From Agromyces larvae (GTDB lineage Bacteria > Actinomycetota > Actinomycetes > Actinomycetales > Microbacteriaceae), in the NCBI RefSeq assembly GCF_022811705.1, contig NZ_CP094528.1, positions 2,480,001 through 2,544,000 of the forward strand: a stretch of DNA of 64,000 bases, given 5' to 3'. The notes beneath the pieces were generated by a model. The model saw only the letters and a program-made list of their open reading frames with translations, searched no databases and had not been told where the DNA came from. Shown here in pieces: positions 1 through 64,000 of this stretch (the first letter of the stretch is position 1; each line of letters begins with the position of its first letter). The translations under genes and the position numbers were made by a program.

Positions 1-10
1 AGGGTCATGT

Positions 11-964
11 TCATCCCTTGAAGGCGCCCGACATGAAGCCGCGCACGTAGTGGCGTTGGAGGATCAGGAAGAGCAGGATGCACGGCAGCGCGAGCACGAC
101 CACACCCGCCTCGGTGGCGCCGTAGTCGACGACGCCCTGCACCTGGCCGCGCAGGTTCGCGACCGCCAGCGGCAGGGTCATGCGGTTCGAGTCGTTGATG
201 AGGATGAGCGGCGCCATGAAGTCGTTCCACGCGGCGAGGAACGCGAACAGCCCCACCGTGATGAGGCCCGGCTTCACCGCGGGCACGAGCACCCGCCAGA
301 GCACGCTCCACGAGCTGCAGCCGTCGACCATCGCCGCCTCGTCCATCTCGCGGGGGATCGACTCGAACGAGATCCGCATCATGAACATCGAGAACGGCAG
401 CTGGAACATCGCGAGCACGAGCGCCACCCCGACGAGCGAGTTCGACAGCCCCACGGTGTTGAGCAGCACGTACAGCGGGATGAGCAGCGTCGCGTACGGC
501 ACCATCAGGATCGCGAGCGTCGCGAGGAACAGCAGATCCTTGCCGGGGAACCGGAACCTGGCGAACGCGTACCCGCCGAGCAGCGACACCCCGAGCGTGA
601 GCGCCACCGTCAGCAGCGACACGAACGCCGAGTTGAACAGGTACACCCAGACGCCCGCCTGGTAGTTCGCGAGCGTGATGTAGTTGCCGAACCCCCACCC
701 GTCGGTCTGGTTCGTGCCGGCCAGCGGCGACACGCTCGATACGGCCGTCCAGATCAGCGGGGAGAGGAACAGCAGGGCGAGCGCGGCCGTCAGCACCCAA
801 TAGGGCGTGCGCAGCGCGATGCCCGCGATGGTGGTCGGATGCTTCCGGCGGCCGGCGCCGCCGCCCCGACGGGCATGGTGCGGCGCGACGATCGCGCGCG
901 TCGAGTCGTCACGAGCCGGGTCGGCGGCGGCGGCGCGCGCCGCGCCGGTGCGGGTCAGGCTCAT
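11..964 (-). CDS. sugar ABC transporter permease, MalG type
   Basis: Second inner-membrane permease of a CUT1 carbohydrate importer (317 aa). After a basic cytoplasmic N-terminus of about 45 residues come about six hydrophobic segments. The EAA loop that docks the ATPase (EMDEAAMVDGCSSW, around residues 205-225) is clear, and the protein ends in the usual GFMSGAFKG-type tail. The ATG overlaps the TGA of the preceding permease by one base (TGATG), so the two are translationally coupled. No ATPase gene is seen; CUT1 systems of actinobacteria often use a shared MsiK-type ATPase encoded elsewhere (family knowledge). The substrate cannot be read from the sequence. The stop lies 11 bases from the window edge, so further operon genes may follow outside. 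Confidence 0.93.
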   Translation of the reverse strand: MSLTRTGAARAAAADPARDDSTRAIVAPHHARRGGGAGRRKHPTTIAGIALRTPYWVLTAALALLFLSPLIWTAVSSVSPLAGTNQTDGWGFGNYITLANYQAGVWVYLFNSAFVSLLTVALTLGVSLLGGYAFARFRFPGKDLLFLATLAILMVPYATLLIPLYVLLNTVGLSNSLVGVALVLAMFQLPFSMFMMRISFESIPREMDEAAMVDGCSSWSVLWRVLVPAVKPGLITVGLFAFLAAWNDFMAPLILINDSNRMTLPLAVANLRGQVQGVVDYGATEAGVVVLALPCILLFLILQRHYVRGFMSGAFKG

Positions 965-1875
965 CAGTCCTCCGCCTTCCGGTTGAACGCGCGGATCTGC
1001 GCGACGTTGATCACGATGAGGGCGAGCAGCACGATCACGCTGAGCGCACCCGCGATGCCGAGGTCGTTCTGGCCCTGGAAGGCCACGTTGTAGATGAGCT
1101 GCACGATCGTGAAGGTCGAGTTGTCGGGCCCGCCCTTGGTGAGGATGTAGAACTGCTCGAACGCGAGCAGCGACCCCGTCACGCACAGCACGGTGGTGAG
1201 TGCGAGGGTCGGGCGCAGCAGCGGGACGGTGATGGTGCGGAACGTCTGCCACCGGGATGCCCCGTCGATGCGCGCCGCCTCGTACACGTCGTCGGGGATG
1301 CCCTGCAGGCCGACGAGCATGAGCAGCATGTAGAAGCCCGCGTACCGCCAGACGATGAGGAAGATCGTCGACCAGAGCGCACCCTCTGGCGTGCCGAGGA
1401 AGGTGAACCCCCACGACTTCATCAGCCCGGCGAAGGGCCCGGCGATCGGCGAGTACAGCACGTAGAACAGCAGCGAGGCGGATGCCAGGCCGAGTGCGCT
1501 GGGCACCAGGAACGACGTGCGCAGCAGGCCCTTCCACCTCGTCGACTCCTGTACCAGCAGCGCGAGGCCGAGGCTCAGCGCGAGCAGGATCACCGTGGTG
1601 AGCACGGTGTACTTCAGGGTGAACCCGACCGAGTCCCAGAAGAACCGGTTGCTCACCGCATCGGTGTAGTTCTGCGGGAGGTTCCACCCCTGGTTGCCGC
1701 CGAGCAGCGGCCAGTCGCTGGCCGACATCTGCACGACGAGGCCGAGCGGGATGAGGAACAGCCCGAGGACGAACAGCGCGGTGGGCAGGGCGTACAGCCA
1801 GCCGGCGAGCGCCCCGGTGGCGCGACGGCCACGTCGACGTCGCCGGAGCGCTGCCGGCTGGCTGAGGGTGCTCAC
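964..1875 (-). CDS. sugar ABC transporter permease, MalF type
   Basis: First permease of the CUT1 importer, 303 aa. It has a basic N-terminus (RRRRRGRR), a hydrophobic segment starting at about residue 25 (GWLYALPTALFVLGLFLIPL), about six membrane segments in all, and the EAA loop DDVYEAARIDGASRWQTF near residues 190-215. The start chosen is the GTG at 1875 (GTG AGC ACC). It overlaps the stop of the binding-protein gene as GTGA, the usual coupling in this operon. A longer in-frame reading upstream would run through the binding-protein gene in another frame and is not credible. Confidence 0.93.
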   Translation of the reverse strand: MSTLSQPAALRRRRRGRRATGALAGWLYALPTALFVLGLFLIPLGLVVQMSASDWPLLGGNQGWNLPQNYTDAVSNRFFWDSVGFTLKYTVLTTVILLALSLGLALLVQESTRWKGLLRTSFLVPSALGLASASLLFYVLYSPIAGPFAGLMKSWGFTFLGTPEGALWSTIFLIVWRYAGFYMLLMLVGLQGIPDDVYEAARIDGASRWQTFRTITVPLLRPTLALTTVLCVTGSLLAFEQFYILTKGGPDNSTFTIVQLIYNVAFQGQNDLGIAGALSVIVLLALIVINVAQIRAFNRKAED

Positions 1876-3167
1876 TGCTGCAGCACCGCCGTGATCTCGT
1901 CGTTGTCGGCGTCGACGGTGTCGGTGCCCTCGAGCACGGCGTTGCGCACCAGCGTCAGCCACGGGCTGTTCGGCGCGTTGAACGCCTGCTGGAAGTTGAT
2001 CGCGACCGGGGTGTCGCCGTTGCCGGCGACCTCGTTGATCGTGATCAGGCGCGGGTCCTTCTGCGAGTACTCGTTGTCGGCGAGGTCGCTGCGCGACACC
2101 ACGTCGTTGTCCTTCGCGAGCACGCCGACCTGCGCGTCCTCCGACATCATCCAGCTGAGGAAGTTCCACGCCTGCGCGGCCTTCTTCGAGTCCTTCGACA
2201 CGCCGATGCCGTCACCGCCGACGAACGTCGACCCGCCGCCCTGCGGCCCGGGGATGCCGGCCACGCCGACGTCGAACGGCGTCGACGAGAGCAGCGTCGC
2301 GGGGTAGAACATGAGCCCGACCTTGCCCTCGGTGAACCCGGCCGTCCAGGTGGGGCCGGCCTCGTCCTTCGACGACGGCAGCACCGCACCCGACTCCCAG
2401 AGGTCGCGCCACGTGTCGTAGACCGCCTTCGCGGTGTCGCCGGCGAGCAACGACTCGGTGCCGTCGTCGCTCAGCACCTCGTCGCCGTCGGCCCAGACGC
2501 TCGGGAACCAGGTGAAGACGAGGCATCCGCCGCAGTTCAGGCCCGTCGCCGTGCCGTAGGTGTCGGGCTTGTTCAGCGCCTGGATGGCCTTGGCCCACTC
2601 GGCGTACTCCTCGAGGTTCGCGGGGCCGGCTTCGGCGTCGAGGCCGGCCTCGGTCGCGAGGTCCTTGTTCCAGAACAGCATCGACAGGTCGAGCACGAAC
2701 GGCAGCACGTACTCCTCGCCGTCGAGCGTGCCGGCCGAGAGGTGGCCCTGGTTGATCTCGTCCTTGAAGTCGAAGCCGTCGATGTTCGCGGTGATGTCCT
2801 GGAACAGGCCCTGCTGCACCCAGTTCGGCACGTACACGATGTCGGCCGCGAACAGGTCGGGCAGGCCGTTGGAGCCGGCCGCCGCGCCGACCTTCGCGAC
2901 GTAGTCGTCGTTCGGCACCACGGTGAGCTCGACCTGGTTCTCGTGCGAGGCGTTGTACGCCTCGACGAGGAGCTTCGCCTGCTTCTCGAGCGGGGCGCGG
3001 GTCCAGAGGGTGAGCGTCGAGCCGTCGTCGACGCCGTCGACGCCGGCGTCGGCGAGGCTCGTGCTGTCGCCGCCGTCGCCGCCGGAGCAGGCGGCGAGGC
3101 CGACGGTCAGGGCGCCCGCGGCGAGCAGCGCGATCGCACGCGTGCCGCGGCGGATGGGTCGTCTCAT
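1872..3167 (-). CDS. extracellular sugar-binding lipoprotein of ABC importer
   Basis: Solute-binding protein (SBP family 1, 431 aa) that captures an oligosaccharide outside the membrane and delivers it to the two permeases downstream. It has a basic n-region (MRRPIRRGTR), a hydrophobic core and the lipobox GLAAC with Cys27 as the lipid anchor. The mature part has the typical opening TLTLWTRAPLEKQAKLLVEAYN and the later PFVLDLSMLFWNKDL. The start is the ATG at 3167, preceded by AGGAG about 7 bases upstream; upstream in-frame extension reads through the promoter region. It is the first gene of the operon and is divergent from the LacI regulator, which probably controls it. Confidence 0.94.
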   Translation of the reverse strand: MRRPIRRGTRAIALLAAGALTVGLAACSGGDGGDSTSLADAGVDGVDDGSTLTLWTRAPLEKQAKLLVEAYNASHENQVELTVVPNDDYVAKVGAAAGSNGLPDLFAADIVYVPNWVQQGLFQDITANIDGFDFKDEINQGHLSAGTLDGEEYVLPFVLDLSMLFWNKDLATEAGLDAEAGPANLEEYAEWAKAIQALNKPDTYGTATGLNCGGCLVFTWFPSVWADGDEVLSDDGTESLLAGDTAKAVYDTWRDLWESGAVLPSSKDEAGPTWTAGFTEGKVGLMFYPATLLSSTPFDVGVAGIPGPQGGGSTFVGGDGIGVSKDSKKAAQAWNFLSWMMSEDAQVGVLAKDNDVVSRSDLADNEYSQKDPRLITINEVAGNGDTPVAINFQQAFNAPNSPWLTLVRNAVLEGTDTVDADNDEITAVLQQ

Positions 3168-3290
3168 CTGTGTTCTCCTAGCTCGTCCTTGAGCGGATCC
3201 GCACCGGATCCGGAATGGTGATCGGACCGGCCGCCCGGATGCCTCGCCGTCGACGCCGATCGGAATACTGGCGCCGCACGAGCGAAAACA

Positions 3291-3306
3291 CCGAAATGCC
3301 TTTCGG
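3291..3306. promoter_or_regulatory. candidate LacI-family operator
   Basis: The divergent gap between the binding-protein gene and the LacI regulator holds a perfect inverted repeat, CCGAAA-TGCC-TTTCGG. Pseudo-palindromes of this size are usual for LacI-family operators. A second GTTTC/GTTTCGG-rich stretch lies at 3356-3370, close to the regulator's ribosome binding site (GGGAGG). Binding is inferred from position only. Confidence 0.45.
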
Positions 3307-3382
3307 CACGCTACTCTGGGCGATGCGTGGCCGTCAAGAGCCATGTTCCGGTAGCGTTTCAGTGTTTCGGTAGGGAGGTGCC

Positions 3383-4414
3383 ATGGCGCGACCGGAGTCG
3401 AACGGCGGCAGCCGAGCCGCGACGCTGAGCGATGTCGCCCGGCTGGCCGGCGTGTCGCTCGCCACCGCCTCGAAAGCGATCAACGGCCGCGACCAGGTCG
3501 CCGCGACGACCCGGCAGCGGGTCATCGAGGCCGCGGAGTCGCTCGCATTCACGCCCAACGCGCTCGCCCGCAGCCTCACCGCCGGTCGCACCGGCACGGT
3601 GGGGCTGCTCACCAGCGACCTCGAGGGCCGGTTCGTCATCCCGATCCTGATGGGCGCCGAGGACGCGTTCGGCGCCGGCCAGATCAACGTCTTCCTATGC
3701 GACGCGCGCGGCGACGCGATCCGCGAGCAGCACCACCTCAAGGCGCTGCTCAACCGACGCGTCGACGGCATCATCGTCGTCGGCCGCCAGACCGACCCGC
3801 GCCCGTCGCTCGGGCACGACCTGCCCGTGCCGGTCGTGTACGCGTACGCGCCGAGCGACGACGACACGGATGTCTCGGTCACCCCCGACAACGTCACCGG
3901 CGGCCGGCTCGCGGCCGAGCACCTCATCGCGACCGGCCGCCGCCGCATCGCGCACATCAGCGGCGACCCGGCCTACGCCGCAGCCCAGGACCGCACGGTC
4001 GGTGTGCAGGCGGCACTCGCCGGCGCCGGGCTGGAGCTCGTCGGCGACGTGCTCTACTCCGAGTGGAGCGAGCATTGGGGCCGCGATGCATCCGCCCTGC
4101 TGCTCGCGAGCCATCCCGACGTCGACGGCATCGTCTGCGGCAGCGACCAGATCGCGCGCGGCGTGCTCGACACGCTGCGCGACCTCGGCAAGCGGGTGCC
4201 CGAGGACGTCGCCGTGATCGGCTACGACAACTGGGAGGTGCTCGCCACGAACTCCCGCCCCGAGCTCACCAGCATCGACGCCAACCTCAAGCAGCTGGGC
4301 CGCGCCGCCGCGATGCGCATCTTCGACGCCATCGACGGAATCGAACCCGACACGGGCGTGCACCACCTGCCGGTGCGCCTCGTCATCCGCGGCTCCACCA
4401 TCCCGCGGCGCTGA
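3383..4414 (+). CDS. LacI-family transcriptional regulator
   Basis: DNA-binding repressor of 343 aa. The N-terminal helix-turn-helix reads TLSDVARLAGVSLATASKAI (residues about 14-33), with the hinge motif NALARSL near residue 60. The rest is a periplasmic-binding-protein-like effector domain (GTVGLLTSDLEGRF, DGIIVVGR, DGIVCGSDQIARGVLDTL). The ATG follows GGGAGG with good spacing. It is divergent from a CUT1 sugar importer, so its likely job is substrate-responsive control of that operon and of itself. The effector sugar is unknown. Confidence 0.94.
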   Translation: MARPESNGGSRAATLSDVARLAGVSLATASKAINGRDQVAATTRQRVIEAAESLAFTPNALARSLTAGRTGTVGLLTSDLEGRFVIPILMGAEDAFGAGQINVFLCDARGDAIREQHHLKALLNRRVDGIIVVGRQTDPRPSLGHDLPVPVVYAYAPSDDDTDVSVTPDNVTGGRLAAEHLIATGRRRIAHISGDPAYAAAQDRTVGVQAALAGAGLELVGDVLYSEWSEHWGRDASALLLASHPDVDGIVCGSDQIARGVLDTLRDLGKRVPEDVAVIGYDNWEVLATNSRPELTSIDANLKQLGRAAAMRIFDAIDGIEPDTGVHHLPVRLVIRGSTIPRR

Positions 4415-4476
4415 ACCGCTGCGTCGAGGAGCGCCCGACGAAGGAGGACGCGTCTGGCCACCAACGGGGAACGCGC

Positions 4477-4866
4477 ATTGCGGCCCCGGGCCGGTCGAGG
4501 AGAACTCGGGCATGCAGGGCAGAGACCGGTTCGGCCGTCGAACTGGACCCCGCCGCGATCGAGCTGGCCGAGTTCACCCGCTTCGCCTCGTGGAGGCCGG
4601 GCCGGCTCGCCGACCTGTTCGCCGGTGCGGGCGGGCGTGGCGGCGAGCCCGAGACGACCGTCATCGACCTGGTCGCCGAGTTCGCCGACCTCGACGACTC
4701 CTGGGCGCCGTTCCTCGCCGGGCAGGGACCGGCCGCCGCGTACGTCGCGTCGCTGGACGAGGCATCCCGGGCCGATCTCCGCGCCCTCGTCGGCGAGCGC
4801 CTGCACGCCGACGCCGGCCCCGTCCGGCTGCCGTTGCGCGCGTGGGCGGTCGCGGTCGACGTCTGA
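4477..4866 (+). pseudogene. C-terminal remnant of SAM-dependent methyltransferase
   Basis: The frame ending at 4866 encodes about 110 residues that resemble the C-terminal third of class I methyltransferases of the UbiE-like type: FADLDDSWAPFLAGQGPAAAYVASL, then ADLRALVGERL and a final LPLRAWAVAV. The SAM-binding N-terminal half (motif I, D/E-x-G-x-G) is missing and there is no credible ATG/GTG/TTG start with a ribosome binding site in this frame. An ATG at 4512 with GAGGAG upstream lies in another frame. This looks like a decayed, 5'-truncated gene. A short real gene with an unusual start cannot be fully excluded. Confidence 0.6.
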
Positions 4867-4873
4867 CCGGCGC

Positions 4874-5209
4874 TCAGCGCGCCGCGTACACCCACGCGTC
4901 GAGTCCCGACGCGAGCGTCACCGGCACGCGCGCGTACTCGTCGACCTCGTACTCGTCGGCGGCCGCGAGCTGGGCTGGCGTGAGTTCGAGCACGGCGCCC
5001 TCGACCCGGTCGGTCGGGTCGCCGGTGCGCTCGAGGATCGGATGCTCCGCCTCGCCGCTGAGCTCGACGACCGCGGGATCGGCGATGCGGAGCATCCGCA
5101 CCCGCCAGCCGACGAGCGCATCGACGCTCGTCGGCAGTTCGCTGCCGAAGGTCTCGCGCTGCACTCGGGGCAGGCGCAGGGTGCCGTATGAGAAGAGCCG
5201 TTCCACCAC
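4874..5209 (-). CDS. gamma-glutamylcyclotransferase-like (AIG2 fold) protein
   Basis: Small cytosolic protein of 111 aa. It opens with MVERLFSYGTLR; the YGTLR motif is the hallmark of the gamma-glutamylcyclotransferase/AIG2 superfamily. It continues with the usual EGAVLELTPAQLAAADEYE segment, where the conserved acidic residue expected to act as general acid/base lies, and ends with the DAWVYAA strand typical of the fold. Length is normal for the stand-alone family. Members act on gamma-glutamyl amines or related compounds, but the substrate here is unknown. It is convergent with the methyltransferase remnant, with 7 bases between the stops. Confidence 0.85.
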   Translation of the reverse strand: MVERLFSYGTLRLPRVQRETFGSELPTSVDALVGWRVRMLRIADPAVVELSGEAEHPILERTGDPTDRVEGAVLELTPAQLAAADEYEVDEYARVPVTLASGLDAWVYAAR

Positions 5210-5280
5210 GCTGCGACCCTACCGGCCGGGCGTACGCTGACGGATGGCGCGCCGCCACGGCGGGCCGGAAGGAGGCATCC

Positions 5281-6096
5281 GTGAACGACCTGCGCGAGCC
5301 CGTGCCGCAGCTCGACGGCGTCGTCTTCCGCCGCGAGGGTCGCGCCATCCTCGACGACATCTCGTTCACCGTGCGCGCCGGCGAGCACTGGGCGCTGCTC
5401 GGGCCGAACGGCGCCGGCAAGAGCACCATCCTCGGAATGTGCGGCGCGGTCACCCACCCCACGTCGGGGTCGGTGCAGGTGCTCGGCGAACGGCTCGGCC
5501 GGGTCGAGTTGCAGGCGCTGCGGCGCCGCATCGGGCACGTGAACCCGCGGCATCCGCTGGAGAGCGGGCGCACGGTGCGCGAGGTCGTGCTGACCGGGCT
5601 CACCGGCACCATCGAGCGGCCCATGCACTGGGCGCCGAACGCCGACGAACTCGCCGCCGCCGACCGGCTCATCGACCAGCTCGGTCTCGCCGACCGCCGC
5701 GATGCGCGCTGGCCGACGCTGTCGCAGGGCGAGCGCGGCCGGACGCTGATCGCCCGCGCGCTCATCTCCGAGCCCCGGCTCCTGCTGCTCGACGAACCGT
5801 CGACGGGCCTCGACGTGGCCGCGCGCGAGCAGCTGCTCGAGACCGTCGACGACCTGGAGCGCACGCACCCCGAGCTCGCGTCGGTGCTGGTGACCCACCA
5901 CCTCGAGGAACTGCCCGCGACCACCACGCACGCGCTGCTCATCTCGCACGGACGCATCGTCGCGGTCGGCGGCGCCGACGAGGTCGTGACCAGCGAGCAC
6001 GTGTCGGCCGCGTTCGAGCACCCCATCCGGGTCGGCCGCGACGACGGCCGCTGGTCGGCCCGCGCCGTGCGGCGCCCGCGCACACCCGCCGCCTGA
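5281..6096 (+). CDS. ABC transporter ATP-binding protein (orphan)
   Basis: Single ABC ATPase domain of 271 aa. It shows Walker A GPNGAGKST (residues about 41-49), the signature LSQGERGRTL (about 147-156), Walker B LLLLDEPSTGLD (about 165-176) and an H-loop VTHHLEEL. The LSQGE form of the signature and the short domain recall ModF/YlmA-like stand-alone ATPases. No permease or binding protein is adjacent, so its partner is unknown. The start is the GTG at 5281, which follows GGAAGG about 7 bases upstream. Upstream ATG options in the same frame overlap the promoter of the divergent gene. Confidence 0.85.
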   Translation: MNDLREPVPQLDGVVFRREGRAILDDISFTVRAGEHWALLGPNGAGKSTILGMCGAVTHPTSGSVQVLGERLGRVELQALRRRIGHVNPRHPLESGRTVREVVLTGLTGTIERPMHWAPNADELAAADRLIDQLGLADRRDARWPTLSQGERGRTLIARALISEPRLLLLDEPSTGLDVAAREQLLETVDDLERTHPELASVLVTHHLEELPATTTHALLISHGRIVAVGGADEVVTSEHVSAAFEHPIRVGRDDGRWSARAVRRPRTPAA

Positions 6097-6100
6097 CGCA

Positions 6101-6323
6101 GCCGCACCGCCGCGCCCACCTCGCTGCCACCCGCCCCGCCCACGGCCCGCCGCACCGCCGCGCCCCGCCCCCCTCGCTGCCGCCCGCCCCTTCATTCCAG
6201 GCACGTTCTTCAGTCGACGGCAGCGTCGGCGCCACCGTGAATTGAACAACGTGCCTGGAACGGGAAACCGCGGGCGGGAGGGCGGGCGCGGCGGGCCCGG
6301 GGTGGGGCCGGCGGGCGGGCGGG
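6101..6323. terminator. composite intergenic palindrome between convergent genes
   Basis: The gap between two convergent genes has three parts. First is a C-rich arm with direct repeats (GCCGCACCGCCGCGCCC at 6101 and 6149; CCTCGCTGCC-type units at 6119 and 6172). Second is a core with a perfect 13-base outer inverted repeat (TTCCAGGCACGTT at 6195-6207 and its complement at 6248-6260) enclosing an inner hairpin CGACG-GCAG-CGTCG (6215-6228). Third is a G-rich arm (6261-6323). The same layout recurs at other gene ends in this window. A bidirectional terminator is the simplest reading, but this is inference. Confidence 0.55.
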
Positions 6324-7256
6324 CTAGCCCGCGGCGTCGAGCGCCGCGAGCACGCGCGCCACCGAGCCGCCGAGGTTCCACTCCGTGGCGAGCTGCTCGA
6401 GCCGCACCCGGGCGTCACCGGTCACGGGATGCAGCCGCGCGTCGAAGGGCGGCAGGGCCAGATCGCGCACGACGCGGACCACGGTGGGCGCGACATCCAG
6501 GTAGTCGGATGCGGCGGCGACCTTCGCACGCACGCCCGCCGCCATGCCGGGCGCCCCCGACGCCGCGGCGTCGCGGATCCCGTCGAGGCCGGCGAACCGC
6601 TGCAGGAGGCCTGCCGCGGTCTTCTCGCCCACGCCCGCCACGCCCGGCAGCCCGTCGGACGCATCGCCCCGCAGCACCGCGAAGTCGGCGTACTGCTCGG
6701 GCAGCACGCCGTACTTCTGCACGACGACGGCGTCGGTCACGACCTCGAGCCGGCTCATCCCGCGCGCGGTGTACACGACTCGCACCCCGTCGGCGTCGGA
6801 GACGAGCTGGAACAGGTCGCGATCACCGGTGACGACGTCGACGGGCAGGCCGGCACCGGTCGCCAGCGTGCCGATGACGTCGTCGGCCTCGTGCTCGGGC
6901 GCGCCGATCACGGTGATGCCGGCGAGCGCGAGTGTTTCGAGGATGAGCGGCACCTGCGCCTCGAGGGGGTCGGGCACCTCTTCGACGTCGGGCGCGGGGC
7001 CCGGCACGACCTGCGCGACGCGGTGCGCCTTGTAGCTCGGGATGAGCTCGACCCGCCAGGCGGGGCGCCAGTCGTCGTCCCAGCAGGCGACGAGGTGGGT
7101 CGCCTCGAAGTCGGCGACCAGCCGAGCGATCATGTCGAGCAGCCCCCGCACCGCGTTCACGGGCGTGCCGTCGGCCCGCCGGATCGAGTCGGGCACGCCG
7201 TAGAACGCGCGGAAGTACAGCGAAGCGGTGTCGAGCAGCATCAATCGGTCGGTCAC
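6324..7256 (-). CDS. 5'-3' exonuclease, PolI N-terminal-domain type
   Basis: Flap endonuclease/5'-3' exonuclease homolog (310 aa) without a polymerase domain. Metal-binding acidic motifs are present in order: LMLLDTASLYFRAFYG, ACWDDDWRPAWR, EADDVIGTLA and VTGDRDLFQLV. They are followed by the helix-3-turn-helix DGLPGVAGVGEKTAAGLL that grips DNA. The likely role is removal of RNA primers or flaps during replication and repair, beside the full-length PolI. The start is taken as GTG at 7256 (VTDRLMLLD); a longer frame upstream (to 7292) adds residues not typical of the family. It is followed on the same strand by nothing closer than the convergent ABC gene. Confidence 0.9.
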   Translation of the reverse strand: MTDRLMLLDTASLYFRAFYGVPDSIRRADGTPVNAVRGLLDMIARLVADFEATHLVACWDDDWRPAWRVELIPSYKAHRVAQVVPGPAPDVEEVPDPLEAQVPLILETLALAGITVIGAPEHEADDVIGTLATGAGLPVDVVTGDRDLFQLVSDADGVRVVYTARGMSRLEVVTDAVVVQKYGVLPEQYADFAVLRGDASDGLPGVAGVGEKTAAGLLQRFAGLDGIRDAAASGAPGMAAGVRAKVAAASDYLDVAPTVVRVVRDLALPPFDARLHPVTGDARVRLEQLATEWNLGGSVARVLAALDAAG

Positions 7257-7302
7257 GCGCCCGATCCTGTCATGCCCGGCCGACGGCGGCATCCGACGCG
7301 CC

Positions 7303-8130
7303 TCAGACCACGGTCGGCAGTCCGCGCTCCAGCCAGACGACCCGGTCGCGCACCGTGACGGATGCCTCGTCGAGCACCCGGCGGGCCGACTCCCCCGGCT
7401 CGCGGAAGTGGGTCCACTGGTCGAAGTGCACCGGCACCACCGCTCGCGGTTGCAGCGACCCGATCAGGTCGATCGCGCTCGACGCCGTCATCGTGTACCG
7501 GGCCGACCCGGTCACGGGGAACTGCACGCCGCCCAGATGCACGACCGCGACGTCGACGTCGAGCCGTGAGGCCGCATCGCGCAGGCCGTCGTGCAGCACA
7601 CTGTCGCCCGAGATCCACACGGCGGTCTCGGGGGCGTCGCCGACCGACAGCGCGAACCCGATCACGCTGCCGACGATCGGCCGCGCCCAGGCGGGCCCGT
7701 GCCGGGCGGGCGTCGCGGTGACGGTGAGGGAGTCGCGTGCGCCGCCGTCGTCGGAGGACTCGCCGTCGTTCGGCGGGATCACCGCGGTCTCCCACGCGTG
7801 CAGCCCGTGCGCGCGGCGCAACCCCTGCCGTCGCAGCCGCCGTGCGCCGGCTGCGGTCGTGATCACTTCCCCGGCCCCGGGCAGCAGGGCGCGCCCGGCC
7901 TCGTCCAGGTTGTCGGCGTGCTGGTCGTGGCTGAGCAGCACCACGTCGACGGGCGGCAGCTCGGTGGGCGGCATCGCCGGCCCCTCGGTCTTGCGCGACG
8001 AGGTGCCCCATCCGAACGAGTACGTTCGGCCCGGTGGATCGAAGGTGGGGTCGACCAGGATGCGCCAGCCGGCGAGTTCGATGAGCAGGGTCGGTCCGCC
8101 GATGCGGGTCAGGGTGGGCCTGCGCGCCAT
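7303..8130 (-). CDS. MBL-fold metal-dependent hydrolase
   Basis: Metallo-beta-lactamase-fold protein of 275 aa, of the UlaG-like subgroup. It shows LLIELAGWRILVDPTFDPPG at the N-terminus and the metal motif SHDQHADNLD (HxxHxDN instead of the textbook HxHxDH, a variant common in this subgroup). Later it has VWISGDSVLHDG and VPVHFDQWTHF, which supply further metal ligands. Length is normal. Substrate unknown. It lies 46 bases upstream of the exonuclease gene on the same strand and is divergent from the FUSC gene, with only 46 bases between their starts, so the promoters must overlap. Confidence 0.87.
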   Translation of the reverse strand: MARRPTLTRIGGPTLLIELAGWRILVDPTFDPPGRTYSFGWGTSSRKTEGPAMPPTELPPVDVVLLSHDQHADNLDEAGRALLPGAGEVITTAAGARRLRRQGLRRAHGLHAWETAVIPPNDGESSDDGGARDSLTVTATPARHGPAWARPIVGSVIGFALSVGDAPETAVWISGDSVLHDGLRDAASRLDVDVAVVHLGGVQFPVTGSARYTMTASSAIDLIGSLQPRAVVPVHFDQWTHFREPGESARRVLDEASVTVRDRVVWLERGLPTVV

Positions 8131-8176
8131 GGCCAGATGCTATGCCCCGCGGGGCGCGCTGACTAGCGTTGACCGC

Positions 8177-9217
8177 ATGGGATTCGCCGACACGCTGCGC
8201 GCGGCGAAGCGCCCGCCGATCATCCAGGTGGGCAAGGCTGCGGTCGCGACGATCGCGGCCTGGCTGATCGCCGGATGGATCGTGCCCGGTCAGCTGCCCG
8301 TGTTCGCGGCGATCGCCGCGCTGCTGGTGGTGCAGCCGAGCGTGAACCAGTCGTTCGGCAAGGCGATCGAACGTTCGATCGGCGTCATCATCGGCGTGCT
8401 GGTGGCCACCGCCATCTCGCTCGTCCTGGGGCAGTCGAGCTGGGTGGTGCTGCTGGCGATCGTGCTGGCGATGCTGCTGGCGTGGCTGCTGAAGATGACG
8501 CCGGGCACCGCGAACCAGGTCGCGATCAGCGCGATGCTCGTGCTCGCGCTCGGTGCGTCGTCGCCGCAGTACGCGCTCGACCGGGTGATCGAGACGCTCA
8601 TCGGCGCGGCGATCGGCATCGTCGTGAACGCGCTCGTCGTGCCGCCCGTGGCGATCGCGCCGGCCCGCCGCGATCTCGCCCTGCTCGGCGGCGAACTCGC
8701 GGCGTCGCTCGATCGGCTCGCGGTCGCACTCGAGTCGATGCAGTCGCCCGCGGCCCGCGAGGAGCTCATGCTGCAGGCACGCCTGATGCGGCCCATGCGC
8801 GACGCCGCCGACGCTTCGATCCGTGCGGGCGAGGAATCCCTGACCTTCAATCCGCGCCGCTCGGCGCACCGCGAGGAGCTCGCCCACCTGCGCGCGCTGC
8901 TCGACCGGCTCGGGCCGATCGTGACGCAGGTGATCGGGATGACCCGGGCGTTCTTCGACCACTACGACGACGAGATCTCGGACGAGTCGACGGTGCCGGC
9001 GATCGTCGAGCAACTGCGTCGGGCGGCCCACGACGTGCGCCTCGCCGTGCACCTGGCCGACGTGGTGCCCGACCCGCCGACGTCCGCCATTCCGGCGCTC
9101 ACCTCCACGCTCGTGGTCAGCCCGCCGCAGTCGAACCACTGGGTGCTGATCGGCTCGCTCGTCGAGGATCTCCGGCGCATCCACGACGAACTCCTCGAGG
9201 ATCAGCCGGGCGACTGA
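8177..9217 (+). CDS. FUSC-family membrane protein
   Basis: Membrane protein of 346 aa. The first 155 residues hold about six hydrophobic segments (for example AAVATIAAWLIAGWIV, LPVFAAIAALLVVQPSVNQSFG, SIGVIIGVLVATAISLVL). The pattern LVVQPS-x-NQSFGKAIERSIGVIIG is the conserved signature of the FUSC/aromatic-acid-exporter family. A cytosolic helical C-terminal half of about 190 residues follows. Family members are linked to export of aromatic acids, but no substrate is supported here. The start is ATG 8177, just after the promoter gap shared with the MBL-fold gene. Confidence 0.83.
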   Translation: MGFADTLRAAKRPPIIQVGKAAVATIAAWLIAGWIVPGQLPVFAAIAALLVVQPSVNQSFGKAIERSIGVIIGVLVATAISLVLGQSSWVVLLAIVLAMLLAWLLKMTPGTANQVAISAMLVLALGASSPQYALDRVIETLIGAAIGIVVNALVVPPVAIAPARRDLALLGGELAASLDRLAVALESMQSPAAREELMLQARLMRPMRDAADASIRAGEESLTFNPRRSAHREELAHLRALLDRLGPIVTQVIGMTRAFFDHYDDEISDESTVPAIVEQLRRAAHDVRLAVHLADVVPDPPTSAIPALTSTLVVSPPQSNHWVLIGSLVEDLRRIHDELLEDQPGD

Positions 9218-9253
9218 GCACGCCCCGCCCGGCGGCAGCACCCCCCGGGGCCG

Positions 9254-9478
9254 CTACCCGAGCAGCTCGCGCACCGCGAGCCCCCACTCGAAGCCGCACT
9301 CGCGGCAGTCGAAGATGGGGGCGTCGTCGACGCCGGCGAAGCCGGGCACGGCCTCGACCTCGAGGTCGAGGGGGCCGTAGAGGATGACCCGCACGCCGGT
9401 CGAGCCGCAGCGCGGGCACGGGTCGTCGTGCACGGCGGTGCCGCCGGGAACGACGTTCTGCTGCATCTGCTCGGTCAT
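9254..9478 (-). CDS. small zinc-ribbon protein
   Basis: Protein of 74 aa with two CxxC knuckles, DPCPRCGSTG and FDCRECGFEWG, spaced as in zinc ribbons. Between them is a short hydrophobic/acidic segment (VILYGPLDLEVEAVPGFAG). No catalytic motif is visible; a structural or nucleic-acid/protein-binding role is plausible but unproven. ATG 9478 is chosen; a second in-frame ATG three codons on (MQQNVV) is possible. It is divergent from the YbdK-type ligase gene. Confidence 0.7.
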   Translation of the reverse strand: MTEQMQQNVVPGGTAVHDDPCPRCGSTGVRVILYGPLDLEVEAVPGFAGVDDAPIFDCRECGFEWGLAVRELLG

Positions 9479-9641
9479 GGCGCCAACGGTACGCCGGGCC
9501 TCCGACATCCCCTCGACGTGCGGCGCGCGTCGAGGCATCCGCCCGTGTCGCCGTATGTCGCACCGACCGGGACGATCCGGCACAACCGGTTGACATCCCC
9601 CGCGAAGCCCCGCAGCCTCGAAGGGAGCGAGGGGAGGCGCC

Positions 9642-10757
9642 ATGGCGACGACGTTCGGCATCGAGGAGGAGTTCATCTTCCTCGACCCGATCACCCTGCG
9701 GCCGGCCGACGTGGCCGAGCAGGCGTTCGCGCAGCTGACCTCCGAGCCGGCCTGGGCTCCGTTCACGCATCGCGAGTTCCTCGCGTCGCAGGTCGAGCAC
9801 GCGTCGCGCGTGTTCACCGACCTGGCCGACGCCGAGTCGGCGCTGAACGCGTTCCGCCGGCGCATCGCCGACGAGGCGACCCGTCTCGGCGTGCTCGTCG
9901 CGAGCATCGGCACCACCCCGGATGCGAACGCGTTCCCCGTGGTCGCGCATGTCGAGCGCTACGAGCGCATCGTGCGCGACATGGCGGGCCTGATCGGCGA
10001 CCACCAGTTCAGCGGGCAGCACGTGCACATCGGCGTGCCCGACCGTGAGGCGGGGGTGGTCGCGCTGAACGCGGTGCGACCGTGGCTGCCGCTTCTGACC
10101 GCGATGGCCGGCAACTCGCCGTTCTTCCGCGGGTACGACACGGGGTACGAGAGCTGGCGCACCATCCAGTTGCGCCGTTGGCCGACGGCCGGCTCTCCGC
10201 CGCGGTTCCGCAATGCGGCCGACTACGACCGGCGCATCCGGGCGCTGATCGGCATGGCCGGCATCACCGACCTGCACCTCGTGATGTGGAACGTGCGCCT
10301 CAGCGAGCAGCTGCCGACCGTCGAGTTCCGCATGGCCGACGCGCAGCTCACCGCGGAGGACGCGATCCTCATCGCCGCCGTGTGCCGCGGGCTCGTCGAG
10401 TACGCGCTGGACACGGCGGGCGGCCCGCCTCGCGAGGCCGACATCCCGATGGAGCTGCTGAGCGCCGCCGTCATGCACGCGGCGCACACCGGACTGCGCG
10501 GCGTGCTGTACGACCCTGTGACCCGCGGCCCGTCCGAGGCGCGGGTGGTGCTCGACCGGCTGCTCGAGCGCATCGGCCCCTATCTGGATCGGTCGGGCGA
10601 TGCGCCTCGGGTGGCGGATCTCGTCGCACGGCTGCTGCAGAAGGGAACCGGCGCGATCCGCCAGCGCGCGGCGTTCCGGCGCGCCGGCATCGAAGGGTTG
10701 GAGCGACTGTACTCGACGACGATCTGCGACGACCCCGATCGCCGCCGGGCCGCATGA
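9642..10757 (+). CDS. YbdK-type carboxylate-amine ligase (GCS2 family)
   Basis: ATP-dependent ligase of the glutamate-cysteine-ligase type 2 family, 371 aa, which is the usual length. Hallmarks are the N-terminal FGIEEEFIFLDP (metal-binding glutamates), the central SGQHVHIGVPDREAGV and PWLPLLTAMAGNSPFFRG, and the late VEFRMADAQLT. YbdK proteins have weak glutamate-cysteine ligase activity in vitro, and their true substrates are mostly unknown. The ATG follows GGGAGGCGCC. A TTGACA hexamer lies about 50 bases upstream (near 9590). Its stop overlaps the next start (ATGA), so it is the first gene of a three-gene operon. Confidence 0.88.
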   Translation: MATTFGIEEEFIFLDPITLRPADVAEQAFAQLTSEPAWAPFTHREFLASQVEHASRVFTDLADAESALNAFRRRIADEATRLGVLVASIGTTPDANAFPVVAHVERYERIVRDMAGLIGDHQFSGQHVHIGVPDREAGVVALNAVRPWLPLLTAMAGNSPFFRGYDTGYESWRTIQLRRWPTAGSPPRFRNAADYDRRIRALIGMAGITDLHLVMWNVRLSEQLPTVEFRMADAQLTAEDAILIAAVCRGLVEYALDTAGGPPREADIPMELLSAAVMHAAHTGLRGVLYDPVTRGPSEARVVLDRLLERIGPYLDRSGDAPRVADLVARLLQKGTGAIRQRAAFRRAGIEGLERLYSTTICDDPDRRRAA

Positions 10758-11656
10758 GCGCCGAACGCGGGTCCGATCCGTCCGCACCGGCGGCGACGCC
10801 GTCGGCCGTGCCCGCGACCGGCTCCGATCTCGCCCGGGTGTGGATCGTCGCGATCACCGCGGTGATCGCGATCGCGGGCGCGGCGCTCGGCTCGGGTGCG
10901 TTCGGCGGGACACCAGTGCAGGATGCCGCGGGCGGGGCCCTCGACGCGGACGCCACGCTGATCGCCCCGGCCGCCCCCGCCTTCACGATCTGGTCGCTCA
11001 TCTATTTCGGGCTCGCCGCGTACGCGGTGTGGCAGGCGCTGCCCGCGCAGCGGGCGTCGGCGCGGCAACGGCGGGTCGGGTACCTCGTCGCGGCATCCCT
11101 GCTGCTGAACGCCGCCTGGCTCCTGGTGGTGCAGGCCGGTCTGCTGTGGCTGAGCGTGATCGTGATCGCGCTGCTGCTCGCGGTGCTGTGCACGGCCTAC
11201 GCCGCGTGCGTGCGGCACCCGCCGCACCGGCTCGCCGACGCGCTGCTCACCGACGGGGTCATCGGCCTGTACCTGGGCTGGGTCAGCGTGGCGACTGCGG
11301 CGAACGTCACCGCCGCACTCGTGGACGCCGGCTTCGACGGTTGGGGGATCCCGCCCGCGGCGTGGGCGATCGCGGTGCTCGCACTGGTCACGCTGGTGAT
11401 GATCGCGCTCGCCGCCTTCAGCCGCGGTGGTCTCGCGCCGATGCTGTCGGCGGTCTGGGGGCTCGTCTGGATCGCGGTCGGCCGGCTCACGGGCGAGCCG
11501 GCCTCGTTCGCGGTCGGTCTCGCGGCGATCGTCGCGGCCGTCGTGGTGGTGGTCGCGACGCTCGCGATCCGGTTCGTCACCGGCCGGCAGGAACGGCTCG
11601 GGCCGGTGCCCGACGACGGGCCGGATGCTCCGCGGCACGCGAGCGAATCGGCATGA
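10754..11656 (+). CDS. TspO/MBR-like tryptophan-rich membrane protein
   Basis: Membrane protein of 300 aa with about eight hydrophobic segments. The pattern PAAPAFTIWSLIYFGLAAYAVWQAL followed by LLLNAAWLL matches the TspO/MBR and related tryptophan-rich sensory-protein superfamily, in which the PxxFxxxW-type element marks the fold. It is longer than classic TspO (about 160 aa), so it is a family relative rather than a canonical porphyrin-binding TspO. ATG 10754 overlaps the TGA of the ligase gene; the hydrolase gene starts seven bases after its stop. Function unknown. Confidence 0.72.
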   Translation: MSAERGSDPSAPAATPSAVPATGSDLARVWIVAITAVIAIAGAALGSGAFGGTPVQDAAGGALDADATLIAPAAPAFTIWSLIYFGLAAYAVWQALPAQRASARQRRVGYLVAASLLLNAAWLLVVQAGLLWLSVIVIALLLAVLCTAYAACVRHPPHRLADALLTDGVIGLYLGWVSVATAANVTAALVDAGFDGWGIPPAAWAIAVLALVTLVMIALAAFSRGGLAPMLSAVWGLVWIAVGRLTGEPASFAVGLAAIVAAVVVVVATLAIRFVTGRQERLGPVPDDGPDAPRHASESA

Positions 11657-11663
11657 TGGAGCC

Positions 11664-12323
11664 GTGACCGACGAGACCCGCCTCACGATCGACGTCGACG
11701 GCACGCCGGTCGGCGCGATCGCCGCGCGACCCGACGGCGCGACCGCCACGGTCGTGGTGGCGCACGGTGCCGGCGCGGGCATGGAGCATCCGTTCCTGTC
11801 GGGGTTCACGCGCGCGCTGAACGCGCGGGGCCTCGCGACGCTGCGGTTCAACTTCGCCTACATCGAGCAGGGCAGGCGGATGCCCGGACGCCCGCCGGCC
11901 GCGATCGCCGCGTGGCGCGCCGTCATGGATCGGGTGCGGGCGGATGCTCCGGGGCCGGTGTGGGCCGCGGGCAAGTCGTACGGCGGGCGGATGGCGTCGA
12001 TGGCGGTCGCCGAGGGCATGCCCGCCGCGGGGCTGGTGTTCCTCGGGTATCCGTTGCATCCGCCTGGAAGACCGGACCGACTGCGCGACGAGCACCTGCC
12101 CGGCCTCACCCTGCCGATGCGGTTCGTGCAGGGCACGAACGATCCGTTCGCGACGCCGAACGAGCAGCTCGACGACCTCGTCGCGCGGATCGGCCCGAAC
12201 GCGACCGTCGACTGGATCGCGGGCGGCGGGCACTCGTTCGAGGTGAAGGGGCGCAAGCGCCCGCCCGAAGACGTCGCCGCCGACCTCGCCCCGCGCGTCG
12301 CGGAGTTCGTGCGCTCGCACTGA
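11664..12323 (+). CDS. alpha/beta hydrolase, KANL3/Tex30-like
   Basis: Cytosolic alpha/beta hydrolase of 219 aa. It shows the oxyanion segment VVVAHGAGAGMEHPF, the nucleophile elbow AAGKSYGGRMAS (GxSxGG), an acid candidate in VQGTNDPFATP and the late histidine GGGHSFEVKG, in the correct order for a Ser-Asp-His triad. The layout matches the KANL3/Tex30 and dienelactone-hydrolase-like small hydrolases. The start is the GTG at 11664; the two ATGs just upstream are out of frame. Third gene of the ligase/TspO operon. Substrate unknown. Confidence 0.82.
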   Translation: MTDETRLTIDVDGTPVGAIAARPDGATATVVVAHGAGAGMEHPFLSGFTRALNARGLATLRFNFAYIEQGRRMPGRPPAAIAAWRAVMDRVRADAPGPVWAAGKSYGGRMASMAVAEGMPAAGLVFLGYPLHPPGRPDRLRDEHLPGLTLPMRFVQGTNDPFATPNEQLDDLVARIGPNATVDWIAGGGHSFEVKGRKRPPEDVAADLAPRVAEFVRSH

Positions 12324-12404
12324 GGCCCGGTCCGCCGCAGCACGACCCCGGTCCCGGCGGCCTGCTAGTTTGTGACCGTTCGGGGTGCAACGGCTGGGGG
12401 CCTC

Positions 12405-14252
12405 ATGCCACGACGAGTGCTCGTCGCAGGCGCGATCGCGGTCGCGCTGCTGTCCGTCGCGACCGTGACGGCGCCCGCACCGGCCGGCTCGAGCGCCGCC
12501 GCGACAGCCCGCGAGGCATCCTGCCGCTTCATCCCCGTCGAGGCCGACGGTCCGCACCGCTCGGCGGAGGCCCGCGCGACGTTCGGCGTCGACGGCACCG
12601 GCGTGACGGTGGGCATCATCTCGGATTCGTTCGCGACCGCTCCCGGCCTCTTGACCACACCCGAGCAGGATGTCTCGATCGGCTCCCTGCCCGGCCCCGG
12701 GAACCCGTGCGGCTACGAGACCCCCGTCGAGGTCCTCGCCGACGGGCCCGGCTCGGACGAGGGCCGCGCGATGGCCCAGCTCGTGCACGGCATCGCCCCG
12801 GGCGCGAGGCTGCTGTTCGCGACGACCGACCTCGACTCGCTGGGCCGGACGACCCCTCGCCACATCTTCCACGCCGTCCAGTTGCTCGTGGCGGCGGGCG
12901 CGGACATCATCGTCGACGACATCGGCGAGGAGCTCGACCTGTACTTCCAGCAGGGCATCACCTCGGCGATGATGCGCGCGGCGGCCGCTGCGGATCCGTC
13001 GCTCATGTTCTTCAGTTCGGCCGGCAACGACAACGTGCTCGGAACGCCGGGCACCTCCGTCGCCGGCCGCCCCGTCGGCTCGTGGCAGACCCCGGCCTAC
13101 CGGCCCGCGGAGTGCCCCGAGTGGGCCGTCGACGGCACCGAACTGGACTGCCTCGACTTCAGCCCGACGGGCGACGGCGACGCCGCGTACGGCGTGACGA
13201 CCGGCGCCGACACGCACCTGCTCTACACCCTGCTGCACTGGGGTGAGCCGATGACGGCCGGACCGCCGACGCCGTCGTCCTTCGAGCTCCGCGTCTACGA
13301 CGCCGAGCACGCGCTCGTCGGCACCGCCCCGCAGCACCGCCCCTTCCTGCCCGTGGCGAGCTTCGACGACGACGACGGCCCGATCCTGCCCGCGGGCGAC
13401 TACGAGATCGTCGTCGCCCGGACCGCCGCCGCCGACGAGTCCGCGCGTCCGGCGATCTGGATGATGCCCTTCTTCCGGTACCGCGCGTTCACCATGGCCC
13501 CCGAGTACGGCGTGAGCGCGGGCCCCGACGTCGTCGGGCCGACCAGCTACGGGCACCCGGCGCAGGGCACCGCGATCGGGGTGGCCGCGGCCGATTGGAC
13601 GACGCCCGACGTGCCCGAGGTCTTCAGCTCGATCGGACCGGGCATCGAGCTGTTCACGCCGTTCGACGAACCGTTGCCGGCGGAGGTGGCCGACGGCCCG
13701 GTACCGGTCGTCCCGGCGGCGGGGCCGCCGGTCCGGCCGGCGGTCCGGTCGGCCGCTGTCCGCATCGCGGTGCCGCTGCCCGAGCCGATCGTGACGACGG
13801 CACCGCAGATCACCGGTGTCGACGGCACCCAGACCTCGTTCTTCGGGCAGCCGGATGACGAGAGCGCGCGCCGCTTCTCCGGAACTTCCGCTTCGGCACC
13901 GCATGTGGCGGCGATCATGGCGCTCGCGAAGTCCTACTCGCCGACGACCTCGCGCGAGGAACTCCTCCGGCTGCTGTTCGAGACCGCGAAGCCCATGACC
14001 AACCCGTACGCGCAGTTCGGCTTCGAGGACGCCAACGTCGTCGGAGCCGGCCTGGCCGACGCAGCCGCGCTGCTCGCCGCGCTCCCGGCGCCGCCGACGG
14101 CGGCACCGCCCGGGCAGCTTGCCGCCTCGGGGCCCGAGCCGATCCCGGCGCTCGCCGCGGCGACGCTGCTCACGCTGGCCGGGCTGCTCATGGCGCTGCA
14201 CCGCCGGCGGCGCGCATCGCGAGCCGCTCGGGCGGTCCGGCTCACGGAATGA
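12405..14252 (+). CDS. secreted, membrane-anchored subtilisin-like peptidase
   Basis: S8-type peptidase of 615 aa. A signal peptide (MPRRVLVAGAIAVALLSVATV) is followed by the catalytic domain: Asp74 in GIISDSF, the oxyanion Asn in FSSAGND (near residue 206), and Ser495 in SGTSASAPHVAAIMAL. The segment where subtilisins carry HGT-x-VAG reads DEGRAMAQLVHGIAPGA: Glu119 sits in the histidine slot, and His128 follows nine residues later. An atypical, perhaps sedolisin-like, catalytic set is possible. The C-terminus is a membrane helix followed by RRRRASR, without LPxTG. ATG 12405 has GGGGG upstream; GTG 12372 in the same frame lacks a ribosome binding site. Its end overlaps the convergent gene by 11 bases. 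Confidence 0.85.
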   Translation: MPRRVLVAGAIAVALLSVATVTAPAPAGSSAAATAREASCRFIPVEADGPHRSAEARATFGVDGTGVTVGIISDSFATAPGLLTTPEQDVSIGSLPGPGNPCGYETPVEVLADGPGSDEGRAMAQLVHGIAPGARLLFATTDLDSLGRTTPRHIFHAVQLLVAAGADIIVDDIGEELDLYFQQGITSAMMRAAAAADPSLMFFSSAGNDNVLGTPGTSVAGRPVGSWQTPAYRPAECPEWAVDGTELDCLDFSPTGDGDAAYGVTTGADTHLLYTLLHWGEPMTAGPPTPSSFELRVYDAEHALVGTAPQHRPFLPVASFDDDDGPILPAGDYEIVVARTAAADESARPAIWMMPFFRYRAFTMAPEYGVSAGPDVVGPTSYGHPAQGTAIGVAAADWTTPDVPEVFSSIGPGIELFTPFDEPLPAEVADGPVPVVPAAGPPVRPAVRSAAVRIAVPLPEPIVTTAPQITGVDGTQTSFFGQPDDESARRFSGTSASAPHVAAIMALAKSYSPTTSREELLRLLFETAKPMTNPYAQFGFEDANVVGAGLADAAALLAALPAPPTAAPPGQLAASGPEPIPALAAATLLTLAGLLMALHRRRRASRAARAVRLTE

Positions 14253-15186
14253 GCACGATCTTGCCGCGCACGTGCCCCGTCTGGCTCTGCCGGTGCGCTT
14301 CGGCGGCGTCCGCGAGCGGGTACCGATGCGCGATCTCGATCACGAACTCGCCGCGCGCGGCGAGTTCGGCCGCGAGCGCGACGCCCTCGAACCGCAGGGC
14401 CTGCTCGGCTGCCGTCAGCGGCTCGGGACCGCCGCCGCTCCAGTAGCGGATGCCGAACCCGTCGGCCTCGGCCCCGCGCACGATCGTGCCGATGCGATCG
14501 GGGTCGGCGACCAGCTGCTTCGACACCTCGATCGCCTCGTCCGTGCCGACGCCGTCGACCGCGACGGTGACGCCCTGCGGCGCTGCCGCGCGCACCCGGT
14601 CGGCGAGCCCCGCGCCGTAGACGACCGGCACCGCGCCGAGCTCCCGCAGGTGCGCGTGGTTGCGTTCGCTCGCGGTCGCCACCACCTCGGCGCCCAGGCG
14701 CCGCGCGAACTGGATCGCCGCCTGGCCCACCGCCCCGGCGCCGCCGTGCCACAGCAGCGTGTCGCCCTCCGCGACGCCGAGCGACGCGAGCACCTGGTGG
14801 GCGGTGCCGGCCGGAACCCCGAGCGCCGCGCCCTGCTCGAAGCTCAGCGCCTCGGGCTTGGGGATGAGCTGCGAGGCATCCGCCGCGAGCTCGGACGCGT
14901 AGGCGCCGCGCGCGCCGACCACGATCACCTCGTCGCCCACCGACCACGCCTCGACGCCGCTGCCGACCTCGGTGATCACGCCCGAGGCATCCGTCCCGAG
15001 CCGGCGGGGCGCCGTGATCTCGCCGCTCGGGCGCAGCCGCGCCCGCAGCTTCCACTCGATGGGGTTCACCCCGGCGGCGCGCACCTCGACGACCGCCTGG
15101 CCCGGCCCGGCGACCGCGTACGGGATCTCACGGAACTCGAGCACCTCGGGCCCGCCGAACCGGTCGTATTCGATGGCGTGCGGCAA
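14242..15186 (-). CDS. NADP-dependent quinone-oxidoreductase-like enzyme
   Basis: Zinc-independent medium-chain dehydrogenase/reductase of the quinone oxidoreductase type, 314 aa. It has YDRFGGPEVLEFREIPYAVAGPGQAVVEVRAAG at the N-terminus (read in two parts), the dinucleotide-binding WHGGAGAVGQAAIQFARRLG, and AVDGVGTDEAIE after the Rossmann fold. The start chosen is TTG at 15186, because AAGGAGG lies five bases upstream and the protein then begins (M)PHAIEYDRF as relatives do. The longer ATG start at 15306 would add 40 unusual residues across the promoter. Confidence 0.87.
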   Translation of the reverse strand: MPHAIEYDRFGGPEVLEFREIPYAVAGPGQAVVEVRAAGVNPIEWKLRARLRPSGEITAPRRLGTDASGVITEVGSGVEAWSVGDEVIVVGARGAYASELAADASQLIPKPEALSFEQGAALGVPAGTAHQVLASLGVAEGDTLLWHGGAGAVGQAAIQFARRLGAEVVATASERNHAHLRELGAVPVVYGAGLADRVRAAAPQGVTVAVDGVGTDEAIEVSKQLVADPDRIGTIVRGAEADGFGIRYWSGGGPEPLTAAEQALRFEGVALAAELAARGEFVIEIAHRYPLADAAEAHRQSQTGHVRGKIVLIP

Positions 15187-15347
15187 GAGGTCCTCCTTCG
15201 TCGGGGTTCCCGGGTGGCTCCAGCCTAGGTCGGCTGCACCGGTCGGGGCACTCCGAGCCCGCGTCATGCGGAGAAACACCCGCCTCCCGCGCGGACCCGA
15301 CCGCACCGGCCGGTACGGCGCGCAGACGGCGGGGGTACGCTGCCGCC

Positions 15348-16955
15348 ATGTCCGCCACCGCCGCGAACCGGCACGGATGGCTCGCCGCGATCGCCGGCCT
15401 CGCCGCCGCCGTGTTCGCGCTGGGCGTCGGCGAGCTGGCGGCCGCGATCATCGCGCCCGGCTCGGGGCCCCTCGTGGCGGTGGGCGCGGCGCTCATCGAC
15501 CTGGCGCCGGGATGGGCCAAGGATGCCGCGATCGGGCTGTTCGGCACCGCCGACAAGGCCGCGCTGATCGTCGGCATCGCGATCGTGCTCGCCGCGGCGG
15601 CGGCCGGTGCGGGCGTGCTCGAGCGGGTTCGCCCGCCGTGGGGGCGGGTCGTGTTCGGGCTGCTCGGCGTCGTGGGCGCGGTCGCCGCGGCGACCCGGGC
15701 CGGTGCCGGTCCGCTCGCCGTCGCCCCGTCGCTGCTCGCCGGAGCCGCCGGGGCGATCGCGGTCGTGGTGCTCGTGCGGCGCATCGCGGCACGCGGCGCC
15801 GAGCCCGAGGCATCCGGTCCGCCCGAGGCATCCGGTCCGCCCGAGGCATCCGGTCCGCCCGAATCAGCCCGCGCTCCCGCCGCCGCACCCGACCGGCGCC
15901 GATTCCTGGCCTGGGCCGGGGGCGCCGCGGTCGTCGGCGTGCTCGCCGGGCTCGGCGGGTACGCGGCCCAGGCGGGGCGGCGCGCCCTGCAGGCGGTGCG
16001 CGAGGCGATCCGGCTCCCCGTGCCGGATGCGACCGCGACGATTCCGGCGGGCGCCGAGTTCGACGTCGACGGCCTCACCCCGCTCGTCACGCCGAACGCC
16101 GACTTCTACCGCATCGACACCGCCCTGCGCGTGCCCGAGATCGACCCGGCCGACTGGTCGTTGCGGATCCACGGCGAGGTCGCCGACGAGGCGGTGATCA
16201 CGTGGAACGACCTGCTCGCCCTGCCGATGACCGAGCACGTCGTCACCCTCGCGTGCGTGTCGAACGAGGTCGGCGGCGACCTGATCGGCAACGCGGTCTG
16301 GCTCGGCACGCCGATCCGCGACCTGCTCGCACGCGCGAAGCCCGCGCCCGGCGCCGACATGGTGCTGAGCCGCAGCATCGACGGATTCACCGCCGGCACC
16401 CCGCTGTCGGCGCTCCAGGATCCCGGCCTCGACGCGATCCTCGCGATCGGCATGAACGGCGAGCCGCTACCGTTCGAGCACGGGTTCCCGGTGCGCATGG
16501 TGGTGCCGGGGCTCTTCGGGTACGTGTCGGCGACGAAGTGGGTCACCGAGCTCGAGGTCACCAGGTTCAGCGCGGCATCCGCCTACTGGACCGACCGCGG
16601 CTGGAGCGCGGCAGGCCCGGTGAAGCTCCAGAGCCGCATCGACGTGCCCCGGCGCGGCTCGTCGGTCGGGACGGGGCCGGTCACCGTCGCCGGCGTCGCC
16701 TGGCACCAGCACGTCGGCATCGACCGGGTCGAAGTGCAGATCGACGAGGGGCCGTGGTACGACGCCGACCTCGCCGCCGCGATCTCGGACGACACCTGGG
16801 TGCAGTGGCGGTGGACCTGGAACGCCCCGGCCGGCCGGCACACGCTGCGGGTGCGCGCGACCGGCCGCGACGGCGAGGTGCAGACCGACGAGATCGCCCC
16901 GGTCGTGCCCGACGGCGCGACCGGGCTGCACGCCGTCGAGATCACGGTGAACTGA
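15348..16955 (+). CDS. membrane-bound molybdopterin oxidoreductase, sulfite-oxidase fold
   Basis: Protein of 535 aa. About four membrane helices fill the first 150 residues. A Pro/Ala-rich linker with three exact EASGPP repeats follows, then a twin-arginine-like RRRFLAW segment with a further helix. Next is a sulfite-oxidase-type Mo-cofactor domain with TLACVSNEVGG, where Cys303 is the expected molybdenum ligand, plus VPGLFGYVSATKWVTELE. It ends in a Mo-co dimerisation domain (VAWHQHVGIDRVEVQIDEGPW). It should oxidise or reduce a small substrate at the outer face of the membrane; the substrate is unknown. Start ATG 15348. Confidence 0.88.
   Translation: MSATAANRHGWLAAIAGLAAAVFALGVGELAAAIIAPGSGPLVAVGAALIDLAPGWAKDAAIGLFGTADKAALIVGIAIVLAAAAAGAGVLERVRPPWGRVVFGLLGVVGAVAAATRAGAGPLAVAPSLLAGAAGAIAVVVLVRRIAARGAEPEASGPPEASGPPEASGPPESARAPAAAPDRRRFLAWAGGAAVVGVLAGLGGYAAQAGRRALQAVREAIRLPVPDATATIPAGAEFDVDGLTPLVTPNADFYRIDTALRVPEIDPADWSLRIHGEVADEAVITWNDLLALPMTEHVVTLACVSNEVGGDLIGNAVWLGTPIRDLLARAKPAPGADMVLSRSIDGFTAGTPLSALQDPGLDAILAIGMNGEPLPFEHGFPVRMVVPGLFGYVSATKWVTELEVTRFSAASAYWTDRGWSAAGPVKLQSRIDVPRRGSSVGTGPVTVAGVAWHQHVGIDRVEVQIDEGPWYDADLAAAISDDTWVQWRWTWNAPAGRHTLRVRATGRDGEVQTDEIAPVVPDGATGLHAVEITVN
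15807..15860 (+). repeat. three exact 18-bp tandem repeats inside coding sequence
   Basis: Three identical 18-base units (GAGGCATCCGGTCCGCCC) in tandem encode three EASGPP hexapeptides in the linker of the molybdopterin oxidoreductase. The unit contains the GAGGCATCC word over-used in this genome. Exact identity suggests recent expansion by slippage. Confidence 0.9.
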
Positions 16956-16990
16956 ACGATTCGAGCCGGCTCGCGCCGCGGGGCATCCGA

Positions 16991-17746
16991 TCAGAGCGCG
17001 GTGTACCCGCCGTCGACGAGGTGGTAGCTGCCCGTGATGAAGCTCGCCGCATCGCTGGCCAGGAACACCGCGAGCGCAGCGACCTCGTCGGCCTCGCCCA
17101 ACCGGCCGATCGGATGCTTCGACACCAGGAACTGCTGGGTCGCCTCGTCGAGGTTCGCGTCGATGAGCGGCGTCTTGATGAAGCCGGGGCCCACCGAGTT
17201 CACCCGCACGCCGAGCGGGGCGTACTCGAGCGCTGCGTTCTTCGTGAGCCCGACGAGCCCGTGCTTCGCGCTCACGTACGCCGACGACGACGCGAACCCC
17301 ACGCTGCCGAGGATCGATGCCATGTTCACGATCGCGCCGCCGCCGTTCGCGACGATCGCGGGCAGTTGCGCCTTCATGCCGTGGAACACGCTCGAGAGGT
17401 TGACCGCGATCACCTGGGCCCATCCGTCGTCGGGATAGTCGCCGATGACCGCGGCCGGTCCGCCGATGCCCGCGTTGTTCACCGCGATGCGCAGCGGCGC
17501 GAGCGCGTTCGCGGCGTCGACGGCGGCACGGTTCCACGCCGGGTCGGTCACGTCGCCGACGGATGCCTCGGCGGTGCCGCCGGCGGATCGGATCTCCTCG
17601 ACGACCTCGGCGGCGTGCTCGGCGTTCAGGTCGTTGACGATGACGGATGCCCCGTTGGCGCCGAGCAGCACCGCGATGGACTTGCCGATGCCGCTGCCGG
17701 CTCCGGTCACGATCGCCGAACGGTCGGCGACGTCGTAGGTGGCCAT
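16991..17746 (-). CDS. SDR-family oxidoreductase
   Basis: Classical short-chain dehydrogenase/reductase of 251 aa. It shows the cofactor motif TGAGSGIGK (residues about 15-23), NNAGIGG, the catalytic Ser in NMASILGSVGF, Tyr/Lys in AYVSAKHGL (YxxxK), and the usual VNSVGPGFIKTPL and FITGSYHLVDGGYTAL ending. NDLN after the second strand suggests preference for NAD(H). The start is ATG 17746 with GAAGGGGG upstream. Convergent with the molybdopterin oxidoreductase, 35 bases apart. Substrate unknown. Confidence 0.92.
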   Translation of the reverse strand: MATYDVADRSAIVTGAGSGIGKSIAVLLGANGASVIVNDLNAEHAAEVVEEIRSAGGTAEASVGDVTDPAWNRAAVDAANALAPLRIAVNNAGIGGPAAVIGDYPDDGWAQVIAVNLSSVFHGMKAQLPAIVANGGGAIVNMASILGSVGFASSSAYVSAKHGLVGLTKNAALEYAPLGVRVNSVGPGFIKTPLIDANLDEATQQFLVSKHPIGRLGEADEVAALAVFLASDAASFITGSYHLVDGGYTAL

Positions 17747-17831
17747 GCTGTTCCCCCTTCCGGCGGGCCCCCCGACCCGCACGATCCCACGCTAGCGATC
17801 GCTCCTCACGGCGGCGACCCCGGCCGCCGCT

Positions 17832-19697
17832 TCAGCGGCCCCCGCCGCCGCCGCCACCGCCGCCGCCGCCGGCCGAGACACCGCCGCCGCCCGACCCTCC
17901 GCTCGAGCTCGAGCTGTCGAACGAGGCCGTCGTGGTGGTGGAGATGGAGTCGAGCGACGAGGCGAACGAGACCGACGAGAACGGCTGCGTGCCGACGTAC
18001 CAGTCGGGCTCGCTGCCCGCCTGCTCGTACGCGCGACCGAGCACCTCGGCCCAGCGCCGCTCATGACCGAGCAGCACCGCCCAGGGCAGCAGGCGTTCGG
18101 TGAGCTCGAGCACCTGCGCCGGGTCGTCCACTGCGATCGGCTCGCGGATCGCCCCGGCGGGCGACTGCAGCACCCGGATGCGATCGGCTTCGGCGAGGCG
18201 GATGTACAGGTCGAGGCCTGCGAGGTGGTCGCGCAGTTCGGCACCGGCCGCCTCGTACGGCCACTTCGCGACCAGCGCGATCGTGGCGATCAGCGACCCG
18301 ACCCCGGCCAGCACGCCGATCCAGGGCAGCCCGCCGCCCACGTCGCGCTCGACCGACGTGATGGCGAAGACCAGGGCGAGCACCGTGCCGAGACCCGCCA
18401 TCGCCCCGACCAGCATCACCAGCCCCATCGGCCGCTTGCGGCGCAACCCCTGGTCGACCGCCGCAGTGCGCGCCGAGCTCAGCAGCGCCTGCAGCCCGCT
18501 GGCGATCGACGCGCTGGGCGCACTGAGCGACCGGGTCTCGCCGTGCACGAGGTTCTCACCGAACACCGCGTGCAGCGCACGCGTGTCGTCGGGGGTGGCC
18601 TCGGGTCGGCGGAGCCGGCGCGCGGCACTCTCGGGTGCGGGGTTCTCGACGTACTGCAGCACGTACTCGGGTGCTCGCAGCAGACCGCCGAGCCCCGGCT
18701 TCTCGATGACGCGCATCGAGCCGAGCAGCGCGAGCTGCAGGAGCTGGGCCGTGATGGGACTTCTCGACGAGCGCGCCACCGTCGTGGCCATGGGGATGCT
18801 GAGCCCGCGCGGCGGCAGGTACTCGGCGACGATGGTCGCCCGGCCCGGCGCGTCGCGCAGCCGAGTCGACCGCACCCTGGCGGCGATGACGAGCGCGGCC
18901 ACGGCGAGCAGCGCCGAGAGCACCGACAGCGTGGGCCAGGGCTCGGCGAAGAAGCCGGTATCGCGGGGGGTGAACGTGCCGGGCTCGAAGCCGATCGCGA
19001 AGGTCAGCGTCGCTTCGGGTTGCACGTCCGTCGTCGTGACCGACCACCCGGTATCGGTGGTCACGATGTCGACCGGGTCGGTCTCCCCGAACGAGCCGAC
19101 GCCCGCGTTGGCTCCGCCGGTCGCGGCCGCGCGCAGGTCGTCGTCGACGTGCACCTCGGCGCTCACCGTGCCGAACGGCTGCCGCCAGTGCTCGCCGTTC
19201 ACGTCCCAGTAGAACTCGTCGGCGTCGGTGTCGGCGTAGTGGCGGGTGATGTTGCGCTGCGTGTACGTGATGACGTAGGTCTGCACGCCGTGCACGAATT
19301 CGTCGGTGCCGAGCGCGAGTGTGACGATGCCGTCTTCGGACTCGCTCTCGTAGGGCACCGGCCGCCCCTCGGCGTCGGTCACCGAGACCACGTGCAGGTC
19401 GGTGGGCTGCCCGCGGTATGTGTCGACGAGCTGCCGCACGATGCCGCGGTTCTGATCGAAGTCGGGGAACCGGGCGACGATCGTCTCGACCGTGGTGAGC
19501 GTCGAATGGCCTCCGTCGTCGCGCCCGAGCTCGTAGTCGGCGTGGAACGAGTCGAACGTGAAGTCCTCGACGCCGGACGCGACCGAGGCCGGCGTCGGCG
19601 CCGCGACCGCCGCCGCGGGCATCGCGAACACCGTCGCGAGGGTGATGGCGCCGCCCACGGCGACGCGCACGGCGAGATCGCGCACACGGCTGTTCAC
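17832..19697 (-). CDS. DUF2207-type membrane protein
   Basis: Protein of 621 aa with a signal peptide (VGGAITLATVFAMPAAAVAAP) and an extracytoplasmic beta-rich DUF2207 domain (DFTFDSFHADYELG, YVITYTQRNITRHY, EFYWDVNGEHWRQPFG). Membrane helices follow near residues 250-270 and 420-470, with a cytosolic segment between them. The glycine-only tail (GGSGGGGVSAGGGG and on to the end) is typical of the family. Function is unknown; the gene is widespread in actinobacteria. It stands alone and is divergent from the nuclease-helicase gene. Confidence 0.85.
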   Translation of the reverse strand: MNSRVRDLAVRVAVGGAITLATVFAMPAAAVAAPTPASVASGVEDFTFDSFHADYELGRDDGGHSTLTTVETIVARFPDFDQNRGIVRQLVDTYRGQPTDLHVVSVTDAEGRPVPYESESEDGIVTLALGTDEFVHGVQTYVITYTQRNITRHYADTDADEFYWDVNGEHWRQPFGTVSAEVHVDDDLRAAATGGANAGVGSFGETDPVDIVTTDTGWSVTTTDVQPEATLTFAIGFEPGTFTPRDTGFFAEPWPTLSVLSALLAVAALVIAARVRSTRLRDAPGRATIVAEYLPPRGLSIPMATTVARSSRSPITAQLLQLALLGSMRVIEKPGLGGLLRAPEYVLQYVENPAPESAARRLRRPEATPDDTRALHAVFGENLVHGETRSLSAPSASIASGLQALLSSARTAAVDQGLRRKRPMGLVMLVGAMAGLGTVLALVFAITSVERDVGGGLPWIGVLAGVGSLIATIALVAKWPYEAAGAELRDHLAGLDLYIRLAEADRIRVLQSPAGAIREPIAVDDPAQVLELTERLLPWAVLLGHERRWAEVLGRAYEQAGSEPDWYVGTQPFSSVSFASSLDSISTTTTASFDSSSSSGGSGGGGVSAGGGGGGGGGGGR

Positions 19698-19855
19698 GCC
19701 GCCCAGCCTAGGAGGTTCCGTCGACGCGATCGGGGAAGGTTGCCCATGACGACGCGCACCGCGCCGCCGCGAGGCATCCGATCGATTGCGGATGCTCCGC
19801 GCTCGATGTCGGATGTCGCGGCTAGCGTGGGCAGCACACGAGGAGATGGGGTCGC

Positions 19856-22800
19856 ATGTACGTCGAAGACGGGCGAGTCGTCACGAGTGCGAGCGATCTG
19901 AAGAAGGCGTCCGATTGCGAGTTCGCGTTCCTGCGCGAGCTCGACGTCAAGCTCGGCCGCGACACGCTGTTCGAGGCACCCGACGACGAGATGCTGCGGC
20001 GGGCCGGGTTGCTCGGCACCGAGCACGAGCTGCGCGTGCTCGAGCGCTACCGGGCCGAGTTCGGCGACGCGGTCGTCGAGATCGAGCAGCCCAGCGTGCG
20101 CGACCTGCCCGCGGTCGAGGCGGCGGTCGCGGCGACGATCGATGCGCTCGAGGGCGGTGCGCCGGTGGTCTACCAGGCGATGTTCCGCGACGACGGGTTC
20201 GTCGGGTTCGCCGACTTCCTGGTGCGACGGCCCGACGGGCGCTATCGGGTGCAGGACTCGAAGCTCGCCCGGCACGCGCGGGTCACCGCGCTGCTGCAGC
20301 TCGCCGCGTACGCCGATCAGCTCGACCGGCTCGGCATCCCCTGCGACGACACCGTCGAGCTGCTCCTCGGCGACGGCACGTCCAGCACGCACCTGCTCGA
20401 CGACATCCGCCCGGTGTATCGCGAGCGGGTCGCCCGGCTGCACGCCATCGTCACCGAGCGCCTCGCCGATCCCGACCCGGTGCGGTGGGGCGATCCGCGT
20501 TACGCGCACGACGGGCGCTGCCCCACCTGCGAGCTCGAGGTGCAGGTCGGGCGCGACGTGCTCATGGTCGGCGGGCTGCGCATCACGCAGCGCGACCCGC
20601 TCGCGGCGGTCGGCATCCGCACCATCGACGACCTCGCCGCGTCCTCCGGGCCGGTTCCGCATCTGATGGATGCCACGCTCGAGGGCCTGCGCGAACAGGC
20701 ACGCCTGCAGCTCGCGGCCGAGGCGGCCGAGCGCGAGGCCGAGGCATCCGGGTCGCGCGGTCCCGACGATCCGCCGCTGCCGCCGCCGGTCTCGGTGCGC
20801 GAGGCCGGTGCGCTCGCGGCGATCCCGGTGCCGGACCCGGGCGATCTGTTCTTCGACTTCGAGGGCGACCCGCTCTACACCGAGGGCGACGGCACCCGGT
20901 GGAATCTCGACTACCTGTGGGGCATGGTCGACGAGCACGACACGTACACCGCGTTCTGGGCGCACTCCTTCGCCGAAGAGCGCGAGGCGCTCGTGCGGTT
21001 CCTCGAGTTCGTCAAGCTGCGCCGGGCGCAGCATCCCGATCTGCACATCTACCACTACGCGTCCTACGAGCGCACCCACCTGACGTCGATCGCCGCCCGC
21101 CACGGCGTCGGCGAGGCCGACGTCGACCAACTGCTCGCCGACGGCGTGCTCGTCGACCTCTACCCCATCGTCAAGCGCGCGGTGCGCGTGGGCAGCCGGT
21201 CGTACTCGATCAAGAAGCTCGAGCCGCTCTACATGGGCGACGAGTTGCGCGAGGCCGACGTGAAGTCGGGCGGCGACTCGATCACCGAGTACGTGCGGTC
21301 GCGCGAGCTCGCCGAGTCGGGGCGGCCGGGTGCGGCCGACGAGGCGCAGGCGATCCTCGACGATCTCGCCGAGTACAACCGGTACGACTGCGTGTCGACC
21401 CGGCGGCTGCGCGACTGGCTGCTCGCCGTCGCCCGCCGCGAGGGCGTCGAGCCCGTGCCGCCGCGGTACCTCGCCGAGCTCGGCGGCGCGAAGGTCTACG
21501 AGCCGAGCCCGCTCGCCGCGGCGTTGCGCGAGGCGGCCGGGCCCCGCGAATCGGGGCACGAGCGCGACGCCGATCGCACCGCGCTCGCGCTCGCGTCGGC
21601 TGCGATCGACTACCACCAGCGCGAGGACAAAAGCTTCTGGTGGGCGCACTTCCTGCGCACCGACCAGCCCGTCGAGACGTGGGAAGACCATCGCGACGTG
21701 CTGGTCGTCGACCCGGCGAGCTCGACGGTGCGGCAGCAGTGGCATGAAGAGCCGCGCTGGGGCAAGCCCCGCCGCGAACTGCACCTCGAGGGGCGCGTGG
21801 CACCCGGGTCGCGCTTCACGCCCGGCACGGAGGTGTTCCTGCTGTACGAGTGGCCCGCACCCATGCCGTCCAACACGTTCCGGCCGGGGCAGCGCGCGTG
21901 GACCGACGCCGTCGTGGTCGAGGCGACCGAACTCGGGGTCGTCGTCGAGGAGTCGTCGGTGGCCGGCGCCGATCCGTGGCATCCGCTGCCGTTCGCGATC
22001 GCACCGGGGCGGCCGCCTCGCGCCGACAAGCTGCGCGAGGCGATCGCCGAGTGGGCGTCGCCGATCGTGGCGAGGCTGGGCGCGGGCGGCGCGGCGCCTG
22101 CGGCTGGGGCGTTGCCGGTGCCCGCCGAGCCGGTGCCCGCGCTGCCGCACGGGCCGGCGATCGACATCCTGCGCCGGCTCCCTCCTCGCGCGCGGGGCGG
22201 GCTCGTGCCGCACGCCGAGGGCGGCGATGTCGTCGCCGAGGTGGTCGAGTCGGTGCGGCGGCTCGACCGCTCGTACCTCGCCGTGCAGGGGCCGCCCGGC
22301 ACCGGCAAGACCTACGTCGCGTCGCACGTCATCGCTCGGCTCGTCGCCGACCACGGCTACCGCATCGGCGTCGTCGCCCAGTCGCACGCCGTCGTCGAGA
22401 ACGTGCTCTGCGCAGTGGTCGACGCCGGCCTCGACCCCGCGATGGTCGGCAAGTCGGTGCGCAGCGCAGCCGAGGTCGAACGCGCGCCGTTCACCGCGTT
22501 CACGCAGAAAGACCGGCTCGCCGGCTTCATCGGCGACCACCCCGACGGCTTCGTCGTCGGCGGTACCGCGTGGGACTTCTGCAACACCCGCCGGGTGGGG
22601 CGTGGCGCGCTCGACCTGCTCGTCATCGACGAGGCCGGGCAGTTCTCGCTCGCCTCCACGATCGCGGTCGCGGTCTCGACGCAGAACCTGCTGCTGCTCG
22701 GCGACCCGCAGCAACTGCCGCAGGTGAGCCAGGCGCTGCACCCCGAACCGGTCAACACGTCGGCGCTCGGCTGGATCGCCGACGGGCACGACGTGCTGCC

Positions 22801-23464
22801 GAGCGAGTACGGGTACTTCCTCGCCGAGAGCCGGCGCATGCACCCCGAGATCGCCGCTCCGGTCTCGCGGCTGTCGTACGAGGGCGAGCTGCGCTCGCAC
22901 CCGGTCGCCTCGGCCCGCCGGCTCGCCGGCGTCGCACCCGGGCTCACCCCGCTGCCCATCGAGCACGTCGGCAACGCCACCTACTCGCCCGAAGAGGCGC
23001 AGGTGATCGTCGAACTCGTCGCGTCGCTGATGGGGCGCGAGTGGTCCGAGGCATCCGAGACCCCTGACGGCATCGTGACCGAGCCCGGCCGACCGCTCGA
23101 GCAGACCGACCTCATCGTCGTCACGCCGTACAACGCGCAGCTCGCCGTCGTGCGCACCGCGCTCGACCTCGCCGGCTACGTCGACGTCCCCGTCGGCACC
23201 GTCGACAAGTTCCAGGGGCAAGAAGCGGTCGTGGCGATCATCTCGCTCGCGGCGTCGTCGGCGGCCGACGTGCCGCGAGGCCTCGAGTTCCTGCTGCTGA
23301 AGAACCGGCTGAACGTCGCGGTGTCGCGGGCGAAGTGGGCGGCGTACCTCGTCTACTCGCCCGGGCTGCTCGAAGGGCTGCCGCGGTACGCCGACGGCGT
23401 CGCCCAGCTGAGCGCGTTCATGCGCCTCGTCGGCGCCGAGCGCGGGGCGCCGGTGCTCGCCTGA
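19856..23464 (+). CDS. TM0106-type RecB-like nuclease fused to superfamily 1 helicase
   Basis: Large cytosolic protein of 1202 aa. The N-terminus holds a RecB-like PD-(D/E)xK nuclease region (FADFLVRRPDGRYRVQDSKLA, about residues 118-140) followed by a cysteine pair (RCPTCELEV). A ribonuclease-H-like domain begins near residue 330 (DLFFDFEGDPLYTEGDG), with YASYERTHL and YNRYDCVSTRRL later. The C-terminal 400 residues are an Upf1/Dna2-like helicase: Walker A GPPGTGKTY (about 812), LVIDEAGQFSLA (about 923), LLLGDPQQLPQV, VDKFQGQEAVVAIISL and LNVAVSRAKWA. This points to DNA or RNA processing; a role in repair or defence is possible but not shown. It stands alone. Confidence 0.88.
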   Translation: MYVEDGRVVTSASDLKKASDCEFAFLRELDVKLGRDTLFEAPDDEMLRRAGLLGTEHELRVLERYRAEFGDAVVEIEQPSVRDLPAVEAAVAATIDALEGGAPVVYQAMFRDDGFVGFADFLVRRPDGRYRVQDSKLARHARVTALLQLAAYADQLDRLGIPCDDTVELLLGDGTSSTHLLDDIRPVYRERVARLHAIVTERLADPDPVRWGDPRYAHDGRCPTCELEVQVGRDVLMVGGLRITQRDPLAAVGIRTIDDLAASSGPVPHLMDATLEGLREQARLQLAAEAAEREAEASGSRGPDDPPLPPPVSVREAGALAAIPVPDPGDLFFDFEGDPLYTEGDGTRWNLDYLWGMVDEHDTYTAFWAHSFAEEREALVRFLEFVKLRRAQHPDLHIYHYASYERTHLTSIAARHGVGEADVDQLLADGVLVDLYPIVKRAVRVGSRSYSIKKLEPLYMGDELREADVKSGGDSITEYVRSRELAESGRPGAADEAQAILDDLAEYNRYDCVSTRRLRDWLLAVARREGVEPVPPRYLAELGGAKVYEPSPLAAALREAAGPRESGHERDADRTALALASAAIDYHQREDKSFWWAHFLRTDQPVETWEDHRDVLVVDPASSTVRQQWHEEPRWGKPRRELHLEGRVAPGSRFTPGTEVFLLYEWPAPMPSNTFRPGQRAWTDAVVVEATELGVVVEESSVAGADPWHPLPFAIAPGRPPRADKLREAIAEWASPIVARLGAGGAAPAAGALPVPAEPVPALPHGPAIDILRRLPPRARGGLVPHAEGGDVVAEVVESVRRLDRSYLAVQGPPGTGKTYVASHVIARLVADHGYRIGVVAQSHAVVENVLCAVVDAGLDPAMVGKSVRSAAEVERAPFTAFTQKDRLAGFIGDHPDGFVVGGTAWDFCNTRRVGRGALDLLVIDEAGQFSLASTIAVAVSTQNLLLLGDPQQLPQVSQALHPEPVNTSALGWIADGHDVLPSEYGYFLAESRRMHPEIAAPVSRLSYEGELRSHPVASARRLAGVAPGLTPLPIEHVGNATYSPEEAQVIVELVASLMGREWSEASETPDGIVTEPGRPLEQTDLIVVTPYNAQLAVVRTALDLAGYVDVPVGTVDKFQGQEAVVAIISLAASSAADVPRGLEFLLLKNRLNVAVSRAKWAAYLVYSPGLLEGLPRYADGVAQLSAFMRLVGAERGAPVLA

Positions 23465-23565
23465 GCGACCGCGGTACGGCACCTGCCGGCCCGATGGGCG
23501 CGGGCAGCGTGCGCCCGGGGCGCCGGCTGGGAATACCGCACAGGTTCGCTGCGTAGATTCATGGC

Positions 23566-23844
23566 ATGACCTCCCCCTCCGACCTGAACCCTGCCCGCAT
23601 CACGATGTACGGCGCCGAGTGGTGCATCGACTGCCGCCGCTCGAAGGCCCTGCTCGACCGTCGCGGCGTCGACTACGAGTACGTCGACCTGATGGTCGTC
23701 GAAGACGGCGCCGACCGCGCGAAGGCGATCTCGGGCCGCACGAACATCCCCGTGGTCGTGTTCCCCGACGGCACGCACTTCACCGAGCCGAGCGACGCCG
23801 AGCTCGGCGCGAAGCTCGACGAGGTCGGCGCGCCCACCGCCTGA
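23566..23844 (+). CDS. glutaredoxin/mycoredoxin-like protein
   Basis: Thioredoxin-fold protein of 92 aa. The active site is EWCIDCRRSKALLDRRGVDYEYVD (read as WCIDC plus helix), a CxxC dithiol near residues 20-23. The cis-proline element TNIPVVVFPDGTHFTEPS follows. Actinobacteria use mycothiol instead of glutathione, so this is probably mycoredoxin-like, reducing mixed disulfides. CIDC differs from the CGYC of the studied mycoredoxin-1. Start ATG 23566. Confidence 0.87.
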   Translation: MTSPSDLNPARITMYGAEWCIDCRRSKALLDRRGVDYEYVDLMVVEDGADRAKAISGRTNIPVVVFPDGTHFTEPSDAELGAKLDEVGAPTA

Positions 23845-23868
23845 CCCCCTCGCAGGCGGCGACATCGG

Positions 23869-24750
23869 TCAGGACCGCGGGTTGACGCGGTCGCCCACGA
23901 TCGACAGGTCGGCGCCCTCGGGGATCTCAGCCGCCTCGATGCCCGGCACGGCGAGGAGGTCGGCGATGCACGCCGCCGTGCCGCCGACCACCGTCGAGTC
24001 GAAGTCGATCTCGCTGACGAGCACCCAGGCGAGGTCGTCGGGCCAGATGAGGCTCGGCGACTCACCGCGCAGCTCGGGTTCAGCGATCCAGGGCGCCCGC
24101 GTCGGCCACGAGGCATCCGCGAACTCGGCGACGCCTGCGTCGAACAGCACGTGCTCGCGCATCGGCAACGACAGCCGCGGGCCGTCCTCGACCTCGGAGC
24201 CGAGCACCGCCGGCGGCGTGGTGCTCACGACTCGGCCGCGCTCGTCATCCGCCGAGTCGACGAGGGCGAGCCGCACCACCCCTCGGCCGAACAGCCCGCC
24301 CCAGCCCTCCCACACTGCGGCGCACCCCGAGTCGGGCGTCGCCGTGTGCCGCGCGAGCACCGCCGTGATCGATGCGAGCAGCTCAGGCTCGAGGCGTCCC
24401 TGCTCGGGTGAATCGACGCGCCACCCCTGCGAGACGGGCACGCCGTTCCACGACCCGCGGTCCGGATCGGTGTCGCGCACCCGCTCCCACTGGAACAGCG
24501 GATGCCACGTCAGCCCGGCGTCGGCGGCGGCCGCCGCCCAGGTGGTGGAGCGCCGCTCCCAGGAGTCGGGCCACCCGCCGGCCCGAACGTCGTCCCACGT
24601 CAGGCCGACCGGCCGCTGGACTCCGATCGGGTGGAACACCCGCGCGTACGCCTCGAATCCGCGCGGCACGACGACGTGCATCGTGCCCCACGCGCGATCG
24701 AGCCGCGGCACGATCCAGGCGCCGCGCGAGACCTCCGGCTCCCACCGCAT
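23869..24750 (-). CDS. uncharacterised actinobacterial protein
   Basis: Cytosolic protein of 293 aa that I do not recognise beyond general similarity to conserved actinobacterial hypothetical proteins. It is rich in tryptophan (WEPEVSRGAWIVPRLDRAWG, WEGWGGLFG, WPTRAPWIAEPEL). It has no signal peptide, membrane segment or nucleotide-binding motif. The ending WVLVSEIDFDSTVVGGT resembles immunity- or SMI1-like sandwich proteins only vaguely. It is convergent with the glutaredoxin gene (24 bases) and stands alone. Confidence 0.75.
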   Translation of the reverse strand: MRWEPEVSRGAWIVPRLDRAWGTMHVVVPRGFEAYARVFHPIGVQRPVGLTWDDVRAGGWPDSWERRSTTWAAAAADAGLTWHPLFQWERVRDTDPDRGSWNGVPVSQGWRVDSPEQGRLEPELLASITAVLARHTATPDSGCAAVWEGWGGLFGRGVVRLALVDSADDERGRVVSTTPPAVLGSEVEDGPRLSLPMREHVLFDAGVAEFADASWPTRAPWIAEPELRGESPSLIWPDDLAWVLVSEIDFDSTVVGGTAACIADLLAVPGIEAAEIPEGADLSIVGDRVNPRS

Positions 24751-24824
24751 CCGCCCACGCTAGCGGTGCGGGGCTCGAGACGCGTGCTCCCCCGTCGGGC
24801 CCTCCTCGACCGGCGGGTGGCCGC

Positions 24825-25823
24825 TCACCGCAGCTGCGGCACGACCTCCTGCTCGAACAGCTCGAGCCCGCTGCGGTCGTACGCGAGCTCGGGCTGGTAC
24901 GTGATGACGTACTCGAGGCCGAGCTCGCGCAGGCTCGACAGCTTCGCCACGATCTCGGCGGGCGTGCCGACGAGCGAGTTGGGGCCGCGGTAGTCGGCCA
25001 TGAACCGCGCCGTGACGTCGGGGCCGAGGTAGGGGGCGACCCGCGCCTCGAGCCGGGCGAGCCGGCGGTCGACGTCGGCGGCGTCGCTGCCGATCACGGT
25101 GTTGAAGTTCGACGACCGGGTGATCGACGAGAAATCGCGGCCGAGCTTCTCGCAGTGCCCGCGCAGCACCTCGCTCTTGTGGGTGAACTCCTCGGGCGAG
25201 CCGAAGAAGTTCGTGTACGAGGCGTACTTCGCCGCGATGCGCAGCGTGACCTGCTCGCCGCCGCCGGCGATCCAGAACGGGATGCCGCCCGGCTGCAGCG
25301 GCTGCGGCTGGAAGATCGCGCCGTCCACCCGGTAGTACTCGCCGTCGAGGGTCGCGGTGCCCGTCGTCCACGCCTGCTGCATGATCTCGACGCCCTCGCG
25401 CAGCCGCCCGAGCCGTTCCCGCACGGGCGGGAACCCGTACCCGTACGCCCGCCACTCGTGCTCGTACCATCCGCCGCCGATGCCCATCTCGACGCGCCCG
25501 CCCGAGACGATGTCGGCGGTCGCGGCGACCTTCGCGAGGTACGCGGGGTTGCGGTACGACATGCACGTGCACATCTGGCCGATGCGCACGCGCGAGGTCG
25601 ACGCGGCGTACGCGTTCACCAGCGACCAGGCTTCGTGCGTGGCCTCGGTGAGCGACGGCGTCGGCACGGTGTGGAAATGGTCGTAGACCCAGATCGACTC
25701 CCACGGCGAGCCCTCGCGGTCGGCGTGCGCGGCGAGGCCGTGCATCACCGCCCAGTGCTCGGCCGGCTCGATGCCGACGAGATCGTGACGCCAACCCTGG
25801 GGAACGAACATTCCGAATCGCAT
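24825..25823 (-). CDS. LLM-class F420-dependent oxidoreductase
   Basis: Luciferase-like (TIM-barrel) oxidoreductase of 332 aa. It shows MRFGMFVPQGW at the N-terminus, SIWVYDHFHTVP, VRIGQMCTCMSYRNPAYLAKVAATADIVSGGRVEMGIGGGWYEHE (in pieces) and PFWIAGGGEQVTLRIAAKYA. The G-R-x-x-x-G-I-G-x-G-W-Y pattern is typical of F420-binding members. It probably reduces or oxidises a small organic substrate with F420 as hydride carrier; substrate unknown. ATG 25823. It shares a 97-base divergent promoter gap, containing an 8-bp GGATGCC palindrome, with the next gene. Confidence 0.87.
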   Translation of the reverse strand: MRFGMFVPQGWRHDLVGIEPAEHWAVMHGLAAHADREGSPWESIWVYDHFHTVPTPSLTEATHEAWSLVNAYAASTSRVRIGQMCTCMSYRNPAYLAKVAATADIVSGGRVEMGIGGGWYEHEWRAYGYGFPPVRERLGRLREGVEIMQQAWTTGTATLDGEYYRVDGAIFQPQPLQPGGIPFWIAGGGEQVTLRIAAKYASYTNFFGSPEEFTHKSEVLRGHCEKLGRDFSSITRSSNFNTVIGSDAADVDRRLARLEARVAPYLGPDVTARFMADYRGPNSLVGTPAEIVAKLSSLRELGLEYVITYQPELAYDRSGLELFEQEVVPQLR

Positions 25824-25838
25824 GGGGTCGAGCCTATT

Positions 25839-25864
25839 CGGATGCCACGGGCCCGCGGCATCCG
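25839..25864. repeat. inverted repeat of the GGATGCC word in a divergent promoter
   Basis: Perfect 8-bp arms CGGATGCC (25839-25846) and GGCATCCG (25857-25864) are separated by 10 bases. It lies between two divergent starts, so it is more likely an operator or a chance pairing of the over-represented word than a terminator. Confidence 0.4.
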
Positions 25865-25920
25865 GATCTCAGCGCCAGCCCTGAGGCATCCGGCCCGTGT
25901 CCTCCGTACCGTCGGCCGGT

Positions 25921-26379
25921 ATGACCGACCTGGACACCGACCTGAACACCCGCCCCCTCCGCATCCCGTTCGTCGCCGCCGTGCACCGGATCCGGCCGCC
26001 CGCACCGGCCTGCGAGTTCTCGGCCGCCGACTTCACCGCGACCGCGTCGACCGCGTGCGGCGTGCGCATCATCCGCGTCGCGGGGGCCGGCCGCTGCCCC
26101 ACCGCGGGCTGGACGCTGACGCTCGTCGCGGCCAACCCCGGCGTCGTGCCGCACCCCGAGCAAGTCTGGCTCGAACTGCGCGAAACACCGCCCTCGGATG
26201 CCGCGGCCCGCGTGCTGACCGACGTCGAAGTGGAGACGCTCATCGAGGACTCGGCTGCGAACGAGGTGATGATCCGCTTCGCGTACCGCGCCCCGATCAC
26301 CGTGCCCGTGCTGGAGGCCGCCCAGGTGGGCGTGGCGAGCGCGGCGCCCGGCCGGTGGACCGGGCGCGACGCGCGCTGA
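25921..26379 (+). CDS. uncharacterised protein
   Basis: Protein of 152 aa that I do not recognise. It looks like a single soluble beta-rich domain: FVAAVHRIRPPAPACEF, VRIIRVAGAGRCPTAGWTLTLVAANPG, EQVWLELRETPP, then a C-terminal strand ITVPVLEAAQVGVA. Two or three cysteines are present but no CxxC. Start ATG 25921; an in-frame GTG lies at 25897, and neither has a strong ribosome binding site. Its stop lies two bases from that of the convergent baeRF gene. Coding character is supported by GC-rich third positions. Confidence 0.65.
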   Translation: MTDLDTDLNTRPLRIPFVAAVHRIRPPAPACEFSAADFTATASTACGVRIIRVAGAGRCPTAGWTLTLVAANPGVVPHPEQVWLELRETPPSDAAARVLTDVEVETLIEDSAANEVMIRFAYRAPITVPVLEAAQVGVASAAPGRWTGRDAR

Positions 26380-26381
26380 CC

Positions 26382-27581
26382 CTACGCGAGCGCGTACCGC
26401 AGCTCGGCCATCGCCGGGCCGGACCAGACGCCGCCGTCGAGATCGTCGCCGCGCACGGTGACCACCTTGCCGCCCTTGGCCAGCACGAGCAGGGCGAGCT
26501 GGGGGAGCAGGTCGCCGGCGCGGGTGCCGTCGGCGAGCGCGTCGCCGGTGCCGTTGCCGCTCGCGAATTCGATCGCGCCCGAGTCGGCGGCGAGCGTGCC
26601 GTTCACCGAGGTCGTGAAGTCGAACCAGAACGTCTCGACGGCACCGTCGGCCGCCTCGCGGGCGATCGCGGCGAGGTCGCGTTCGACTCGGCCCGCGGTT
26701 CCCTCCACGAGGGTGCGCAACTGCGACTCCGCCTCGTGGATGTTCAGCTTCGCGAGCTGCTGGCGGACGGCCTCGTCGACCTCGGCGGCGGTCAGCCGGT
26801 CGGCGCCGCCCGACACCCCGACGACCCGGCGCGAGTTGCGGGCGCGGTCGATGAACAGGCTCAGCAGCGGTTCGGCCGAGAACACGAACAGCGGCACCCG
26901 CTCGTCGGGGTCGAGTTCGTGCAGCGCGCGGCGCACCACGTCGACGACGCGCTTGGCGTAGAGGTCGAGCAGCGTCTTGCGGCCCTCGTCGCCCGTGAGA
27001 CGGCTCGCTCCGCCCTGGCTGTTGGTGCCGCGCTGAGCACCGCGCGGGCGGTCCTCGCCGGGTTCGCGGTTGGTCGCCTCGTCCAGGTTCGCCACGCCCT
27101 GCGCGTCGAGCTCGAGCTTCGCGGCCCGCGCGACCGGCGTCGCGTGCCACAGCGACCACTCGTGCGCCGAGATCGTGATGGCGAACGCCTCCTGGTCCTG
27201 GCTGGGTGCGCGCAGGAGCTGCCCGAGCGTGAAGTGGGAGCCGACGTGCCACGAGTCGTCGAGTCGGTTCGGCAGCACGAACACGTCGTCGAAGTCGGGC
27301 GCGACGAAGATCGCGAGCGACCTCGCGAGCGTGCCCCACAGCTGCAGGTCGCCGAGGATCGCGTCGCGCCGGGCGCGCAGCGCGTCGAGTTCGGCGGCGG
27401 ATGCCCCGTCGCTCTTCACCTGCTCGATCGCGGCGTCGAACGCGCTCTTCACGGCGACCTCGGCGCGCTCGCGCTCGGCGACGACCGGAGACGTCGAGGC
27501 GTAGATCGAGATGGCCGGGTGATGGACACCGGCGAGGGCGGTGAAGTCGGCCGTGGTGGGCATGTCGTGGTGAACGGTCAT
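26382..27581 (-). CDS. baeRF-family (Vms1/eRF1-like) protein
   Basis: Protein of 399 aa of the bacterial archaeo-eukaryotic release factor (baeRF) group. It has an N-terminal ISIYASTSPV segment, a middle FVAPDFDDVFVLPNRLDDSWHVG, and HEWSLWHATPVARAAKLEL. A C-terminal eRF1-domain-3-like part carries LFVFSAEPLLSLF and LLPQLALLVLAKGGKVVTVRGDDL. Members are proposed to act at stalled ribosomes or to release peptidyl-tRNA, but no activity can be assigned here. The start is ATG 27581 with GGGGGAGG about 8 bases upstream; the longer frame to 27617 lacks a site. Confidence 0.78.
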   Translation of the reverse strand: MTVHHDMPTTADFTALAGVHHPAISIYASTSPVVAERERAEVAVKSAFDAAIEQVKSDGASAAELDALRARRDAILGDLQLWGTLARSLAIFVAPDFDDVFVLPNRLDDSWHVGSHFTLGQLLRAPSQDQEAFAITISAHEWSLWHATPVARAAKLELDAQGVANLDEATNREPGEDRPRGAQRGTNSQGGASRLTGDEGRKTLLDLYAKRVVDVVRRALHELDPDERVPLFVFSAEPLLSLFIDRARNSRRVVGVSGGADRLTAAEVDEAVRQQLAKLNIHEAESQLRTLVEGTAGRVERDLAAIAREAADGAVETFWFDFTTSVNGTLAADSGAIEFASGNGTGDALADGTRAGDLLPQLALLVLAKGGKVVTVRGDDLDGGVWSGPAMAELRYALA

Positions 27582-27684
27582 GCGTTCCCTCCCCCTGGGA
27601 ATCGTCGCGAGCCGCAACCGCGGCGTCGCGTCCCTCCAGCCTAGGGAGACGCGCGCGAGAACGACAGTCCCGACCGGGGTCGGC

Positions 27685-29037
27685 TCACGCCTTCGACGCC
27701 GACGGCTCGACGGGCGCCCCGTCGACGTCGCGCTCCCACTCGCGCACGGCGCGGGTCGCGATGAACGGGGCGCGCTGCTCGGCCCACTCGTCGATGGCGG
27801 CGAGCTCCGCCTCCTCCTGCTTGGCGACGAACGCCTCGGCGACGCGGCGGCCGGATTCGCGTCGCAGGCCGGCGCGGTACTCGGCGACGTCGACGCGCGG
27901 AGCGGACTCCTCGCGGGCGGCGCGCAGACGCTCGTCGGACCGTTCGCGCTCGGACGCCACGATCGCGTCGTCGGTGATGCGCGCCACCTCGTCGTACGCC
28001 GTCGGCGCCATCAGGTTCTGCAGCGTCTTCGTGAGCACGGGCATGAGCTCGACGCACACGAACAGCAGCGCGATCATCAGGTGCGCGAACCCGAGCAGGC
28101 CGTTGCGCTCGCCGATGCGCCAGAGCGCATCGAGCCGGGCGAGCATGCCGTTGCTCTGCTCGGCCGCCGCCTCGTACCGGGTCTGCTCGAGGTCGCGCGC
28201 GGCGGTGAGCCGGTCGAGCCGCTCCTGGTCGGCGGCGAGGGTCTGCTCGGCCTGGGCGATCGCCTCGGCGGCGCCCGCTTCGATGCGCGCCTCGGCCTGC
28301 GCCTTGGCGTCGGCCTCGGCGGCCTTCGCGGCGTCGAGTGCGGCGAGCTTGCCGTCGCGGTCGAGCTTCTTCGACCGGGTGATGGGGCCGTCGCCCACGA
28401 TGCCGGTGCCCTCGGTGCCGTCGAGCTCGCTCAGCCACACCCGGTTCGCCTCGTCGTAGGCGGCTTGCGCGGCGGCGGTCGCGGCCTGCGCGGCGACGTA
28501 GTCGGGGTCGGCGGCGAGCGCGTCGCGGCCGCCGTCGGAGATGAGTGCGCGCTGCGCGGCGACGCTCGCCGTCAGTCCGTCGATCTCGGCGTAGCGCGGG
28601 TCGGACGCGAGCTCCTCCTCGAACGCCTGCTTCGCCTCGAGTGCCATCACCTCGGTCTCGGCCGCGATCTCCCGCTCGAACACCTGCAGCGTGAGCGGGG
28701 TCGCCACGACGATGCCGATGACGAGCGCGAGGGCCACGCGGGGCAGGGCGAGCAGCAGGTTCGCCGAAGGGCGCGGCTGACGCGGCATGCCGACGACGAG
28801 CATGCGGTCGATCGCGAGGATGACCAGACCCCACAGGATGCCGACGCCGATCGCGACCCACGGCGGCGCGGTCAACGCCATCAGCATCGCGAACGACGCC
28901 GCCGCGGCCGACACGGCGGCGGTCGCGATGAGGACGAGCCCCATCGAGAGGTACCGCTGACGCTGGCCCGGCGCACGCCCGATCACATCGGGCCGTGCGC
29001 CGCCGAACGTCACGAGCGCGTCACCGAGCCGGCTCAT
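27685..29037 (-). CDS. DUF4407 membrane protein
   Basis: Protein of 450 aa with membrane helices near residues 30-55 (LSMGLVLIATAAVSAAAASF), 60-80 (WVAIGVGILWGLVILAIDRML) and 100-120 (VALALVIGIVVATPLTL). A long Ala/Glu-rich, probably coiled-coil extracytoplasmic or cytosolic segment follows (about 125-290), then another helix (HLMIALLFVCVELMPVL) and a charged tail. IDRMLV after the second helix is the DUF4407 hallmark. Function unknown. Repeats of CCCCCGATC lie just upstream of the start (29043-29130). Confidence 0.85.
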   Translation of the reverse strand: MSRLGDALVTFGGARPDVIGRAPGQRQRYLSMGLVLIATAAVSAAAASFAMLMALTAPPWVAIGVGILWGLVILAIDRMLVVGMPRQPRPSANLLLALPRVALALVIGIVVATPLTLQVFEREIAAETEVMALEAKQAFEEELASDPRYAEIDGLTASVAAQRALISDGGRDALAADPDYVAAQAATAAAQAAYDEANRVWLSELDGTEGTGIVGDGPITRSKKLDRDGKLAALDAAKAAEADAKAQAEARIEAGAAEAIAQAEQTLAADQERLDRLTAARDLEQTRYEAAAEQSNGMLARLDALWRIGERNGLLGFAHLMIALLFVCVELMPVLTKTLQNLMAPTAYDEVARITDDAIVASERERSDERLRAAREESAPRVDVAEYRAGLRRESGRRVAEAFVAKQEEAELAAIDEWAEQRAPFIATRAVREWERDVDGAPVEPSASKA

Positions 29038-29212
29038 CGATCCCCCCGATCCGCCGATCCCCCGATCAGGTCAGACCGGACACGATACTCCCCCGACCGT
29101 TCCGGCGACACTGGGGGAATCCCCCGATCGACCCTGATCCCGTCGCCTCCACACGTCGACCGGCGGAACACGGCGGAATACGGCGGCCGAGGCATCCGGT
29201 TGCATCGAAGCG

Positions 29213-30289
29213 ATGACCACCACACCGCGCCTGTCCGTGCTCGACCTCGTTCCCGTGCGCACGGGCCAGACCAGCGCCGACGCCGTCGCCGCCTCGGTCG
29301 CCCTCGCGCAGGCCGCCGACCGGCTCGGCTACACCCGCTACTGGTTCGCCGAGCACCACAACATGCCGGCCGTCGCCTCCACCACCCCGCCCGTGCTCGC
29401 GGCCGCGATCGCGGCGCGCACCGAGCGGATCCGGGTCGGCTCGGGCGGCGTCATGCTGCCGAACCACGCGCCGCTCGTCGTGGCCGAGCAGTTCGCCGCG
29501 CTGGAGGCGATCGCGCCGGGCCGCATCGACCTCGGCATCGGGCGCGCTCCGGGCAGCGACCCCGTCATCACGCAGCTGCTGCGCATCTCGGGGCCGACCG
29601 CCGACGTCGACCGGTTCCCCGACCACGTCACCGACATCGTCAGCCTGCTCCAGCCCGACGGCGCGACGCTGCGGCTCACCAGCGGGCGCGAGTACCCCAT
29701 CGCCGCCACCCCCGCCGCGGCGGGCGCGCCGACCGTGTGGCTGCTGGGCTCGAGCGACTACTCGGCGAAGCTCGCCGCCGAACTCGGCCTGCCGTACGTG
29801 TTCGCCAACCACTTCTCGGGCGAAGGGCTCGAGCGCGCGCTCGAGCTGTACCGCAGCGGATACACGCCGAGCGAGCGGCATCCGGCCCCCGAGACCTTCC
29901 TCACCGTGAACGCGGTCGTCGCCCCCACCGCGGCCGAGGCGCACGAGCGCGCCCTGCCGCAGCTGCGGCAGATGGCGCGGCTGCGGCTCAACCGGCCGAT
30001 GCACGCGCTCGAGACGGTCGAGGAGGCGCTCGCCGCGCCCGCCGACGAACTCGCCGACGAGCTCATCGCGGCGATGCGCGGGCGTTGGATCATCGGCGAA
30101 CCGGATGCCGCGTCCGCGCGCCTGCGCGACCTCGCGGTCCGGCACGGCGTCGACGAGGTGATGGTCGTGCCCGTCACGGGCGCCTACGCGGCCGAACCGG
30201 CGGATGCCTCGCCCGGCCGCGTGCAGACCCTCGAACTGCTGGCGGGCGCGCTGCTCGAAGAGCGGGCGACCAACCCGCCGGTCGAGTAG
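29213..30289 (+). CDS. LLM-class flavin-dependent oxidoreductase, MsnO8-like
   Basis: Luciferase-like monooxygenase of 358 aa: LSVLDLVPVRTGQT at the start, TRYWFAEHHNMP (the AEHHN motif), RIRVGSGGVMLPNHAPLVVAEQF, GRIDLGIGRAPGSDP and VWLLGSSDYSAKLAAELGLPYVFANHF. This set defines the MsnO8/YtmO-like FMN group, probably FMNH2-using monooxygenases. Substrate unknown. ATG 29213 with a weak GAAG site. It is divergent from DUF4407 and ends before a short hairpin. Confidence 0.88.
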   Translation: MTTTPRLSVLDLVPVRTGQTSADAVAASVALAQAADRLGYTRYWFAEHHNMPAVASTTPPVLAAAIAARTERIRVGSGGVMLPNHAPLVVAEQFAALEAIAPGRIDLGIGRAPGSDPVITQLLRISGPTADVDRFPDHVTDIVSLLQPDGATLRLTSGREYPIAATPAAAGAPTVWLLGSSDYSAKLAAELGLPYVFANHFSGEGLERALELYRSGYTPSERHPAPETFLTVNAVVAPTAAEAHERALPQLRQMARLRLNRPMHALETVEEALAAPADELADELIAAMRGRWIIGEPDAASARLRDLAVRHGVDEVMVVPVTGAYAAEPADASPGRVQTLELLAGALLEERATNPPVE

Positions 30290-30323
30290 CGAGCACCGGA
30301 GAGCGTATCGCCACCAGGTGAGC

Positions 30324-30337
30324 GGCCCTTCGGGGCC
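30324..30337. terminator. UUCG-tetraloop hairpin between convergent genes
   Basis: GGCCC-TTCG-GGGCC lies 35 bases after the stop of the LLM gene and 39 bases before that of the convergent hexapeptide-repeat gene. Five GC pairs close a UUCG tetraloop. There is no U-run, as is common for GC-rich actinobacterial terminators. Confidence 0.4.
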
Positions 30338-30375
30338 TCGGCACGCGCCCGGCGCACCCCGACCGGCGGGTTCGC

Positions 30376-30792
30376 TCAGGCCGCGAGACCGAGCCTGCGC
30401 AGATCCTCCGTGGAGGCGCGGTACTCGTCGCCCTCGGCGACCTTGGCTTCCCGCGGCACGCGCGCACCGTTCTGGACTCGCGCGGCGGCGCCGATCGAGG
30501 CGTACGGGCCGACGACGGCGTTGCGGCCGACGACGGCGCCGCGGCCCACATGGGCGCGCACCCCGATCTCGGCGCGCTCGGCGACGATGGCGTCGCGGTC
30601 GACCCAGCCTCCGGGGCCGATGACGGCGTGGCGCTGGACCTCTGCTCCGGGGTCGACGTAGGCGGTCGGGTCGACGAACGCGGTGGGGTCGACCTTCGCG
30701 GTCGTGGCCACGAGGCCGCGCCCGTTCACGTGCTTGCGGTAGCGCCGCAGAACCCCGTTCTCGTCCTCGAACTCGACGTAGCTGATGCCCAC
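30376..30792 (-). CDS. hexapeptide-repeat (left-handed beta-helix) protein
   Basis: Protein of 138 aa. It starts GISYVEFEDENGVLRRYRK and then shows hexapeptide-type turns: AKVDPTAFVDPTAYVDPGAEV, AVIGPGGWV, AEIGVRAHVGRGAVVGRNAVVGP. This is the coil pattern of left-handed beta-helix proteins such as gamma-carbonic-anhydrase- or acyltransferase-like folds. There is no catalytic His cluster, so it may be structural or a binding protein. The start is GTG 30792 with GGGAGGAG five bases upstream; the longer in-frame ATG far upstream overlaps the divergent promoter. Confidence 0.78.
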   Translation of the reverse strand: MGISYVEFEDENGVLRRYRKHVNGRGLVATTAKVDPTAFVDPTAYVDPGAEVQRHAVIGPGGWVDRDAIVAERAEIGVRAHVGRGAVVGRNAVVGPYASIGAAARVQNGARVPREAKVAEGDEYRASTEDLRRLGLAA

Positions 30793-31010
30793 GGACTCCT
30801 CCCTTCGGGACGCTCGGATGCGTCCGCAGGTGCTACAACACCGATGCTGACCGGGGCATTCCCGCGGTTCGGCGGTGCGGCTCGATACGGATGCATCGAC
30901 GTTCGGCACTCCGACACGGGACGCATAGGTTCCGCATGGCGAACCCACAGCACCCGGCTTGCGGGATCCGGCTGGATGGAGGCATCCCATCGAACTGATC
31001 GGAGCCCACC

Positions 31011-31736
31011 GTGGACCAGTCCCTCCTGCTCATCGCCGTCGACCTCGTCGCCATCGCCGTTCTGGTGTTCGGCCTGTACTTCCCGAGGCACCGACGGCGC
31101 GACCTCGTGGTCGCCTACCTGACCGTCAACGTCGGCGTGCTCGCCGTCGCGCTCGTGCTCGGGCAGACCGCCGTCGGCGCCGGGCTCGGCCTCGGCCTGT
31201 TCGGCGTGCTGTCGATCATCCGGCTCCGTTCGCGCGAGATCGAGCAGCACGAGGTGGCGTACTACTTCGCCGCGCTCGCGCTCGGTCTCATCGGCGGCCT
31301 GGTCGGCACCGCGTCCTGGCTCGGGATCGGGCTCATGGCCCTCGTCCTCGTCGTGCTCGCGATCGGCGACCACCCGGCGCTGTTCCGCCGTTCCCGTCAG
31401 CAGTCGGTCGTGCTCGACCAGGCGATCGCCGACGAGCACGAACTCACGGCCCGGCTCGAGCAGGTGCTCGGCGGGCGGGTGCTGCGGGTGCGCGTCGAAC
31501 AGCTCGACCTCGTCGACGACACGACGAAGGTGGACGTGCGGTTCGAGGCCCCCAGGGCCGGCGCGGCGCGGCCGGGCGCGACCCGGTCGGGCGCGACCCG
31601 GCTGGGCGCGACGCGGCCGGGCGCGACGCGGCCCGCTACGGCCGGCTCGGATGCCGCGACGCCCGTCGAGGCCCGCCCGGCCGCGACCGCCGAGCGGCCG
31701 GCGGCCGAGACCGTCTCGCTCGAGGTTGCGCGATGA
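31011..31736 (+). CDS. DUF4956 membrane protein
   Basis: Protein of 241 aa with three or four membrane helices in the first 110 residues (LLLIAVDLVAIAVLVFGLYF, LGLGLFGVLSIIRLRSREIEQHEVAYYF). FGVLSIIRLRS-x-EI is the DUF4956 signature. A cytosolic domain of about 65 residues follows (LEQVLGGRVLRVRVEQLDLVDDTTKVDVRFE), then a low-complexity Ala/Thr/Arg tail with tandem repeats. Starts at GTG 31011. First gene of a three-gene operon whose ATGA overlap couples it to the VTC polymerase; DUF4956 proteins commonly accompany VTC and CotH/Cthe_2159 genes. Confidence 0.86.
   Translation: MDQSLLLIAVDLVAIAVLVFGLYFPRHRRRDLVVAYLTVNVGVLAVALVLGQTAVGAGLGLGLFGVLSIIRLRSREIEQHEVAYYFAALALGLIGGLVGTASWLGIGLMALVLVVLAIGDHPALFRRSRQQSVVLDQAIADEHELTARLEQVLGGRVLRVRVEQLDLVDDTTKVDVRFEAPRAGAARPGATRSGATRLGATRPGATRPATAGSDAATPVEARPAATAERPAAETVSLEVAR
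31574..31633 (+). repeat. four 15-bp tandem repeats inside DUF4956 tail
   Basis: Four consecutive 15-base units beginning GGGCGCGAC (31574, 31589, 31604, 31619) encode a (P/S/L)GATR-type pentapeptide array in the C-terminal tail. The last two units are identical. This is a likely slippage-prone, length-variable site. Confidence 0.85.
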
Positions 31737-32581
31737 CCGCGGTGAGCGGGCGCGAGCGGGCGTTCGCATCCCTCGCGACCCTCGCCCCGGTGAGCCTGGA
31801 CGAGCTGAACACCCGGGCCGAGCTGCTCACCCGGGTCGACCGCAAGTACCTCCTGCCGCTCGCCGACCTGCCGCGGGTGCTCGACCGGCTGCCCGCCGGC
31901 ACCCTCGCGCTCGAGATCGACGGCGCCCGCGCCCAGCGGTACGAGTCGGTGTACTTCGACACCGCCGACCTGGTGAGCTTCACGCTCGCCGCTCGCGGGC
32001 GGCGTCGGCGCTTCAAAGTGCGCACCCGCAGCTACCTCGGCTCGGATCTCGCATTCCTCGAGGTGAAGACCCGCGGCGGCCGGGCCGTCACGGTGAAGGA
32101 TCGAGTCGCCGTCGATCCGGATGCCACGACCGCCCTCTCCGGCGACGGTCACGCCTACGCGCGCGACGTGCTCGACGAGTCGGGCATCGGAGCGCCCTCC
32201 GACCTGCACCTCGATGCCGTGCTCACCACCCGGTACCGGCGGGCGACCCTGCTGGTGCCGGCCACCGGCGCCCGCCCCGAGAGCCGCGCCACCGTCGACC
32301 TCGACCTCACCTGGGTCGACCGCGGACGCGGCGGCTCGTTCCCGACGGTGATGACCACGCCCGACCGCGTGATCGTCGAGACGAAATCGGGCGCCTCCGC
32401 AGGCGAAGTCGACCATGCCCTGTGGGCGTGCGGGCACCGACCGACCCGCATCTCGAAGTACGCGACGGGGCTCGCAGCGCTCCGGCCCGGCCTGCCGGCG
32501 AACCGCTGGCACCGCGTGCTGGCCCGCGACTTCGCGGGCGCCCGGCGCGAGCCCGCGAACGCCCCGACCACCAGCTCCTGA
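31733..32581 (+). CDS. VTC-domain polyphosphate polymerase-like protein
   Basis: Protein of 282 aa with the VTC tunnel-fold elements in order: LTRVDRKYLLPL, RYESVYFDTADLVSF, RRRRFKVRTRSYLGSDLAFLEVKTRGG, TVKDRVAV, and late VIVETKSGA and RISKYATG. The basic residues and the glutamates on alternating strands line the polyphosphate tunnel in the yeast Vtc4 catalytic domain. It may therefore make or bind polyphosphate or another polyanion at the membrane with DUF4956. ATG 31733 overlaps the preceding stop (ATGA). Activity is not proven for this bacterial subgroup. Confidence 0.86.
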   Translation: MTAVSGRERAFASLATLAPVSLDELNTRAELLTRVDRKYLLPLADLPRVLDRLPAGTLALEIDGARAQRYESVYFDTADLVSFTLAARGRRRRFKVRTRSYLGSDLAFLEVKTRGGRAVTVKDRVAVDPDATTALSGDGHAYARDVLDESGIGAPSDLHLDAVLTTRYRRATLLVPATGARPESRATVDLDLTWVDRGRGGSFPTVMTTPDRVIVETKSGASAGEVDHALWACGHRPTRISKYATGLAALRPGLPANRWHRVLARDFAGARREPANAPTTSS

Positions 32582-32606
32582 CGAAGCTCCCACGAAACGA
32601 GACTCC

Positions 32607-34406
32607 ATGAACGCCCATCCCTCCCGCCGCCCCTGGCTCACCGCCGCGATCGCGGCACCCCTCACCCTCGTCGGCGCCCTCGTGCTCGCGAGCTGCTCGA
32701 CCGGCGACACCGCCGACACCGGCGCGACGCTCGGCACCGGCTCCGAGGCATCCGTCGAGCTCGCGACCGTCGAGGCGGTCGACCCGGGCGCGACCGCCGC
32801 CGAGGTGATGGCCGACAACGAAGCCGCACCCGGCGGCGACGGCGACGACACCTGGTCGGTGGCCGACGAGACCGCGATCACGCTGTCGGGCTCGTCGGCG
32901 ACGAGCGACTCCGACGCGGTCTCGGTCGACGACGGCACCGTGACGATCACCGCCGCCGGCACGTACCGACTGTCGGGCGATCTCGACGGGCAGGTCGTGG
33001 TGAACGTGCCGGGCGACGGGCTCGTACGGCTCGTGCTCGACGGCGTCGACATCGCGAGCGATTCCTCCGCCGCGATCGCGATCACGGCGGCCGAGGAGGT
33101 GCAGGTCGTGCTCGCCGACGGCAGTTCGAACACGCTCGCCGACACCGCGGCGTACGCCGACGGCGCCGACGTGAACGCCGCGCTGTTCAGCGCGACCGAC
33201 CTCGTGATCGCCGCCGAGTCGGCCGGCACCGGCGAACTCGTCGTCCACGGCAACGGCAACGACGGCATCGCGAGCAAGGACGGCCTGCGCATCACCGGCG
33301 GCACCATCACCGTCGATGCGGTCGACGACGGCATCCGCGGCAAGGACGAGGTGCAGATCGACGGCGGCACGATCACCGTTACCGCGGGCGGCGACGGACT
33401 GAAGGCCGACGACGAGGAGGACGCCGACCGCGGGTACCTCGCGATCGCGGGCGGCGACGTGACCGTCACCGCCGGCGGCGACGGGCTGGATGCCGCGACC
33501 GACGTCGTCGTCTGGGGCGGCACCCTCGACGTGACGTCGGGCGGCGGGCACGAGGCGAGCGTCGCCGAAGACGCGTCGGCGAAGGGGCTGAAAGGCCGGG
33601 TCTACGTCGTCATCGACGGCGGATCGGTGACGGTCGATGCCGCCGAGGACGCGATCCACACCGACAACACCGCGCACCTCGCCGACGGCACCGTCGAGGT
33701 CGCCGCCGGCGACGACGGCGTGCACGCGGATGTCGCGCTCACCGTCTCGGGAGGCACCGTCGACGTGACCGCGTCGTACGAGGGTCTCGAGGGCTCGGCG
33801 ATCACGATCGCGGGCGGCACCACGCGGGTCGCGGCATCCGACGACGGGGTCAACGTGTCGGCCGGCGACGTCGCGTCGACCGCCGACGCGCTGACGCTCA
33901 CCGTCACCGGAGGCACCCTCGAGGTCGACGCCGACGGCGACGGCCTCGACGCGAACGGCTCGATCTCGATGTCGGGCGGCACCGTCACGGTGCAGGGGCC
34001 GACGAACGACGGCAACGCCGCGCTCGACTACGACGGAACGTTCGACATCACCGGCGGCACGCTGATCGCGGTCGGCGCGAGCGGCATGGCGATGGCCCCC
34101 GGTGCGGATGCCTCGCAAGCCTCGGTGCTCGTCACCCTCGACCGCACCGTGGCGGCCGGGACGACGCTGCAGGTCACCGCGTCCGACGGCACCGTCGTCG
34201 GCACGGTCACGGCCGCGAAGCAGGCGGGCTCGGTGGCGTTCTCGTCGCCCGGCCTCGTGAACGGCGAGACGTACACCGTCACGGCCGAGGGCGCCGCCGT
34301 CGGCTCGGCGGTCGCGGGCGAGCAGGTCTCGATGGGCATGCCCGGCGGCGGGCGGCCCGGCGGGGGTGGCGGGCCCGGCGGCGGGCAGCCGCCGACCCGG
34401 CCCTGA
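32607..34406 (+). CDS. Cthe_2159-like carbohydrate-binding lipoprotein
   Basis: Surface lipoprotein of 599 aa with lipobox LVLASC (Cys30). A right-handed beta-helix-like series of short Gly/Asp-rich repeats follows, built around ITGGTITVDAVDDGIRGKD, IDGGTITVTAGGDGLKADD, IAGGDVTVTAGGDGLDA and similar units. A C-terminal beta domain ends in a Gly/Pro-rich tail (MGMPGGGRPGGGGG). The repeat type is that of the Cthe_2159 family, whose studied member binds acidic polysaccharide and calcium (family knowledge). Third gene of the DUF4956-VTC operon, 25 bases after the VTC stop. Its target polymer here is unknown. Confidence 0.84.
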   Translation: MNAHPSRRPWLTAAIAAPLTLVGALVLASCSTGDTADTGATLGTGSEASVELATVEAVDPGATAAEVMADNEAAPGGDGDDTWSVADETAITLSGSSATSDSDAVSVDDGTVTITAAGTYRLSGDLDGQVVVNVPGDGLVRLVLDGVDIASDSSAAIAITAAEEVQVVLADGSSNTLADTAAYADGADVNAALFSATDLVIAAESAGTGELVVHGNGNDGIASKDGLRITGGTITVDAVDDGIRGKDEVQIDGGTITVTAGGDGLKADDEEDADRGYLAIAGGDVTVTAGGDGLDAATDVVVWGGTLDVTSGGGHEASVAEDASAKGLKGRVYVVIDGGSVTVDAAEDAIHTDNTAHLADGTVEVAAGDDGVHADVALTVSGGTVDVTASYEGLEGSAITIAGGTTRVAASDDGVNVSAGDVASTADALTLTVTGGTLEVDADGDGLDANGSISMSGGTVTVQGPTNDGNAALDYDGTFDITGGTLIAVGASGMAMAPGADASQASVLVTLDRTVAAGTTLQVTASDGTVVGTVTAAKQAGSVAFSSPGLVNGETYTVTAEGAAVGSAVAGEQVSMGMPGGGRPGGGGGPGGGQPPTRP

Positions 34407-34424
34407 ATGCGGGCCTCGCGTTCC

Positions 34425-34630
34425 CTCGCGCCCCACGCAGCCCCGCTCGCACCCATGCGCACGCCGCTCGCGCCCCACGCAGCCCCGCGCTGCGCCACTT
34501 CGGCGGCCTCCGCGCCAGACGAACTGGCGCAGGCGGCGTCGAAGTGGCGCAGCCGCAGGACGCGAGCGGAGCGGACGGCAGGGGGAGCGAGCGCGGTAGG
34601 CGCGACGGGCGGAGCGGGCGGCAGGCCGGG
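34425..34630. terminator. composite intergenic palindrome 3' of the Cthe_2159-like gene
   Basis: A C-rich arm carries a 22-base exact direct repeat (34425-34446 and 34467-34488). The core has perfect 14-base outer arms, GCTGCGCCACTTCG (34489-34502) and its complement (34540-34553), around an inner GCGCCAG-N5-CTGGCGC hairpin (34512-34530). A purine-rich arm follows to about 34630. The core is related to the one at 37559-37623. It may terminate the upstream operon; function is inferred. Confidence 0.55.
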
Positions 34631-34641
34631 ACATCCGTGCG

Positions 34642-34660
34642 AGAAGTTAGGCTTACCTGA
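34642..34660. promoter_or_regulatory. candidate DtxR/IdeR/DmdR iron box
   Basis: AGAAGTTAGGCTTACCTGA matches the Streptomyces DmdR iron-box consensus TTAGGTTAGGCTCACCTAA at 14 of 19 positions and at 13 of the last 15. It lies 27 bases before the ECF ATPase start, a normal operator distance. The AT-rich word stands out in this GC-rich context. The consensus is quoted from memory of the family; binding is not shown. Confidence 0.5.
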
Positions 34661-34686
34661 GTTCCGCTTCGGCCCCGCCTGACTGG

Positions 34687-36558
34687 ATGCCCATGACCGC
34701 TGCCCCGCTCGTCGAGCTCGACGAGGTGCGCATCCGCCACGACGGCGCCGAGCGCGCGACGCCCGACGGCGTCACACTCGCGATCCGTCCGGGCGAGGTG
34801 GTGCTGGTGCTCGGGCCGTCGGGCTGCGGCAAGTCCACCCTCGCGCTCGCGCTCGACGGGCTCATCCCCCACGCCGTGCCCGCCGACCTCGAGGGGCGCG
34901 TGCTCGTGGCCGGCCTGGACACCCGCGACCACCACGTCGGCGAGCTGAGCGAACACGTCGCGATGGTGTTCCAGGATCCGGACGCGCAGGTCGTCACCGG
35001 CACCGTGCTCGACGAGGTCGCGTTCGGCCCCGAGAACCTGCGACTGCCGGTCGACGACGTGCTCGCCCGCGCCGAACGCGCGCTGAAGCTCGTCGGCCTC
35101 TGGGAGCGCCGCACCGAGAACCCCGACCGGCTCTCGGGCGGAGGCCGCCAGCGGCTCGCCATCGCGTGCGCGCTCGCGATGGCGTCGCCCGTGCTCGTGC
35201 TCGACGAACCGACCGCGAACCTCGACCCGGCCGGCATCGACGAGGTGTACGCGGTACTGCGCGAGCTCGCCAACGAGCGCGATCACGCGATCGTGCTCGT
35301 CGAACACAACCTCGACGCGGCGGTCGACGTGGTCGACCGGGTCGTCGTGCTCGATGCGGCCGGGCGGCTCGCGATGGACGGGCCGGTGCGCGACGTCCTG
35401 CGCGGGCGCACCGACGAGCTGCTCGCCCTCGGCGTGTGGCTGCCGGTCTCGACGCTGGCCGCGCTGCGGTTGCGCGAGGCGGGCGTCGTGCTCGACCCCC
35501 TGCCGCTCACCCCCGCCGAACTCGCGGCCGCACTGGATGCGCACGCGGTGCTGCCCGCGCCGCTCGTCGCCGCCGGACGCGACGCGACGACACGTCTCGA
35601 GACCGACGCGACCCAGCGCACCTCACCGGGCCTCGAGACGCGTCCGACTCCGTCGGGCGCCCCTCGACCGACGGCCGGGCAGGCGGCGATCACGGCGCGC
35701 GGCCTGTCGGTGCGTCGCGGGGGCAAGCGCGGGCCGATCGTCGTGCACGACGTCGACCTCGACGTGGCATCCGGTGAGTTCCTGGCGATCGTCGGCACCA
35801 ACGGCGCCGGCAAGACCAGCCTGCTGCAGGCGATCGCGGGCGTGACGCCCGCGCCCGAGGGCGCCGTCGACGTGCTCGGCCTCGACCCGCAGCGCGCCGA
35901 CGCGCGCGAGCGCAGCCGGCGCATCGGGTTCGTGTTCCAGAATCCCGAGCACCAGTTCGTCGCGACGAGCGTCGCCGGAGAGCTCGACCTCGGCCTGAAG
36001 CTGCAGGGCCTCGACGAGGCCGCCCGCGACGCCGAGATCACCCGCATCCTCGACCGGTTCGGGCTCGGAGACCTGCGCGACCGGCACCCCTTCCTCCTGT
36101 CGGGCGGGCAGAAGCGGCGGCTGTCGGTCGGCACCGCGCTCGTCGCCGGCGCGCCCGTGCTCGCGCTCGACGAACCGACCTTCGGCCAGGACCGCGAACG
36201 CGCCGCCGAACTCCTCGACATGCTCGCGACGCTGAACGCCCAGGGCACGACGATCCTCGTCGTCACGCACGACCTGCAGCTCGTCGCCGACTACGCGAGC
36301 CGCGTCGCGGTGATGGCCGAGGGCCGGGTGCTCGGCGTCGGCCCGACCGCCGAGGTGCTCGCCGGGCCGCTCATCGAACAGGCCGGCCTGCGACATCCAC
36401 CGCTCGCGCGCGCCACCCGCGGCCTCGAGCACCACCCCGGCTGGCGCCAGGTGACCCGGATGTCGCAACTGCCCGCAGCCGTCGCCCCCGCGTCCACGAC
36501 GACCGACGACGGGCACGCGCCGGGCGCGGTGCCGACCGAGGCCCGAGGCATCCGATGA
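34687..36558 (+). CDS. ECF transporter fused ATPase EcfAA'
   Basis: Two ABC ATPase domains in one 623-aa chain. Domain 1 has Walker A GPSGCGKST (about 39-47), signature LSGGGRQRLAIA and Walker B VLVLDEPTANLD. Domain 2 has Walker A GTNGAGKTS (about 370), signature LSGGQKRRLSVG and Walker B VLALDEPTFGQD. The first Q-loop region reads MVFQDPDAQVVTGTVLDEVAFGPENL, typical of energy-coupling-factor ATPases. It powers uptake of a vitamin or metal with EcfT downstream. No S component is in the window. The first of two ATGs (34687, 34693) is used; no strong ribosome binding site. The next gene overlaps by ATGA. Confidence 0.9.
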   Translation: MPMTAAPLVELDEVRIRHDGAERATPDGVTLAIRPGEVVLVLGPSGCGKSTLALALDGLIPHAVPADLEGRVLVAGLDTRDHHVGELSEHVAMVFQDPDAQVVTGTVLDEVAFGPENLRLPVDDVLARAERALKLVGLWERRTENPDRLSGGGRQRLAIACALAMASPVLVLDEPTANLDPAGIDEVYAVLRELANERDHAIVLVEHNLDAAVDVVDRVVVLDAAGRLAMDGPVRDVLRGRTDELLALGVWLPVSTLAALRLREAGVVLDPLPLTPAELAAALDAHAVLPAPLVAAGRDATTRLETDATQRTSPGLETRPTPSGAPRPTAGQAAITARGLSVRRGGKRGPIVVHDVDLDVASGEFLAIVGTNGAGKTSLLQAIAGVTPAPEGAVDVLGLDPQRADARERSRRIGFVFQNPEHQFVATSVAGELDLGLKLQGLDEAARDAEITRILDRFGLGDLRDRHPFLLSGGQKRRLSVGTALVAGAPVLALDEPTFGQDRERAAELLDMLATLNAQGTTILVVTHDLQLVADYASRVAVMAEGRVLGVGPTAEVLAGPLIEQAGLRHPPLARATRGLEHHPGWRQVTRMSQLPAAVAPASTTTDDGHAPGAVPTEARGIR

Positions 36559-37421
36559 CCGCGACCGCCGCCGACTCGCCCGAGGCATCCGCTCAGCCGA
36601 CCGCGACGCACGTCGACCCGTTCGCCGAAGCGCCCAAGCCGCGCGGACGCTTCCTCTACGCCCTCAACCCCCTCGCGAAGATCGCCGGCCCGCTGCCCGT
36701 GATGTTCGCGCTCGTCTTCACGCGTGGCGCCCTGATCCCCACGGTCATCATCGTCGTCTCGCTCGTGCTGCTGTTCGTCGGCGCGAAGCTGCGCGGGCGC
36801 GTGATCGTCGCGCTGCTCATCGGCCTGCCGCTGCTCATCGGCGCGTTCGGCGTGAGCTTCGGCATCTGGGTCGACCCGGCGTTCGTCGACCAGGACTCGG
36901 ATGCGGCATCCGTCACCCTGATCGCGATCGGCGACTGGCGCTTCACGCTCGCCGCCTACCTGATCGGCCTCGCCACCGCGCTGCGCATCGCCGCCCTGCT
37001 CGTGCTGACCCTGCTCGCGGGGCTCACCACCGGCGGGCCCGAACTCGTGCGCGCGCTCGTGCAGAACCTGCGGGTGCCGTACCGCATCGGCTACACGGCG
37101 CTCGCCGCGCTGCGGTTCGTGCCCCGGTTCGGGCACGAGCTCGAGGTGATCCGGGCCGCGCACCGGGTGCGCGGCACCGACCACGGGCACGGCCCGATCG
37201 CGTGGATCCGTCGCACGCTCGGCCTCGCGATCCCGCTGCTGGCGGGCGCCATCCGGCACGCCGAACGCGTCGCCCTCGCGATGGACGCCCGCGCCTTCGG
37301 CGCGCACCGCACCCGCACCGAGCGCACGATCAGCCGCTGGCGGGTGCGCGACACGGTGTTCGTGCTGCTGTTCTGGGCGGGCGCGATCGCCCTGTACTGG
37401 TGGGTGCTCGCCGCCGGCTGA
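36555..37421 (+). CDS. ECF transporter T component (EcfT)
   Basis: Membrane scaffold of 288 aa. A Pro-rich N-terminus is followed by YALNPLAKIAGPLPVMF and five or six helices. The two cytosolic coupling motifs are visible: ALRFVPRFGHELEVIRAAHRVRG (with the A-x-R-x-RG type ending) and AERVALAMDARAFGAHRTR. These helices dock onto the EcfA domains. Together with the fused ATPase it forms an energising module that must pair with an S protein encoded elsewhere, as in group II ECF systems. Confidence 0.9.
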   Translation: MTATAADSPEASAQPTATHVDPFAEAPKPRGRFLYALNPLAKIAGPLPVMFALVFTRGALIPTVIIVVSLVLLFVGAKLRGRVIVALLIGLPLLIGAFGVSFGIWVDPAFVDQDSDAASVTLIAIGDWRFTLAAYLIGLATALRIAALLVLTLLAGLTTGGPELVRALVQNLRVPYRIGYTALAALRFVPRFGHELEVIRAAHRVRGTDHGHGPIAWIRRTLGLAIPLLAGAIRHAERVALAMDARAFGAHRTRTERTISRWRVRDTVFVLLFWAGAIALYWWVLAAG

Positions 37422-37453
37422 CGCATGCGTCCCGCGACGTGCCGCGCGCACGC

Positions 37454-37721
37454 GCCCTCGCCGTGCCGCACGCGGCCGCCCTCGCCGTGCCGCGCGCAGC
37501 CGCCCTCGCCGTGCCGCGCGCAGCCGCCCTCGCCGTGCCGCGCGCACCTTCCCTCGCGGCTGCGCCAAGTCGGTCGCCTCTGCGCCAGTCCGACTGGCGC
37601 GGACAACGCCGAACTGGCGCAGCGGACGGCGGGGAGCGACGGCAGCGAGCGGCCGGCAGCGCGCAAGCGGCGCCAGCGAGCGACGCCGGCAGCGCGCAAG
37701 CGACAGCGAGCGGCCGGCGCG
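37454..37721. terminator. composite intergenic palindrome with 24-bp tandem repeats
   Basis: This 300-base gap between convergent genes holds four 24-base units beginning GCCCTCGCCGTGCCGC (37454, 37478, 37502, 37526). A nested core follows: outer arms GCTGCGCCAAGTCGG (37559-37573) and CCGAACTGGCGCAGC (37609-37623), 13 of 15 matched, and an inner 19-base palindrome GCGCCAGTC-C-GACTGGCGC (37582-37600). A purine-rich arm with repeated GCAGCGCGCAAGCG runs to 37720. It lies 3' of both genes, so a bidirectional terminator is likely. No gene is seen here. Confidence 0.55.
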
Positions 37722-38708
37722 TTACCCCGCGGCCGCGGTGTCGACGATCTCGACGTAGAAGACGAGCGTGTGACCGCCGAGGCCGTTCGACGACTCCTCG
37801 GTGCCGTAGCCGAGCTCCGGCGGGATGGTCACGATCAGCTTCGTGCCGACCGGCTGGCCGACGAGCGCGGCGCCGAAGCCCTGGATGACGTCGGCGGTGC
37901 CGAAGGTCGCCGGCTCGCCGCGGTCGAAGCTCGAGTCGAACTGCTCCTTCGTGTCCCAGTTGATGCCGACGTAGTGCACGGTGACGCTGTCGCCGTTCTG
38001 CACCACGGTGCCGTCGCCCTCGTCCAGCACTTTCAGGGCGAGCTCGGCCGACGGGGCGGCGTCGGGGATGACGATCGTCGGGGCGTCGTCGCCGTTCTGC
38101 GTGACCTCGGGCACGTTCTCGGTCCACTCGGCGGGCGTCGGCAGGGGCTCGGGCTCGGGCTCGACGTACTCGCCGACGATGTCGACGACGATCACGACGG
38201 TGTCGTCGGCGCCGACGCCGAGGGTCTCGTTGCCGGTCTCGCCGTAGAGCGATGCGGGCGGCGCGACGGTGACGGTGCGGCTGCCGTACGGCTGGCAGTC
38301 GATGGCCGAGCGGAACGAGTCCAGCAGCGTCCCGTCGCCGACGGCGAGGGTGGCCTGCTGCGACAGGATCTGCTCGCCGGTGGTGGCGTTGATCATCGTG
38401 ATGACCACGTCGGCGCTGGTGCCGCTCGCGGCCTCGTCGCCGTCGCCTTCGGTGAGGACCGTCGTCTGCAGGTCGGTGGCCTTCAGCGGAGTCGTGAACG
38501 TCGCGGTCGGGTTGGCCTCGCCGAACGCGCCGTCGACGGTGATCGCCTCGCTGTCGGGCCCCGGGACGGCCTCGAAGCAGGGCAGCGCGCCGTCGGCGGT
38601 CGGAGTGGGCGTCGGGGTCGACTCGGCGCCGCCGGCGCAGCCGGCGAGCAGGAGCGCTGCCGACGCGGCGAGCGCGACGGGCGCAGCGAGGCGCAGGGCA
38701 CGATTCAT
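37722..38708 (-). CDS. FKBP-type peptidyl-prolyl isomerase lipoprotein
   Basis: Extracellular lipoprotein of 328 aa (lipobox LLAGC, Cys24) with two FKBP-like domains. The first (about 45-175) is degenerate. The second (about 215-325) is well conserved: VTVHYVGINWDTKEQFDSSFDRGEPATF, VIQGFGAALVGQPVGTKLIVTIPPELGYG and the final LVFYVEIVD strand. It should help fold exported proteins at the membrane surface. A Glu/Pro linker (YVEPEPEPLPTP) joins the domains. ATG 38708 with GGGAGG about 8 bases upstream. Confidence 0.9.
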   Translation of the reverse strand: MNRALRLAAPVALAASAALLLAGCAGGAESTPTPTPTADGALPCFEAVPGPDSEAITVDGAFGEANPTATFTTPLKATDLQTTVLTEGDGDEAASGTSADVVITMINATTGEQILSQQATLAVGDGTLLDSFRSAIDCQPYGSRTVTVAPPASLYGETGNETLGVGADDTVVIVVDIVGEYVEPEPEPLPTPAEWTENVPEVTQNGDDAPTIVIPDAAPSAELALKVLDEGDGTVVQNGDSVTVHYVGINWDTKEQFDSSFDRGEPATFGTADVIQGFGAALVGQPVGTKLIVTIPPELGYGTEESSNGLGGHTLVFYVEIVDTAAAG

Positions 38709-38852
38709 GGGGAGGTCTCGATTCCGATCAGGACGTGAAGTTCCAGTCTGCCGTGCCGCGGCTCTGGATTGCCTGAATCCGTCGCGTCCCCGCGTGACAT
38801 CCGTGCCGGTCACCCGTCGCGTCCGAGGCATCCGACGGGACAGAATGGGCGG

Positions 38853-39710
38853 ATGGGGGACGTACTCGAAGCGGAGGAGGCGGGCCGGGTGCCGGCCGGC
38901 CCCGCCGATGACCATGCCGCGCTCGACGCGGTGCTCTGGGATCCGATCGCCGCCGGGGTGCTGGTGCGGTCGCAGCCGCGCTTCGACGAGGTCGTGCTCG
39001 ATGCGGGCTGCGGCGACGGTGCGACGGCGCTGCCGACCGCCGAGCTGGTCGGGCCGGGCGGGCGGGTCGATGCGTTCGATCCCGACGAAGCGCTGGTCGC
39101 GCTGGTGCGCGACCGCGCGGGTGACCGGATGCCGCAGCTGCGGCCGTCCGTCGGCGATCCGACCGACCGGGAGGCGGCGGACGCGGCGGAGGGTGGCTAT
39201 GACCTCGTGCAGTGCACGCTCGGGGTGCGGCGGCTCGCGGCGGGCGACCTCGACCGGGTCGGCGGGGTGGTGCAGCGGCTCGTCGCGCAGGCGCGGCCGG
39301 GCGGGCGGGTCGCGATCGCGGTCTGGGCGGGCGGATCGTTCGACCCGCTTCCCGAGATCCTCGCGGGGGCGCTCGCACCCGAGTACGGCGGCGCCGCGGA
39401 TGCCTCGGAGCTGGCGGAGTCCGCGAACCCGACGCTGCCCGGCGCCGAGACCCCCGGTGCGTTCGCCCGCCTGCTGTCGGGGTACGGGCTGATCGGGGTG
39501 CGTTCCGCCCTCGTGCCGCTGCATCTCGAACTCGACGAGGAGCTCGCCTGGCGGCTGGTGACGGGCACGACGCTGCGCACGCTCATCGACGTCCTCGACG
39601 ACGACGCCGTGGAGCGGGTCCGCACCAGGGCGCTCGCCGCGATCGCCGACCGGTCGATCGCGTCGGTCGACGCATCGGTGCTGGTGGCAGTCGGGCGCCG
39701 GCCCGTCTGA
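38853..39710 (+). CDS. class I SAM-dependent methyltransferase
   Basis: Methyltransferase of 285 aa with motif I VVLDAGCGDGATAL (near residues 46-59), motif II RVDAFDPDEALVALV and the post-III GGRVAIAVW element. This is the UbiE/MenG-like class I fold. The C-terminal region (ETPGAFARLLSGYGLIGVRSALVPLHLELDEELAW) may form the substrate lid. Substrate unknown. ATG 38853 is used; the same frame is open to 38769, but that upstream part covers the shared promoter with the FKBP gene. Confidence 0.83.
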   Translation: MGDVLEAEEAGRVPAGPADDHAALDAVLWDPIAAGVLVRSQPRFDEVVLDAGCGDGATALPTAELVGPGGRVDAFDPDEALVALVRDRAGDRMPQLRPSVGDPTDREAADAAEGGYDLVQCTLGVRRLAAGDLDRVGGVVQRLVAQARPGGRVAIAVWAGGSFDPLPEILAGALAPEYGGAADASELAESANPTLPGAETPGAFARLLSGYGLIGVRSALVPLHLELDEELAWRLVTGTTLRTLIDVLDDDAVERVRTRALAAIADRSIASVDASVLVAVGRRPV

Positions 39711-39816
39711 GCGCCCACCGCACGCGCGCGGCCGCGAGCTGCGGATACCGCGGCGGGGTATCTTCCGCGCCCCGGTAGGATTGAGCGACGGTCGGCATGG
39801 CGCGCGAGGAGGGTGA

Positions 39817-42800
39817 ATGATCTTCAGCCTCGTGCTCTTCGGTGCGCTGTCGCTGGTCACTCCGCTCCTCACGAGGCTGCTGGGGCGGCGGGTCTTCCTG
39901 CTGCTGGCGGTGCTGCCGGCCGCGGTCTTCGTGGTGCTGCTGACCTGGCTGCCCGGCGTGATCGCGGGGCATCCGGTCGTCGAGACCGTCGAGTGGATCC
40001 CCGCGCTCGACATCGCCCTGAGCTTCCGCACCGATGCGCTCGCCCTGCTGCTCGCGCTCATCGTCACCGGCGTCGGGGCGCTCGTGCTCGCCTACTGCAC
40101 CTGGTACTTCGACGACGACGAGCCGTCGCTCGGCCGGTTCGCCGCGCTGCTGCTGGCCTTCGCGGGCGTGATGCTGGGCCTGGTCACCGCCGACGACGTG
40201 TTCGTGCTGTTCACCTTCTGGGAGCTCACGAGCGTGCTGAGCTACCTGCTCATCGGCCACTACACGGGCCGCAAAGAGAGCCGCGGTGCCGCGCTGCAGG
40301 CCCTCACCGTCACCACGTTCGGCGGGCTCGCGATGCTCGTCGGGCTGGTCGTGCTCGCGGTCGCGGGCGGCACGACCTCGCTCAGCGAGCTGATCGCGAA
40401 CCCGGTCGCGGGCGCCGCCGGCGAGTGGGGCATCGCGCTCGTGCTGATCGGGGCGATCTCGAAGTCGGCGCTCGTGCCGTTCCACTTCTGGCTGCCCGCG
40501 GCGATGGCCGCGCCCACGCCCGTGTCGGCGTACCTGCACGCCGCGGCGATGGTGAAGGCCGGCGTGTACCTCGTGGCCCGGCTGGCGCCAGGCTACGCAG
40601 AGCTCGAGGTGTGGCATCCGATCGTCATCGTCCTGGGGGCGTTCACCATGCTGGTGGGCGGCTGGCGCGCGTTGCGCCAGTACGACCTGAAGCTGCTGCT
40701 CGCGTACGGCACCGTGTCGCAGCTCGGGTTCCTGGTGCTCGTCACCGGGTTCGGCACTCGCGACGCGGCCCTCGCGGGGGTCGCGCTGCTGCTCGGGCAC
40801 GCCCTGTTCAAGGCGGCGCTGTTCCTGGTCGTCGGCATCATCGACCATGCTGCGGGTACGCGCGACTGGCGCCGCCTGTCGGGCCTCGGCCGGCGCATGC
40901 CGGTACTGGCGACGGTCGCGATCGTCTCGGCCGCGTCGATGGCCGGCCTGCCGCCGCTCATCGGATTCGTCGCGAAAGAGGGGGTGTTCGCCTCGCTGCT
41001 CGACGCGACGCACGCGACCCAGGGCGCCGCGGGTCTCGCGGGCTGGGCGTGGCTCGCGCTGATCGGCTCGGTGCTCGGGTCGATCCTCACGGTCGCGTAC
41101 AGCGTCCGGTTCGTCTGGGGCGCGTTCTGGACCCGGCCGAACATCGCCCCCACCGAACTGCACAAGCCGGCGGCGATGGCCGGTGCGTCCCCGCTGCTGC
41201 TGGCCGTCGCGAGCCTCGGCTTCGCGTTCGCGATCGGATGGCTCGAGCCGCTGCTCGCCGGATACGCCGATGCGCTGGCCGGCCCCCACGACCTGCATCT
41301 CGCGCTCTGGCACGGGTTCGAGCCGGCGCTGTTCATCTCGCTCGGCGTCTACCTGCTCGGTGCGCTGCTCGTCTGGGGTCGCGCGCGGGTCGCCCGCATG
41401 CAGGCGGCGCTGCCGCCGATGATCGACTCGGGCCGCGGGTACCTGCACGTCGTGTCGGTCGTCGACCGGGTCGCCGCCGCGGTCACCACCGCGATCCAGC
41501 ATCGCGGTCTGCCCGGATACCTGGCCGTGATCGTGCTGGTGTTCATCGGCGGGCTCGGCTTCTCGGCGATCGTCAACACGACCTGGCCCGGCAGCGTGCG
41601 GCTGTGGGACTACCCCTCCCAGCCGTTCCTCGCGCTCGTGATGGCCGTCGCGGCGATCGCCGCCGCCACCGTGCGCCAGCGCATGACGGCGGTGCTCCTG
41701 GTGAGCGTCACCGGGTACGGCCTGGTGCTGCTGTTCGGCATGTCGGGTGCGCCCGACCTCGCACTCACCCAGGCGCTCGTCGAGACCATCGTCATCGTCG
41801 TGTTCGTGCTCGTGCTGCGCCGGCTGCCGAAGCAGATCGCGCAGCGGCATCCGTCGGTGCACAAACTCACCCGCGGCCTCATCGGATTCGTCGCCGGCGG
41901 GGTGATGGGGGTCATCGGGCTCATCGCGCTCGGCGCCCGCGTCCAGCCGACGATCGCCGAGGGGCTGCCCGCGCTCGCGCTCGAGGCGCACGGCAAGAAC
42001 ATCGTGAACGTGATGCTCGTCGACATCCGCGCCTGGGACACGCTCGGCGAGATCTCGGTGCTCGTCGCGGTCGCCACCGGTGTGGCGAGCCTGCTCTTCG
42101 TGTCCGGGCGCACCGGCGGTGCGCCGCGGCTCGAGCATCGGCCCGAGGGCCGCGACCGGTTGCGCCCGGTGCCTGAGAAGGCGTCGAGCATCCGCGCGGC
42201 GCGGCCCAGCCTCGCCGAGGTCGAGCACGAGACGGATGCCGCGTCCGAGGCCGCGGAGACGCGCCAGACCTGGCTCCTCGCGGGGCGCACGCTCTCGCCA
42301 CGCCGACGCTCGATCCTCATCGAGGTGCTCGTCCGGCTGCTCTTCCACCCCGCGATCGTGGTCTCGGTGTACCTGCTGTTCGTGGGGCACAACGCGCCGG
42401 GCGGCGGGTTCGCGGGCGGCCTGCTCGCCGGACTCGCGCTCGTCGCGCGGTACCTGGCGGGCGGGCGGTACGAGCTCGGCGAGGCGGCGCCCGTCGACGC
42501 CGGACGGCTGCTCGGCACCGGCCTGCTGCTCGCGGCCGGCACCGCGGCATCCTCGCTGCTCTTCGGCCTCGCGGTGTTCGAGTCGAGCTGGTTCGAGGTC
42601 GACGTGCCCGTGCTCGGCACGCTCTCGATCGGCACGTCGACGCTGTTCGACATCGGCGTGTACCTCGTCGTCATCGGCCTGGTGCTCGACATCCTGCGCT
42701 CGCTCGGCGCCGAGGTCGATCGCCAGGAGGAGGAGGCCGAAGAGGCCGAGACCGGCGAACGCGCCGTCGACGCCGGTGATCGCGTGGTGCCGCGCGCCTC

Positions 42801-42822
42801 GGAGACGAGGGCCCGCACATGA
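39817..42822 (+). CDS. mrpA: Mrp Na+/H+ antiporter subunit A, fused to B
   Basis: Protein of 1001 aa and about 22-25 membrane helices. The N-terminal two thirds is the NuoL-like MrpA: LVTADDVFVLFTFWELTSVLSYLLIGH, KSALVPFHFWLPAAMAAPTPVSAYLHAAAMVKAGVYLV (in parts) and AYGTVSQLGFLVLV. The MrpA-specific ALTQALVETIVIVVFVLVLRRLP region follows. The last 150 residues (SILIEVLVRLLFHPAIVVSVYLLFVGHNAPGGGFAGG) are an MnhB/MrpB domain, and no separate mrpB follows. This is the proton-conducting core of the hetero-oligomeric antiporter for pH and sodium homeostasis. ATG with GAGGAGGG. The stop overlaps mrpC by ATGA. Confidence 0.95.
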   Translation: MIFSLVLFGALSLVTPLLTRLLGRRVFLLLAVLPAAVFVVLLTWLPGVIAGHPVVETVEWIPALDIALSFRTDALALLLALIVTGVGALVLAYCTWYFDDDEPSLGRFAALLLAFAGVMLGLVTADDVFVLFTFWELTSVLSYLLIGHYTGRKESRGAALQALTVTTFGGLAMLVGLVVLAVAGGTTSLSELIANPVAGAAGEWGIALVLIGAISKSALVPFHFWLPAAMAAPTPVSAYLHAAAMVKAGVYLVARLAPGYAELEVWHPIVIVLGAFTMLVGGWRALRQYDLKLLLAYGTVSQLGFLVLVTGFGTRDAALAGVALLLGHALFKAALFLVVGIIDHAAGTRDWRRLSGLGRRMPVLATVAIVSAASMAGLPPLIGFVAKEGVFASLLDATHATQGAAGLAGWAWLALIGSVLGSILTVAYSVRFVWGAFWTRPNIAPTELHKPAAMAGASPLLLAVASLGFAFAIGWLEPLLAGYADALAGPHDLHLALWHGFEPALFISLGVYLLGALLVWGRARVARMQAALPPMIDSGRGYLHVVSVVDRVAAAVTTAIQHRGLPGYLAVIVLVFIGGLGFSAIVNTTWPGSVRLWDYPSQPFLALVMAVAAIAAATVRQRMTAVLLVSVTGYGLVLLFGMSGAPDLALTQALVETIVIVVFVLVLRRLPKQIAQRHPSVHKLTRGLIGFVAGGVMGVIGLIALGARVQPTIAEGLPALALEAHGKNIVNVMLVDIRAWDTLGEISVLVAVATGVASLLFVSGRTGGAPRLEHRPEGRDRLRPVPEKASSIRAARPSLAEVEHETDAASEAAETRQTWLLAGRTLSPRRRSILIEVLVRLLFHPAIVVSVYLLFVGHNAPGGGFAGGLLAGLALVARYLAGGRYELGEAAPVDAGRLLGTGLLLAAGTAASSLLFGLAVFESSWFEVDVPVLGTLSIGTSTLFDIGVYLVVIGLVLDILRSLGAEVDRQEEEAEEAETGERAVDAGDRVVPRASETRART

Positions 42823-43415
42823 CCGCATCGCTCACCCTCGTCGTGCTCATGGCGGTGCTCTTCGGCGCCGGCGTCACGATCATGCTCGAGCGCAGCCTGA
42901 CTCGCGTGCTCATCGGGTTCCTGCTGGTCGGCAACGCCGTGAACATCCTCATCTACCTGATGAGCGGGGCGCCGGGCGTCGCGCCCATCATGAACGACGG
43001 CGTCGAGGCCGACGAGATCAGCGACCCGCTGCCGCAGGCGTTCATCCTCACCGCGATCGTGATCAACCTCGGCATCACCGCGTTCATGCTCGCGCTGATC
43101 TACCGGTCGTGGTGGCTGGCGCAGCTCGGCGAGAAGGGCGACCTCATCGACGACGAGTCCGAGCTCGCCGAGGACGCCGAGGAAGCGGCCGACCTCATCC
43201 GCTCGTCCGGCGAGGACGACCGCGCCATCCAGGAGCTCATCGACGCCAGCGACGAGGAGTACGACCTGCCCGACGACGACGAACTCGAGCTCGAGGCATC
43301 CGTTCGCGACAGCGCCGACCGGACCGGCGCAACCGACCGGACCGGCGCGACCGACCGGACCGGCGCCGCCGACGGCGACCGCACCGACCGCGACCGAGGG
43401 GAGCCGCTGCCGTGA
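42819..43415 (+). CDS. mrpC: Mrp antiporter subunit C
   Basis: NuoK-like subunit of 198 aa. Three helices occupy residues 1-110: LTLVVLMAVLFGAGVTIMLE, RVLIGFLLVGNAVNILIYL and AFILTAIVINLGITAFMLALIY. A long acidic tail of about 90 residues follows (EDAEEAADLI, DLPDDDELELEA), ending with three DRTGAT-type repeats. Ordinary MrpC proteins are about 110-150 aa, so the tail is an extension. It overlaps mrpA and mrpD. Confidence 0.94.
   Translation: MTASLTLVVLMAVLFGAGVTIMLERSLTRVLIGFLLVGNAVNILIYLMSGAPGVAPIMNDGVEADEISDPLPQAFILTAIVINLGITAFMLALIYRSWWLAQLGEKGDLIDDESELAEDAEEAADLIRSSGEDDRAIQELIDASDEEYDLPDDDELELEASVRDSADRTGATDRTGATDRTGAADGDRTDRDRGEPLP
43317..43370 (+). repeat. three 18-bp tandem repeats in mrpC tail
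   Basis: Three consecutive 18-base units (GACCGGACCGGCGC plus four variable bases) at 43317, 43335 and 43353 encode DRTGAT, DRTGAT and DRTGAA. Near-identity suggests recent slippage. Confidence 0.88.
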
Positions 43416-45013
43416 CCGCCGCCCTCGTGCCCCTCGTCGTGCTGCTGCCCCTGCTCGGCGCCGCCGTCGCGCTCATCCTCGGCCGCCACCGGCAAGCCCA
43501 GATGGCCGTCTCGGCGAGCGCGCTCGGGCTCGTCGTGGTGATCGCGACCACGCTGCTGATCACGATCGACCAGAGCGGGCACGGCGTGGTCGTCGCCGTC
43601 GGCGACTGGTTGCCCCCGTTCGGCATCGTGCTCGTCGTCGACCGGCTGAGCGCCATCATGCTGCTGATCTCGGGGATCGTGCTGCTCGGCGTGCTCGTGT
43701 ACGCCGTCGGCCAGGGCATCGCCGACCAGCATCGCGAAACGCCGGTGTCGATCTTCCACCCGTCGTACCTGATCCTGTCGGCGGGCGTGTTCAACGCCTT
43801 CATCGCGGGCGACCTGTTCAACCTGTACGTCGGATTCGAGATCCTGCTGAGCGCGAGCTACGTGCTGCTCACCCTCGGCGGCACCGGCGAACGGATCCGT
43901 GCCGGCGTCACCTACATCATCGTCAGCCTCATGTCGTCGCTGTTCTTCCTGTCGGCGATCGCGCTCGTCTACGGCGCCACGGGCACCGCGAACATCGCGC
44001 AGCTCTCGGTGCGCATCGCCGAACTGCCCGCCGACGTGCAGCTCATCCTGCACCTGCTGCTGCTCATCGCGTTCGGCATCAAGGCGGCGGTGTTCCCGCT
44101 GTCGTTCTGGCTGCCCGACTCGTACCCCACCGCGCCCGCGCCCGTCACCGCGGTGTTCGCCGGGTTGCTGACGAAGGTCGGCGTGTACGCGATCATCCGC
44201 ACCGAGACGGTGATCTTCGCCGACAGCGACGTGTCTGCGCTGCTGCTCGTGATCGGCGGGCTCACCATGGTCGTCGGCATCCTCGGTGCGCTCACCCAGG
44301 CCGACATCAAGCGACTCCTGTCGTTCACCCTCGTCAGTCACATCGGCTACATGATCTTCGGCATCGGCCTCGCGAACGAGACCGGCCTCGCGGCGACGAT
44401 CTACTACGTGGTGCACCACATCACCGTGCAGACGGCGCTGTTCCTCACGACCGGGCTGATCGAGCGGTTCGGCGGCGCGACCTCCATCAACCGGCTCGCG
44501 GGTCTGCTGAAGGCGTCGCCGCTGCTGGCGATCCTGTTCTTCATCCCGGCGCTGAACCTCGGAGGCATCCCCCCGTTCTCGGGATTCCTCGGCAAAGCGG
44601 GCCTGTTCCTCGCGGGCGGCGCCGCGGCGAGCGGCACGGATGTCCCGGGCGGCGCGCCGTGGCTCATCTGGGCGATCATCGGGGCCGGCGCACTCACGTC
44701 GCTCATCACGCTGTACGCCCTCACCCGGTTCTGGAACATGGCGTTCTGGCGCGGACGCGACGAACTCGAGGGGTACGAGTCGGTGCTGCTCGAATCGGTG
44801 CAGGAGTTCCCGGGCGCGCAGGGCGCGACCACCGCGACGGCGACACGCACCACCCCCGTGCTCATGGTCGTCGCGACCACCGCGCTCGTCGTCGTCACCC
44901 TGCTGCTCACGGTCTTCGCCGGCCCGTTCTTCGACCTCGCCGGACGGGCGGCGGCGAACCTCTCCGACCCGTCGCTGTACGTGTCCCTAGTCTTCCCCGG
45001 AGGGATCCGATGA
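43412..45013 (+). CDS. mrpD: Mrp antiporter subunit D
   Basis: NuoN-like subunit of 533 aa with about 14 helices. Typical segments are IVLVVDRLSAIMLLISGIVLL, NAFIAGDLFNLYVGFEILLSASYVLL (carrying the conserved Glu), FGIKAAVFPLSFWLPDSYPTAPAPVTAVFAGLLTKVGVYAIIR (in pieces) and SFTLVSHIGYMIFGIGL. It forms a second proton path in the Mrp complex. GTG 43412 overlaps the mrpC stop (GTGA). The reading frame closes with VFPGGIR just where mrpE begins. Confidence 0.95.
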   Translation: MTAALVPLVVLLPLLGAAVALILGRHRQAQMAVSASALGLVVVIATTLLITIDQSGHGVVVAVGDWLPPFGIVLVVDRLSAIMLLISGIVLLGVLVYAVGQGIADQHRETPVSIFHPSYLILSAGVFNAFIAGDLFNLYVGFEILLSASYVLLTLGGTGERIRAGVTYIIVSLMSSLFFLSAIALVYGATGTANIAQLSVRIAELPADVQLILHLLLLIAFGIKAAVFPLSFWLPDSYPTAPAPVTAVFAGLLTKVGVYAIIRTETVIFADSDVSALLLVIGGLTMVVGILGALTQADIKRLLSFTLVSHIGYMIFGIGLANETGLAATIYYVVHHITVQTALFLTTGLIERFGGATSINRLAGLLKASPLLAILFFIPALNLGGIPPFSGFLGKAGLFLAGGAAASGTDVPGGAPWLIWAIIGAGALTSLITLYALTRFWNMAFWRGRDELEGYESVLLESVQEFPGAQGATTATATRTTPVLMVVATTALVVVTLLLTVFAGPFFDLAGRAAANLSDPSLYVSLVFPGGIR

Positions 45014-45609
45014 TGCACGCCGAGGTCTCGCGCTGGCGCAGCGTCTGGCGCCAGCTGCCGCTGCTGGTCGCCCTGGTGGCGCTCTGGCTGCTGCTGTGGG
45101 ACCACATCGACGTCCTGACCGTCGTGACCGGCGTGGTGCTGGCGATCGCGGTGACCCGCGCGCTCTACCTGCCGCCGGTGCTGCTCAGCGGCCGGTTCAA
45201 CCCCTGGCGCGGCCTGCTGCTCGGCCTGCGCATGATCTTCGACGTGGTGGTCGCGTCCCTGCAGGTCGCCGTGTACTCGCTGCTGCCCGGGTGGAAGCCG
45301 ATCAGCGCGATCATCGCGGTGCAGCTGCTCACCCGCAGCGACCTCGTCACCACTCTCACCGCCGAGGCGATCTCGGTGGTGCCCGGCACCGTCGTGGTCG
45401 ACATCGACCGCGAGCGCGGCCTGCTCTACCTGCACGCGCTCGGCACCCGCACGAAAGCCGACCTCGAACGCACGCACCGCAACGTGCTCGGCACCGAGGA
45501 ACGCATCGTGCTCGCGATCGGCACGCACGAGCAGGCCGAAGCCATCCGGCAGGCGCGACGCGAACGTCGCGCGGCCGCCCGAGACATCCGATCGAAGGAG
45601 CACCGATGA
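45010..45609 (+). CDS. mrpE: Mrp antiporter subunit E
   Basis: Small membrane subunit of 199 aa with two or three helices near the N-terminus (LPLLVALVALWLLLWDH, VLTVVTGVVLAIAVTRALY). The MnhE cytosolic domain follows: LRMIFDVVVASLQVAVYSLLPGWKP, TSLTAEAISVVPGT-like TLTAEAISVVPGTVVVDID, and LYLHALGTRT. Two adjacent ATGs (45010, 45013) are possible. The first overlaps the mrpD stop and has GGAGGG five bases upstream, so it is preferred. The tail is basic (RQARRERRAAARDIRSKEHR). Confidence 0.93.
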   Translation: MMHAEVSRWRSVWRQLPLLVALVALWLLLWDHIDVLTVVTGVVLAIAVTRALYLPPVLLSGRFNPWRGLLLGLRMIFDVVVASLQVAVYSLLPGWKPISAIIAVQLLTRSDLVTTLTAEAISVVPGTVVVDIDRERGLLYLHALGTRTKADLERTHRNVLGTEERIVLAIGTHEQAEAIRQARRERRAAARDIRSKEHR

Positions 45610-45878
45610 GCTTCCTCAACATCGTCGCCATCGCCGCCGGCATCATGTTCGGCATCGGCGGACTCGCCGCCGTCTCCCGCATCATCCGCGGACCGTCCAT
45701 CCTCGACCGCGCCCTCGCGACCGATGTGCTGCTCGCGATCGCGATGTGCGCACTCGGCGCCGAGATGGCGATCAACCGGCACACTGACACCCTCGTCATC
45801 CTGCTGGTGCTCGCGATGTTCGCGGTCGTCGGCTCGATCTCGATCGCTCGGTTCATGGCGCGACAGGACGTCTCGTGA
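45606..45878 (+). CDS. mrpF: Mrp antiporter subunit F
   Basis: Subunit of 90 aa with three helices: LNIVAIAAGIMFGIGGLAAV, the conserved cytosolic RIIRGPSILDRALATDVLLA, and LVILLVLAMFAVVGSISIARFMA. RGPSxxDRxxAxD is the MrpF/MnhF signature. ATG 45606 overlaps the mrpE stop. It is followed by an ATGA-like overlap (GTGA) with mrpG. Confidence 0.94.
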   Translation: MSFLNIVAIAAGIMFGIGGLAAVSRIIRGPSILDRALATDVLLAIAMCALGAEMAINRHTDTLVILLVLAMFAVVGSISIARFMARQDVS

Positions 45879-46237
45879 GCCCCGCCGAGATCGCCGTCGG
45901 ACTGCTCATCCTGCTGAGCGCGTTCCTGTCGATGGCCGCCGGCATCGGCATCGTGCGATTCCCCGACGTGCTCACCCGGCTGCACGCGGCGACCAAGCCG
46001 CAGGTGCTGGGCCTCGCGACCATCCTCGCCGCGATCGTCCTGCGCGCCCCGACCTGGGGCGTGCTCACCACGGCGGTGCTGGTGATGACGTTCCAGTTGC
46101 TCACCCAGCCGATGACGGCCCACATGCTCGGCCGCTCCGCCTACCGCACCTCGCACGTGCGGCTCGACCTGCTCATCGAGGACGAGCTCGGCCGCGACAT
46201 CGCGGAGCACGCCGAGCCCGAAGCATCCGAGCGCTGA
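45875..46237 (+). CDS. mrpG: Mrp antiporter subunit G
   Basis: Last subunit, 120 aa: IAVGLLILLSAFLSMAAGIGIVRFPDVLTRLHAATKPQVLGLATILAAIVL (in parts) with the PhaG/MnhG signature RFPDVLTRLHAATKPQVLG. Three helices, then a cytosolic tail (DLLIEDELGRDIAEHAEPEASER). GTG 45875 overlaps the mrpF stop. The operon ends at a strong palindrome (46268-46308), so the full set is AB, C, D, E, F, G. Confidence 0.94.
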   Translation: MSPAEIAVGLLILLSAFLSMAAGIGIVRFPDVLTRLHAATKPQVLGLATILAAIVLRAPTWGVLTTAVLVMTFQLLTQPMTAHMLGRSAYRTSHVRLDLLIEDELGRDIAEHAEPEASER

Positions 46238-46267
46238 GCGGTCGCCTCGTCTCGCGGCGCCCCATCT

Positions 46268-46308
46268 CGCGACTGAGGTCCCAGTCGCGCAGATCGACCT
46301 CAGTCGCG
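46268..46308. terminator. 13-bp perfect palindrome at convergent gene ends
   Basis: CGCGACTGAGGTC (46268-46280) and GACCTCAGTCGCG (46296-46308) enclose a 15-base loop that itself repeats part of the arm (CCAGTCGCG). It spans the stop of the small membrane protein gene and follows mrpG by 30 bases. A bidirectional terminator is probable. The word TCGCGCAGATCGACCT (46285-46300) recurs inverted at 52824-52839. Confidence 0.65.
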
Positions 46309-46680
46309 GTCGCGCATGCGATCGCTTCGGGCGAGCACGGTCGCCGCGATGAGCGTGGCGAGGCACAGCACGGCGGGGCCGACGGTCTTCGCGAGGTCGC
46401 CCTGCACGGCACCGATGAACGTGTCGATGCCCTGCACGATGGTCATCGCGACCGCGCCGACGAGCAGCGCCGAGTCGACGCGGAAGATCGGCGCGATCAG
46501 CACGACGAGCACGAGCGCGATGCTGCGCGCGGCCGCATAGAGCGCGTTCGCGTTGTCAGCGGCGACACCGCCGTCGACGACGGCGATGACGGCGAAGCTC
46601 ACGCTCACGATCGCGCTCACCGCCGTGATGGCGTAGCAGATCCAGAAGGCGGCGCCCCGGGCGCGTGCCGGTTCGGTCAT
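46300..46680 (-). CDS. small four-helix membrane protein
   Basis: Protein of 126 aa with four hydrophobic segments: AFWICYAITAVSAIVSVSFAVIAVV, LYAAARSIALVLVVLIAPIF, SALLVGAVAMTIVQGIDTFIGAV and VGPAVLCLATLIAATVLA. It ends in SDRMRDRD. No known motif; it resembles many unannotated actinobacterial membrane proteins. Convergent with the Mrp operon, its stop lying inside the shared palindrome. Not recognisable as an Mrp component. Confidence 0.75.
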   Translation of the reverse strand: MTEPARARGAAFWICYAITAVSAIVSVSFAVIAVVDGGVAADNANALYAAARSIALVLVVLIAPIFRVDSALLVGAVAMTIVQGIDTFIGAVQGDLAKTVGPAVLCLATLIAATVLARSDRMRDRD

Positions 46681-46785
46681 GCCCTCAGCGTGGACGGCGC
46701 GATGCCGTCGGTCAAGCGGCCGCGCCCGCCGACCCGCGCTCGACGGTCTGGAAGGGATCGCCCACGGCGCGGACGGGAGGACGCC

Positions 46786-47571
46786 TCAGTCGCGCCCGGT
46801 GAACACCGGCGTGCGCTTCTGCTGGAAGGCTGCGAAGCCCTCGCGGTAATCGGATGTCTCGCAGAGCGCCGCCTGCGCACGGTTCTCCTCGGCCATCGAC
46901 GCCCACAGACCGAGCCGTTCGTCGCGGAGCGCGGCGACGAGCCGCTTCGACGCGGCGAACGCGAGCGTCGGGCCGGCGGCGGCGGTGCGCGCGGCCCGGA
47001 GCGTGGCATCCGTGACCTCGTCGGCGGGGAGGACGCGCGAGAACAGCCCTGAAGCGACCGCCTCGGACCCCGACATGAGCCGGCCCGTCACGATGAGGTC
47101 CATGGTGCGGTGCGCGCCGAGGCGCTCGACGAAGAGGGCGTGCCCGCCCGAGTCGAGGGTCGCGCCGAGGTTGGCGAACGGCGACCCGATCTTCGCGGTG
47201 TCGGCGACGTAGACGACGTCGCTCGCGATGAGCAGACCGAGACCGACCCCGAGGCACGCGCCGTGCGCGACGGCGAACGTCGGAACCGGGATGCCGGCGA
47301 TGCGCTGCAGCAGCGGCTCGACGAGCCCGCCGAGGTAGCCGAGCACGTCGTCCTCGCGGGGGTCGACCCCCGCGATGTCGCGGCCGGCGCAGAACGCCCG
47401 ACCTTCGCCGCGCAGCACGAGGGCGCGCACGTCACCGGCGTCGGCGAGCCGGGCGGCTTCGACGTAGGCGGCGTCGAGGTCGCGCAGCGCCCGCTCGTCG
47501 AGCGCGTTCAGCTTCTCGGGCGCGTTCAGCACCACCTCGGCGACCGCGTCGTGGACGGCGAACTCGATCAT
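46786..47571 (-). CDS. enoyl-CoA hydratase/isomerase family protein
   Basis: Crotonase-fold protein of 261 aa, the usual length. It shows LNAPEKLNALDERALRDLDAAY, the oxyanion-hole segments RAFCAGRDIAGVDP and HGACLGVGLGLLIASDVVY, and AKIGSPFANLGATLDSGG. The C-terminal EGFAAFQQKRTPVFTG is standard. At the second catalytic position it has a glycine-rich LDSGG rather than the glutamate of dedicated hydratases, so an isomerase or PaaG/PaaB-like role is plausible. A PaaR-like operator lies 42 bases before its start, favouring phenylacetate catabolism (inference). ATG 47571 with GGGAGC. Confidence 0.85.
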   Translation of the reverse strand: MIEFAVHDAVAEVVLNAPEKLNALDERALRDLDAAYVEAARLADAGDVRALVLRGEGRAFCAGRDIAGVDPREDDVLGYLGGLVEPLLQRIAGIPVPTFAVAHGACLGVGLGLLIASDVVYVADTAKIGSPFANLGATLDSGGHALFVERLGAHRTMDLIVTGRLMSGSEAVASGLFSRVLPADEVTDATLRAARTAAAGPTLAFAASKRLVAALRDERLGLWASMAEENRAQAALCETSDYREGFAAFQQKRTPVFTGRD

Positions 47572-47612
47572 GGCTGCTCCCTGCTCCTCGTCGTCGGGGA
47601 GATCGGCGCGAT

Positions 47613-47634
47613 ACCGACCGATCGTTCAGTCAGC
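47613..47634. promoter_or_regulatory. PaaR-like (TetR-family) operator
   Basis: ACCGACCGATCGTTCAGTCAGC matches the corynebacterial PaaR consensus ACTNACCGNNCGNNCGGTNAGT at 13 of 16 defined positions (consensus from memory). It lies just upstream of the enoyl-CoA hydratase gene, whose family includes phenylacetate-pathway enzymes. No paaR gene is in the window. Confidence 0.45.
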
Positions 47635-47670
47635 ATAACCGGGCGCACCGACCGACCCCCGCACCCCTCC

Positions 47671-47806
47671 CCACCCCGAACGCACTCCAGCCCCACCCCG
47701 AACGCAATTCAGCTCCACCCCGAACGCAATTCAGGTACGGAGGGCGTGTCGCGCCCCGGAAGTCGGCGTGTCGGAGCGACACGCCGACTCCCGACCTGAA
47801 TTGCGT
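47671..47806. terminator. composite intergenic element 3' of the RNA helicase gene
   Basis: Three 22-base direct repeats (CCACCCCGAACGCA..., at 47671, 47693 and 47715) lead into a nested core. The outer arms are ACGCAATTCAGGT (47724-47736) and its exact complement (47794-47806). The inner hairpin is AGTCGGCGTGTCG-GAG-CGACACGCCGACT (47761-47789), 13 perfect pairs with a 3-base loop. A G-rich arm (47811-47842) follows. The hairpin probably terminates the helicase mRNA, read leftward. Confidence 0.6.
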
Positions 47807-47847
47807 ACCTCGTGGGTGGGTGAGCGGGTGGCGGGTGGGTGGACTCG

Positions 47848-50385
47848 TCAGGCGGTGGGGGATGCCTCGACGGGCTCCGTGGCATCCGCCTCGCCGTCGG
47901 TGTCGAGGAGGTCCACGACGACGAGCTCGTCCTCGAACGACTCGTCGGACGCGAGCTCCTCGTCGACCTCAGCCTCATCGGCCTCAGCCTCGAGCTCCTC
48001 CGCGACATCCGCCTCGTAGGAGTCCGCTTCGAAGCCCTCCTCCGACTCGATCGCCGCGATCTCCACCGGGCCGAGGTCGTCGAGCAGCGCGTCGCCGAGG
48101 CGCACGTCCTCGAAGTCGACCTCGATCTCGGCTCGGTCGAGCAGGTCGTTCATACGGCGCTGACGGTTGCGCGGGATGAGCGTGACGACCCGGCCCATGC
48201 GGCCGGCGCGACCGGTGCGGCCGGCGCGGTGCAGGTAGGTCTTGTACTCGTCGGGCGCGTCGGCCTGGATCACCAGGTCGATGTCGTCGACATGGATGCC
48301 TCGGGCGGCGACGTCGGTCGCGACCAGCACGTCGACCCGCCCGCTGGTGAGCTGGTGCAGGTTGCGCGTGCGGCGCGACTGGTTGAGGTCGCCGTGCAGG
48401 GCGACGGCGCGGATGCCGGCCTCCTCGAGGTGCTCGGTCAGATCCTCGGCGAACGCACGGGTGCGCGAGAAGACGAGGGTCTTGCCGTCGCGGTCGGCGA
48501 GCGCCGCGACGATGTCACGCTTGTCACGGTTCTCGATGACGAACACGCGGTGGTCGATCGTGCCCGACGACTGGTCTTCGCCGGCCACCTCGTGCACCGC
48601 CGGGTCGACGAGGAACTCGTCGACGAGCGTCGCCACACCGGTGTCGAGCGTCGCCGAGAACAGCAGCTTCTGCCCGCCGGGCTTGGTGAGGCGGAGGATC
48701 CGCTGCACCGGCTCGAGGAACCCGAGGTCGCACATGTGGTCGGCCTCGTCGAGCACGGTGATCTCGATCGCCGAGAGGTCGAGGTGACCCTGGCGCTCGA
48801 GGTCCTCGATGCGTCCGGGCGTGCCGATCACGATGTCGACGCCGCGACGCAGCGCGCCGACCTGACGGGCCTGCGGCACACCGCCGTAGACCTGCGTCGT
48901 GAACAGGCCCACGGCCTGCGCGATCGGCTGCACGGTGCGGTCGATCTGCAGCGCGAGCTCGCGCGTCGGCGCGAGGATGAGCGCGCGGGGCGCGCGGCCC
49001 ATCTCGCGCTTGCGACGGCCGTCGGGGCCGTTCGGGAGGTCACGCTGCTTCGCCGCCCACAGTTGCATGAGCCGCTCGACGGTCGGCGCGCCGAACGCGA
49101 TCGTCTTGCCCGACCCGGTGCGCCCGCGACCGAGCACGTCGCGACCCTCGAGCACGACCGGGATGGTCGCGGCCTGGATCGGGAACGGGTGCTCGGCGCC
49201 GAGGTCGCCCAGGGCGCGGACGATGTTCTGGCCGAGGCCGAGGTCGCCGAAGCTCACGCCGTCGACGGCTTCGGCCTGGATGGCGTCGGCCGCGAGCCGC
49301 TCGAGCACGACATCGTCTTCGGGGGTGAAGGCGGGCCGCTCGTCACGGGCCGGGTAGAACGAGGAGGGGCGGCGCTCGCTGTCGCGGAAGCCGGGGCGCT
49401 CGACGTCGCGACGCGGGGCGCGGTCGGCGCGATCGGTGCGGTCGCGGTCGAACTCGCGGCGCGCGGGCCGCTCGCCGCGGTCGTCGAAGCGGCGCGGGGC
49501 ACGGGCGCGGTCGTCGCGGTCGAAGTCGCGGCGAGCCGGACGGTCGGTGCGGTCGAAGTCACGACGCGGGGCACGGTCGTCACGGTCGAAGTCCCGACGC
49601 GGCGCACGGTCGTCACGGTCGAACCGGCGCGGCGCACCACCGTCGCGAGGGGCGCGATCGCGGTCGAACTCACGACGCGGCGCACGATCGGTGCGGTCGA
49701 AGTCCCGACGCGGCGCACGGTCGTCGCGGTCGAACCGGCGCGGCGCACCACCGTCGCGAGGGGCGCGGTCGCGGTCGAAGTCACGACGCGGCGCACGATC
49801 GGTGCGGTCGAAGTCACGACGCGGCGCACGGTCGTCACGGTCGAACCGGCGCGGCGCACCACCGTCGCGAGGGGCGCGATCGCGGTCGAAGTCCCGGCGC
49901 GGCGCACCACCGTCGCGAGGGGTGCGGTCGCGATCGAACTCGCGGCGCGCAGGACGCTCACCGCGGTCGTCGAACCGGCGCGGAGCCCGGTCGAACTCGC
50001 GGCGCGGAGCGCGGTCGTCGCGGTCGAACCTGCGCGGCGCACCGCCGTCGCGCGGCGCACGGTCGCGGTCGAACTCGCGGCGCGGAGCGCGGTCGTCACG
50101 GTCGTACCGGCGACCGGCGTCGCGGCCGTCGCGTCCGGCGTCGCGGCCATCACGTCCGCCCTGCTCGGGGCGTGCGTCGGCGCGGTGCGGCGTGCGGCCG
50201 CTGGCGACGCGCTCGTCGCGGCTCCAGCGGGCCTTCTTCGGGGCATCCTCGTCGGGGCGGTAGCCGCGGTGACCGGGGCTGCGCGATCCGGACTTGGGGG
50301 CACCCGACTTCGAGGCGCCGCGCGCGTACGAGGGGTCGAAGTTGCGAGCGGGTCGTCCGCCGGCGGGCTTCTTGTTCTTGGGCAT
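47848..50385 (-). CDS. DEAD-box RNA helicase with long repetitive N-terminus
   Basis: Protein of 845 aa. Residues about 80-320 are an Arg/Asp/Phe-rich array of units such as [14 protein letters not shown] and [13 protein letters not shown]. The helicase core follows: Q-motif region [18 protein letters not shown] (near 378), Walker [11 protein letters not shown] (near 422), [14 protein letters not shown] (near 547), SAT (near 575) and the C-terminal [13 protein letters not shown] and [11 protein letters not shown]. An acidic tail ends the chain. It should unwind structured RNA (ribosome assembly, mRNA turnover, cold adaptation) and may phase-separate through its charged tail (inference). The start is ATG 50385 with GGAAGCTCC upstream; the longer upstream frame is unlikely. 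Confidence 0.92.
49430..50110 (-). repeat. degenerate tandem repeats in helicase coding sequence
   Basis: About 680 bases of near-repeats encode the RD-rich array of the DEAD-box protein. The stretch GGCGCACCACCGTCGCGAGG (+ strand) occurs near 49631, 49742, 49854 and 49901, with a diverged copy near 50036. Between them alternate GTCACG/GTCGCGGTCGAA units. Such arrays recombine easily and change length. Confidence 0.85.
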
Positions 50386-50402
50386 GGTGGAGCTTCCTGG
50401 GT

Positions 50403-50416
50403 TGTACTCGAGTACA
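50403..50416. promoter_or_regulatory. 14-bp perfect palindrome upstream of the RNA helicase
   Basis: TGTACTCGAGTACA is a perfect palindrome 18 bases before the helicase ATG, within the probable 5' untranslated region or promoter. Its AT-containing sequence is unusual here. It could be an operator or an RNA hairpin; I do not recognise the cognate regulator. Confidence 0.4.
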
Positions 50417-50663
50417 TGGCGAACGTGCCACGCGCAGGCGCAGCACGATCGAGAACCCGGAACTGTCGTAGACCGGGGCCGTTCACATACGGTGACTATC
50501 CGGAGGCCTAAACGCCTCGGAACCGGCCCTGCAGACTCACAAACCCATCCGCGCACGTGGCGCGGTGTCCAGACCGACCCCACCACGATACCGGTCCCGC
50601 CTGGGAATCCGCCGCCACCGAACGTGAGATACCATCACTGCACCCCCGACCGGAAGCCCGCCC

Positions 50664-51677
50664 GTGACCCAGACCCGAACCCGCGGCACCGGCGGTCTCG
50701 GCGGCCGGCATCGCAGCCGGTCCCTGCTGATCGCCGCCGCCGTCGTTGCCGCGCTCGCGACGACTTCGGTGCTGAGCGCGTTCCACACGCGGCTCGAGCC
50801 GATCGATCCGCAGGGTCCGGATGCCGCGAGCGAGGTCGTCGGTCCCGAGATCGTCGGCATCCGCACGTTCACCCCGCCGGCGGGGCTGCGCGTCGCGGCC
50901 GACCTCGAGTACGGCACCCGCGAGGACGGCACGCTGCTCACCCTGGACGTGTGTCTGCCGCCGGCGGTCGGTCTCGGCCTCGATCTCCCGGCGGTCGTCT
51001 CGGTGCACGGCGGCAGTTGGGCGCGCGGCGACAAGGCCAACGCCGACTGGCGCAACGTGTGCCTGTGGCTGGCGAGCGAGGGATTCGTCGCGGCATCCGT
51101 GAACTACCGGCTCGTCCCCGACGCCGTCTTCCCCGCCCAGCTCGAGGATGTGCAGCTCGCCGTCGAGTGGCTGCGCGACCCCGAGCAGGTCGAACGGTTC
51201 GACCTCGATCCGGCCCGCATCGGCGTGTTCGGGGGCTCGGCGGGCGGCAACCTGGCCGCCCTCGTCGGCGCCGACGGCGAGGGGTCGCTCGACGAGGGGT
51301 CGCGGGTCGCGGCCGTGGTCGACCTGTCGGGTCCGGTGGTGCTCGACGGCATCGCCGAGGGCGAGGAGTGGTTGCGCGGCATCGTGGGCGCCTACCTCGC
51401 GTGCGACCCCGACACGCTCGACACGACCGGATGCCCCGCCGCGGCGCCGGCATCGCCGGGCACGCTGGCCGATGCATCCGACCCGCCCGTGTTCATCGGG
51501 CACGCCGAACAGGAGATCATCCCGCTCGTCCAGTCGCTCGGCTACGCCGAGTCGCTCCGGGCGGCGGGTGTGCCGGTTGAGCTGGCCGTCGTGCCGGGCG
51601 GCGAGCACTCGATCGGCATCCTCGACGCCGGGCTGCGCGAACGCGTGGCCGCGTTCCTGCACGCGCAGCTGGGCTGA
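50664..51677 (+). CDS. secreted alpha/beta hydrolase (esterase type)
   Basis: Protein of 337 aa. An N-terminal signal or membrane helix (SLLIAAAVVAALATTSVLSAF) precedes an alpha/beta hydrolase of the BD-FAE/carboxylesterase type. It has VVSVHGGSWARGDK (HGG oxyanion hole), nucleophile elbow GVFGGSAGGNLA, NYRLVP, and a likely acid/histidine pair in IGHAEQEIIPLV and GGEHSIGI. LDVCLPP in the strand before the HGG is typical of this group. It probably hydrolyses short esters outside the membrane. GTG 50664 with GGAAG upstream. Confidence 0.85.
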   Translation: MTQTRTRGTGGLGGRHRSRSLLIAAAVVAALATTSVLSAFHTRLEPIDPQGPDAASEVVGPEIVGIRTFTPPAGLRVAADLEYGTREDGTLLTLDVCLPPAVGLGLDLPAVVSVHGGSWARGDKANADWRNVCLWLASEGFVAASVNYRLVPDAVFPAQLEDVQLAVEWLRDPEQVERFDLDPARIGVFGGSAGGNLAALVGADGEGSLDEGSRVAAVVDLSGPVVLDGIAEGEEWLRGIVGAYLACDPDTLDTTGCPAAAPASPGTLADASDPPVFIGHAEQEIIPLVQSLGYAESLRAAGVPVELAVVPGGEHSIGILDAGLRERVAAFLHAQLG

Positions 51678-51740
51678 TCTCGGCCGGCGCGGCGTCGCAA
51701 CCCCTCGACGCCCGCGACGGCGACCTGCCATCATCGCGGC

Positions 51741-52769
51741 ATGCCCCACCCCTCAGGCCCGGGCCGTGACGGCCACGACTCGCCCGCTCGATTCAGTCGC
51801 GACGAGTGGTGGCTCGTCCTGCGCCGCACCTGGCACGAGGCCCGCATCAACCAGTGGGCCGACATCGCCGCGGCCCTCACCTATTACGCGGTGCTCGCGC
51901 TGTTCCCGGCGCTGCTCGCCGCGCTCGCCCTCATCGGCGGCTTCGGGTCGGCCGAGCGCTTCGGCGAGACCGCGCTCGACATCGTCGGCGACCTGTGGGG
52001 CGAGGATGCAGCGAGCGCGCTCCATGAACCGCTCGCCCAACTGCTCGACGCGTCGCACCAGTGGTCGGCGCTCATCGTCGGCGTGGCCGGCGCGCTCTGG
52101 GCGATCTCGGGATACCTCGGGGTGTTCGGTCGCGGCATGAACCGCATCCTCGACGTCGAGGAGGGGCGCCCGTTCTGGCGGTCGCGGCCGGCGATGCTGC
52201 TCGTCGCGGCCGTGCTGCTCGTCCTGGCGGCCGCGGTCGCGGTGCTGCTCATCGTGAGCGGCCCGGTGGCGGGGGCGGTGGCCGAGGCGTTCGGCCTCGA
52301 CGAGGGTGTGGCGTTCTGGTGGGACCTCGCGAAGCTGCCGGTCGCCGCGGCCCTCGTCGCGCTCGCGATCGCGCTGCTCTACTGGGCGACGCCGAACGTG
52401 AAGCGCCGCCACCTGCGCTGGATGAGCATCGGCGCGGCGTCGGCGCTGCTGGTGTGGGTCGTGACGACGGGGCTGTTCGGCGTCTACGTGCTCGGGTTCC
52501 GCACCTACGAGCGCAACTACGGGGTGCTCGGCGGTGCGGTGGCGCTGCTGCTGTGGGTGTGGCTGTCGAACCTCGCCCTGGTGCTCGGCGCGGTGCTCGA
52601 CACCGAGGTCGAGCGGGTTCGGCAGCTCCGCGCGGGCATCGCGGCCGAGGTCGACCTGAAGTTGCCGCTGCGCGACGACCGGATGGTGCGCAAGAATCAC
52701 GAGCAGCGGGCCGCTGACATCCGCGATGCGCTCGCACTGCGCGCCGAAGCATCCGTGCACCATCGCTGA
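51741..52769 (+). CDS. YihY/BrkB-family membrane protein
   Basis: Membrane protein of 342 aa with about six helices: ADIAAALTYYAVLALFPALLAALALIGGFG, WSALIVGVAGALWAISGYLG (with the conserved GYLGVFGRGMNRI), AMLLVAAVLLVLAAAVAVLL and VALLLWVWLSNLALVLGAVLDTEVERV (in part). The family was once called ribonuclease BN in error and is now seen as a possible transporter or lipid-export protein; function is unknown. ATG 51741. It ends before a composite palindrome. Confidence 0.9.
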   Translation: MPHPSGPGRDGHDSPARFSRDEWWLVLRRTWHEARINQWADIAAALTYYAVLALFPALLAALALIGGFGSAERFGETALDIVGDLWGEDAASALHEPLAQLLDASHQWSALIVGVAGALWAISGYLGVFGRGMNRILDVEEGRPFWRSRPAMLLVAAVLLVLAAAVAVLLIVSGPVAGAVAEAFGLDEGVAFWWDLAKLPVAAALVALAIALLYWATPNVKRRHLRWMSIGAASALLVWVVTTGLFGVYVLGFRTYERNYGVLGGAVALLLWVWLSNLALVLGAVLDTEVERVRQLRAGIAAEVDLKLPLRDDRMVRKNHEQRAADIRDALALRAEASVHHR

Positions 52770-52822
52770 CCCCGCCCCGCCGCCGCGCCCGCCCCGCCGC
52801 GCCCCCGCCCCTCACCCGATGC

Positions 52823-52880
52823 AAGGTCGATCTGCGCGAGTACGCCCCGCCCGGGGCGGCCTCGATCGCACGAATCGACC
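52823..52880. terminator. composite intergenic palindrome between convergent genes
   Basis: After a C-rich arm (52770-52815) come outer arms GGTCGAT (52825-52831) and ATCGACC (52874-52880), with partial pairing extended by CTGCGCGAG/CTCGATCGCA. The inner hairpin is CGCCCC-GCCC-GGGGCG (52843-52858). A G-richer arm follows. The left arm contains AGGTCGATCTGCGCGA, the inverted copy of a word at 46285-46300. It lies 3' of the YihY and IclR genes; probable bidirectional terminator. Confidence 0.5.
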
Positions 52881-52942
52881 GTGACCGCGGGGCTCCTGCC
52901 GGCCCGGGTGCCGGCGAGCACCGCGCGCGACGGTACCGGCAC

Positions 52943-53677
52943 TCAGCGCCGCGGGCCGCCGCCGATCCGCCGGGAGAGCTCGGCCGCGGCATCCGTCACG
53001 CCCGCCGCGACCGCCTCGCGGTCGATCGCCGCATCGCTCGCGTAGGTGATCGCGATCGCGGCGGCCGGCCACCCGAGATGATCCAGCACGGATGCTCCGA
53101 CCGACGCCAGCCCCGGGGTGACCTCGCCGTCCTCGTGCGCCAGACCGGCCGCGCGCACGTCGGCGAGCACCCGCTTCAGGCCGGCGTACTCGTGGCGGTC
53201 GGGGTACAGCGCCCGCAGCTGCGACGCCGGAAGCGCGGCGAGCATCGCCCGGCCCGACGCGGTGAGCTGGGCGGGCAGCCGCACGCCGACATCGGTGACG
53301 AGGGAGGGGCGGCGTGGCGCACGCTCCTCGACGAGGTAGAGCACGTCGCGACCGTGCAGGACCGCGAGGTGCCCGCTCTCGCCGAGGCGGTCGACGAGGG
53401 CGGCGACGAGCGGACGGCCGAGCCGGGCGAGGGGCTGCTGCCGGCTGAATCCGCTCGACAGCTCGAAAGCCGCGATGCCGAGCCCGTACCGGCGCTCTTC
53501 GGGCAGGTGCACGACGAAGCCTCGCTCGATGAGCACGGCGAGCAACTGGTAGGTGGTCGAGCGCGGCAGCGAGAGCGCCGCGGCGATGGCGGCGGCGGGC
53601 GCGGGGCCGCGCTGCGTCGCGAGGTGGTTGAGGATCCGCAGCGCCTGGTCCGCGGCGGGCACCTTCGATTCGGCCAT
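52943..53677 (-). CDS. IclR-family regulator, probably HutR-like
   Basis: Regulator of 244 aa. The N-terminal winged helix-turn-helix (ALRILNHLATQRGPAPAAAIAAALSLPRSTTYQLLAVLIERGF, in parts) is followed by the IclR effector domain (LVDRLGESGHLAVLHGRDVLYLVEE, LPAQLTASGRAMLAALP). It is divergent from hutH. The shared 187-base gap, and the gap before hutU, each hold GTCCGG-N4-CCGGAC, resembling the TCTGwwATwCCAGA motif of the IclR-type HutR of Corynebacterium resistens. Hence it probably controls histidine use. ATG 53677 with GGGAGA. Confidence 0.85.
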   Translation of the reverse strand: MAESKVPAADQALRILNHLATQRGPAPAAAIAAALSLPRSTTYQLLAVLIERGFVVHLPEERRYGLGIAAFELSSGFSRQQPLARLGRPLVAALVDRLGESGHLAVLHGRDVLYLVEERAPRRPSLVTDVGVRLPAQLTASGRAMLAALPASQLRALYPDRHEYAGLKRVLADVRAAGLAHEDGEVTPGLASVGASVLDHLGWPAAAIAITYASDAAIDREAVAAGVTDAAAELSRRIGGGPRR

Positions 53678-53794
53678 TCGCGTCTCCCGCTTCACCCTCG
53701 CACTGCGCGTGCCTTGCGCCCCCTGCACCTTCGCCGGGGTCGTTCGTGGTCGCTTCCGCGCGGCGAGGCGCCCACGAGCGTCCCCGCCAGGATA

Positions 53795-53810
53795 GTCCGG
53801 GATACCGGAC
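53795..53810. promoter_or_regulatory. candidate HutR/IclR operator before hutH
   Basis: GTCCGG-GATA-CCGGAC, a perfect 6+6 inverted repeat, lies in the divergent gap 55 bases upstream of the hutH start. The same palindrome with a different 4-base centre stands before hutU, and no other exact copy was noticed in the window. Confidence 0.65.
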
Positions 53811-53864
53811 GGATGCCGCGGCGCGCGCGTTCCCGCCGCCGGCCGGTCGAGGTGGAATCGGAGG

Positions 53865-55496
53865 ATGACCCGTAGCACCGCCTCCGCACCAGCCGCCACC
53901 GCCGGCCTCGTCACCGTCGGCCCCGTCACCGTCGGCACCGCCCCGCTCACGGTCGACGACGTCGTCGCCGTCGCCAGGCACGGGGCATCCGTCGTGCTCG
54001 ACCCGGCCGCGCTCGACGCGGTCGAAGCGAGCCGCGCGATCGTCGAGGCGCTGGCCGACGACCCCGAGCCGCACTACGGGATCTCGACGGGGTTCGGCGC
54101 GCTCGCCACGACGTTCATCGAGGCCGACCGCCGCGCGCAGCTCCAGGCGTGCCTGATCCGCTCGCACGCGGCGGGTTCGGGCGCCGAGATCGAGCGCGAG
54201 GTGGTGCGCGCGCTCATGCTGCTGCGGCTCGCGACGCTCATGACGGGGCGCACGGGGGTGCGCCGCGTGACGGCCGAGACGTACGCGGCGGTGCTGAACG
54301 CGGGCATCACCCCGATCGTGCGCGAGTACGGCTCGCTCGGGTGCTCGGGCGATCTCGCTCCGCTCGCGCACTGCGCGCTCGCGCTGCTCGGCGAGGGCGA
54401 GGTGCGGGTCGGGCTCCAGGGCGACGGGACGGTCGCGGATGCCTCGGCCGCGCTCGCTGCGGCCGGAATCGCCCCGCTCGTGCTCGAGGAGAAGGAGGGC
54501 CTCGCCCTCATCAACGGCACCGACGGCATGCTCGGCATGCTCGCGCTCGCGATCGCCGACCTCCGGATGCTGCTCACCACGGCCGATATCGCCGCGGCGA
54601 TGAGCGTCGAGGGGCTGCTGGGCACCGACGCGGTGTTCGCCGCCGACCTGCACCGGCTGCGCCCGCAGCGCGGACAGCAGATCTCGGCCGCGAACCTGCG
54701 CGCGATGCTCGCGGAATCCCCGATCGTCGCGAGCCACAAGGGTCCCGAGTGCACGCGTGTGCAGGACGCGTACTCGCTGCGCTGCGCACCCCAGGTGCAC
54801 GGCGCGGCGCGCGACACGCTCGCCCACGCCACGTCGGTCGCGGAGGCCGAACTGGCGAGCGCGATCGACAACCCGGTGCTCACCGTCGACGGCCGGGTCG
54901 AGTCGAACGGCAACTTCCACGGCGCACCGGTCGCGTACGTGCTCGACTTCCTCGCGATCGCGGTGGCGGATGTCGCGAGCATGAGCGAGCGGCGCACCGA
55001 CCGGTTCCTCGATCGGTCGCGCAACCAGGGGCTGCCGCCGTTCCTCGCGCACGAGGCCGGCGTCGATTCGGGGCTGATGATCGCGCAGTACACGGCGGCG
55101 GGCATCGTGAGCGAGCTGAAGCGGCTGGCCGTGCCGGCGTCGGTCGACTCGATCCCGTCGTCGGCCATGCAGGAGGACCACGTCTCGATGGGCTGGGCCG
55201 CCGCGCGCAAGCTGCGCCGGGCGGTCGACGGGCTCTCGCGGGTGCTCGCGATCGAGGTGCTGACGGCCGCCCGTGGCATCCGGTTGCGCGCGCCCCTCGC
55301 GCCCGGCGACGCGACCGGCGCGGTCGTCGCGGTCGTCGAGCGCGTCGCCGGCGGCCCGGGGCCGGACCGGTTCGTCGCTCCCGAGATCGAGGCGGTGGTC
55401 GCGTCGGTCGCGTCGGGCGAGATCGCGGCGACGGCGGCGGATGCGTCGCCGGCGGGCCGACTCGACGACCTCTCGGCGGCGCACTCGGGAAGCTGA
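53865..55496 (+). CDS. hutH: histidine ammonia-lyase
   Basis: First enzyme of histidine breakdown (L-histidine to urocanate plus ammonia), 543 aa. Family segments: HYGISTGFGALATTFI, LQACLIRSHAAGSG, and the cofactor loop GSLGCSGDLAPLAHCAL, in which Cys160-Ser161-Gly162 cyclises to the MIO electrophile (Ala-Ser-Gly in most HALs; Cys-Ser-Gly is known from Streptomyces). FLDRSRNQGLPPFL and SMQEDHVSMGW-like AMQEDHVSMGWAAARK follow. A long Ala-rich N-terminus of about 25 residues precedes the usual VDDVVAVARHG. ATG 53865 has GGAGG directly before it and GAGGTGG a little upstream. Confidence 0.95.
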   Translation: MTRSTASAPAATAGLVTVGPVTVGTAPLTVDDVVAVARHGASVVLDPAALDAVEASRAIVEALADDPEPHYGISTGFGALATTFIEADRRAQLQACLIRSHAAGSGAEIEREVVRALMLLRLATLMTGRTGVRRVTAETYAAVLNAGITPIVREYGSLGCSGDLAPLAHCALALLGEGEVRVGLQGDGTVADASAALAAAGIAPLVLEEKEGLALINGTDGMLGMLALAIADLRMLLTTADIAAAMSVEGLLGTDAVFAADLHRLRPQRGQQISAANLRAMLAESPIVASHKGPECTRVQDAYSLRCAPQVHGAARDTLAHATSVAEAELASAIDNPVLTVDGRVESNGNFHGAPVAYVLDFLAIAVADVASMSERRTDRFLDRSRNQGLPPFLAHEAGVDSGLMIAQYTAAGIVSELKRLAVPASVDSIPSSAMQEDHVSMGWAAARKLRRAVDGLSRVLAIEVLTAARGIRLRAPLAPGDATGAVVAVVERVAGGPGPDRFVAPEIEAVVASVASGEIAATAADASPAGRLDDLSAAHSGS

Positions 55497-55617
55497 GTCT
55501 GCCCGATCGGCGGCCCGCATTCGGGGGTCATCGGCGCGATTCGGCATTGTGTGCGTCGGGGGCGGCTGACAGACTGAGGGAGGTCGGCCCGAGGTGGGCC
55601 GACCCGGATGGAACCTC

Positions 55618-57075
55618 ATGCCGCTGACCACGCACGAACACCGGCGTCACCCGTTCCGAGCGAAGATCGCTCGGCGGGCCGCGGTCACGCTGGTGGGCGC
55701 GATCGGCACCATCGCCCTCGTCACGGGCTCCTTCGCGCCGGCGAACGCCGAAGAGGCGCCGGCCACTCCTGAGCCCAGCGCTCCCGTGTCGACCGAGGGT
55801 CCGGGCGACGGCACGGGCACGCCGACCCCCGAGCCCACGACCGAACCGCCCGCGACGCCCGAGCCCACCGAGACGCCGACGCCGACCGAGACGCCGCCGC
55901 CCAGCCAAACGCCCGAGCCGACCGAGACGCCGACGCCCACCGAAACGCCCGGGCCCACCGAGACGCCGACGCCGACCGAGACGCCGCAGCCGACCACCCC
56001 GACGACGACTCCCGGCCCCGGCGGCACGGCCGCCGAGCCGCGCGTCACGCTCGATGCGGCGACCATCTCGGCGCTCCTCGCCGGCCGGCTCGCCGCGCAG
56101 GTCGACCCGGCGGTGGTGTCGCTGATCGGGGCGCGCACCGCGGTCGGTCAGGCCGAGCGGGCGCTCCGCAGCGCGCAGACCTCCCTCGCGGGCGCGATGT
56201 CGACGCAGCGCGCGGCGCGCGCCGTCGCGGAGCAGCTCTCGGCCGACGCCGACCGCGCGCGCGATCGGGCGGATGCCGCAGCCGAGGCGTTCCTCGCAGC
56301 CAGCCGCCGATCCGACGACACCGCCCTCCAGTCGCTCGGGGCGGCGTTCGGATCCGGAAAGGACCTGCTCGCCGGGCTCGGTGCGATCGACCGGGTGAAC
56401 CGGCTCGCCTCGAACGCCGACGAGCTGGCGTCGATCGCCGACGACCTCGACGAGGCCGCGACGTTCGCCGAGGAACGCGCCGAGCGAGCCTGGCGCGAGG
56501 TCGACGACGTGCCGACGGTCGACTACGCGCAGCTGGTCGCCGAGGCCGAGAACGCGGTGGTCGCCGCACGCACCGAGGTCGCATCGCTCGAGACCCGGGT
56601 GGCGGCCGCGAGCCTCTCGCAGATCGTGGAGCTTCCGGTCGACGTCACCCGGCTGAGCGAGCAGGGTTGGGCGCTGCCCGTGTCGGGGCGGGTGACCGAC
56701 GGGTTCGGCCCGCGTCCGAACAAGCCGTTGCCCGGCACGAAGGACTTCCACTCGGGCACCGACATCGCCGCATCGTGCGGCACCCCGGTGTTCGCCGCGA
56801 CGAGCGGCATCGTCACGGTGGCGGGTCCGAACGGCGGGCTCGGCAATTGGGTGCTGGTGAACCACGGCGCCGGCGTCGAGACCGGCTACGGGCACCTCGC
56901 GCCCGGCGGCATCCTGGTCGCGCCGGGCGATCCAGTGCAGGCCGGTCAGGTCATCGGCATCGTCGGCGACACGGGCCTCTCGACCGGATGCCATCTGCAC
57001 TTCGAGGTGCACCTCGACGGCAACCCCGTCGAGGCGCAGTCGTTCATGGCGGCTCGGGGCATCCTCATCCAGTGA
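55618..57075 (+). CDS. secreted M23 (LytM) peptidoglycan endopeptidase
   Basis: Exported protein of 485 aa. A signal peptide ([26 protein letters not shown]) is followed by a Pro/Thr/Glu spacer (about 45-140, with repeated [10 protein letters not shown]). A coiled-coil region (about 155-320, [34 protein letters not shown]) precedes the C-terminal LytM domain with its zinc ligands in [14 protein letters not shown] (near 378) and [12 protein letters not shown] (near 460). It should cleave peptidoglycan cross-links, with the coiled coil giving control as in EnvC-like proteins. It sits between hutH and hutU without functional link. ATG 55618; no strong site for the upstream GTG. Confidence 0.9.
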
Positions 57076-57156
57076 TCGGCGACCCGCTGACCGGCGATCC
57101 AGTGCCCGGCGCCCGACGTCGGCGCTCACCCGACTCGGCACACGCCCGATCGGCGA

Positions 57157-57172
57157 GTCCGGAATCCCGGAC
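57157..57172. promoter_or_regulatory. candidate HutR/IclR operator before hutU
   Basis: GTCCGG-AATC-CCGGAC, the second copy of the perfect 6+6 palindrome found before hutH. It lies 55 bases upstream of the hutU start, the same distance as at hutH, which supports co-regulation of hutU-hutI with hutH. Confidence 0.65.
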
Positions 57173-57226
57173 GCCCGCCGCGGAGCATCCGTTGTCGCCC
57201 TCCGACGCCTGCGCGAGCATCGGAAC

Positions 57227-58900
57227 ATGACCGACGCACCCACCGCCGCTCGCACCGTCCGCGCTCCGCGCGGCTCCGAGCGCACCGCGAAAAGCTGGCA
57301 GACCGAGGCGCCGCTGCGCATGCTCATGAACAACCTCGACCCCGAGGTCGCCGAGCGCCCCGACGACCTCGTCGTCTACGGCGGCACCGGCAAGGCGGCC
57401 CGGTCGTGGGAGGCGTTCGACGCGATCGTGCGCACGCTTCGCGACCTCGAGGCCGACGAGACGCTGCTCGTGCAGTCGGGCAAGCCGGTGGGCGTGTTCC
57501 GCACGCACGAGTGGGCGCCGCGCGTGCTCATCGCGAACTCGAACCTCGTGGGCGACTGGGCGACGTGGCCCGAGTTCCGCCGGCTCGAGGCCGAAGGTCT
57601 CACGATGTACGGGCAGATGACCGCCGGTTCGTGGATCTACATCGGCACGCAGGGCATCCTGCAGGGCACGTACGAGACGTTCGGCGCCGTCGGCCGCTCG
57701 CTCGGCCGCGCCGACGGCAGCCTCGCCGGCACGCTCACCCTCACCGCGGGGTGCGGCGGCATGGGCGGAGCGCAGCCGCTCGCGGTGACCATGCACGGCG
57801 GGGCGGTGCTCATCGTCGACGTCGACGAGTCGCGGCTGCGCCGCCGCGTCGAGCACGGCTACCTCGACGAGATCGCGCCGTCGCTCGACGCCGCGGTCGA
57901 GCGCGCCGTCGCAGCCCGCGAGGCCGGCGAAGCGCTGAGCGTCGGGGTCGTCGGCAACGCGGCATCCGTGTTCCCCGAGCTGCTGCGGCGCGAGACGCCG
58001 ATCGACATCGTCACCGACCAGACCAGCGCGCACGACCCGCTCGCCTACCTGCCCGAGGGCGTGTCGGTCACCGAGTGGCACGAGCTCGCCGCGCTCGACG
58101 CCGAGGAGTTCACCCGGCTCGCACGCGAGTCGATGGCCGCGCACGTCACGGCGATGGTCGGGTTCCAGGCGCGGGGTGCGGCGGTGTTCGACTACGGCAA
58201 CTCGATCCGCCGCGAGGCGCAGCTGGGCGGCTACGAGCACGCGTTCGACTTCCCGGGGTTCGTTCCGGCGTACATCCGGCCGCTGTTCGCCGAGGGCAAG
58301 GGCCCGTTCCGGTGGGCGGCGCTCTCGGGCGACCCGGCCGACATCGCCGCGACCGACCGGGCGATCGTCGAGCTGTTCCCCGAGGACGAGCACCTGAAGC
58401 GCTGGATCGCGCAGGCGAGCGAGAAGGTGCACTTCGAGGGGCTGCCCGCACGCATCTGCTGGCTCGGCTACCAGGAGCGGCATCTCGCGGGGCTGAAGTT
58501 CAACGAGATGGTCGCGTCGGGCGAGCTGAGCGCGCCGATCGTGATCGGCCGCGACCACCTCGATGCGGGATCGGTCGCCTCGCCGTACCGCGAGACCGAG
58601 GCGATGGCCGACGGGTCCGACGCGATCGCCGACTGGCCGCTGCTGAACGCCCTGCTGAACACCGCGTCTGGTGCGACCTGGGTCTCGATCCACCACGGCG
58701 GCGGGGTCGGCATCGGGCGCAGCATCCACGCCGGGCAGGTCGTCGTAGCGGATGGCACGGAGCTCGCCGCGCAGAAGATCTCCCGCGTGCTCGTGAACGA
58801 CCCGGGCACCGGCGTCATGCGCCACGTCGACGCCGGCTACGAGCGCGCGGCCGAGGTCGCCCGCGAGCGCGGCCTGCGGGTGCCCATGCAGGAGGGCTGA
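57227..58900 (+). CDS. hutU: urocanate hydratase
   Basis: Second enzyme of the pathway (urocanate to imidazolonepropionate, with tightly bound NAD), 557 aa, normal length. Typical segments: [67 protein letters not shown] (in parts), [37 protein letters not shown] (NAD site), [13 protein letters not shown] and [21 protein letters not shown] 57227. Followed after five bases by hutI, so the two form an operon. Confidence 0.96.
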
Positions 58901-58905
58901 TCCGG

Positions 58906-60096
58906 ATGCCTCGCGGCACGCTGCTCACCGGCATCGGCGAACTCGTCACGAACGACCCGACGCTGCCCGGGGCCGAACCCGGCCCGCTCGGCATCGTCCG
59001 CGACGCGGCGGTGCTCGTCGAGGGCGAGCGCATCACGTGGGCGGGGCGTGCCCGCGAGTTCGCCGCCGGGGACTCCGACCTCGAGGTGGTCGATCTGGGC
59101 GGCGCGTGCGTCATCCCCGGGTTCGTGGACAGCCACACGCACCTCGTGTTCGCGGGCGATCGCACCGCCGAGTTCGAGGCGCGGATGCGCGGGCAGACGT
59201 ATGCCGCCGGAGGCATCCGGTCGACGGTGGCCGCGACCCGTGCCGCGAACGACGACGAGCTGCGAGCGCGATTGCGTGCGTTCGTCGCCGAGGCGACCAC
59301 CCAGGGCACGACGACCCTCGAGATCAAGAGCGGCTACGGGCTGAGCGTCGACGAGGAGGAGCGGCTCGTGCGCCTCGCCGCCGAGGTGACGCCCGAGGTG
59401 ACATTCCTCGGCGCGCATGTGGTGCCGGCCGAGTACGCCGACGACCCCGACGGCTACGTCGACCTGGTCGTCGGGCCGATGCTCGACGCGTGCGCGCCGC
59501 ACGCGCGGTGGATCGACGTGTTCTGCGAAACGGGCGCGTTCTCGGTCGACCAGAGCCGGCGCATCCTGGAGGCCGGCCTGGCGCGCGGGCTCGGCGCTCG
59601 CGTGCACGCCAGCCAACTCGGCCCGGGCGACGGCATACGACTCGCGGTCGAGGTGGGCGCCGCATCCGTCGACCACGGCACCTACCTCACCGATGCCGAT
59701 GTTGATGCGCTCGCGGCATCCGACACGGTGCTCACGCTGCTGCCGGGCGTCGAGTTCTCGACCCGCCAGCCCTACCCCGACGCACGCCGGCTGATCGACG
59801 CCGGCGTGACGGTCGCGCTCGCGAGCGACTGCAACCCCGGATCGAGTTTCACCAGCTCGCTCGCGTTCTGCATCGCGGTCGCGGTACGCGACATGGGCAT
59901 GACACCGGCTGAGGCGGTGTGGGCGGCGACCGCCGGTGGAGCCCGCGCGCTGCGCCGCGACGATGCGGGGCGCATCTCGCCCGGTGCGCGCGCCGACCTC
60001 GTGCAGCTCCGCGCGCCGAACCACGTGCACCTCGCCTACCGCCCCGGGGTGCCGCTCGTCGAGGCGGTCTGGCGCGCCGGCGCCCGGCTCGGCTGA
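58906..60096 (+). CDS. hutI: imidazolonepropionase
   Basis: Third enzyme (imidazolonepropionate to N-formimino-glutamate), an amidohydrolase of 396 aa. The metal motif is [19 protein letters not shown], with [53 protein letters not shown] (metal His residues) and [15 protein letters not shown], the usual C-terminal metal Asp. ATG 58906 with GGAGGG nine bases upstream. No hutG or hutF for the next step is in the window; the gene is followed by a convergent pseudogene and an insertion sequence. Confidence 0.95.
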
Positions 60097-60334
60097 ACGT
60101 CTACCGCTGGGTCGTACCGTCGACGTACTCACTCGGAGCGCCCAACGCCCGAGCGATGTCTGCAACGGCTTCGGAATCCGTTCCGGTCAGACCCCAACGA
60201 TCGAACTCGACTGCCGCCTCGGCCGATGCTGAGACGAATCTGCCCTTCCGGTCGGCCTCCGTTGTGAACAGCGCGAACGAGAGGTCCGCCCCATCCGGCC
60301 CAGCGCAATTCCACAACGACTCGTACGCGTCGTC

Positions 60335-60343
60335 TGGTCGAAC
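60335..60343. repeat. target-site duplication of the IS256-family element
   Basis: TGGTCGAAC at 60335-60343 is repeated directly at 61753-61761, immediately outside the inverted repeats. Nine bases fits the 8-9 bp duplications of IS256-family elements and shows that both ends are intact. Confidence 0.93.
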
Positions 60344-61752
60344 GGTGGCGTCCCTCTGAGTGGTGGAGTTTCTCAACACCGGCGAGGTCAGCTGCTTCTG
60401 ATTATGCCGCGATGAGTTCGGGGATGCTGTCCTCCTCTCCGGTGGTGTTCAGCAGGGCCATGGAGGCGTCGCTGAAGTAGCGGCGGTCGGCGCTGTCCCA
60501 TTCGTCGTGCTGCTCGATCAGGACGTGCCCGGCGAGGCGCAGCAGCGCGGCAGGGTTGGGGAAGGTGCCGACGACGTCGGTGCGGCGCTTGATCTCCTTG
60601 TTCAGCCGTTCCAGCGGGTTCGTGGACCAGATCTGCTGCCAGTGCGCGGCCGGGAACCCGGTGAACGCGAGGAGCTCATCGCGGGCATCCTCGAGCATCT
60701 CGGCGATGGCCGGATGGGAGCGTTCGAGCATGCGAACGACCTCCCCGAACTGTGCTTTGACGAGGCTGGCCTTGCCGCGCGGGACGAACACGGTGCGGAT
60801 GATGGAGGCGACCATCGGGCCGGCGACCTTGGGGACCTTCGCCAGGACGTTGCGCATGAAGTGAACCCGGCAGCGCTGCCACGAGACGCCTTGGAACGCG
60901 ACCTGGATGGCTTTGATCAGCCCGGAGTGGGCGTCGGAGATCACCAGGCGCACTCCGCCGAGACCGCGGGCCTTCAACGACCGGAAGAACGCCGTCCAGA
61001 ACGGCTCGGACTCCGTATCGCCGACGTCGAAGCCGAGGACTTGCCGGGTGCCGTCTGCGGCGACGCCGATCGCCACGACGATCGCCTGCGAGACAACCTG
61101 ACGACCGACACGGGCCTTGCAGTAGGTCGCATCGACGAACACATACGGGTAGTCCTGGGCGTCCAGCGGCCGTTCGCGGAACGCGGCGACGTCCTCGTCG
61201 AGGTCCTGGCAGATGCGAGACACCTCGGACTTGGAGATCCCCGAATCGGCGCCGAGCGCCTTGACGAGGTCGTCGACCTTCCGGGTCGAGACACCGTGGA
61301 CGTAAGCCTCCATCACGACCGCGAACAGCGCCTGATCGACCCGGCGGCGCCGCTCCAGCAGCGACGGGAAGAACGACCCCTGTCGCAGCTTCGGGATCCG
61401 CAGATCCAGATCCCCGGCCGTGGTGGTCAGCGTCCGCGGACGCGACCCGTTACGGACCGCGACACGCCCCTCCGAGCGCTCGTAGGACGCGGCGCCGATG
61501 AACGCAGTCGCTTCCGCGTCGATCAGCTCCTGGTAGAGCTTCTGCGTCGCGAGCCGGATCCGGTCGCTGACATCGGTGGACTGCAGTTCCCCGAGGAGCT
61601 CGAGGAGGGCAGACTGGTCTAGAGCCATCGTGCGTTTGTGTCTTCCTGTGAGTGACTTTGATCGGTACTCACTGACCATCGCACGATGGCTCACCAGCGT
61701 CTACGACACCGCGAGCCCTGCCGGAAACCCCACCACACCCGGGGACGCCACC
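60344..61752 (-). mobile_element. complete IS256-family insertion sequence
   Basis: Element of 1409 bp with one transposase gene. Terminal inverted repeats are the left end GGTGGCGTCCC-N3-G-N-GTGGTGG... (60344-60372) and the right end read inward from 61752; 24 of the first 29 positions match, the outermost 11 exactly. It is flanked by the 9-bp duplication TGGTCGAAC. With intact ends, an open transposase frame and perfect duplication, it looks recent and possibly still mobile. It interrupts a lipoprotein gene in an islet of lower GC downstream of hutI. Confidence 0.93.
60402..61628 (-). CDS. IS256-family transposase
   Basis: DDE transposase (Mutator-like, IS256 family) of 408 aa, full length. 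The acidic triad is visible: Asp in YPYVFVDATYCKARVG, Asp in VRLVISDAHSGLIKAIQ and Glu in STNPLERLNKEIKRRTDVVG. WQRCRVHFMRNVLAKVP between the second and third is the family C/H-x-H-type motif. The start is ATG 61628 (MALDQSALLELLGELQ); the longer in-frame start at 61694 adds residues not found in relatives. No frameshift or stop is seen. Confidence 0.95.
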   Translation of the reverse strand: MALDQSALLELLGELQSTDVSDRIRLATQKLYQELIDAEATAFIGAASYERSEGRVAVRNGSRPRTLTTTAGDLDLRIPKLRQGSFFPSLLERRRRVDQALFAVVMEAYVHGVSTRKVDDLVKALGADSGISKSEVSRICQDLDEDVAAFRERPLDAQDYPYVFVDATYCKARVGRQVVSQAIVVAIGVAADGTRQVLGFDVGDTESEPFWTAFFRSLKARGLGGVRLVISDAHSGLIKAIQVAFQGVSWQRCRVHFMRNVLAKVPKVAGPMVASIIRTVFVPRGKASLVKAQFGEVVRMLERSHPAIAEMLEDARDELLAFTGFPAAHWQQIWSTNPLERLNKEIKRRTDVVGTFPNPAALLRLAGHVLIEQHDEWDSADRRYFSDASMALLNTTGEEDSIPELIAA

Positions 61753-61903
61753 TGGTCGAACACTCTCGACGCAACGGTACGAACGCTGTTCCGCTTCGCG
61801 GGTGAATGTCTCCGGCGAACCCGAAGACGTGCACCCCACCATGAGAAGGGACAGCCCGGTCGCGCCCAGCGCGGCCATGGCGAACCGCCTCAGCCGTGGT
61901 CCC

Positions 61904-62284
61904 CTACCCGACGCGACCTGAGAGCGGAACACTGTCGATCTTTTCGCTGGAGCCGACTGCCGGGGAAGTCCACCGAAGAGCCCCCTTTTCGTAGGTTCGG
62001 GGACCCCCGATCGAGACCTGGTAATCCCATGCGGAAGTGGTGTACCCGCCGAACCACACTTCGAGTTTGATAAGGCCCGACGGTGTCGTCTCGGTGAAGC
62101 CGGCTCTGATCCCATCCCTGCTCTGATAGACCGTGCCCTCGGTGTACTTGGTGTCCGGAGAGGTCTTTCCGTTGTACCAGCGAGTTTCCGCCGCAACTGC
62201 GGGCGTAGACGCCGTCACAGCGAGCCCAATTGCCAAGATGGCGGATGCAACGGCGAGAGGGTAGGGCCTTCTCCTGGTCTTCAT
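61904..62284 (-). CDS. small secreted protein, unknown
   Basis: Protein of 126 aa with a clear Sec signal peptide (MKTRRRPYPLAVASAILAIG, cleavage after TPAVAA). The mature domain is about 95 residues and beta-rich: ETRWYNGKTSPDTKYTEGTV, GIRAGFTETTPSGLIKLEVWFGGY, WDYQVSIGGPRTY. No cysteines, no catalytic motif, and I do not recognise the family. Four 60-base lines counted in the gene average about 60 percent GC, well below neighbours, suggesting recent acquisition. ATG 62284 with GGAG eight bases upstream. The split lipoprotein gene followed it as a second operon gene. Confidence 0.78.
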   Translation of the reverse strand: MKTRRRPYPLAVASAILAIGLAVTASTPAVAAETRWYNGKTSPDTKYTEGTVYQSRDGIRAGFTETTPSGLIKLEVWFGGYTTSAWDYQVSIGGPRTYEKGALRWTSPAVGSSEKIDSVPLSGRVG

Positions 62285-62305
62285 GATGCTCCATTCCCAG
62301 CGTGT

Positions 62306-62318
62306 GACAACGGTTGTC
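62306..62318. promoter_or_regulatory. inverted repeat upstream of the small secreted-protein gene
   Basis: GACAAC-G-GTTGTC, a perfect 6+6 palindrome, lies 22 bases before the start of the secreted-protein gene. By position it could be an operator overlapping the promoter. The regulator is unknown, and nothing else is evident from 62319 to 62430. Confidence 0.35.
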
Positions 62319-62430
62319 GAAACTGGGCTGACTCTTGCCTACCGCAGCCGTGCCCGACTGAGAAGGGTGGAACGCGAACGCTGGTCGCAGATGGAATCGC
62401 GGTGAAACTCGATGTCATGACGCGGCGGGC

Positions 62431-62703
62431 TCAGCGCCGCCGCACCTCGAGCGCACTCATGCCCCGCATGCTGAACCACATGCGGTCGTCGCTCTCGACG
62501 AGGGTCGCGAGCACCTCGTCGCAGGCCGCGCACCGCACGACCGTGCCGACGGCGCTGCGATAGACCATCGCTCGGGCGACCTCGTCGACGGTGCCGCACT
62601 CGGCGCAGCGCGCCATCGCGTCGGTCACGTCGAACGCGAAGAGCTCGGCGAGCGGGCCGGCGAGCGCGTTGCCGTCGACGTGCGGTGCGTGGTGTTCAGA
62701 CAT
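62431..62703 (-). CDS. DUF6510-like zinc-ribbon protein
   Basis: Protein of 90 aa: VDGNALAGPLAELFAFDVTDAM, then ARCAECGTVDEVARAMVY and TVVRCAACDEVLATLV, giving two CxxC pairs for a zinc ribbon, and a final DDRMWFSMRGMSALEVRR. The DGNALAG opening and the spacing match the DUF6510 family, often found beside molybdenum oxidoreductases. ATG 62703 overlaps the stop of the reductase gene (TGATG). It may assist assembly or electron transfer of the partner oxidoreductase (inference). Confidence 0.8.
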   Translation of the reverse strand: MSEHHAPHVDGNALAGPLAELFAFDVTDAMARCAECGTVDEVARAMVYRSAVGTVVRCAACDEVLATLVESDDRMWFSMRGMSALEVRRR

Positions 62704-63512
62704 CAGGTGCCTCCGAATCGCTCGATGCGGATCGATCGTGCGTCGTGCCCCAGATCGAGCAGCCAGGAGGCCACGAGCTCGGCGAACCCCGTCGATCCGC
62801 ACACGAAGATACGCGGCGTACGGTCGGCGGGGACGACGAGCCGGTCGACCTCGTCGCGGGTGAGTCGCATGGGCGCGCGCGGGTGCGCCTCGGGCGCGCG
62901 GCGGGTATAGATCAGGTCGATCCGGATGCCTCCGGCACGGTCGGCACCGATCTTCGCGAGCCGCTCGAGTTCGGGCGCGAAGAACCTGTCGTCGGGCGTG
63001 CGCACCGAGTACAGCAGCCGGAACTCGGTGTCATCGCCGGCCTCGGCGTGGGCGTGCGCCATCGCGTACAGCGGCACGATGCCCGACCCGCCGCCGATGA
63101 GCTGGACCGGCCGCGAGGCAGCCGGACCAGACGACACCGAGGCATCCGAGACATCCGGGTCATCCGCATCATCCGAGCCCGGCGCCTCCCAGACGAAGAA
63201 CCGCCCGAGCGGGCCGTTCACCTCGACCTGATCGCCCGCGCGGAGCTCGTCGACGAGGAACGGCGACACCTCGCCGCCCGGCACCCGGTCGACCGCGAGC
63301 ACGACCCGCGTCGACGGGCCCGATGAGGCGATCGAGTACGACCGGGTCGCGCTGTACCCGTCGGGTGCGGTGAGTCGCACGTCGAGGTGCTGCCCGGCGG
63401 CGTTGCCTGGCCAGCCGTCGACGTCGAGCTCGATGCGCGCCGCCTGCGCCGTCTCGGGGCGCACCGATGCGACGGTGGCGGAGTGCCAGCCGCTGCGGGG
63501 CAGACGCCTCAC
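62703..63512 (-). CDS. FAD/NAD(P)-binding ferredoxin-reductase-like oxidoreductase
   Basis: Reductase of 269 aa. The FAD-binding domain has SATRSYSIASSGP (RxYS motif) and GEVSPFLVDELRAGDQVEVNGPLGRFFVW (in parts). The NAD(P) domain has VQLIGGGSGIVPLYAM, FRLLYSVRTPDDRFF and IFVCGSTGFAELVASWLLDLG. No 2Fe-2S domain is present. A 15-residue Asp/Ser/Ala insert (DDADDPDVSDASVSS) lies before the NAD domain. GTG 63512 overlaps the stop of the sulfite-oxidase-like gene (GTGA). It likely passes electrons between NAD(P)H and the adjacent molybdenum enzyme. Confidence 0.88.
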   Translation of the reverse strand: MRRLPRSGWHSATVASVRPETAQAARIELDVDGWPGNAAGQHLDVRLTAPDGYSATRSYSIASSGPSTRVVLAVDRVPGGEVSPFLVDELRAGDQVEVNGPLGRFFVWEAPGSDDADDPDVSDASVSSGPAASRPVQLIGGGSGIVPLYAMAHAHAEAGDDTEFRLLYSVRTPDDRFFAPELERLAKIGADRAGGIRIDLIYTRRAPEAHPRAPMRLTRDEVDRLVVPADRTPRIFVCGSTGFAELVASWLLDLGHDARSIRIERFGGT

Positions 63513-64000
63513 CAGTACCGTTCCTCCTTCCAGGGGTCGCCCCGGAGGTGGTACCCGTTCTGCTCCCAGAAGCCGGGGTCGTCGTCGGGCATCATGACGA
63601 GCCCGCGCACCCACTTCGCGCTCTTCCAGAAGTAGAGGTGCGGCACGAGGAGGCGGGCCGGGCCGCCGTGCTCGGGCTCGAGCGGTTCGCCGTCGAACTC
63701 GAACGCGACCCACGCCTTGCCGTCGAGCAGATCCTCGAGCGGAACGTTCGTGGTGTAGCCGCCGTAGCTGTGCGCCATCGCGAACTCGTAGTCGGTCTCG
63801 ACCGCCTCGAACAGGGTGTCGAGCGAGACACCGCGCCAGCTCGTGCCGAGCTTCGACCAGTGCGTGACGCAGTGGATGTCGGTCGAGACGTCCTCGATCG
63901 GCAGCGCCATGAACTCGTCCCACGTCCAGGTGGTATCGGCGCCCGATTCGGTGCGGATGGTGAACTGCCAGTCGGCGGTGTCGACGTCGGGCGTCGGGCC
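63509..64000 (-). CDS. sulfite-oxidase-like molybdopterin oxidoreductase (partial)
   Basis: The frame is open to the window edge, giving the last 163 residues. STDIHCVTHWSKLGTSWRGV carries the cysteine expected to ligate molybdenum. HSYGGYTTNVPLEDLL, EPEHGGPARLLVPHLYFWKSAKWVRGL and FWEQNGYHLRGDPW are typical of soluble, single-domain bacterial sulfite-oxidase-like (YedY-related) enzymes that lack a dimerisation domain. The N-terminus lies beyond position 64000. It heads a tightly overlapping operon with the reductase and the DUF6510 protein. Substrate unknown. Confidence 0.88.
   Translation of the reverse strand, partial: GPTPDVDTADWQFTIRTESGADTTWTWDEFMALPIEDVSTDIHCVTHWSKLGTSWRGVSLDTLFEAVETDYEFAMAHSYGGYTTNVPLEDLLDGKAWVAFEFDGEPLEPEHGGPARLLVPHLYFWKSAKWVRGLVMMPDDDPGFWEQNGYHLRGDPWKEERYW

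Follow-up and report, generated by a model that had tools for sequence, protein, structure and literature searches.

Palindrome families that bracket nuclease-like genes in Agromyces: a candidate repeat-nuclease partnership

Bacterial genomes commonly contain palindromic repeats, and for many families of these a partner is not known. To our knowledge, the RAYT proteins are the sole enzyme class tied to repeats of this kind. RAYT genes are described as having, in every case, an inverted pair of REPs at their flanks (PMC2817692), and REPIN populations as persisting for millions of years (PMC8049555). Related arrangements outlined in excerpted form include the TIRtrons, which use RAYT relatives, and CGTC-tagged REPs, which are given as lacking a partner gene (both PMC3733652), as well as Br-REP1 and Br-REP2 of Bradyrhizobium, 3′-UTR palindromic repeats first found between convergent genes, where transcripts were reported (excerpt of PMC5082802). 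Among the open-access literature matches listed, no title or abstract opening pairs palindromes with AbiEi-, DUF559- or Vsr-type genes.

Here we analyze a 64,000-nt stretch of DNA (the window) from Agromyces larvae, which we take to be a soil bacterium. The palindromes of six gaps in the window belong to four families, each of which brackets one gene elsewhere in the same chromosome, and all four genes encode members of one protein group. That the families bracket their own nuclease-like genes points to a repeat-nuclease partnership not described before.

The six elements of the window and their surroundings

Coordinates refer to the window unless marked as chromosome places, and gene calls throughout are those of a codon-usage script of this analysis, not an annotation. 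The elements and their arms are as follows.

6097..6190: C-rich arm to the left of the family C element, with 3.7 tandem copies of a 24-bp unit
6195..6260: family C palindrome, CAGGCACGTT...AACGTGCCTG, in the gap separating the convergent genes 5281-6096 (+) and 6324-7241 (-)
34425..34496: C-rich arm to the left of the family A element at 34490, with 3.4 tandem copies of a 21-bp unit
34490..34552: family A palindrome, 63 bp, CTGCGCCA-N12-CYGCGCCA-N7-TGGCGCAG-N12-TGGCGCAG
37431..37557: C-rich arm to the left of the family A element at 37560, with 5.3 tandem copies of a 24-bp unit
37560..37622: family A palindrome, in the gap separating the convergent genes 36555-37421 (+) and 37722-38708 (-)
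37635..37718: G-rich arm to the right of the family A element at 37560, with 2.7 tandem copies of a 33-bp unit
46268..46308: relative of family D, either partial or rearranged, CGCGACTGAGGTC...GACCTCAGTCGCG
47669..47734: C-rich arm with 3.0 copies of a 22-bp unit, which includes a portion of the outer box of family B
47722..47809: family B palindrome, with ACGCAATTCAGG as its outer and GGCGTGTCG as its inner box, plus the complements of both
52821..52884: family D palindrome, AAGGTCGATCTGCGCG..., in the gap separating the convergent genes 51741-52769 (+) and 52943-53695 (-)

A sequence-only reading of the window had proposed long outer inverted repeats in these gaps, five of them with an inner hairpin; a nested palindrome is present at all six. 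Folding of the gaps against shuffles, a check suggested at the time, gave RNA folding energies below those of dinucleotide shuffles on both strands of every gap. In 11 of 12 strand tests none of 200 shuffles folded as well (z -3.4 to -8.6), the remaining test being the minus strand at 46268, where 3 of 200 did (z -2.6). The z values for the two strands were -6.5 and -7.0 for the 6195 element and -4.3 and -2.6 for the 46268 element, the final 9 bases of which run into the end of called gene 46300-46680. The hairpins are real and exceed what chance would give. They are also part of a wider pattern: over 464 kb, made up of the window and 20 further stretches at even spacing (gaps of 120-700 bp; arm score of at least 14), a strong inverted repeat was found in 23 of 111 gaps, vs. 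0 after one composition shuffle per gap.

The placement of the six gaps agreed with the earlier description, four lying between convergent genes (6101, 37454, 46268, and 52823) and two between tandem genes (34425 and 47671, the element of the latter being 3′ of the DEAD-box helicase gene 47848-50385 (-)). Across the survey, strong palindromes occurred in 10/19 convergent, 13/47 tandem and 0/45 divergent gaps, and with the window removed the counts were 20/57 convergent or tandem gaps vs. 0/36 divergent. This distribution (23/66 vs. 0/45 at 120-700 bp) fits a reading in which the palindromes are host-selected bidirectional terminators or RNA 3′-end stabilizers for convergent genes, which require a stop in common, with C-rich tracts that could load Rho and an incidental association with the bracketed genes.

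The C-rich left and G-rich right flanks that had also been proposed are clear at 6195 (0.67 C and 0.22 G in the left 60 nt), 34490, 37560, and 47722, weak at 46268 and one-sided at 52821, where the right flank has 0.42 C and 0.42 G. Genome-wide, C exceeds G directly 3′ of stop codons, and a C-rich flank is thus partly a general property of gene ends. That property alone accounts for the flanks only in part, as the excess of C over G in the first 60 nt is larger in palindrome-bearing gaps (0.13-0.18) than in gaps without a palindrome (0.03-0.07).

Families A to D and their spread

The sequence-only reading further held that the sequences differ at each locus and have no simple shared ancestry. 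We found otherwise: the 34490 and 37560 elements are copies of one family, the 46268 and 52821 elements have an exact 16-bp match, TCGCGCAGATCGACCT, in common (maximum of 11 in 500 shuffles), and families A, B, and C recur elsewhere in the genome. The six gaps sort into family A (34490 and 37560), family B (47722), family C (6195), and family D (52821, with 46268 as a partial member). Family A is a 63-bp palindrome with four TGCGCCA boxes at a fixed spacing of 20-15-20 bp. Its covariance model, R1, scores the 34490 and 37560 elements at 80.2 and 69.4 bits, both being among its 14 training rows, and the family B model, R2, scores the 47722 element, itself a training row, at 99.1 bits. Families A and B are dispersed, with match counts per genome that are lower bounds; family B, for which 14 copies were aligned, was found in at least 22 of 60 genomes of the genus. 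Few own-genome copies of families C and D were detected. Family C recurs at chromosome places 2573180, 3197676, and 563738, and family D was detected again only at its partner gene and, partially, at 46268, with two places at 75-80% in the near relative G023. Within what was searched, the elements are clade-restricted.

Several properties of family A bear on termination. Its copies are enriched between convergent genes (44/93 intergenic copies vs. 38/199 own gaps that are 63 bp or longer; p 1e-6), and on each strand they are preceded by C-rich and followed by G-rich sequence, both of which speak for terminators. Against these stand 10 of 48 own copies, from 6 gaps, called in divergent gaps, and the pairing itself: among 14 family A sequences 81.1% of cells were paired vs. 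82.2% in shuffles, with 3 two-sided pair changes vs. 5.7 in shuffles, and hence no compensatory pairing. T-runs of at least 4 within 25 nt were found on 0 of 194 strands of 97 family A copies, and T-runs at the six elements of the window do not exceed 2. Moreover, terminators have no need for identical boxes at unlinked loci.

Other candidates were considered. An Rfam RNA and a covarying structured RNA were both set aside on null results, the former as no Rfam covariance model matched the window at its gathering score. A DNA-uptake-like single box was also rejected: CTGCGCCA occurs 54 times in 464 kb, within the range of 8-mers of the same composition (median 31, 95th percentile 159), and 21 of these 54 occurrences fall within elements. 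No target-site duplication, such as a MITE of a DDE insertion sequence would make, was seen at the one identical copy pair examined, nor a GT(A/G)G head at the element edge in the family A and B alignments or the family A flanks. The sequence GTGG is present within the family A arm.

Comparison with G023 revealed three sites at which an element is absent. The orthologous gap of the 34490 element measures 80 bp vs. 280 and lacks it, and those of the 37560 and 47722 elements are without a family A and a family B element, respectively. The gene pair around 37560 is adjacent at six named Agromyces loci, where the gaps are 21-189 bp and have no R1 match. Among 12 sampled G023 loci, drawn from the strongest matches only, nine have both flanking genes in common with an own copy, two share the outer neighbors across a two-copy block and one shares one flank. 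In 13 orthologous family A pairs, conservation was 384/416 for boxes, 261/312 for spacers and 61/91 for the loop, figures that are biased by the choice of copies on box score. The greater conservation of the boxes may reflect selection by the host on the element as such, and that boxes are kept better than loops at orthologous sites is a further point for terminators. G023 has no family A partner gene, of which a 120-bp remnant is left; box decay after partner loss was not seen in the 13 pairs, the match to consensus being 29.6 of 32 in G023 and 29.3 in the own copies. Genes that one genome has between two copies and the other lacks were noted at own 3856897/3857924 (vs. L194) and at L201 (vs. 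own 2804037), and a few non-partner genes are likewise bracketed by family A copies.

The bracketed genes and their products

The partner protein consists of an AbiEi-like winged-helix DNA-binding module and a nuclease-like domain. In a structure model, the predicted fold of the second domain is nearest to the homing endonuclease I-Bth0305I and to Vsr, and we consider it a predicted PD-(D/E)XK/Vsr-like domain of the homing-endonuclease type. A PDB sequence search returned no convincing relative (best E 0.038). The nuclease-type residues D240, E251, D253, K257, and E278 are invariant in 36/36 aligned proteins. A RAYT/Y1 transposase was ruled out as the partner, PF01797 being found in 0/60 genomes of the genus and in 5/14 control genomes. 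At the loci read, no intron or intein surrounds the partner genes.

The 6195 element aligns to both flanks of the family C partner, L261, over 61 and 58 columns (scores 47 and 46), and the 52821 element to both flanks of the family D partner, L262 (scores 36 and 31), the background being a maximum of 28 in 3 shuffles over all flanks. The 46268 element did not rise above shuffles against any partner flank. The family B partner gene has a family B palindrome on both sides, and family A copies lie on both sides of the gene at eight of the nine closest A-partner loci. Across Agromyces homologue loci the flanks are alike in 38 of 43 testable cases vs. 4/104 ordinary genes, and 5/43 have flanks without similarity. 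Different homologues carry different palindromes: these are in common in 40/55 homologue pairs of at least 60% identity vs. 28/562 pairs below 50%, counts that pool syntenic and non-syntenic pairs. In a class-wide set of DUF559-type genes (30 loci, one too short), flank similarity exceeded the 99th percentile of cross-locus pairs at 17/29 loci and at 12/23 outside the genus; for the Agromyces and family sets this control was inflated by syntenic loci (99th percentiles of 582 and 431, with 0 above) and was replaced by shuffles. In another set of 29 loci, 11 were without a called gene, and in five of six misses the called gene was short (192-209 aa). For a DUF559-type gene in a genome of another family (G478), 0 further copies of the flanking palindrome were found in 400 kb sampled (8.9% of that genome).

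Family A also tracks its partner, occurring in 14/14 genomes with a close partner vs. 10/46 others (G001, G007, G013, G023, G024, G027, G032, G040, G045, and G049), and these ten speak against a strict rule. A copy is absent beside five of the 14 partner genes (L238, L240, L241, L243, and L244; best score 19-20 of 32) and lies on one side only of L242, and the genomes of these six still hold from 4 to at least 81 family A matches. One place in G187 adjoins a second homologue.

The pairing of palindrome and gene is well supported, and the terminator reading leaves this association with one gene family unexplained. Of the sequence-only proposal of a clade-specific bidirectional terminator or stabilizer, the 3′-end placement, the avoidance of divergent gaps and the clade restriction stand; the organization into repeat families with fixed-spacing boxes speaks against it, the bracketing of nuclease-like genes is not accounted for by it, and we regard host-selected termination as an unlikely primary explanation.

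Two further readings start from the gene. The palindromes could be operators of an autoregulating AbiEi-like repressor, with the dispersed copies forming a regulon or decoys and the nuclease-like domain inactive or secondary. AbiEi is a DNA-binding antitoxin family, and the match of the N-terminal module to it and the fixed box spacing fit this reading; a palindrome lies 3′ of the partner gene too, however, the dispersed copies are mostly at gene 3′ ends rather than upstream, and the invariance of the nuclease-type residues also argues against it, making it quite improbable. We find it similarly hard to credit that the gene is a passenger, inserted into or trapped between existing palindromes that spread by another route: there are other genes that one genome has between two copies and another lacks, but the palindromes differ between homologues, close homologues share them where distant ones rarely do, and family A follows its partner over 60 genomes.

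We therefore favor, with moderate confidence, a population of repeats that resembles REPIN-RAYT but relies on an unrelated protein of nuclease type. Taking REPINs and RAYT as a model, we infer that the partner protein most likely binds the conserved boxes of its own family and would nick or cut the palindromic DNA of that family, after which repair or strand transfer may occasionally copy the palindrome of ~63-90 bp into a new site. Insertions would be kept mainly at gene 3′ ends, where hairpins are presumably nearly harmless, and an inserted hairpin may later act as a bidirectional transcript end, such that termination or 3′-end protection may be a secondary effect.

Comparison with known repeat systems

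More tentatively, and with slightly less than even confidence, we suggest that solitary AbiEi-DUF559/Vsr-type genes of Actinomycetes represent a second class of palindrome-keeping enzymes with an evolutionary origin of its own, a non-HUH counterpart of the RAYTs with one palindrome family per lineage, that shapes gene 3′ ends across Microbacteriaceae and beyond. If the partnership is true, a cognate protein of unrelated fold would mean that REPIN-like populations have more than one origin, a function would be assigned to the large "unknown" gene family of DUF559/AbiEi-like type, and the families would provide natural protein-DNA pairs whose specificity changes jointly. It would also call for caution, as a strong 3′ hairpin in a high-GC genome may be a repeat and not an evolved terminator.

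The likenesses to described systems are each partial. With TIRtrons and CGTC REPs the elements share the enclosure of a gene by palindromic or terminal inverted repeats and the existence of palindrome families without a known dedicated transposase, although neither is linked to DUF559/AbiEi proteins in the excerpted text of PMC3733652. Like Br-REP1 and Br-REP2, they lie at gene 3′ ends and between convergent genes, whereas those repeats, as excerpted from PMC5082802, have no partner gene and a different consensus. The second domain resembles the Vsr and I-Bth0305I nucleases in its predicted fold, but is fused to an AbiEi-like module, tied to dispersed palindromes, and free of intron or intein context at the loci read. 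The AbiE type IV toxin-antitoxin systems, in which an AbiEii nucleotidyltransferase toxin is encoded next to the antitoxin, share the N-terminal module and lend their database names to some relatives, yet the partner has a nuclease-like domain, and its neighbors at eight A-partner loci are what we take to be prfA-like and cysE-like genes. The closest correspondence is with the REPIN-RAYT system, or REPtron, in the dispersed intergenic palindromes (many copies for A and B), the gene with the same palindrome on both sides, the one gene lineage per palindrome family and the long persistence; the elements here differ in being 63-90 bp with more than one box pair and no GT(A/G)G head beside the palindrome, and the partner in joining an AbiEi module to a Vsr/homing-endonuclease-like domain in place of a Y1/HUH transposase.

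Palindromes in the gaps of the window

The window covers bases 2480001-2544000 of the Agromyces larvae chromosome (4,005,264 bp; 72.7% G+C), whose nearest named relatives by an MrpA-type protein are Agromyces species. A sequence-only reading had described inverted repeats in six gaps (6101-6323, 34425-34630, 37454-37721, 46268-46308, 47671-47806, and 52823-52880). Nested palindromes proved to be present in all six, and on each strand their folds were more stable than those of dinucleotide-shuffled sequence; the weakest fold was the minus strand of 46268, which 3 of 200 shuffles equaled. Among 111 gaps of 120-700 bp from the window and 20 evenly spaced stretches (464 kb together), 23 held a strong inverted repeat, vs. 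none after one shuffle per gap; by orientation, these palindromes occupied 10 of the 19 convergent gaps, 13 of the 47 tandem ones and none of the 45 that were divergent. No Rfam family matched in the window.

Features of the window (window coordinates)
6195-6260, family C element
47722-47809, family B element, outer box ACGCAATTCAGG, inner box GGCGTGTCG
47669-47734, 37431-37557, 34425-34496, and 6097-6190, C-rich tandem arrays adjoining elements
6306-6396, tRNA-Ser call (ARAGORN), overlapping the end of a 5'-3' exonuclease gene; probably false, as no Rfam match falls there
49549-49907, tandem 111-bp repeats within the DEAD-box helicase gene 47848-50385
60402-61628, insertion-sequence-like transposase gene, which we take to be of IS256 type; inverted repeats occur around 61622 and 61675

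Element families

Family A contributes two of the six gap palindromes (34490 and 37560), as a 63-bp element laid out as CTGCGCCA-N12-CYGCGCCA-N7-TGGCGCAG-N12-TGGCGCAG. A pattern permitting 31-61 bp was found at 25 forward places in this genome, all of those listed being exactly 43 bp, vs. 3 places for the reversed pattern, and a covariance model identified the family in 24 of 60 Agromyces genomes. In the fetched stretches of this chromosome 48 copies were read (leaving out 3 offset duplicates), 20 of them in convergent, 16 in tandem and 10 in divergent settings (6 gaps), with 2 in called genes; eight relatives yielded another 49. One pair of identical copies matches over 70 bp, beyond which the two sequences are completely different. 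An array of four copies lies at chromosome positions 2588729-2589307.

Family B occurs in 22 of the 60 genomes, one of which (G005:C1:2445171-2445613) has three copies close together, ~177 bp apart. Family C has three other places on this chromosome apart from its partner gene. The 46268 and 52821 elements have 16 exact bases in common and are read as family D, with 46268 a partial or rearranged relative. The family B outer box is partly included in the unit of the array at 47669, as though one arm of the element had been amplified locally.

Partner genes and their homologs

When genes beside A copies were compared, a single gene, whose product combines an AbiEi-like DNA-binding module with a domain of predicted Vsr/I-Bth0305I-like fold, was A-flanked on both sides in 5 of 5 genomes, with 63-73% identity to the A. 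larvae protein vs. 80-93% for neighboring genes. Homologs of this partner are present in 55 of 60 genus genomes and 183 of 299 Microbacteriaceae genomes (profile, E<=1e-20). A lies on both sides of 8 of the 9 closest homologs; these eight sit between what we take to be prfA-like and cysE-like genes, one locus having an extra gene. Distant homologs carry other palindromes that are alike across the gene (CCTGAGGGC, GGAATCCCGTT, GTCGGAGGCAACG, TTTCTGGGGTGGAG, and others). On one common score, flank similarity exceeded all shuffles at 38 of 43 testable loci vs. 4 of 104 ordinary genes. Of the 18 testable loci in the wider family set, 12 passed likewise (10 of the 15 not from Agromyces), vs. 1 of 15 other genes at the same loci.

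This genome has four paralogs of this kind: one is bracketed by family A, a second (L261) has family C, the palindrome of gap 6101, on both sides, a third (L262) has family D on both sides with a weaker match, and the fourth (L263, chromosome positions 3018834-3019778) has its own palindrome family, GTGTTTCCGTTCGCGC, found in none of the six gaps. The partner of family B, located by a search for B copies ~1 kb apart, belongs to a type akin to the A partner, AbiEi_4+DUF559, with Pfam scores of 36.7 and 39 bits that exceed the cut-offs; it has B on both sides in this genome, and a shorter homolog in another genome (G006) is also B-flanked. The A-type and B-type partner profiles are homologous (99.1%, 235 columns).

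Presence, probable gain and dispersal of the elements

All 14 genomes whose partner reaches 47% identity, a cut chosen after inspection of the data, contain family A, vs. 10 of the other 46. The presence of A follows its partner, but not as a strict pairing: five of the 14 counted partner genes have no adjoining A copy and one has A on one side only, and the near Agromyces relative G023 has at least 51 A matches, yet its partner gene is reduced to a 120-bp remnant at the same place. The strongest G023 copies lie at sites common with A. larvae, at least one flanking gene being shared at 12 of 12 loci. G023 is without the element at 34425, 37454, and 47671, the three comparable sites of the six, and six named Agromyces loci where the 37454 gene pair is adjacent also lack it; because of these absences, at least the 37454 copy was probably gained in this lineage.

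In one genome of another genus an A-like palindrome occurs at 7 places (5 sites) within 400 kb, one beside a second partner homolog and two in called genes. In G478, from another family, palindromes flank a DUF559-type gene with no further copies within 400 kb, so dispersal is not established for every member.

At two pairs of sites (A. larvae 3856897/3857924 vs. locus L194, and locus L201 vs. A. larvae 2804037) one genome has a gene enclosed by a pair of A copies, whereas its counterpart has a single A copy flanked by the same outer genes, as recombination between copies would give. Among the best-scoring matches listed, A and B copies concentrate in one half of the contig, with 9 of 41 (p 4e-4) and 7 of 40 (p 4e-5), respectively, within 0-2.0 Mb. 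Several stretches of the A/B-richer half are also lower in coding density.

Where the elements lie, and how well their boxes are conserved (384 of 416 box positions kept at orthologous sites vs. 61 of 91 loop positions), would fit a role at transcript ends; as the origin of the elements it is less likely, because family A copies and the six window elements lack T-runs and no covariation was found in the family A stem. What the partner protein suggests is that it may cut or nick palindromic DNA, and the palindromes would then be copied by repair. The link between palindrome families and proteins of this class appears to be new, judged from an incomplete search of the open-access literature. With its repeat population and flanked, vertically inherited gene, the arrangement probably works like REPIN-RAYT systems; however, their defining Y1 transposase (PF01797) was found in none of 60 genus genomes, which places it outside that family, as an analog rather than a member.
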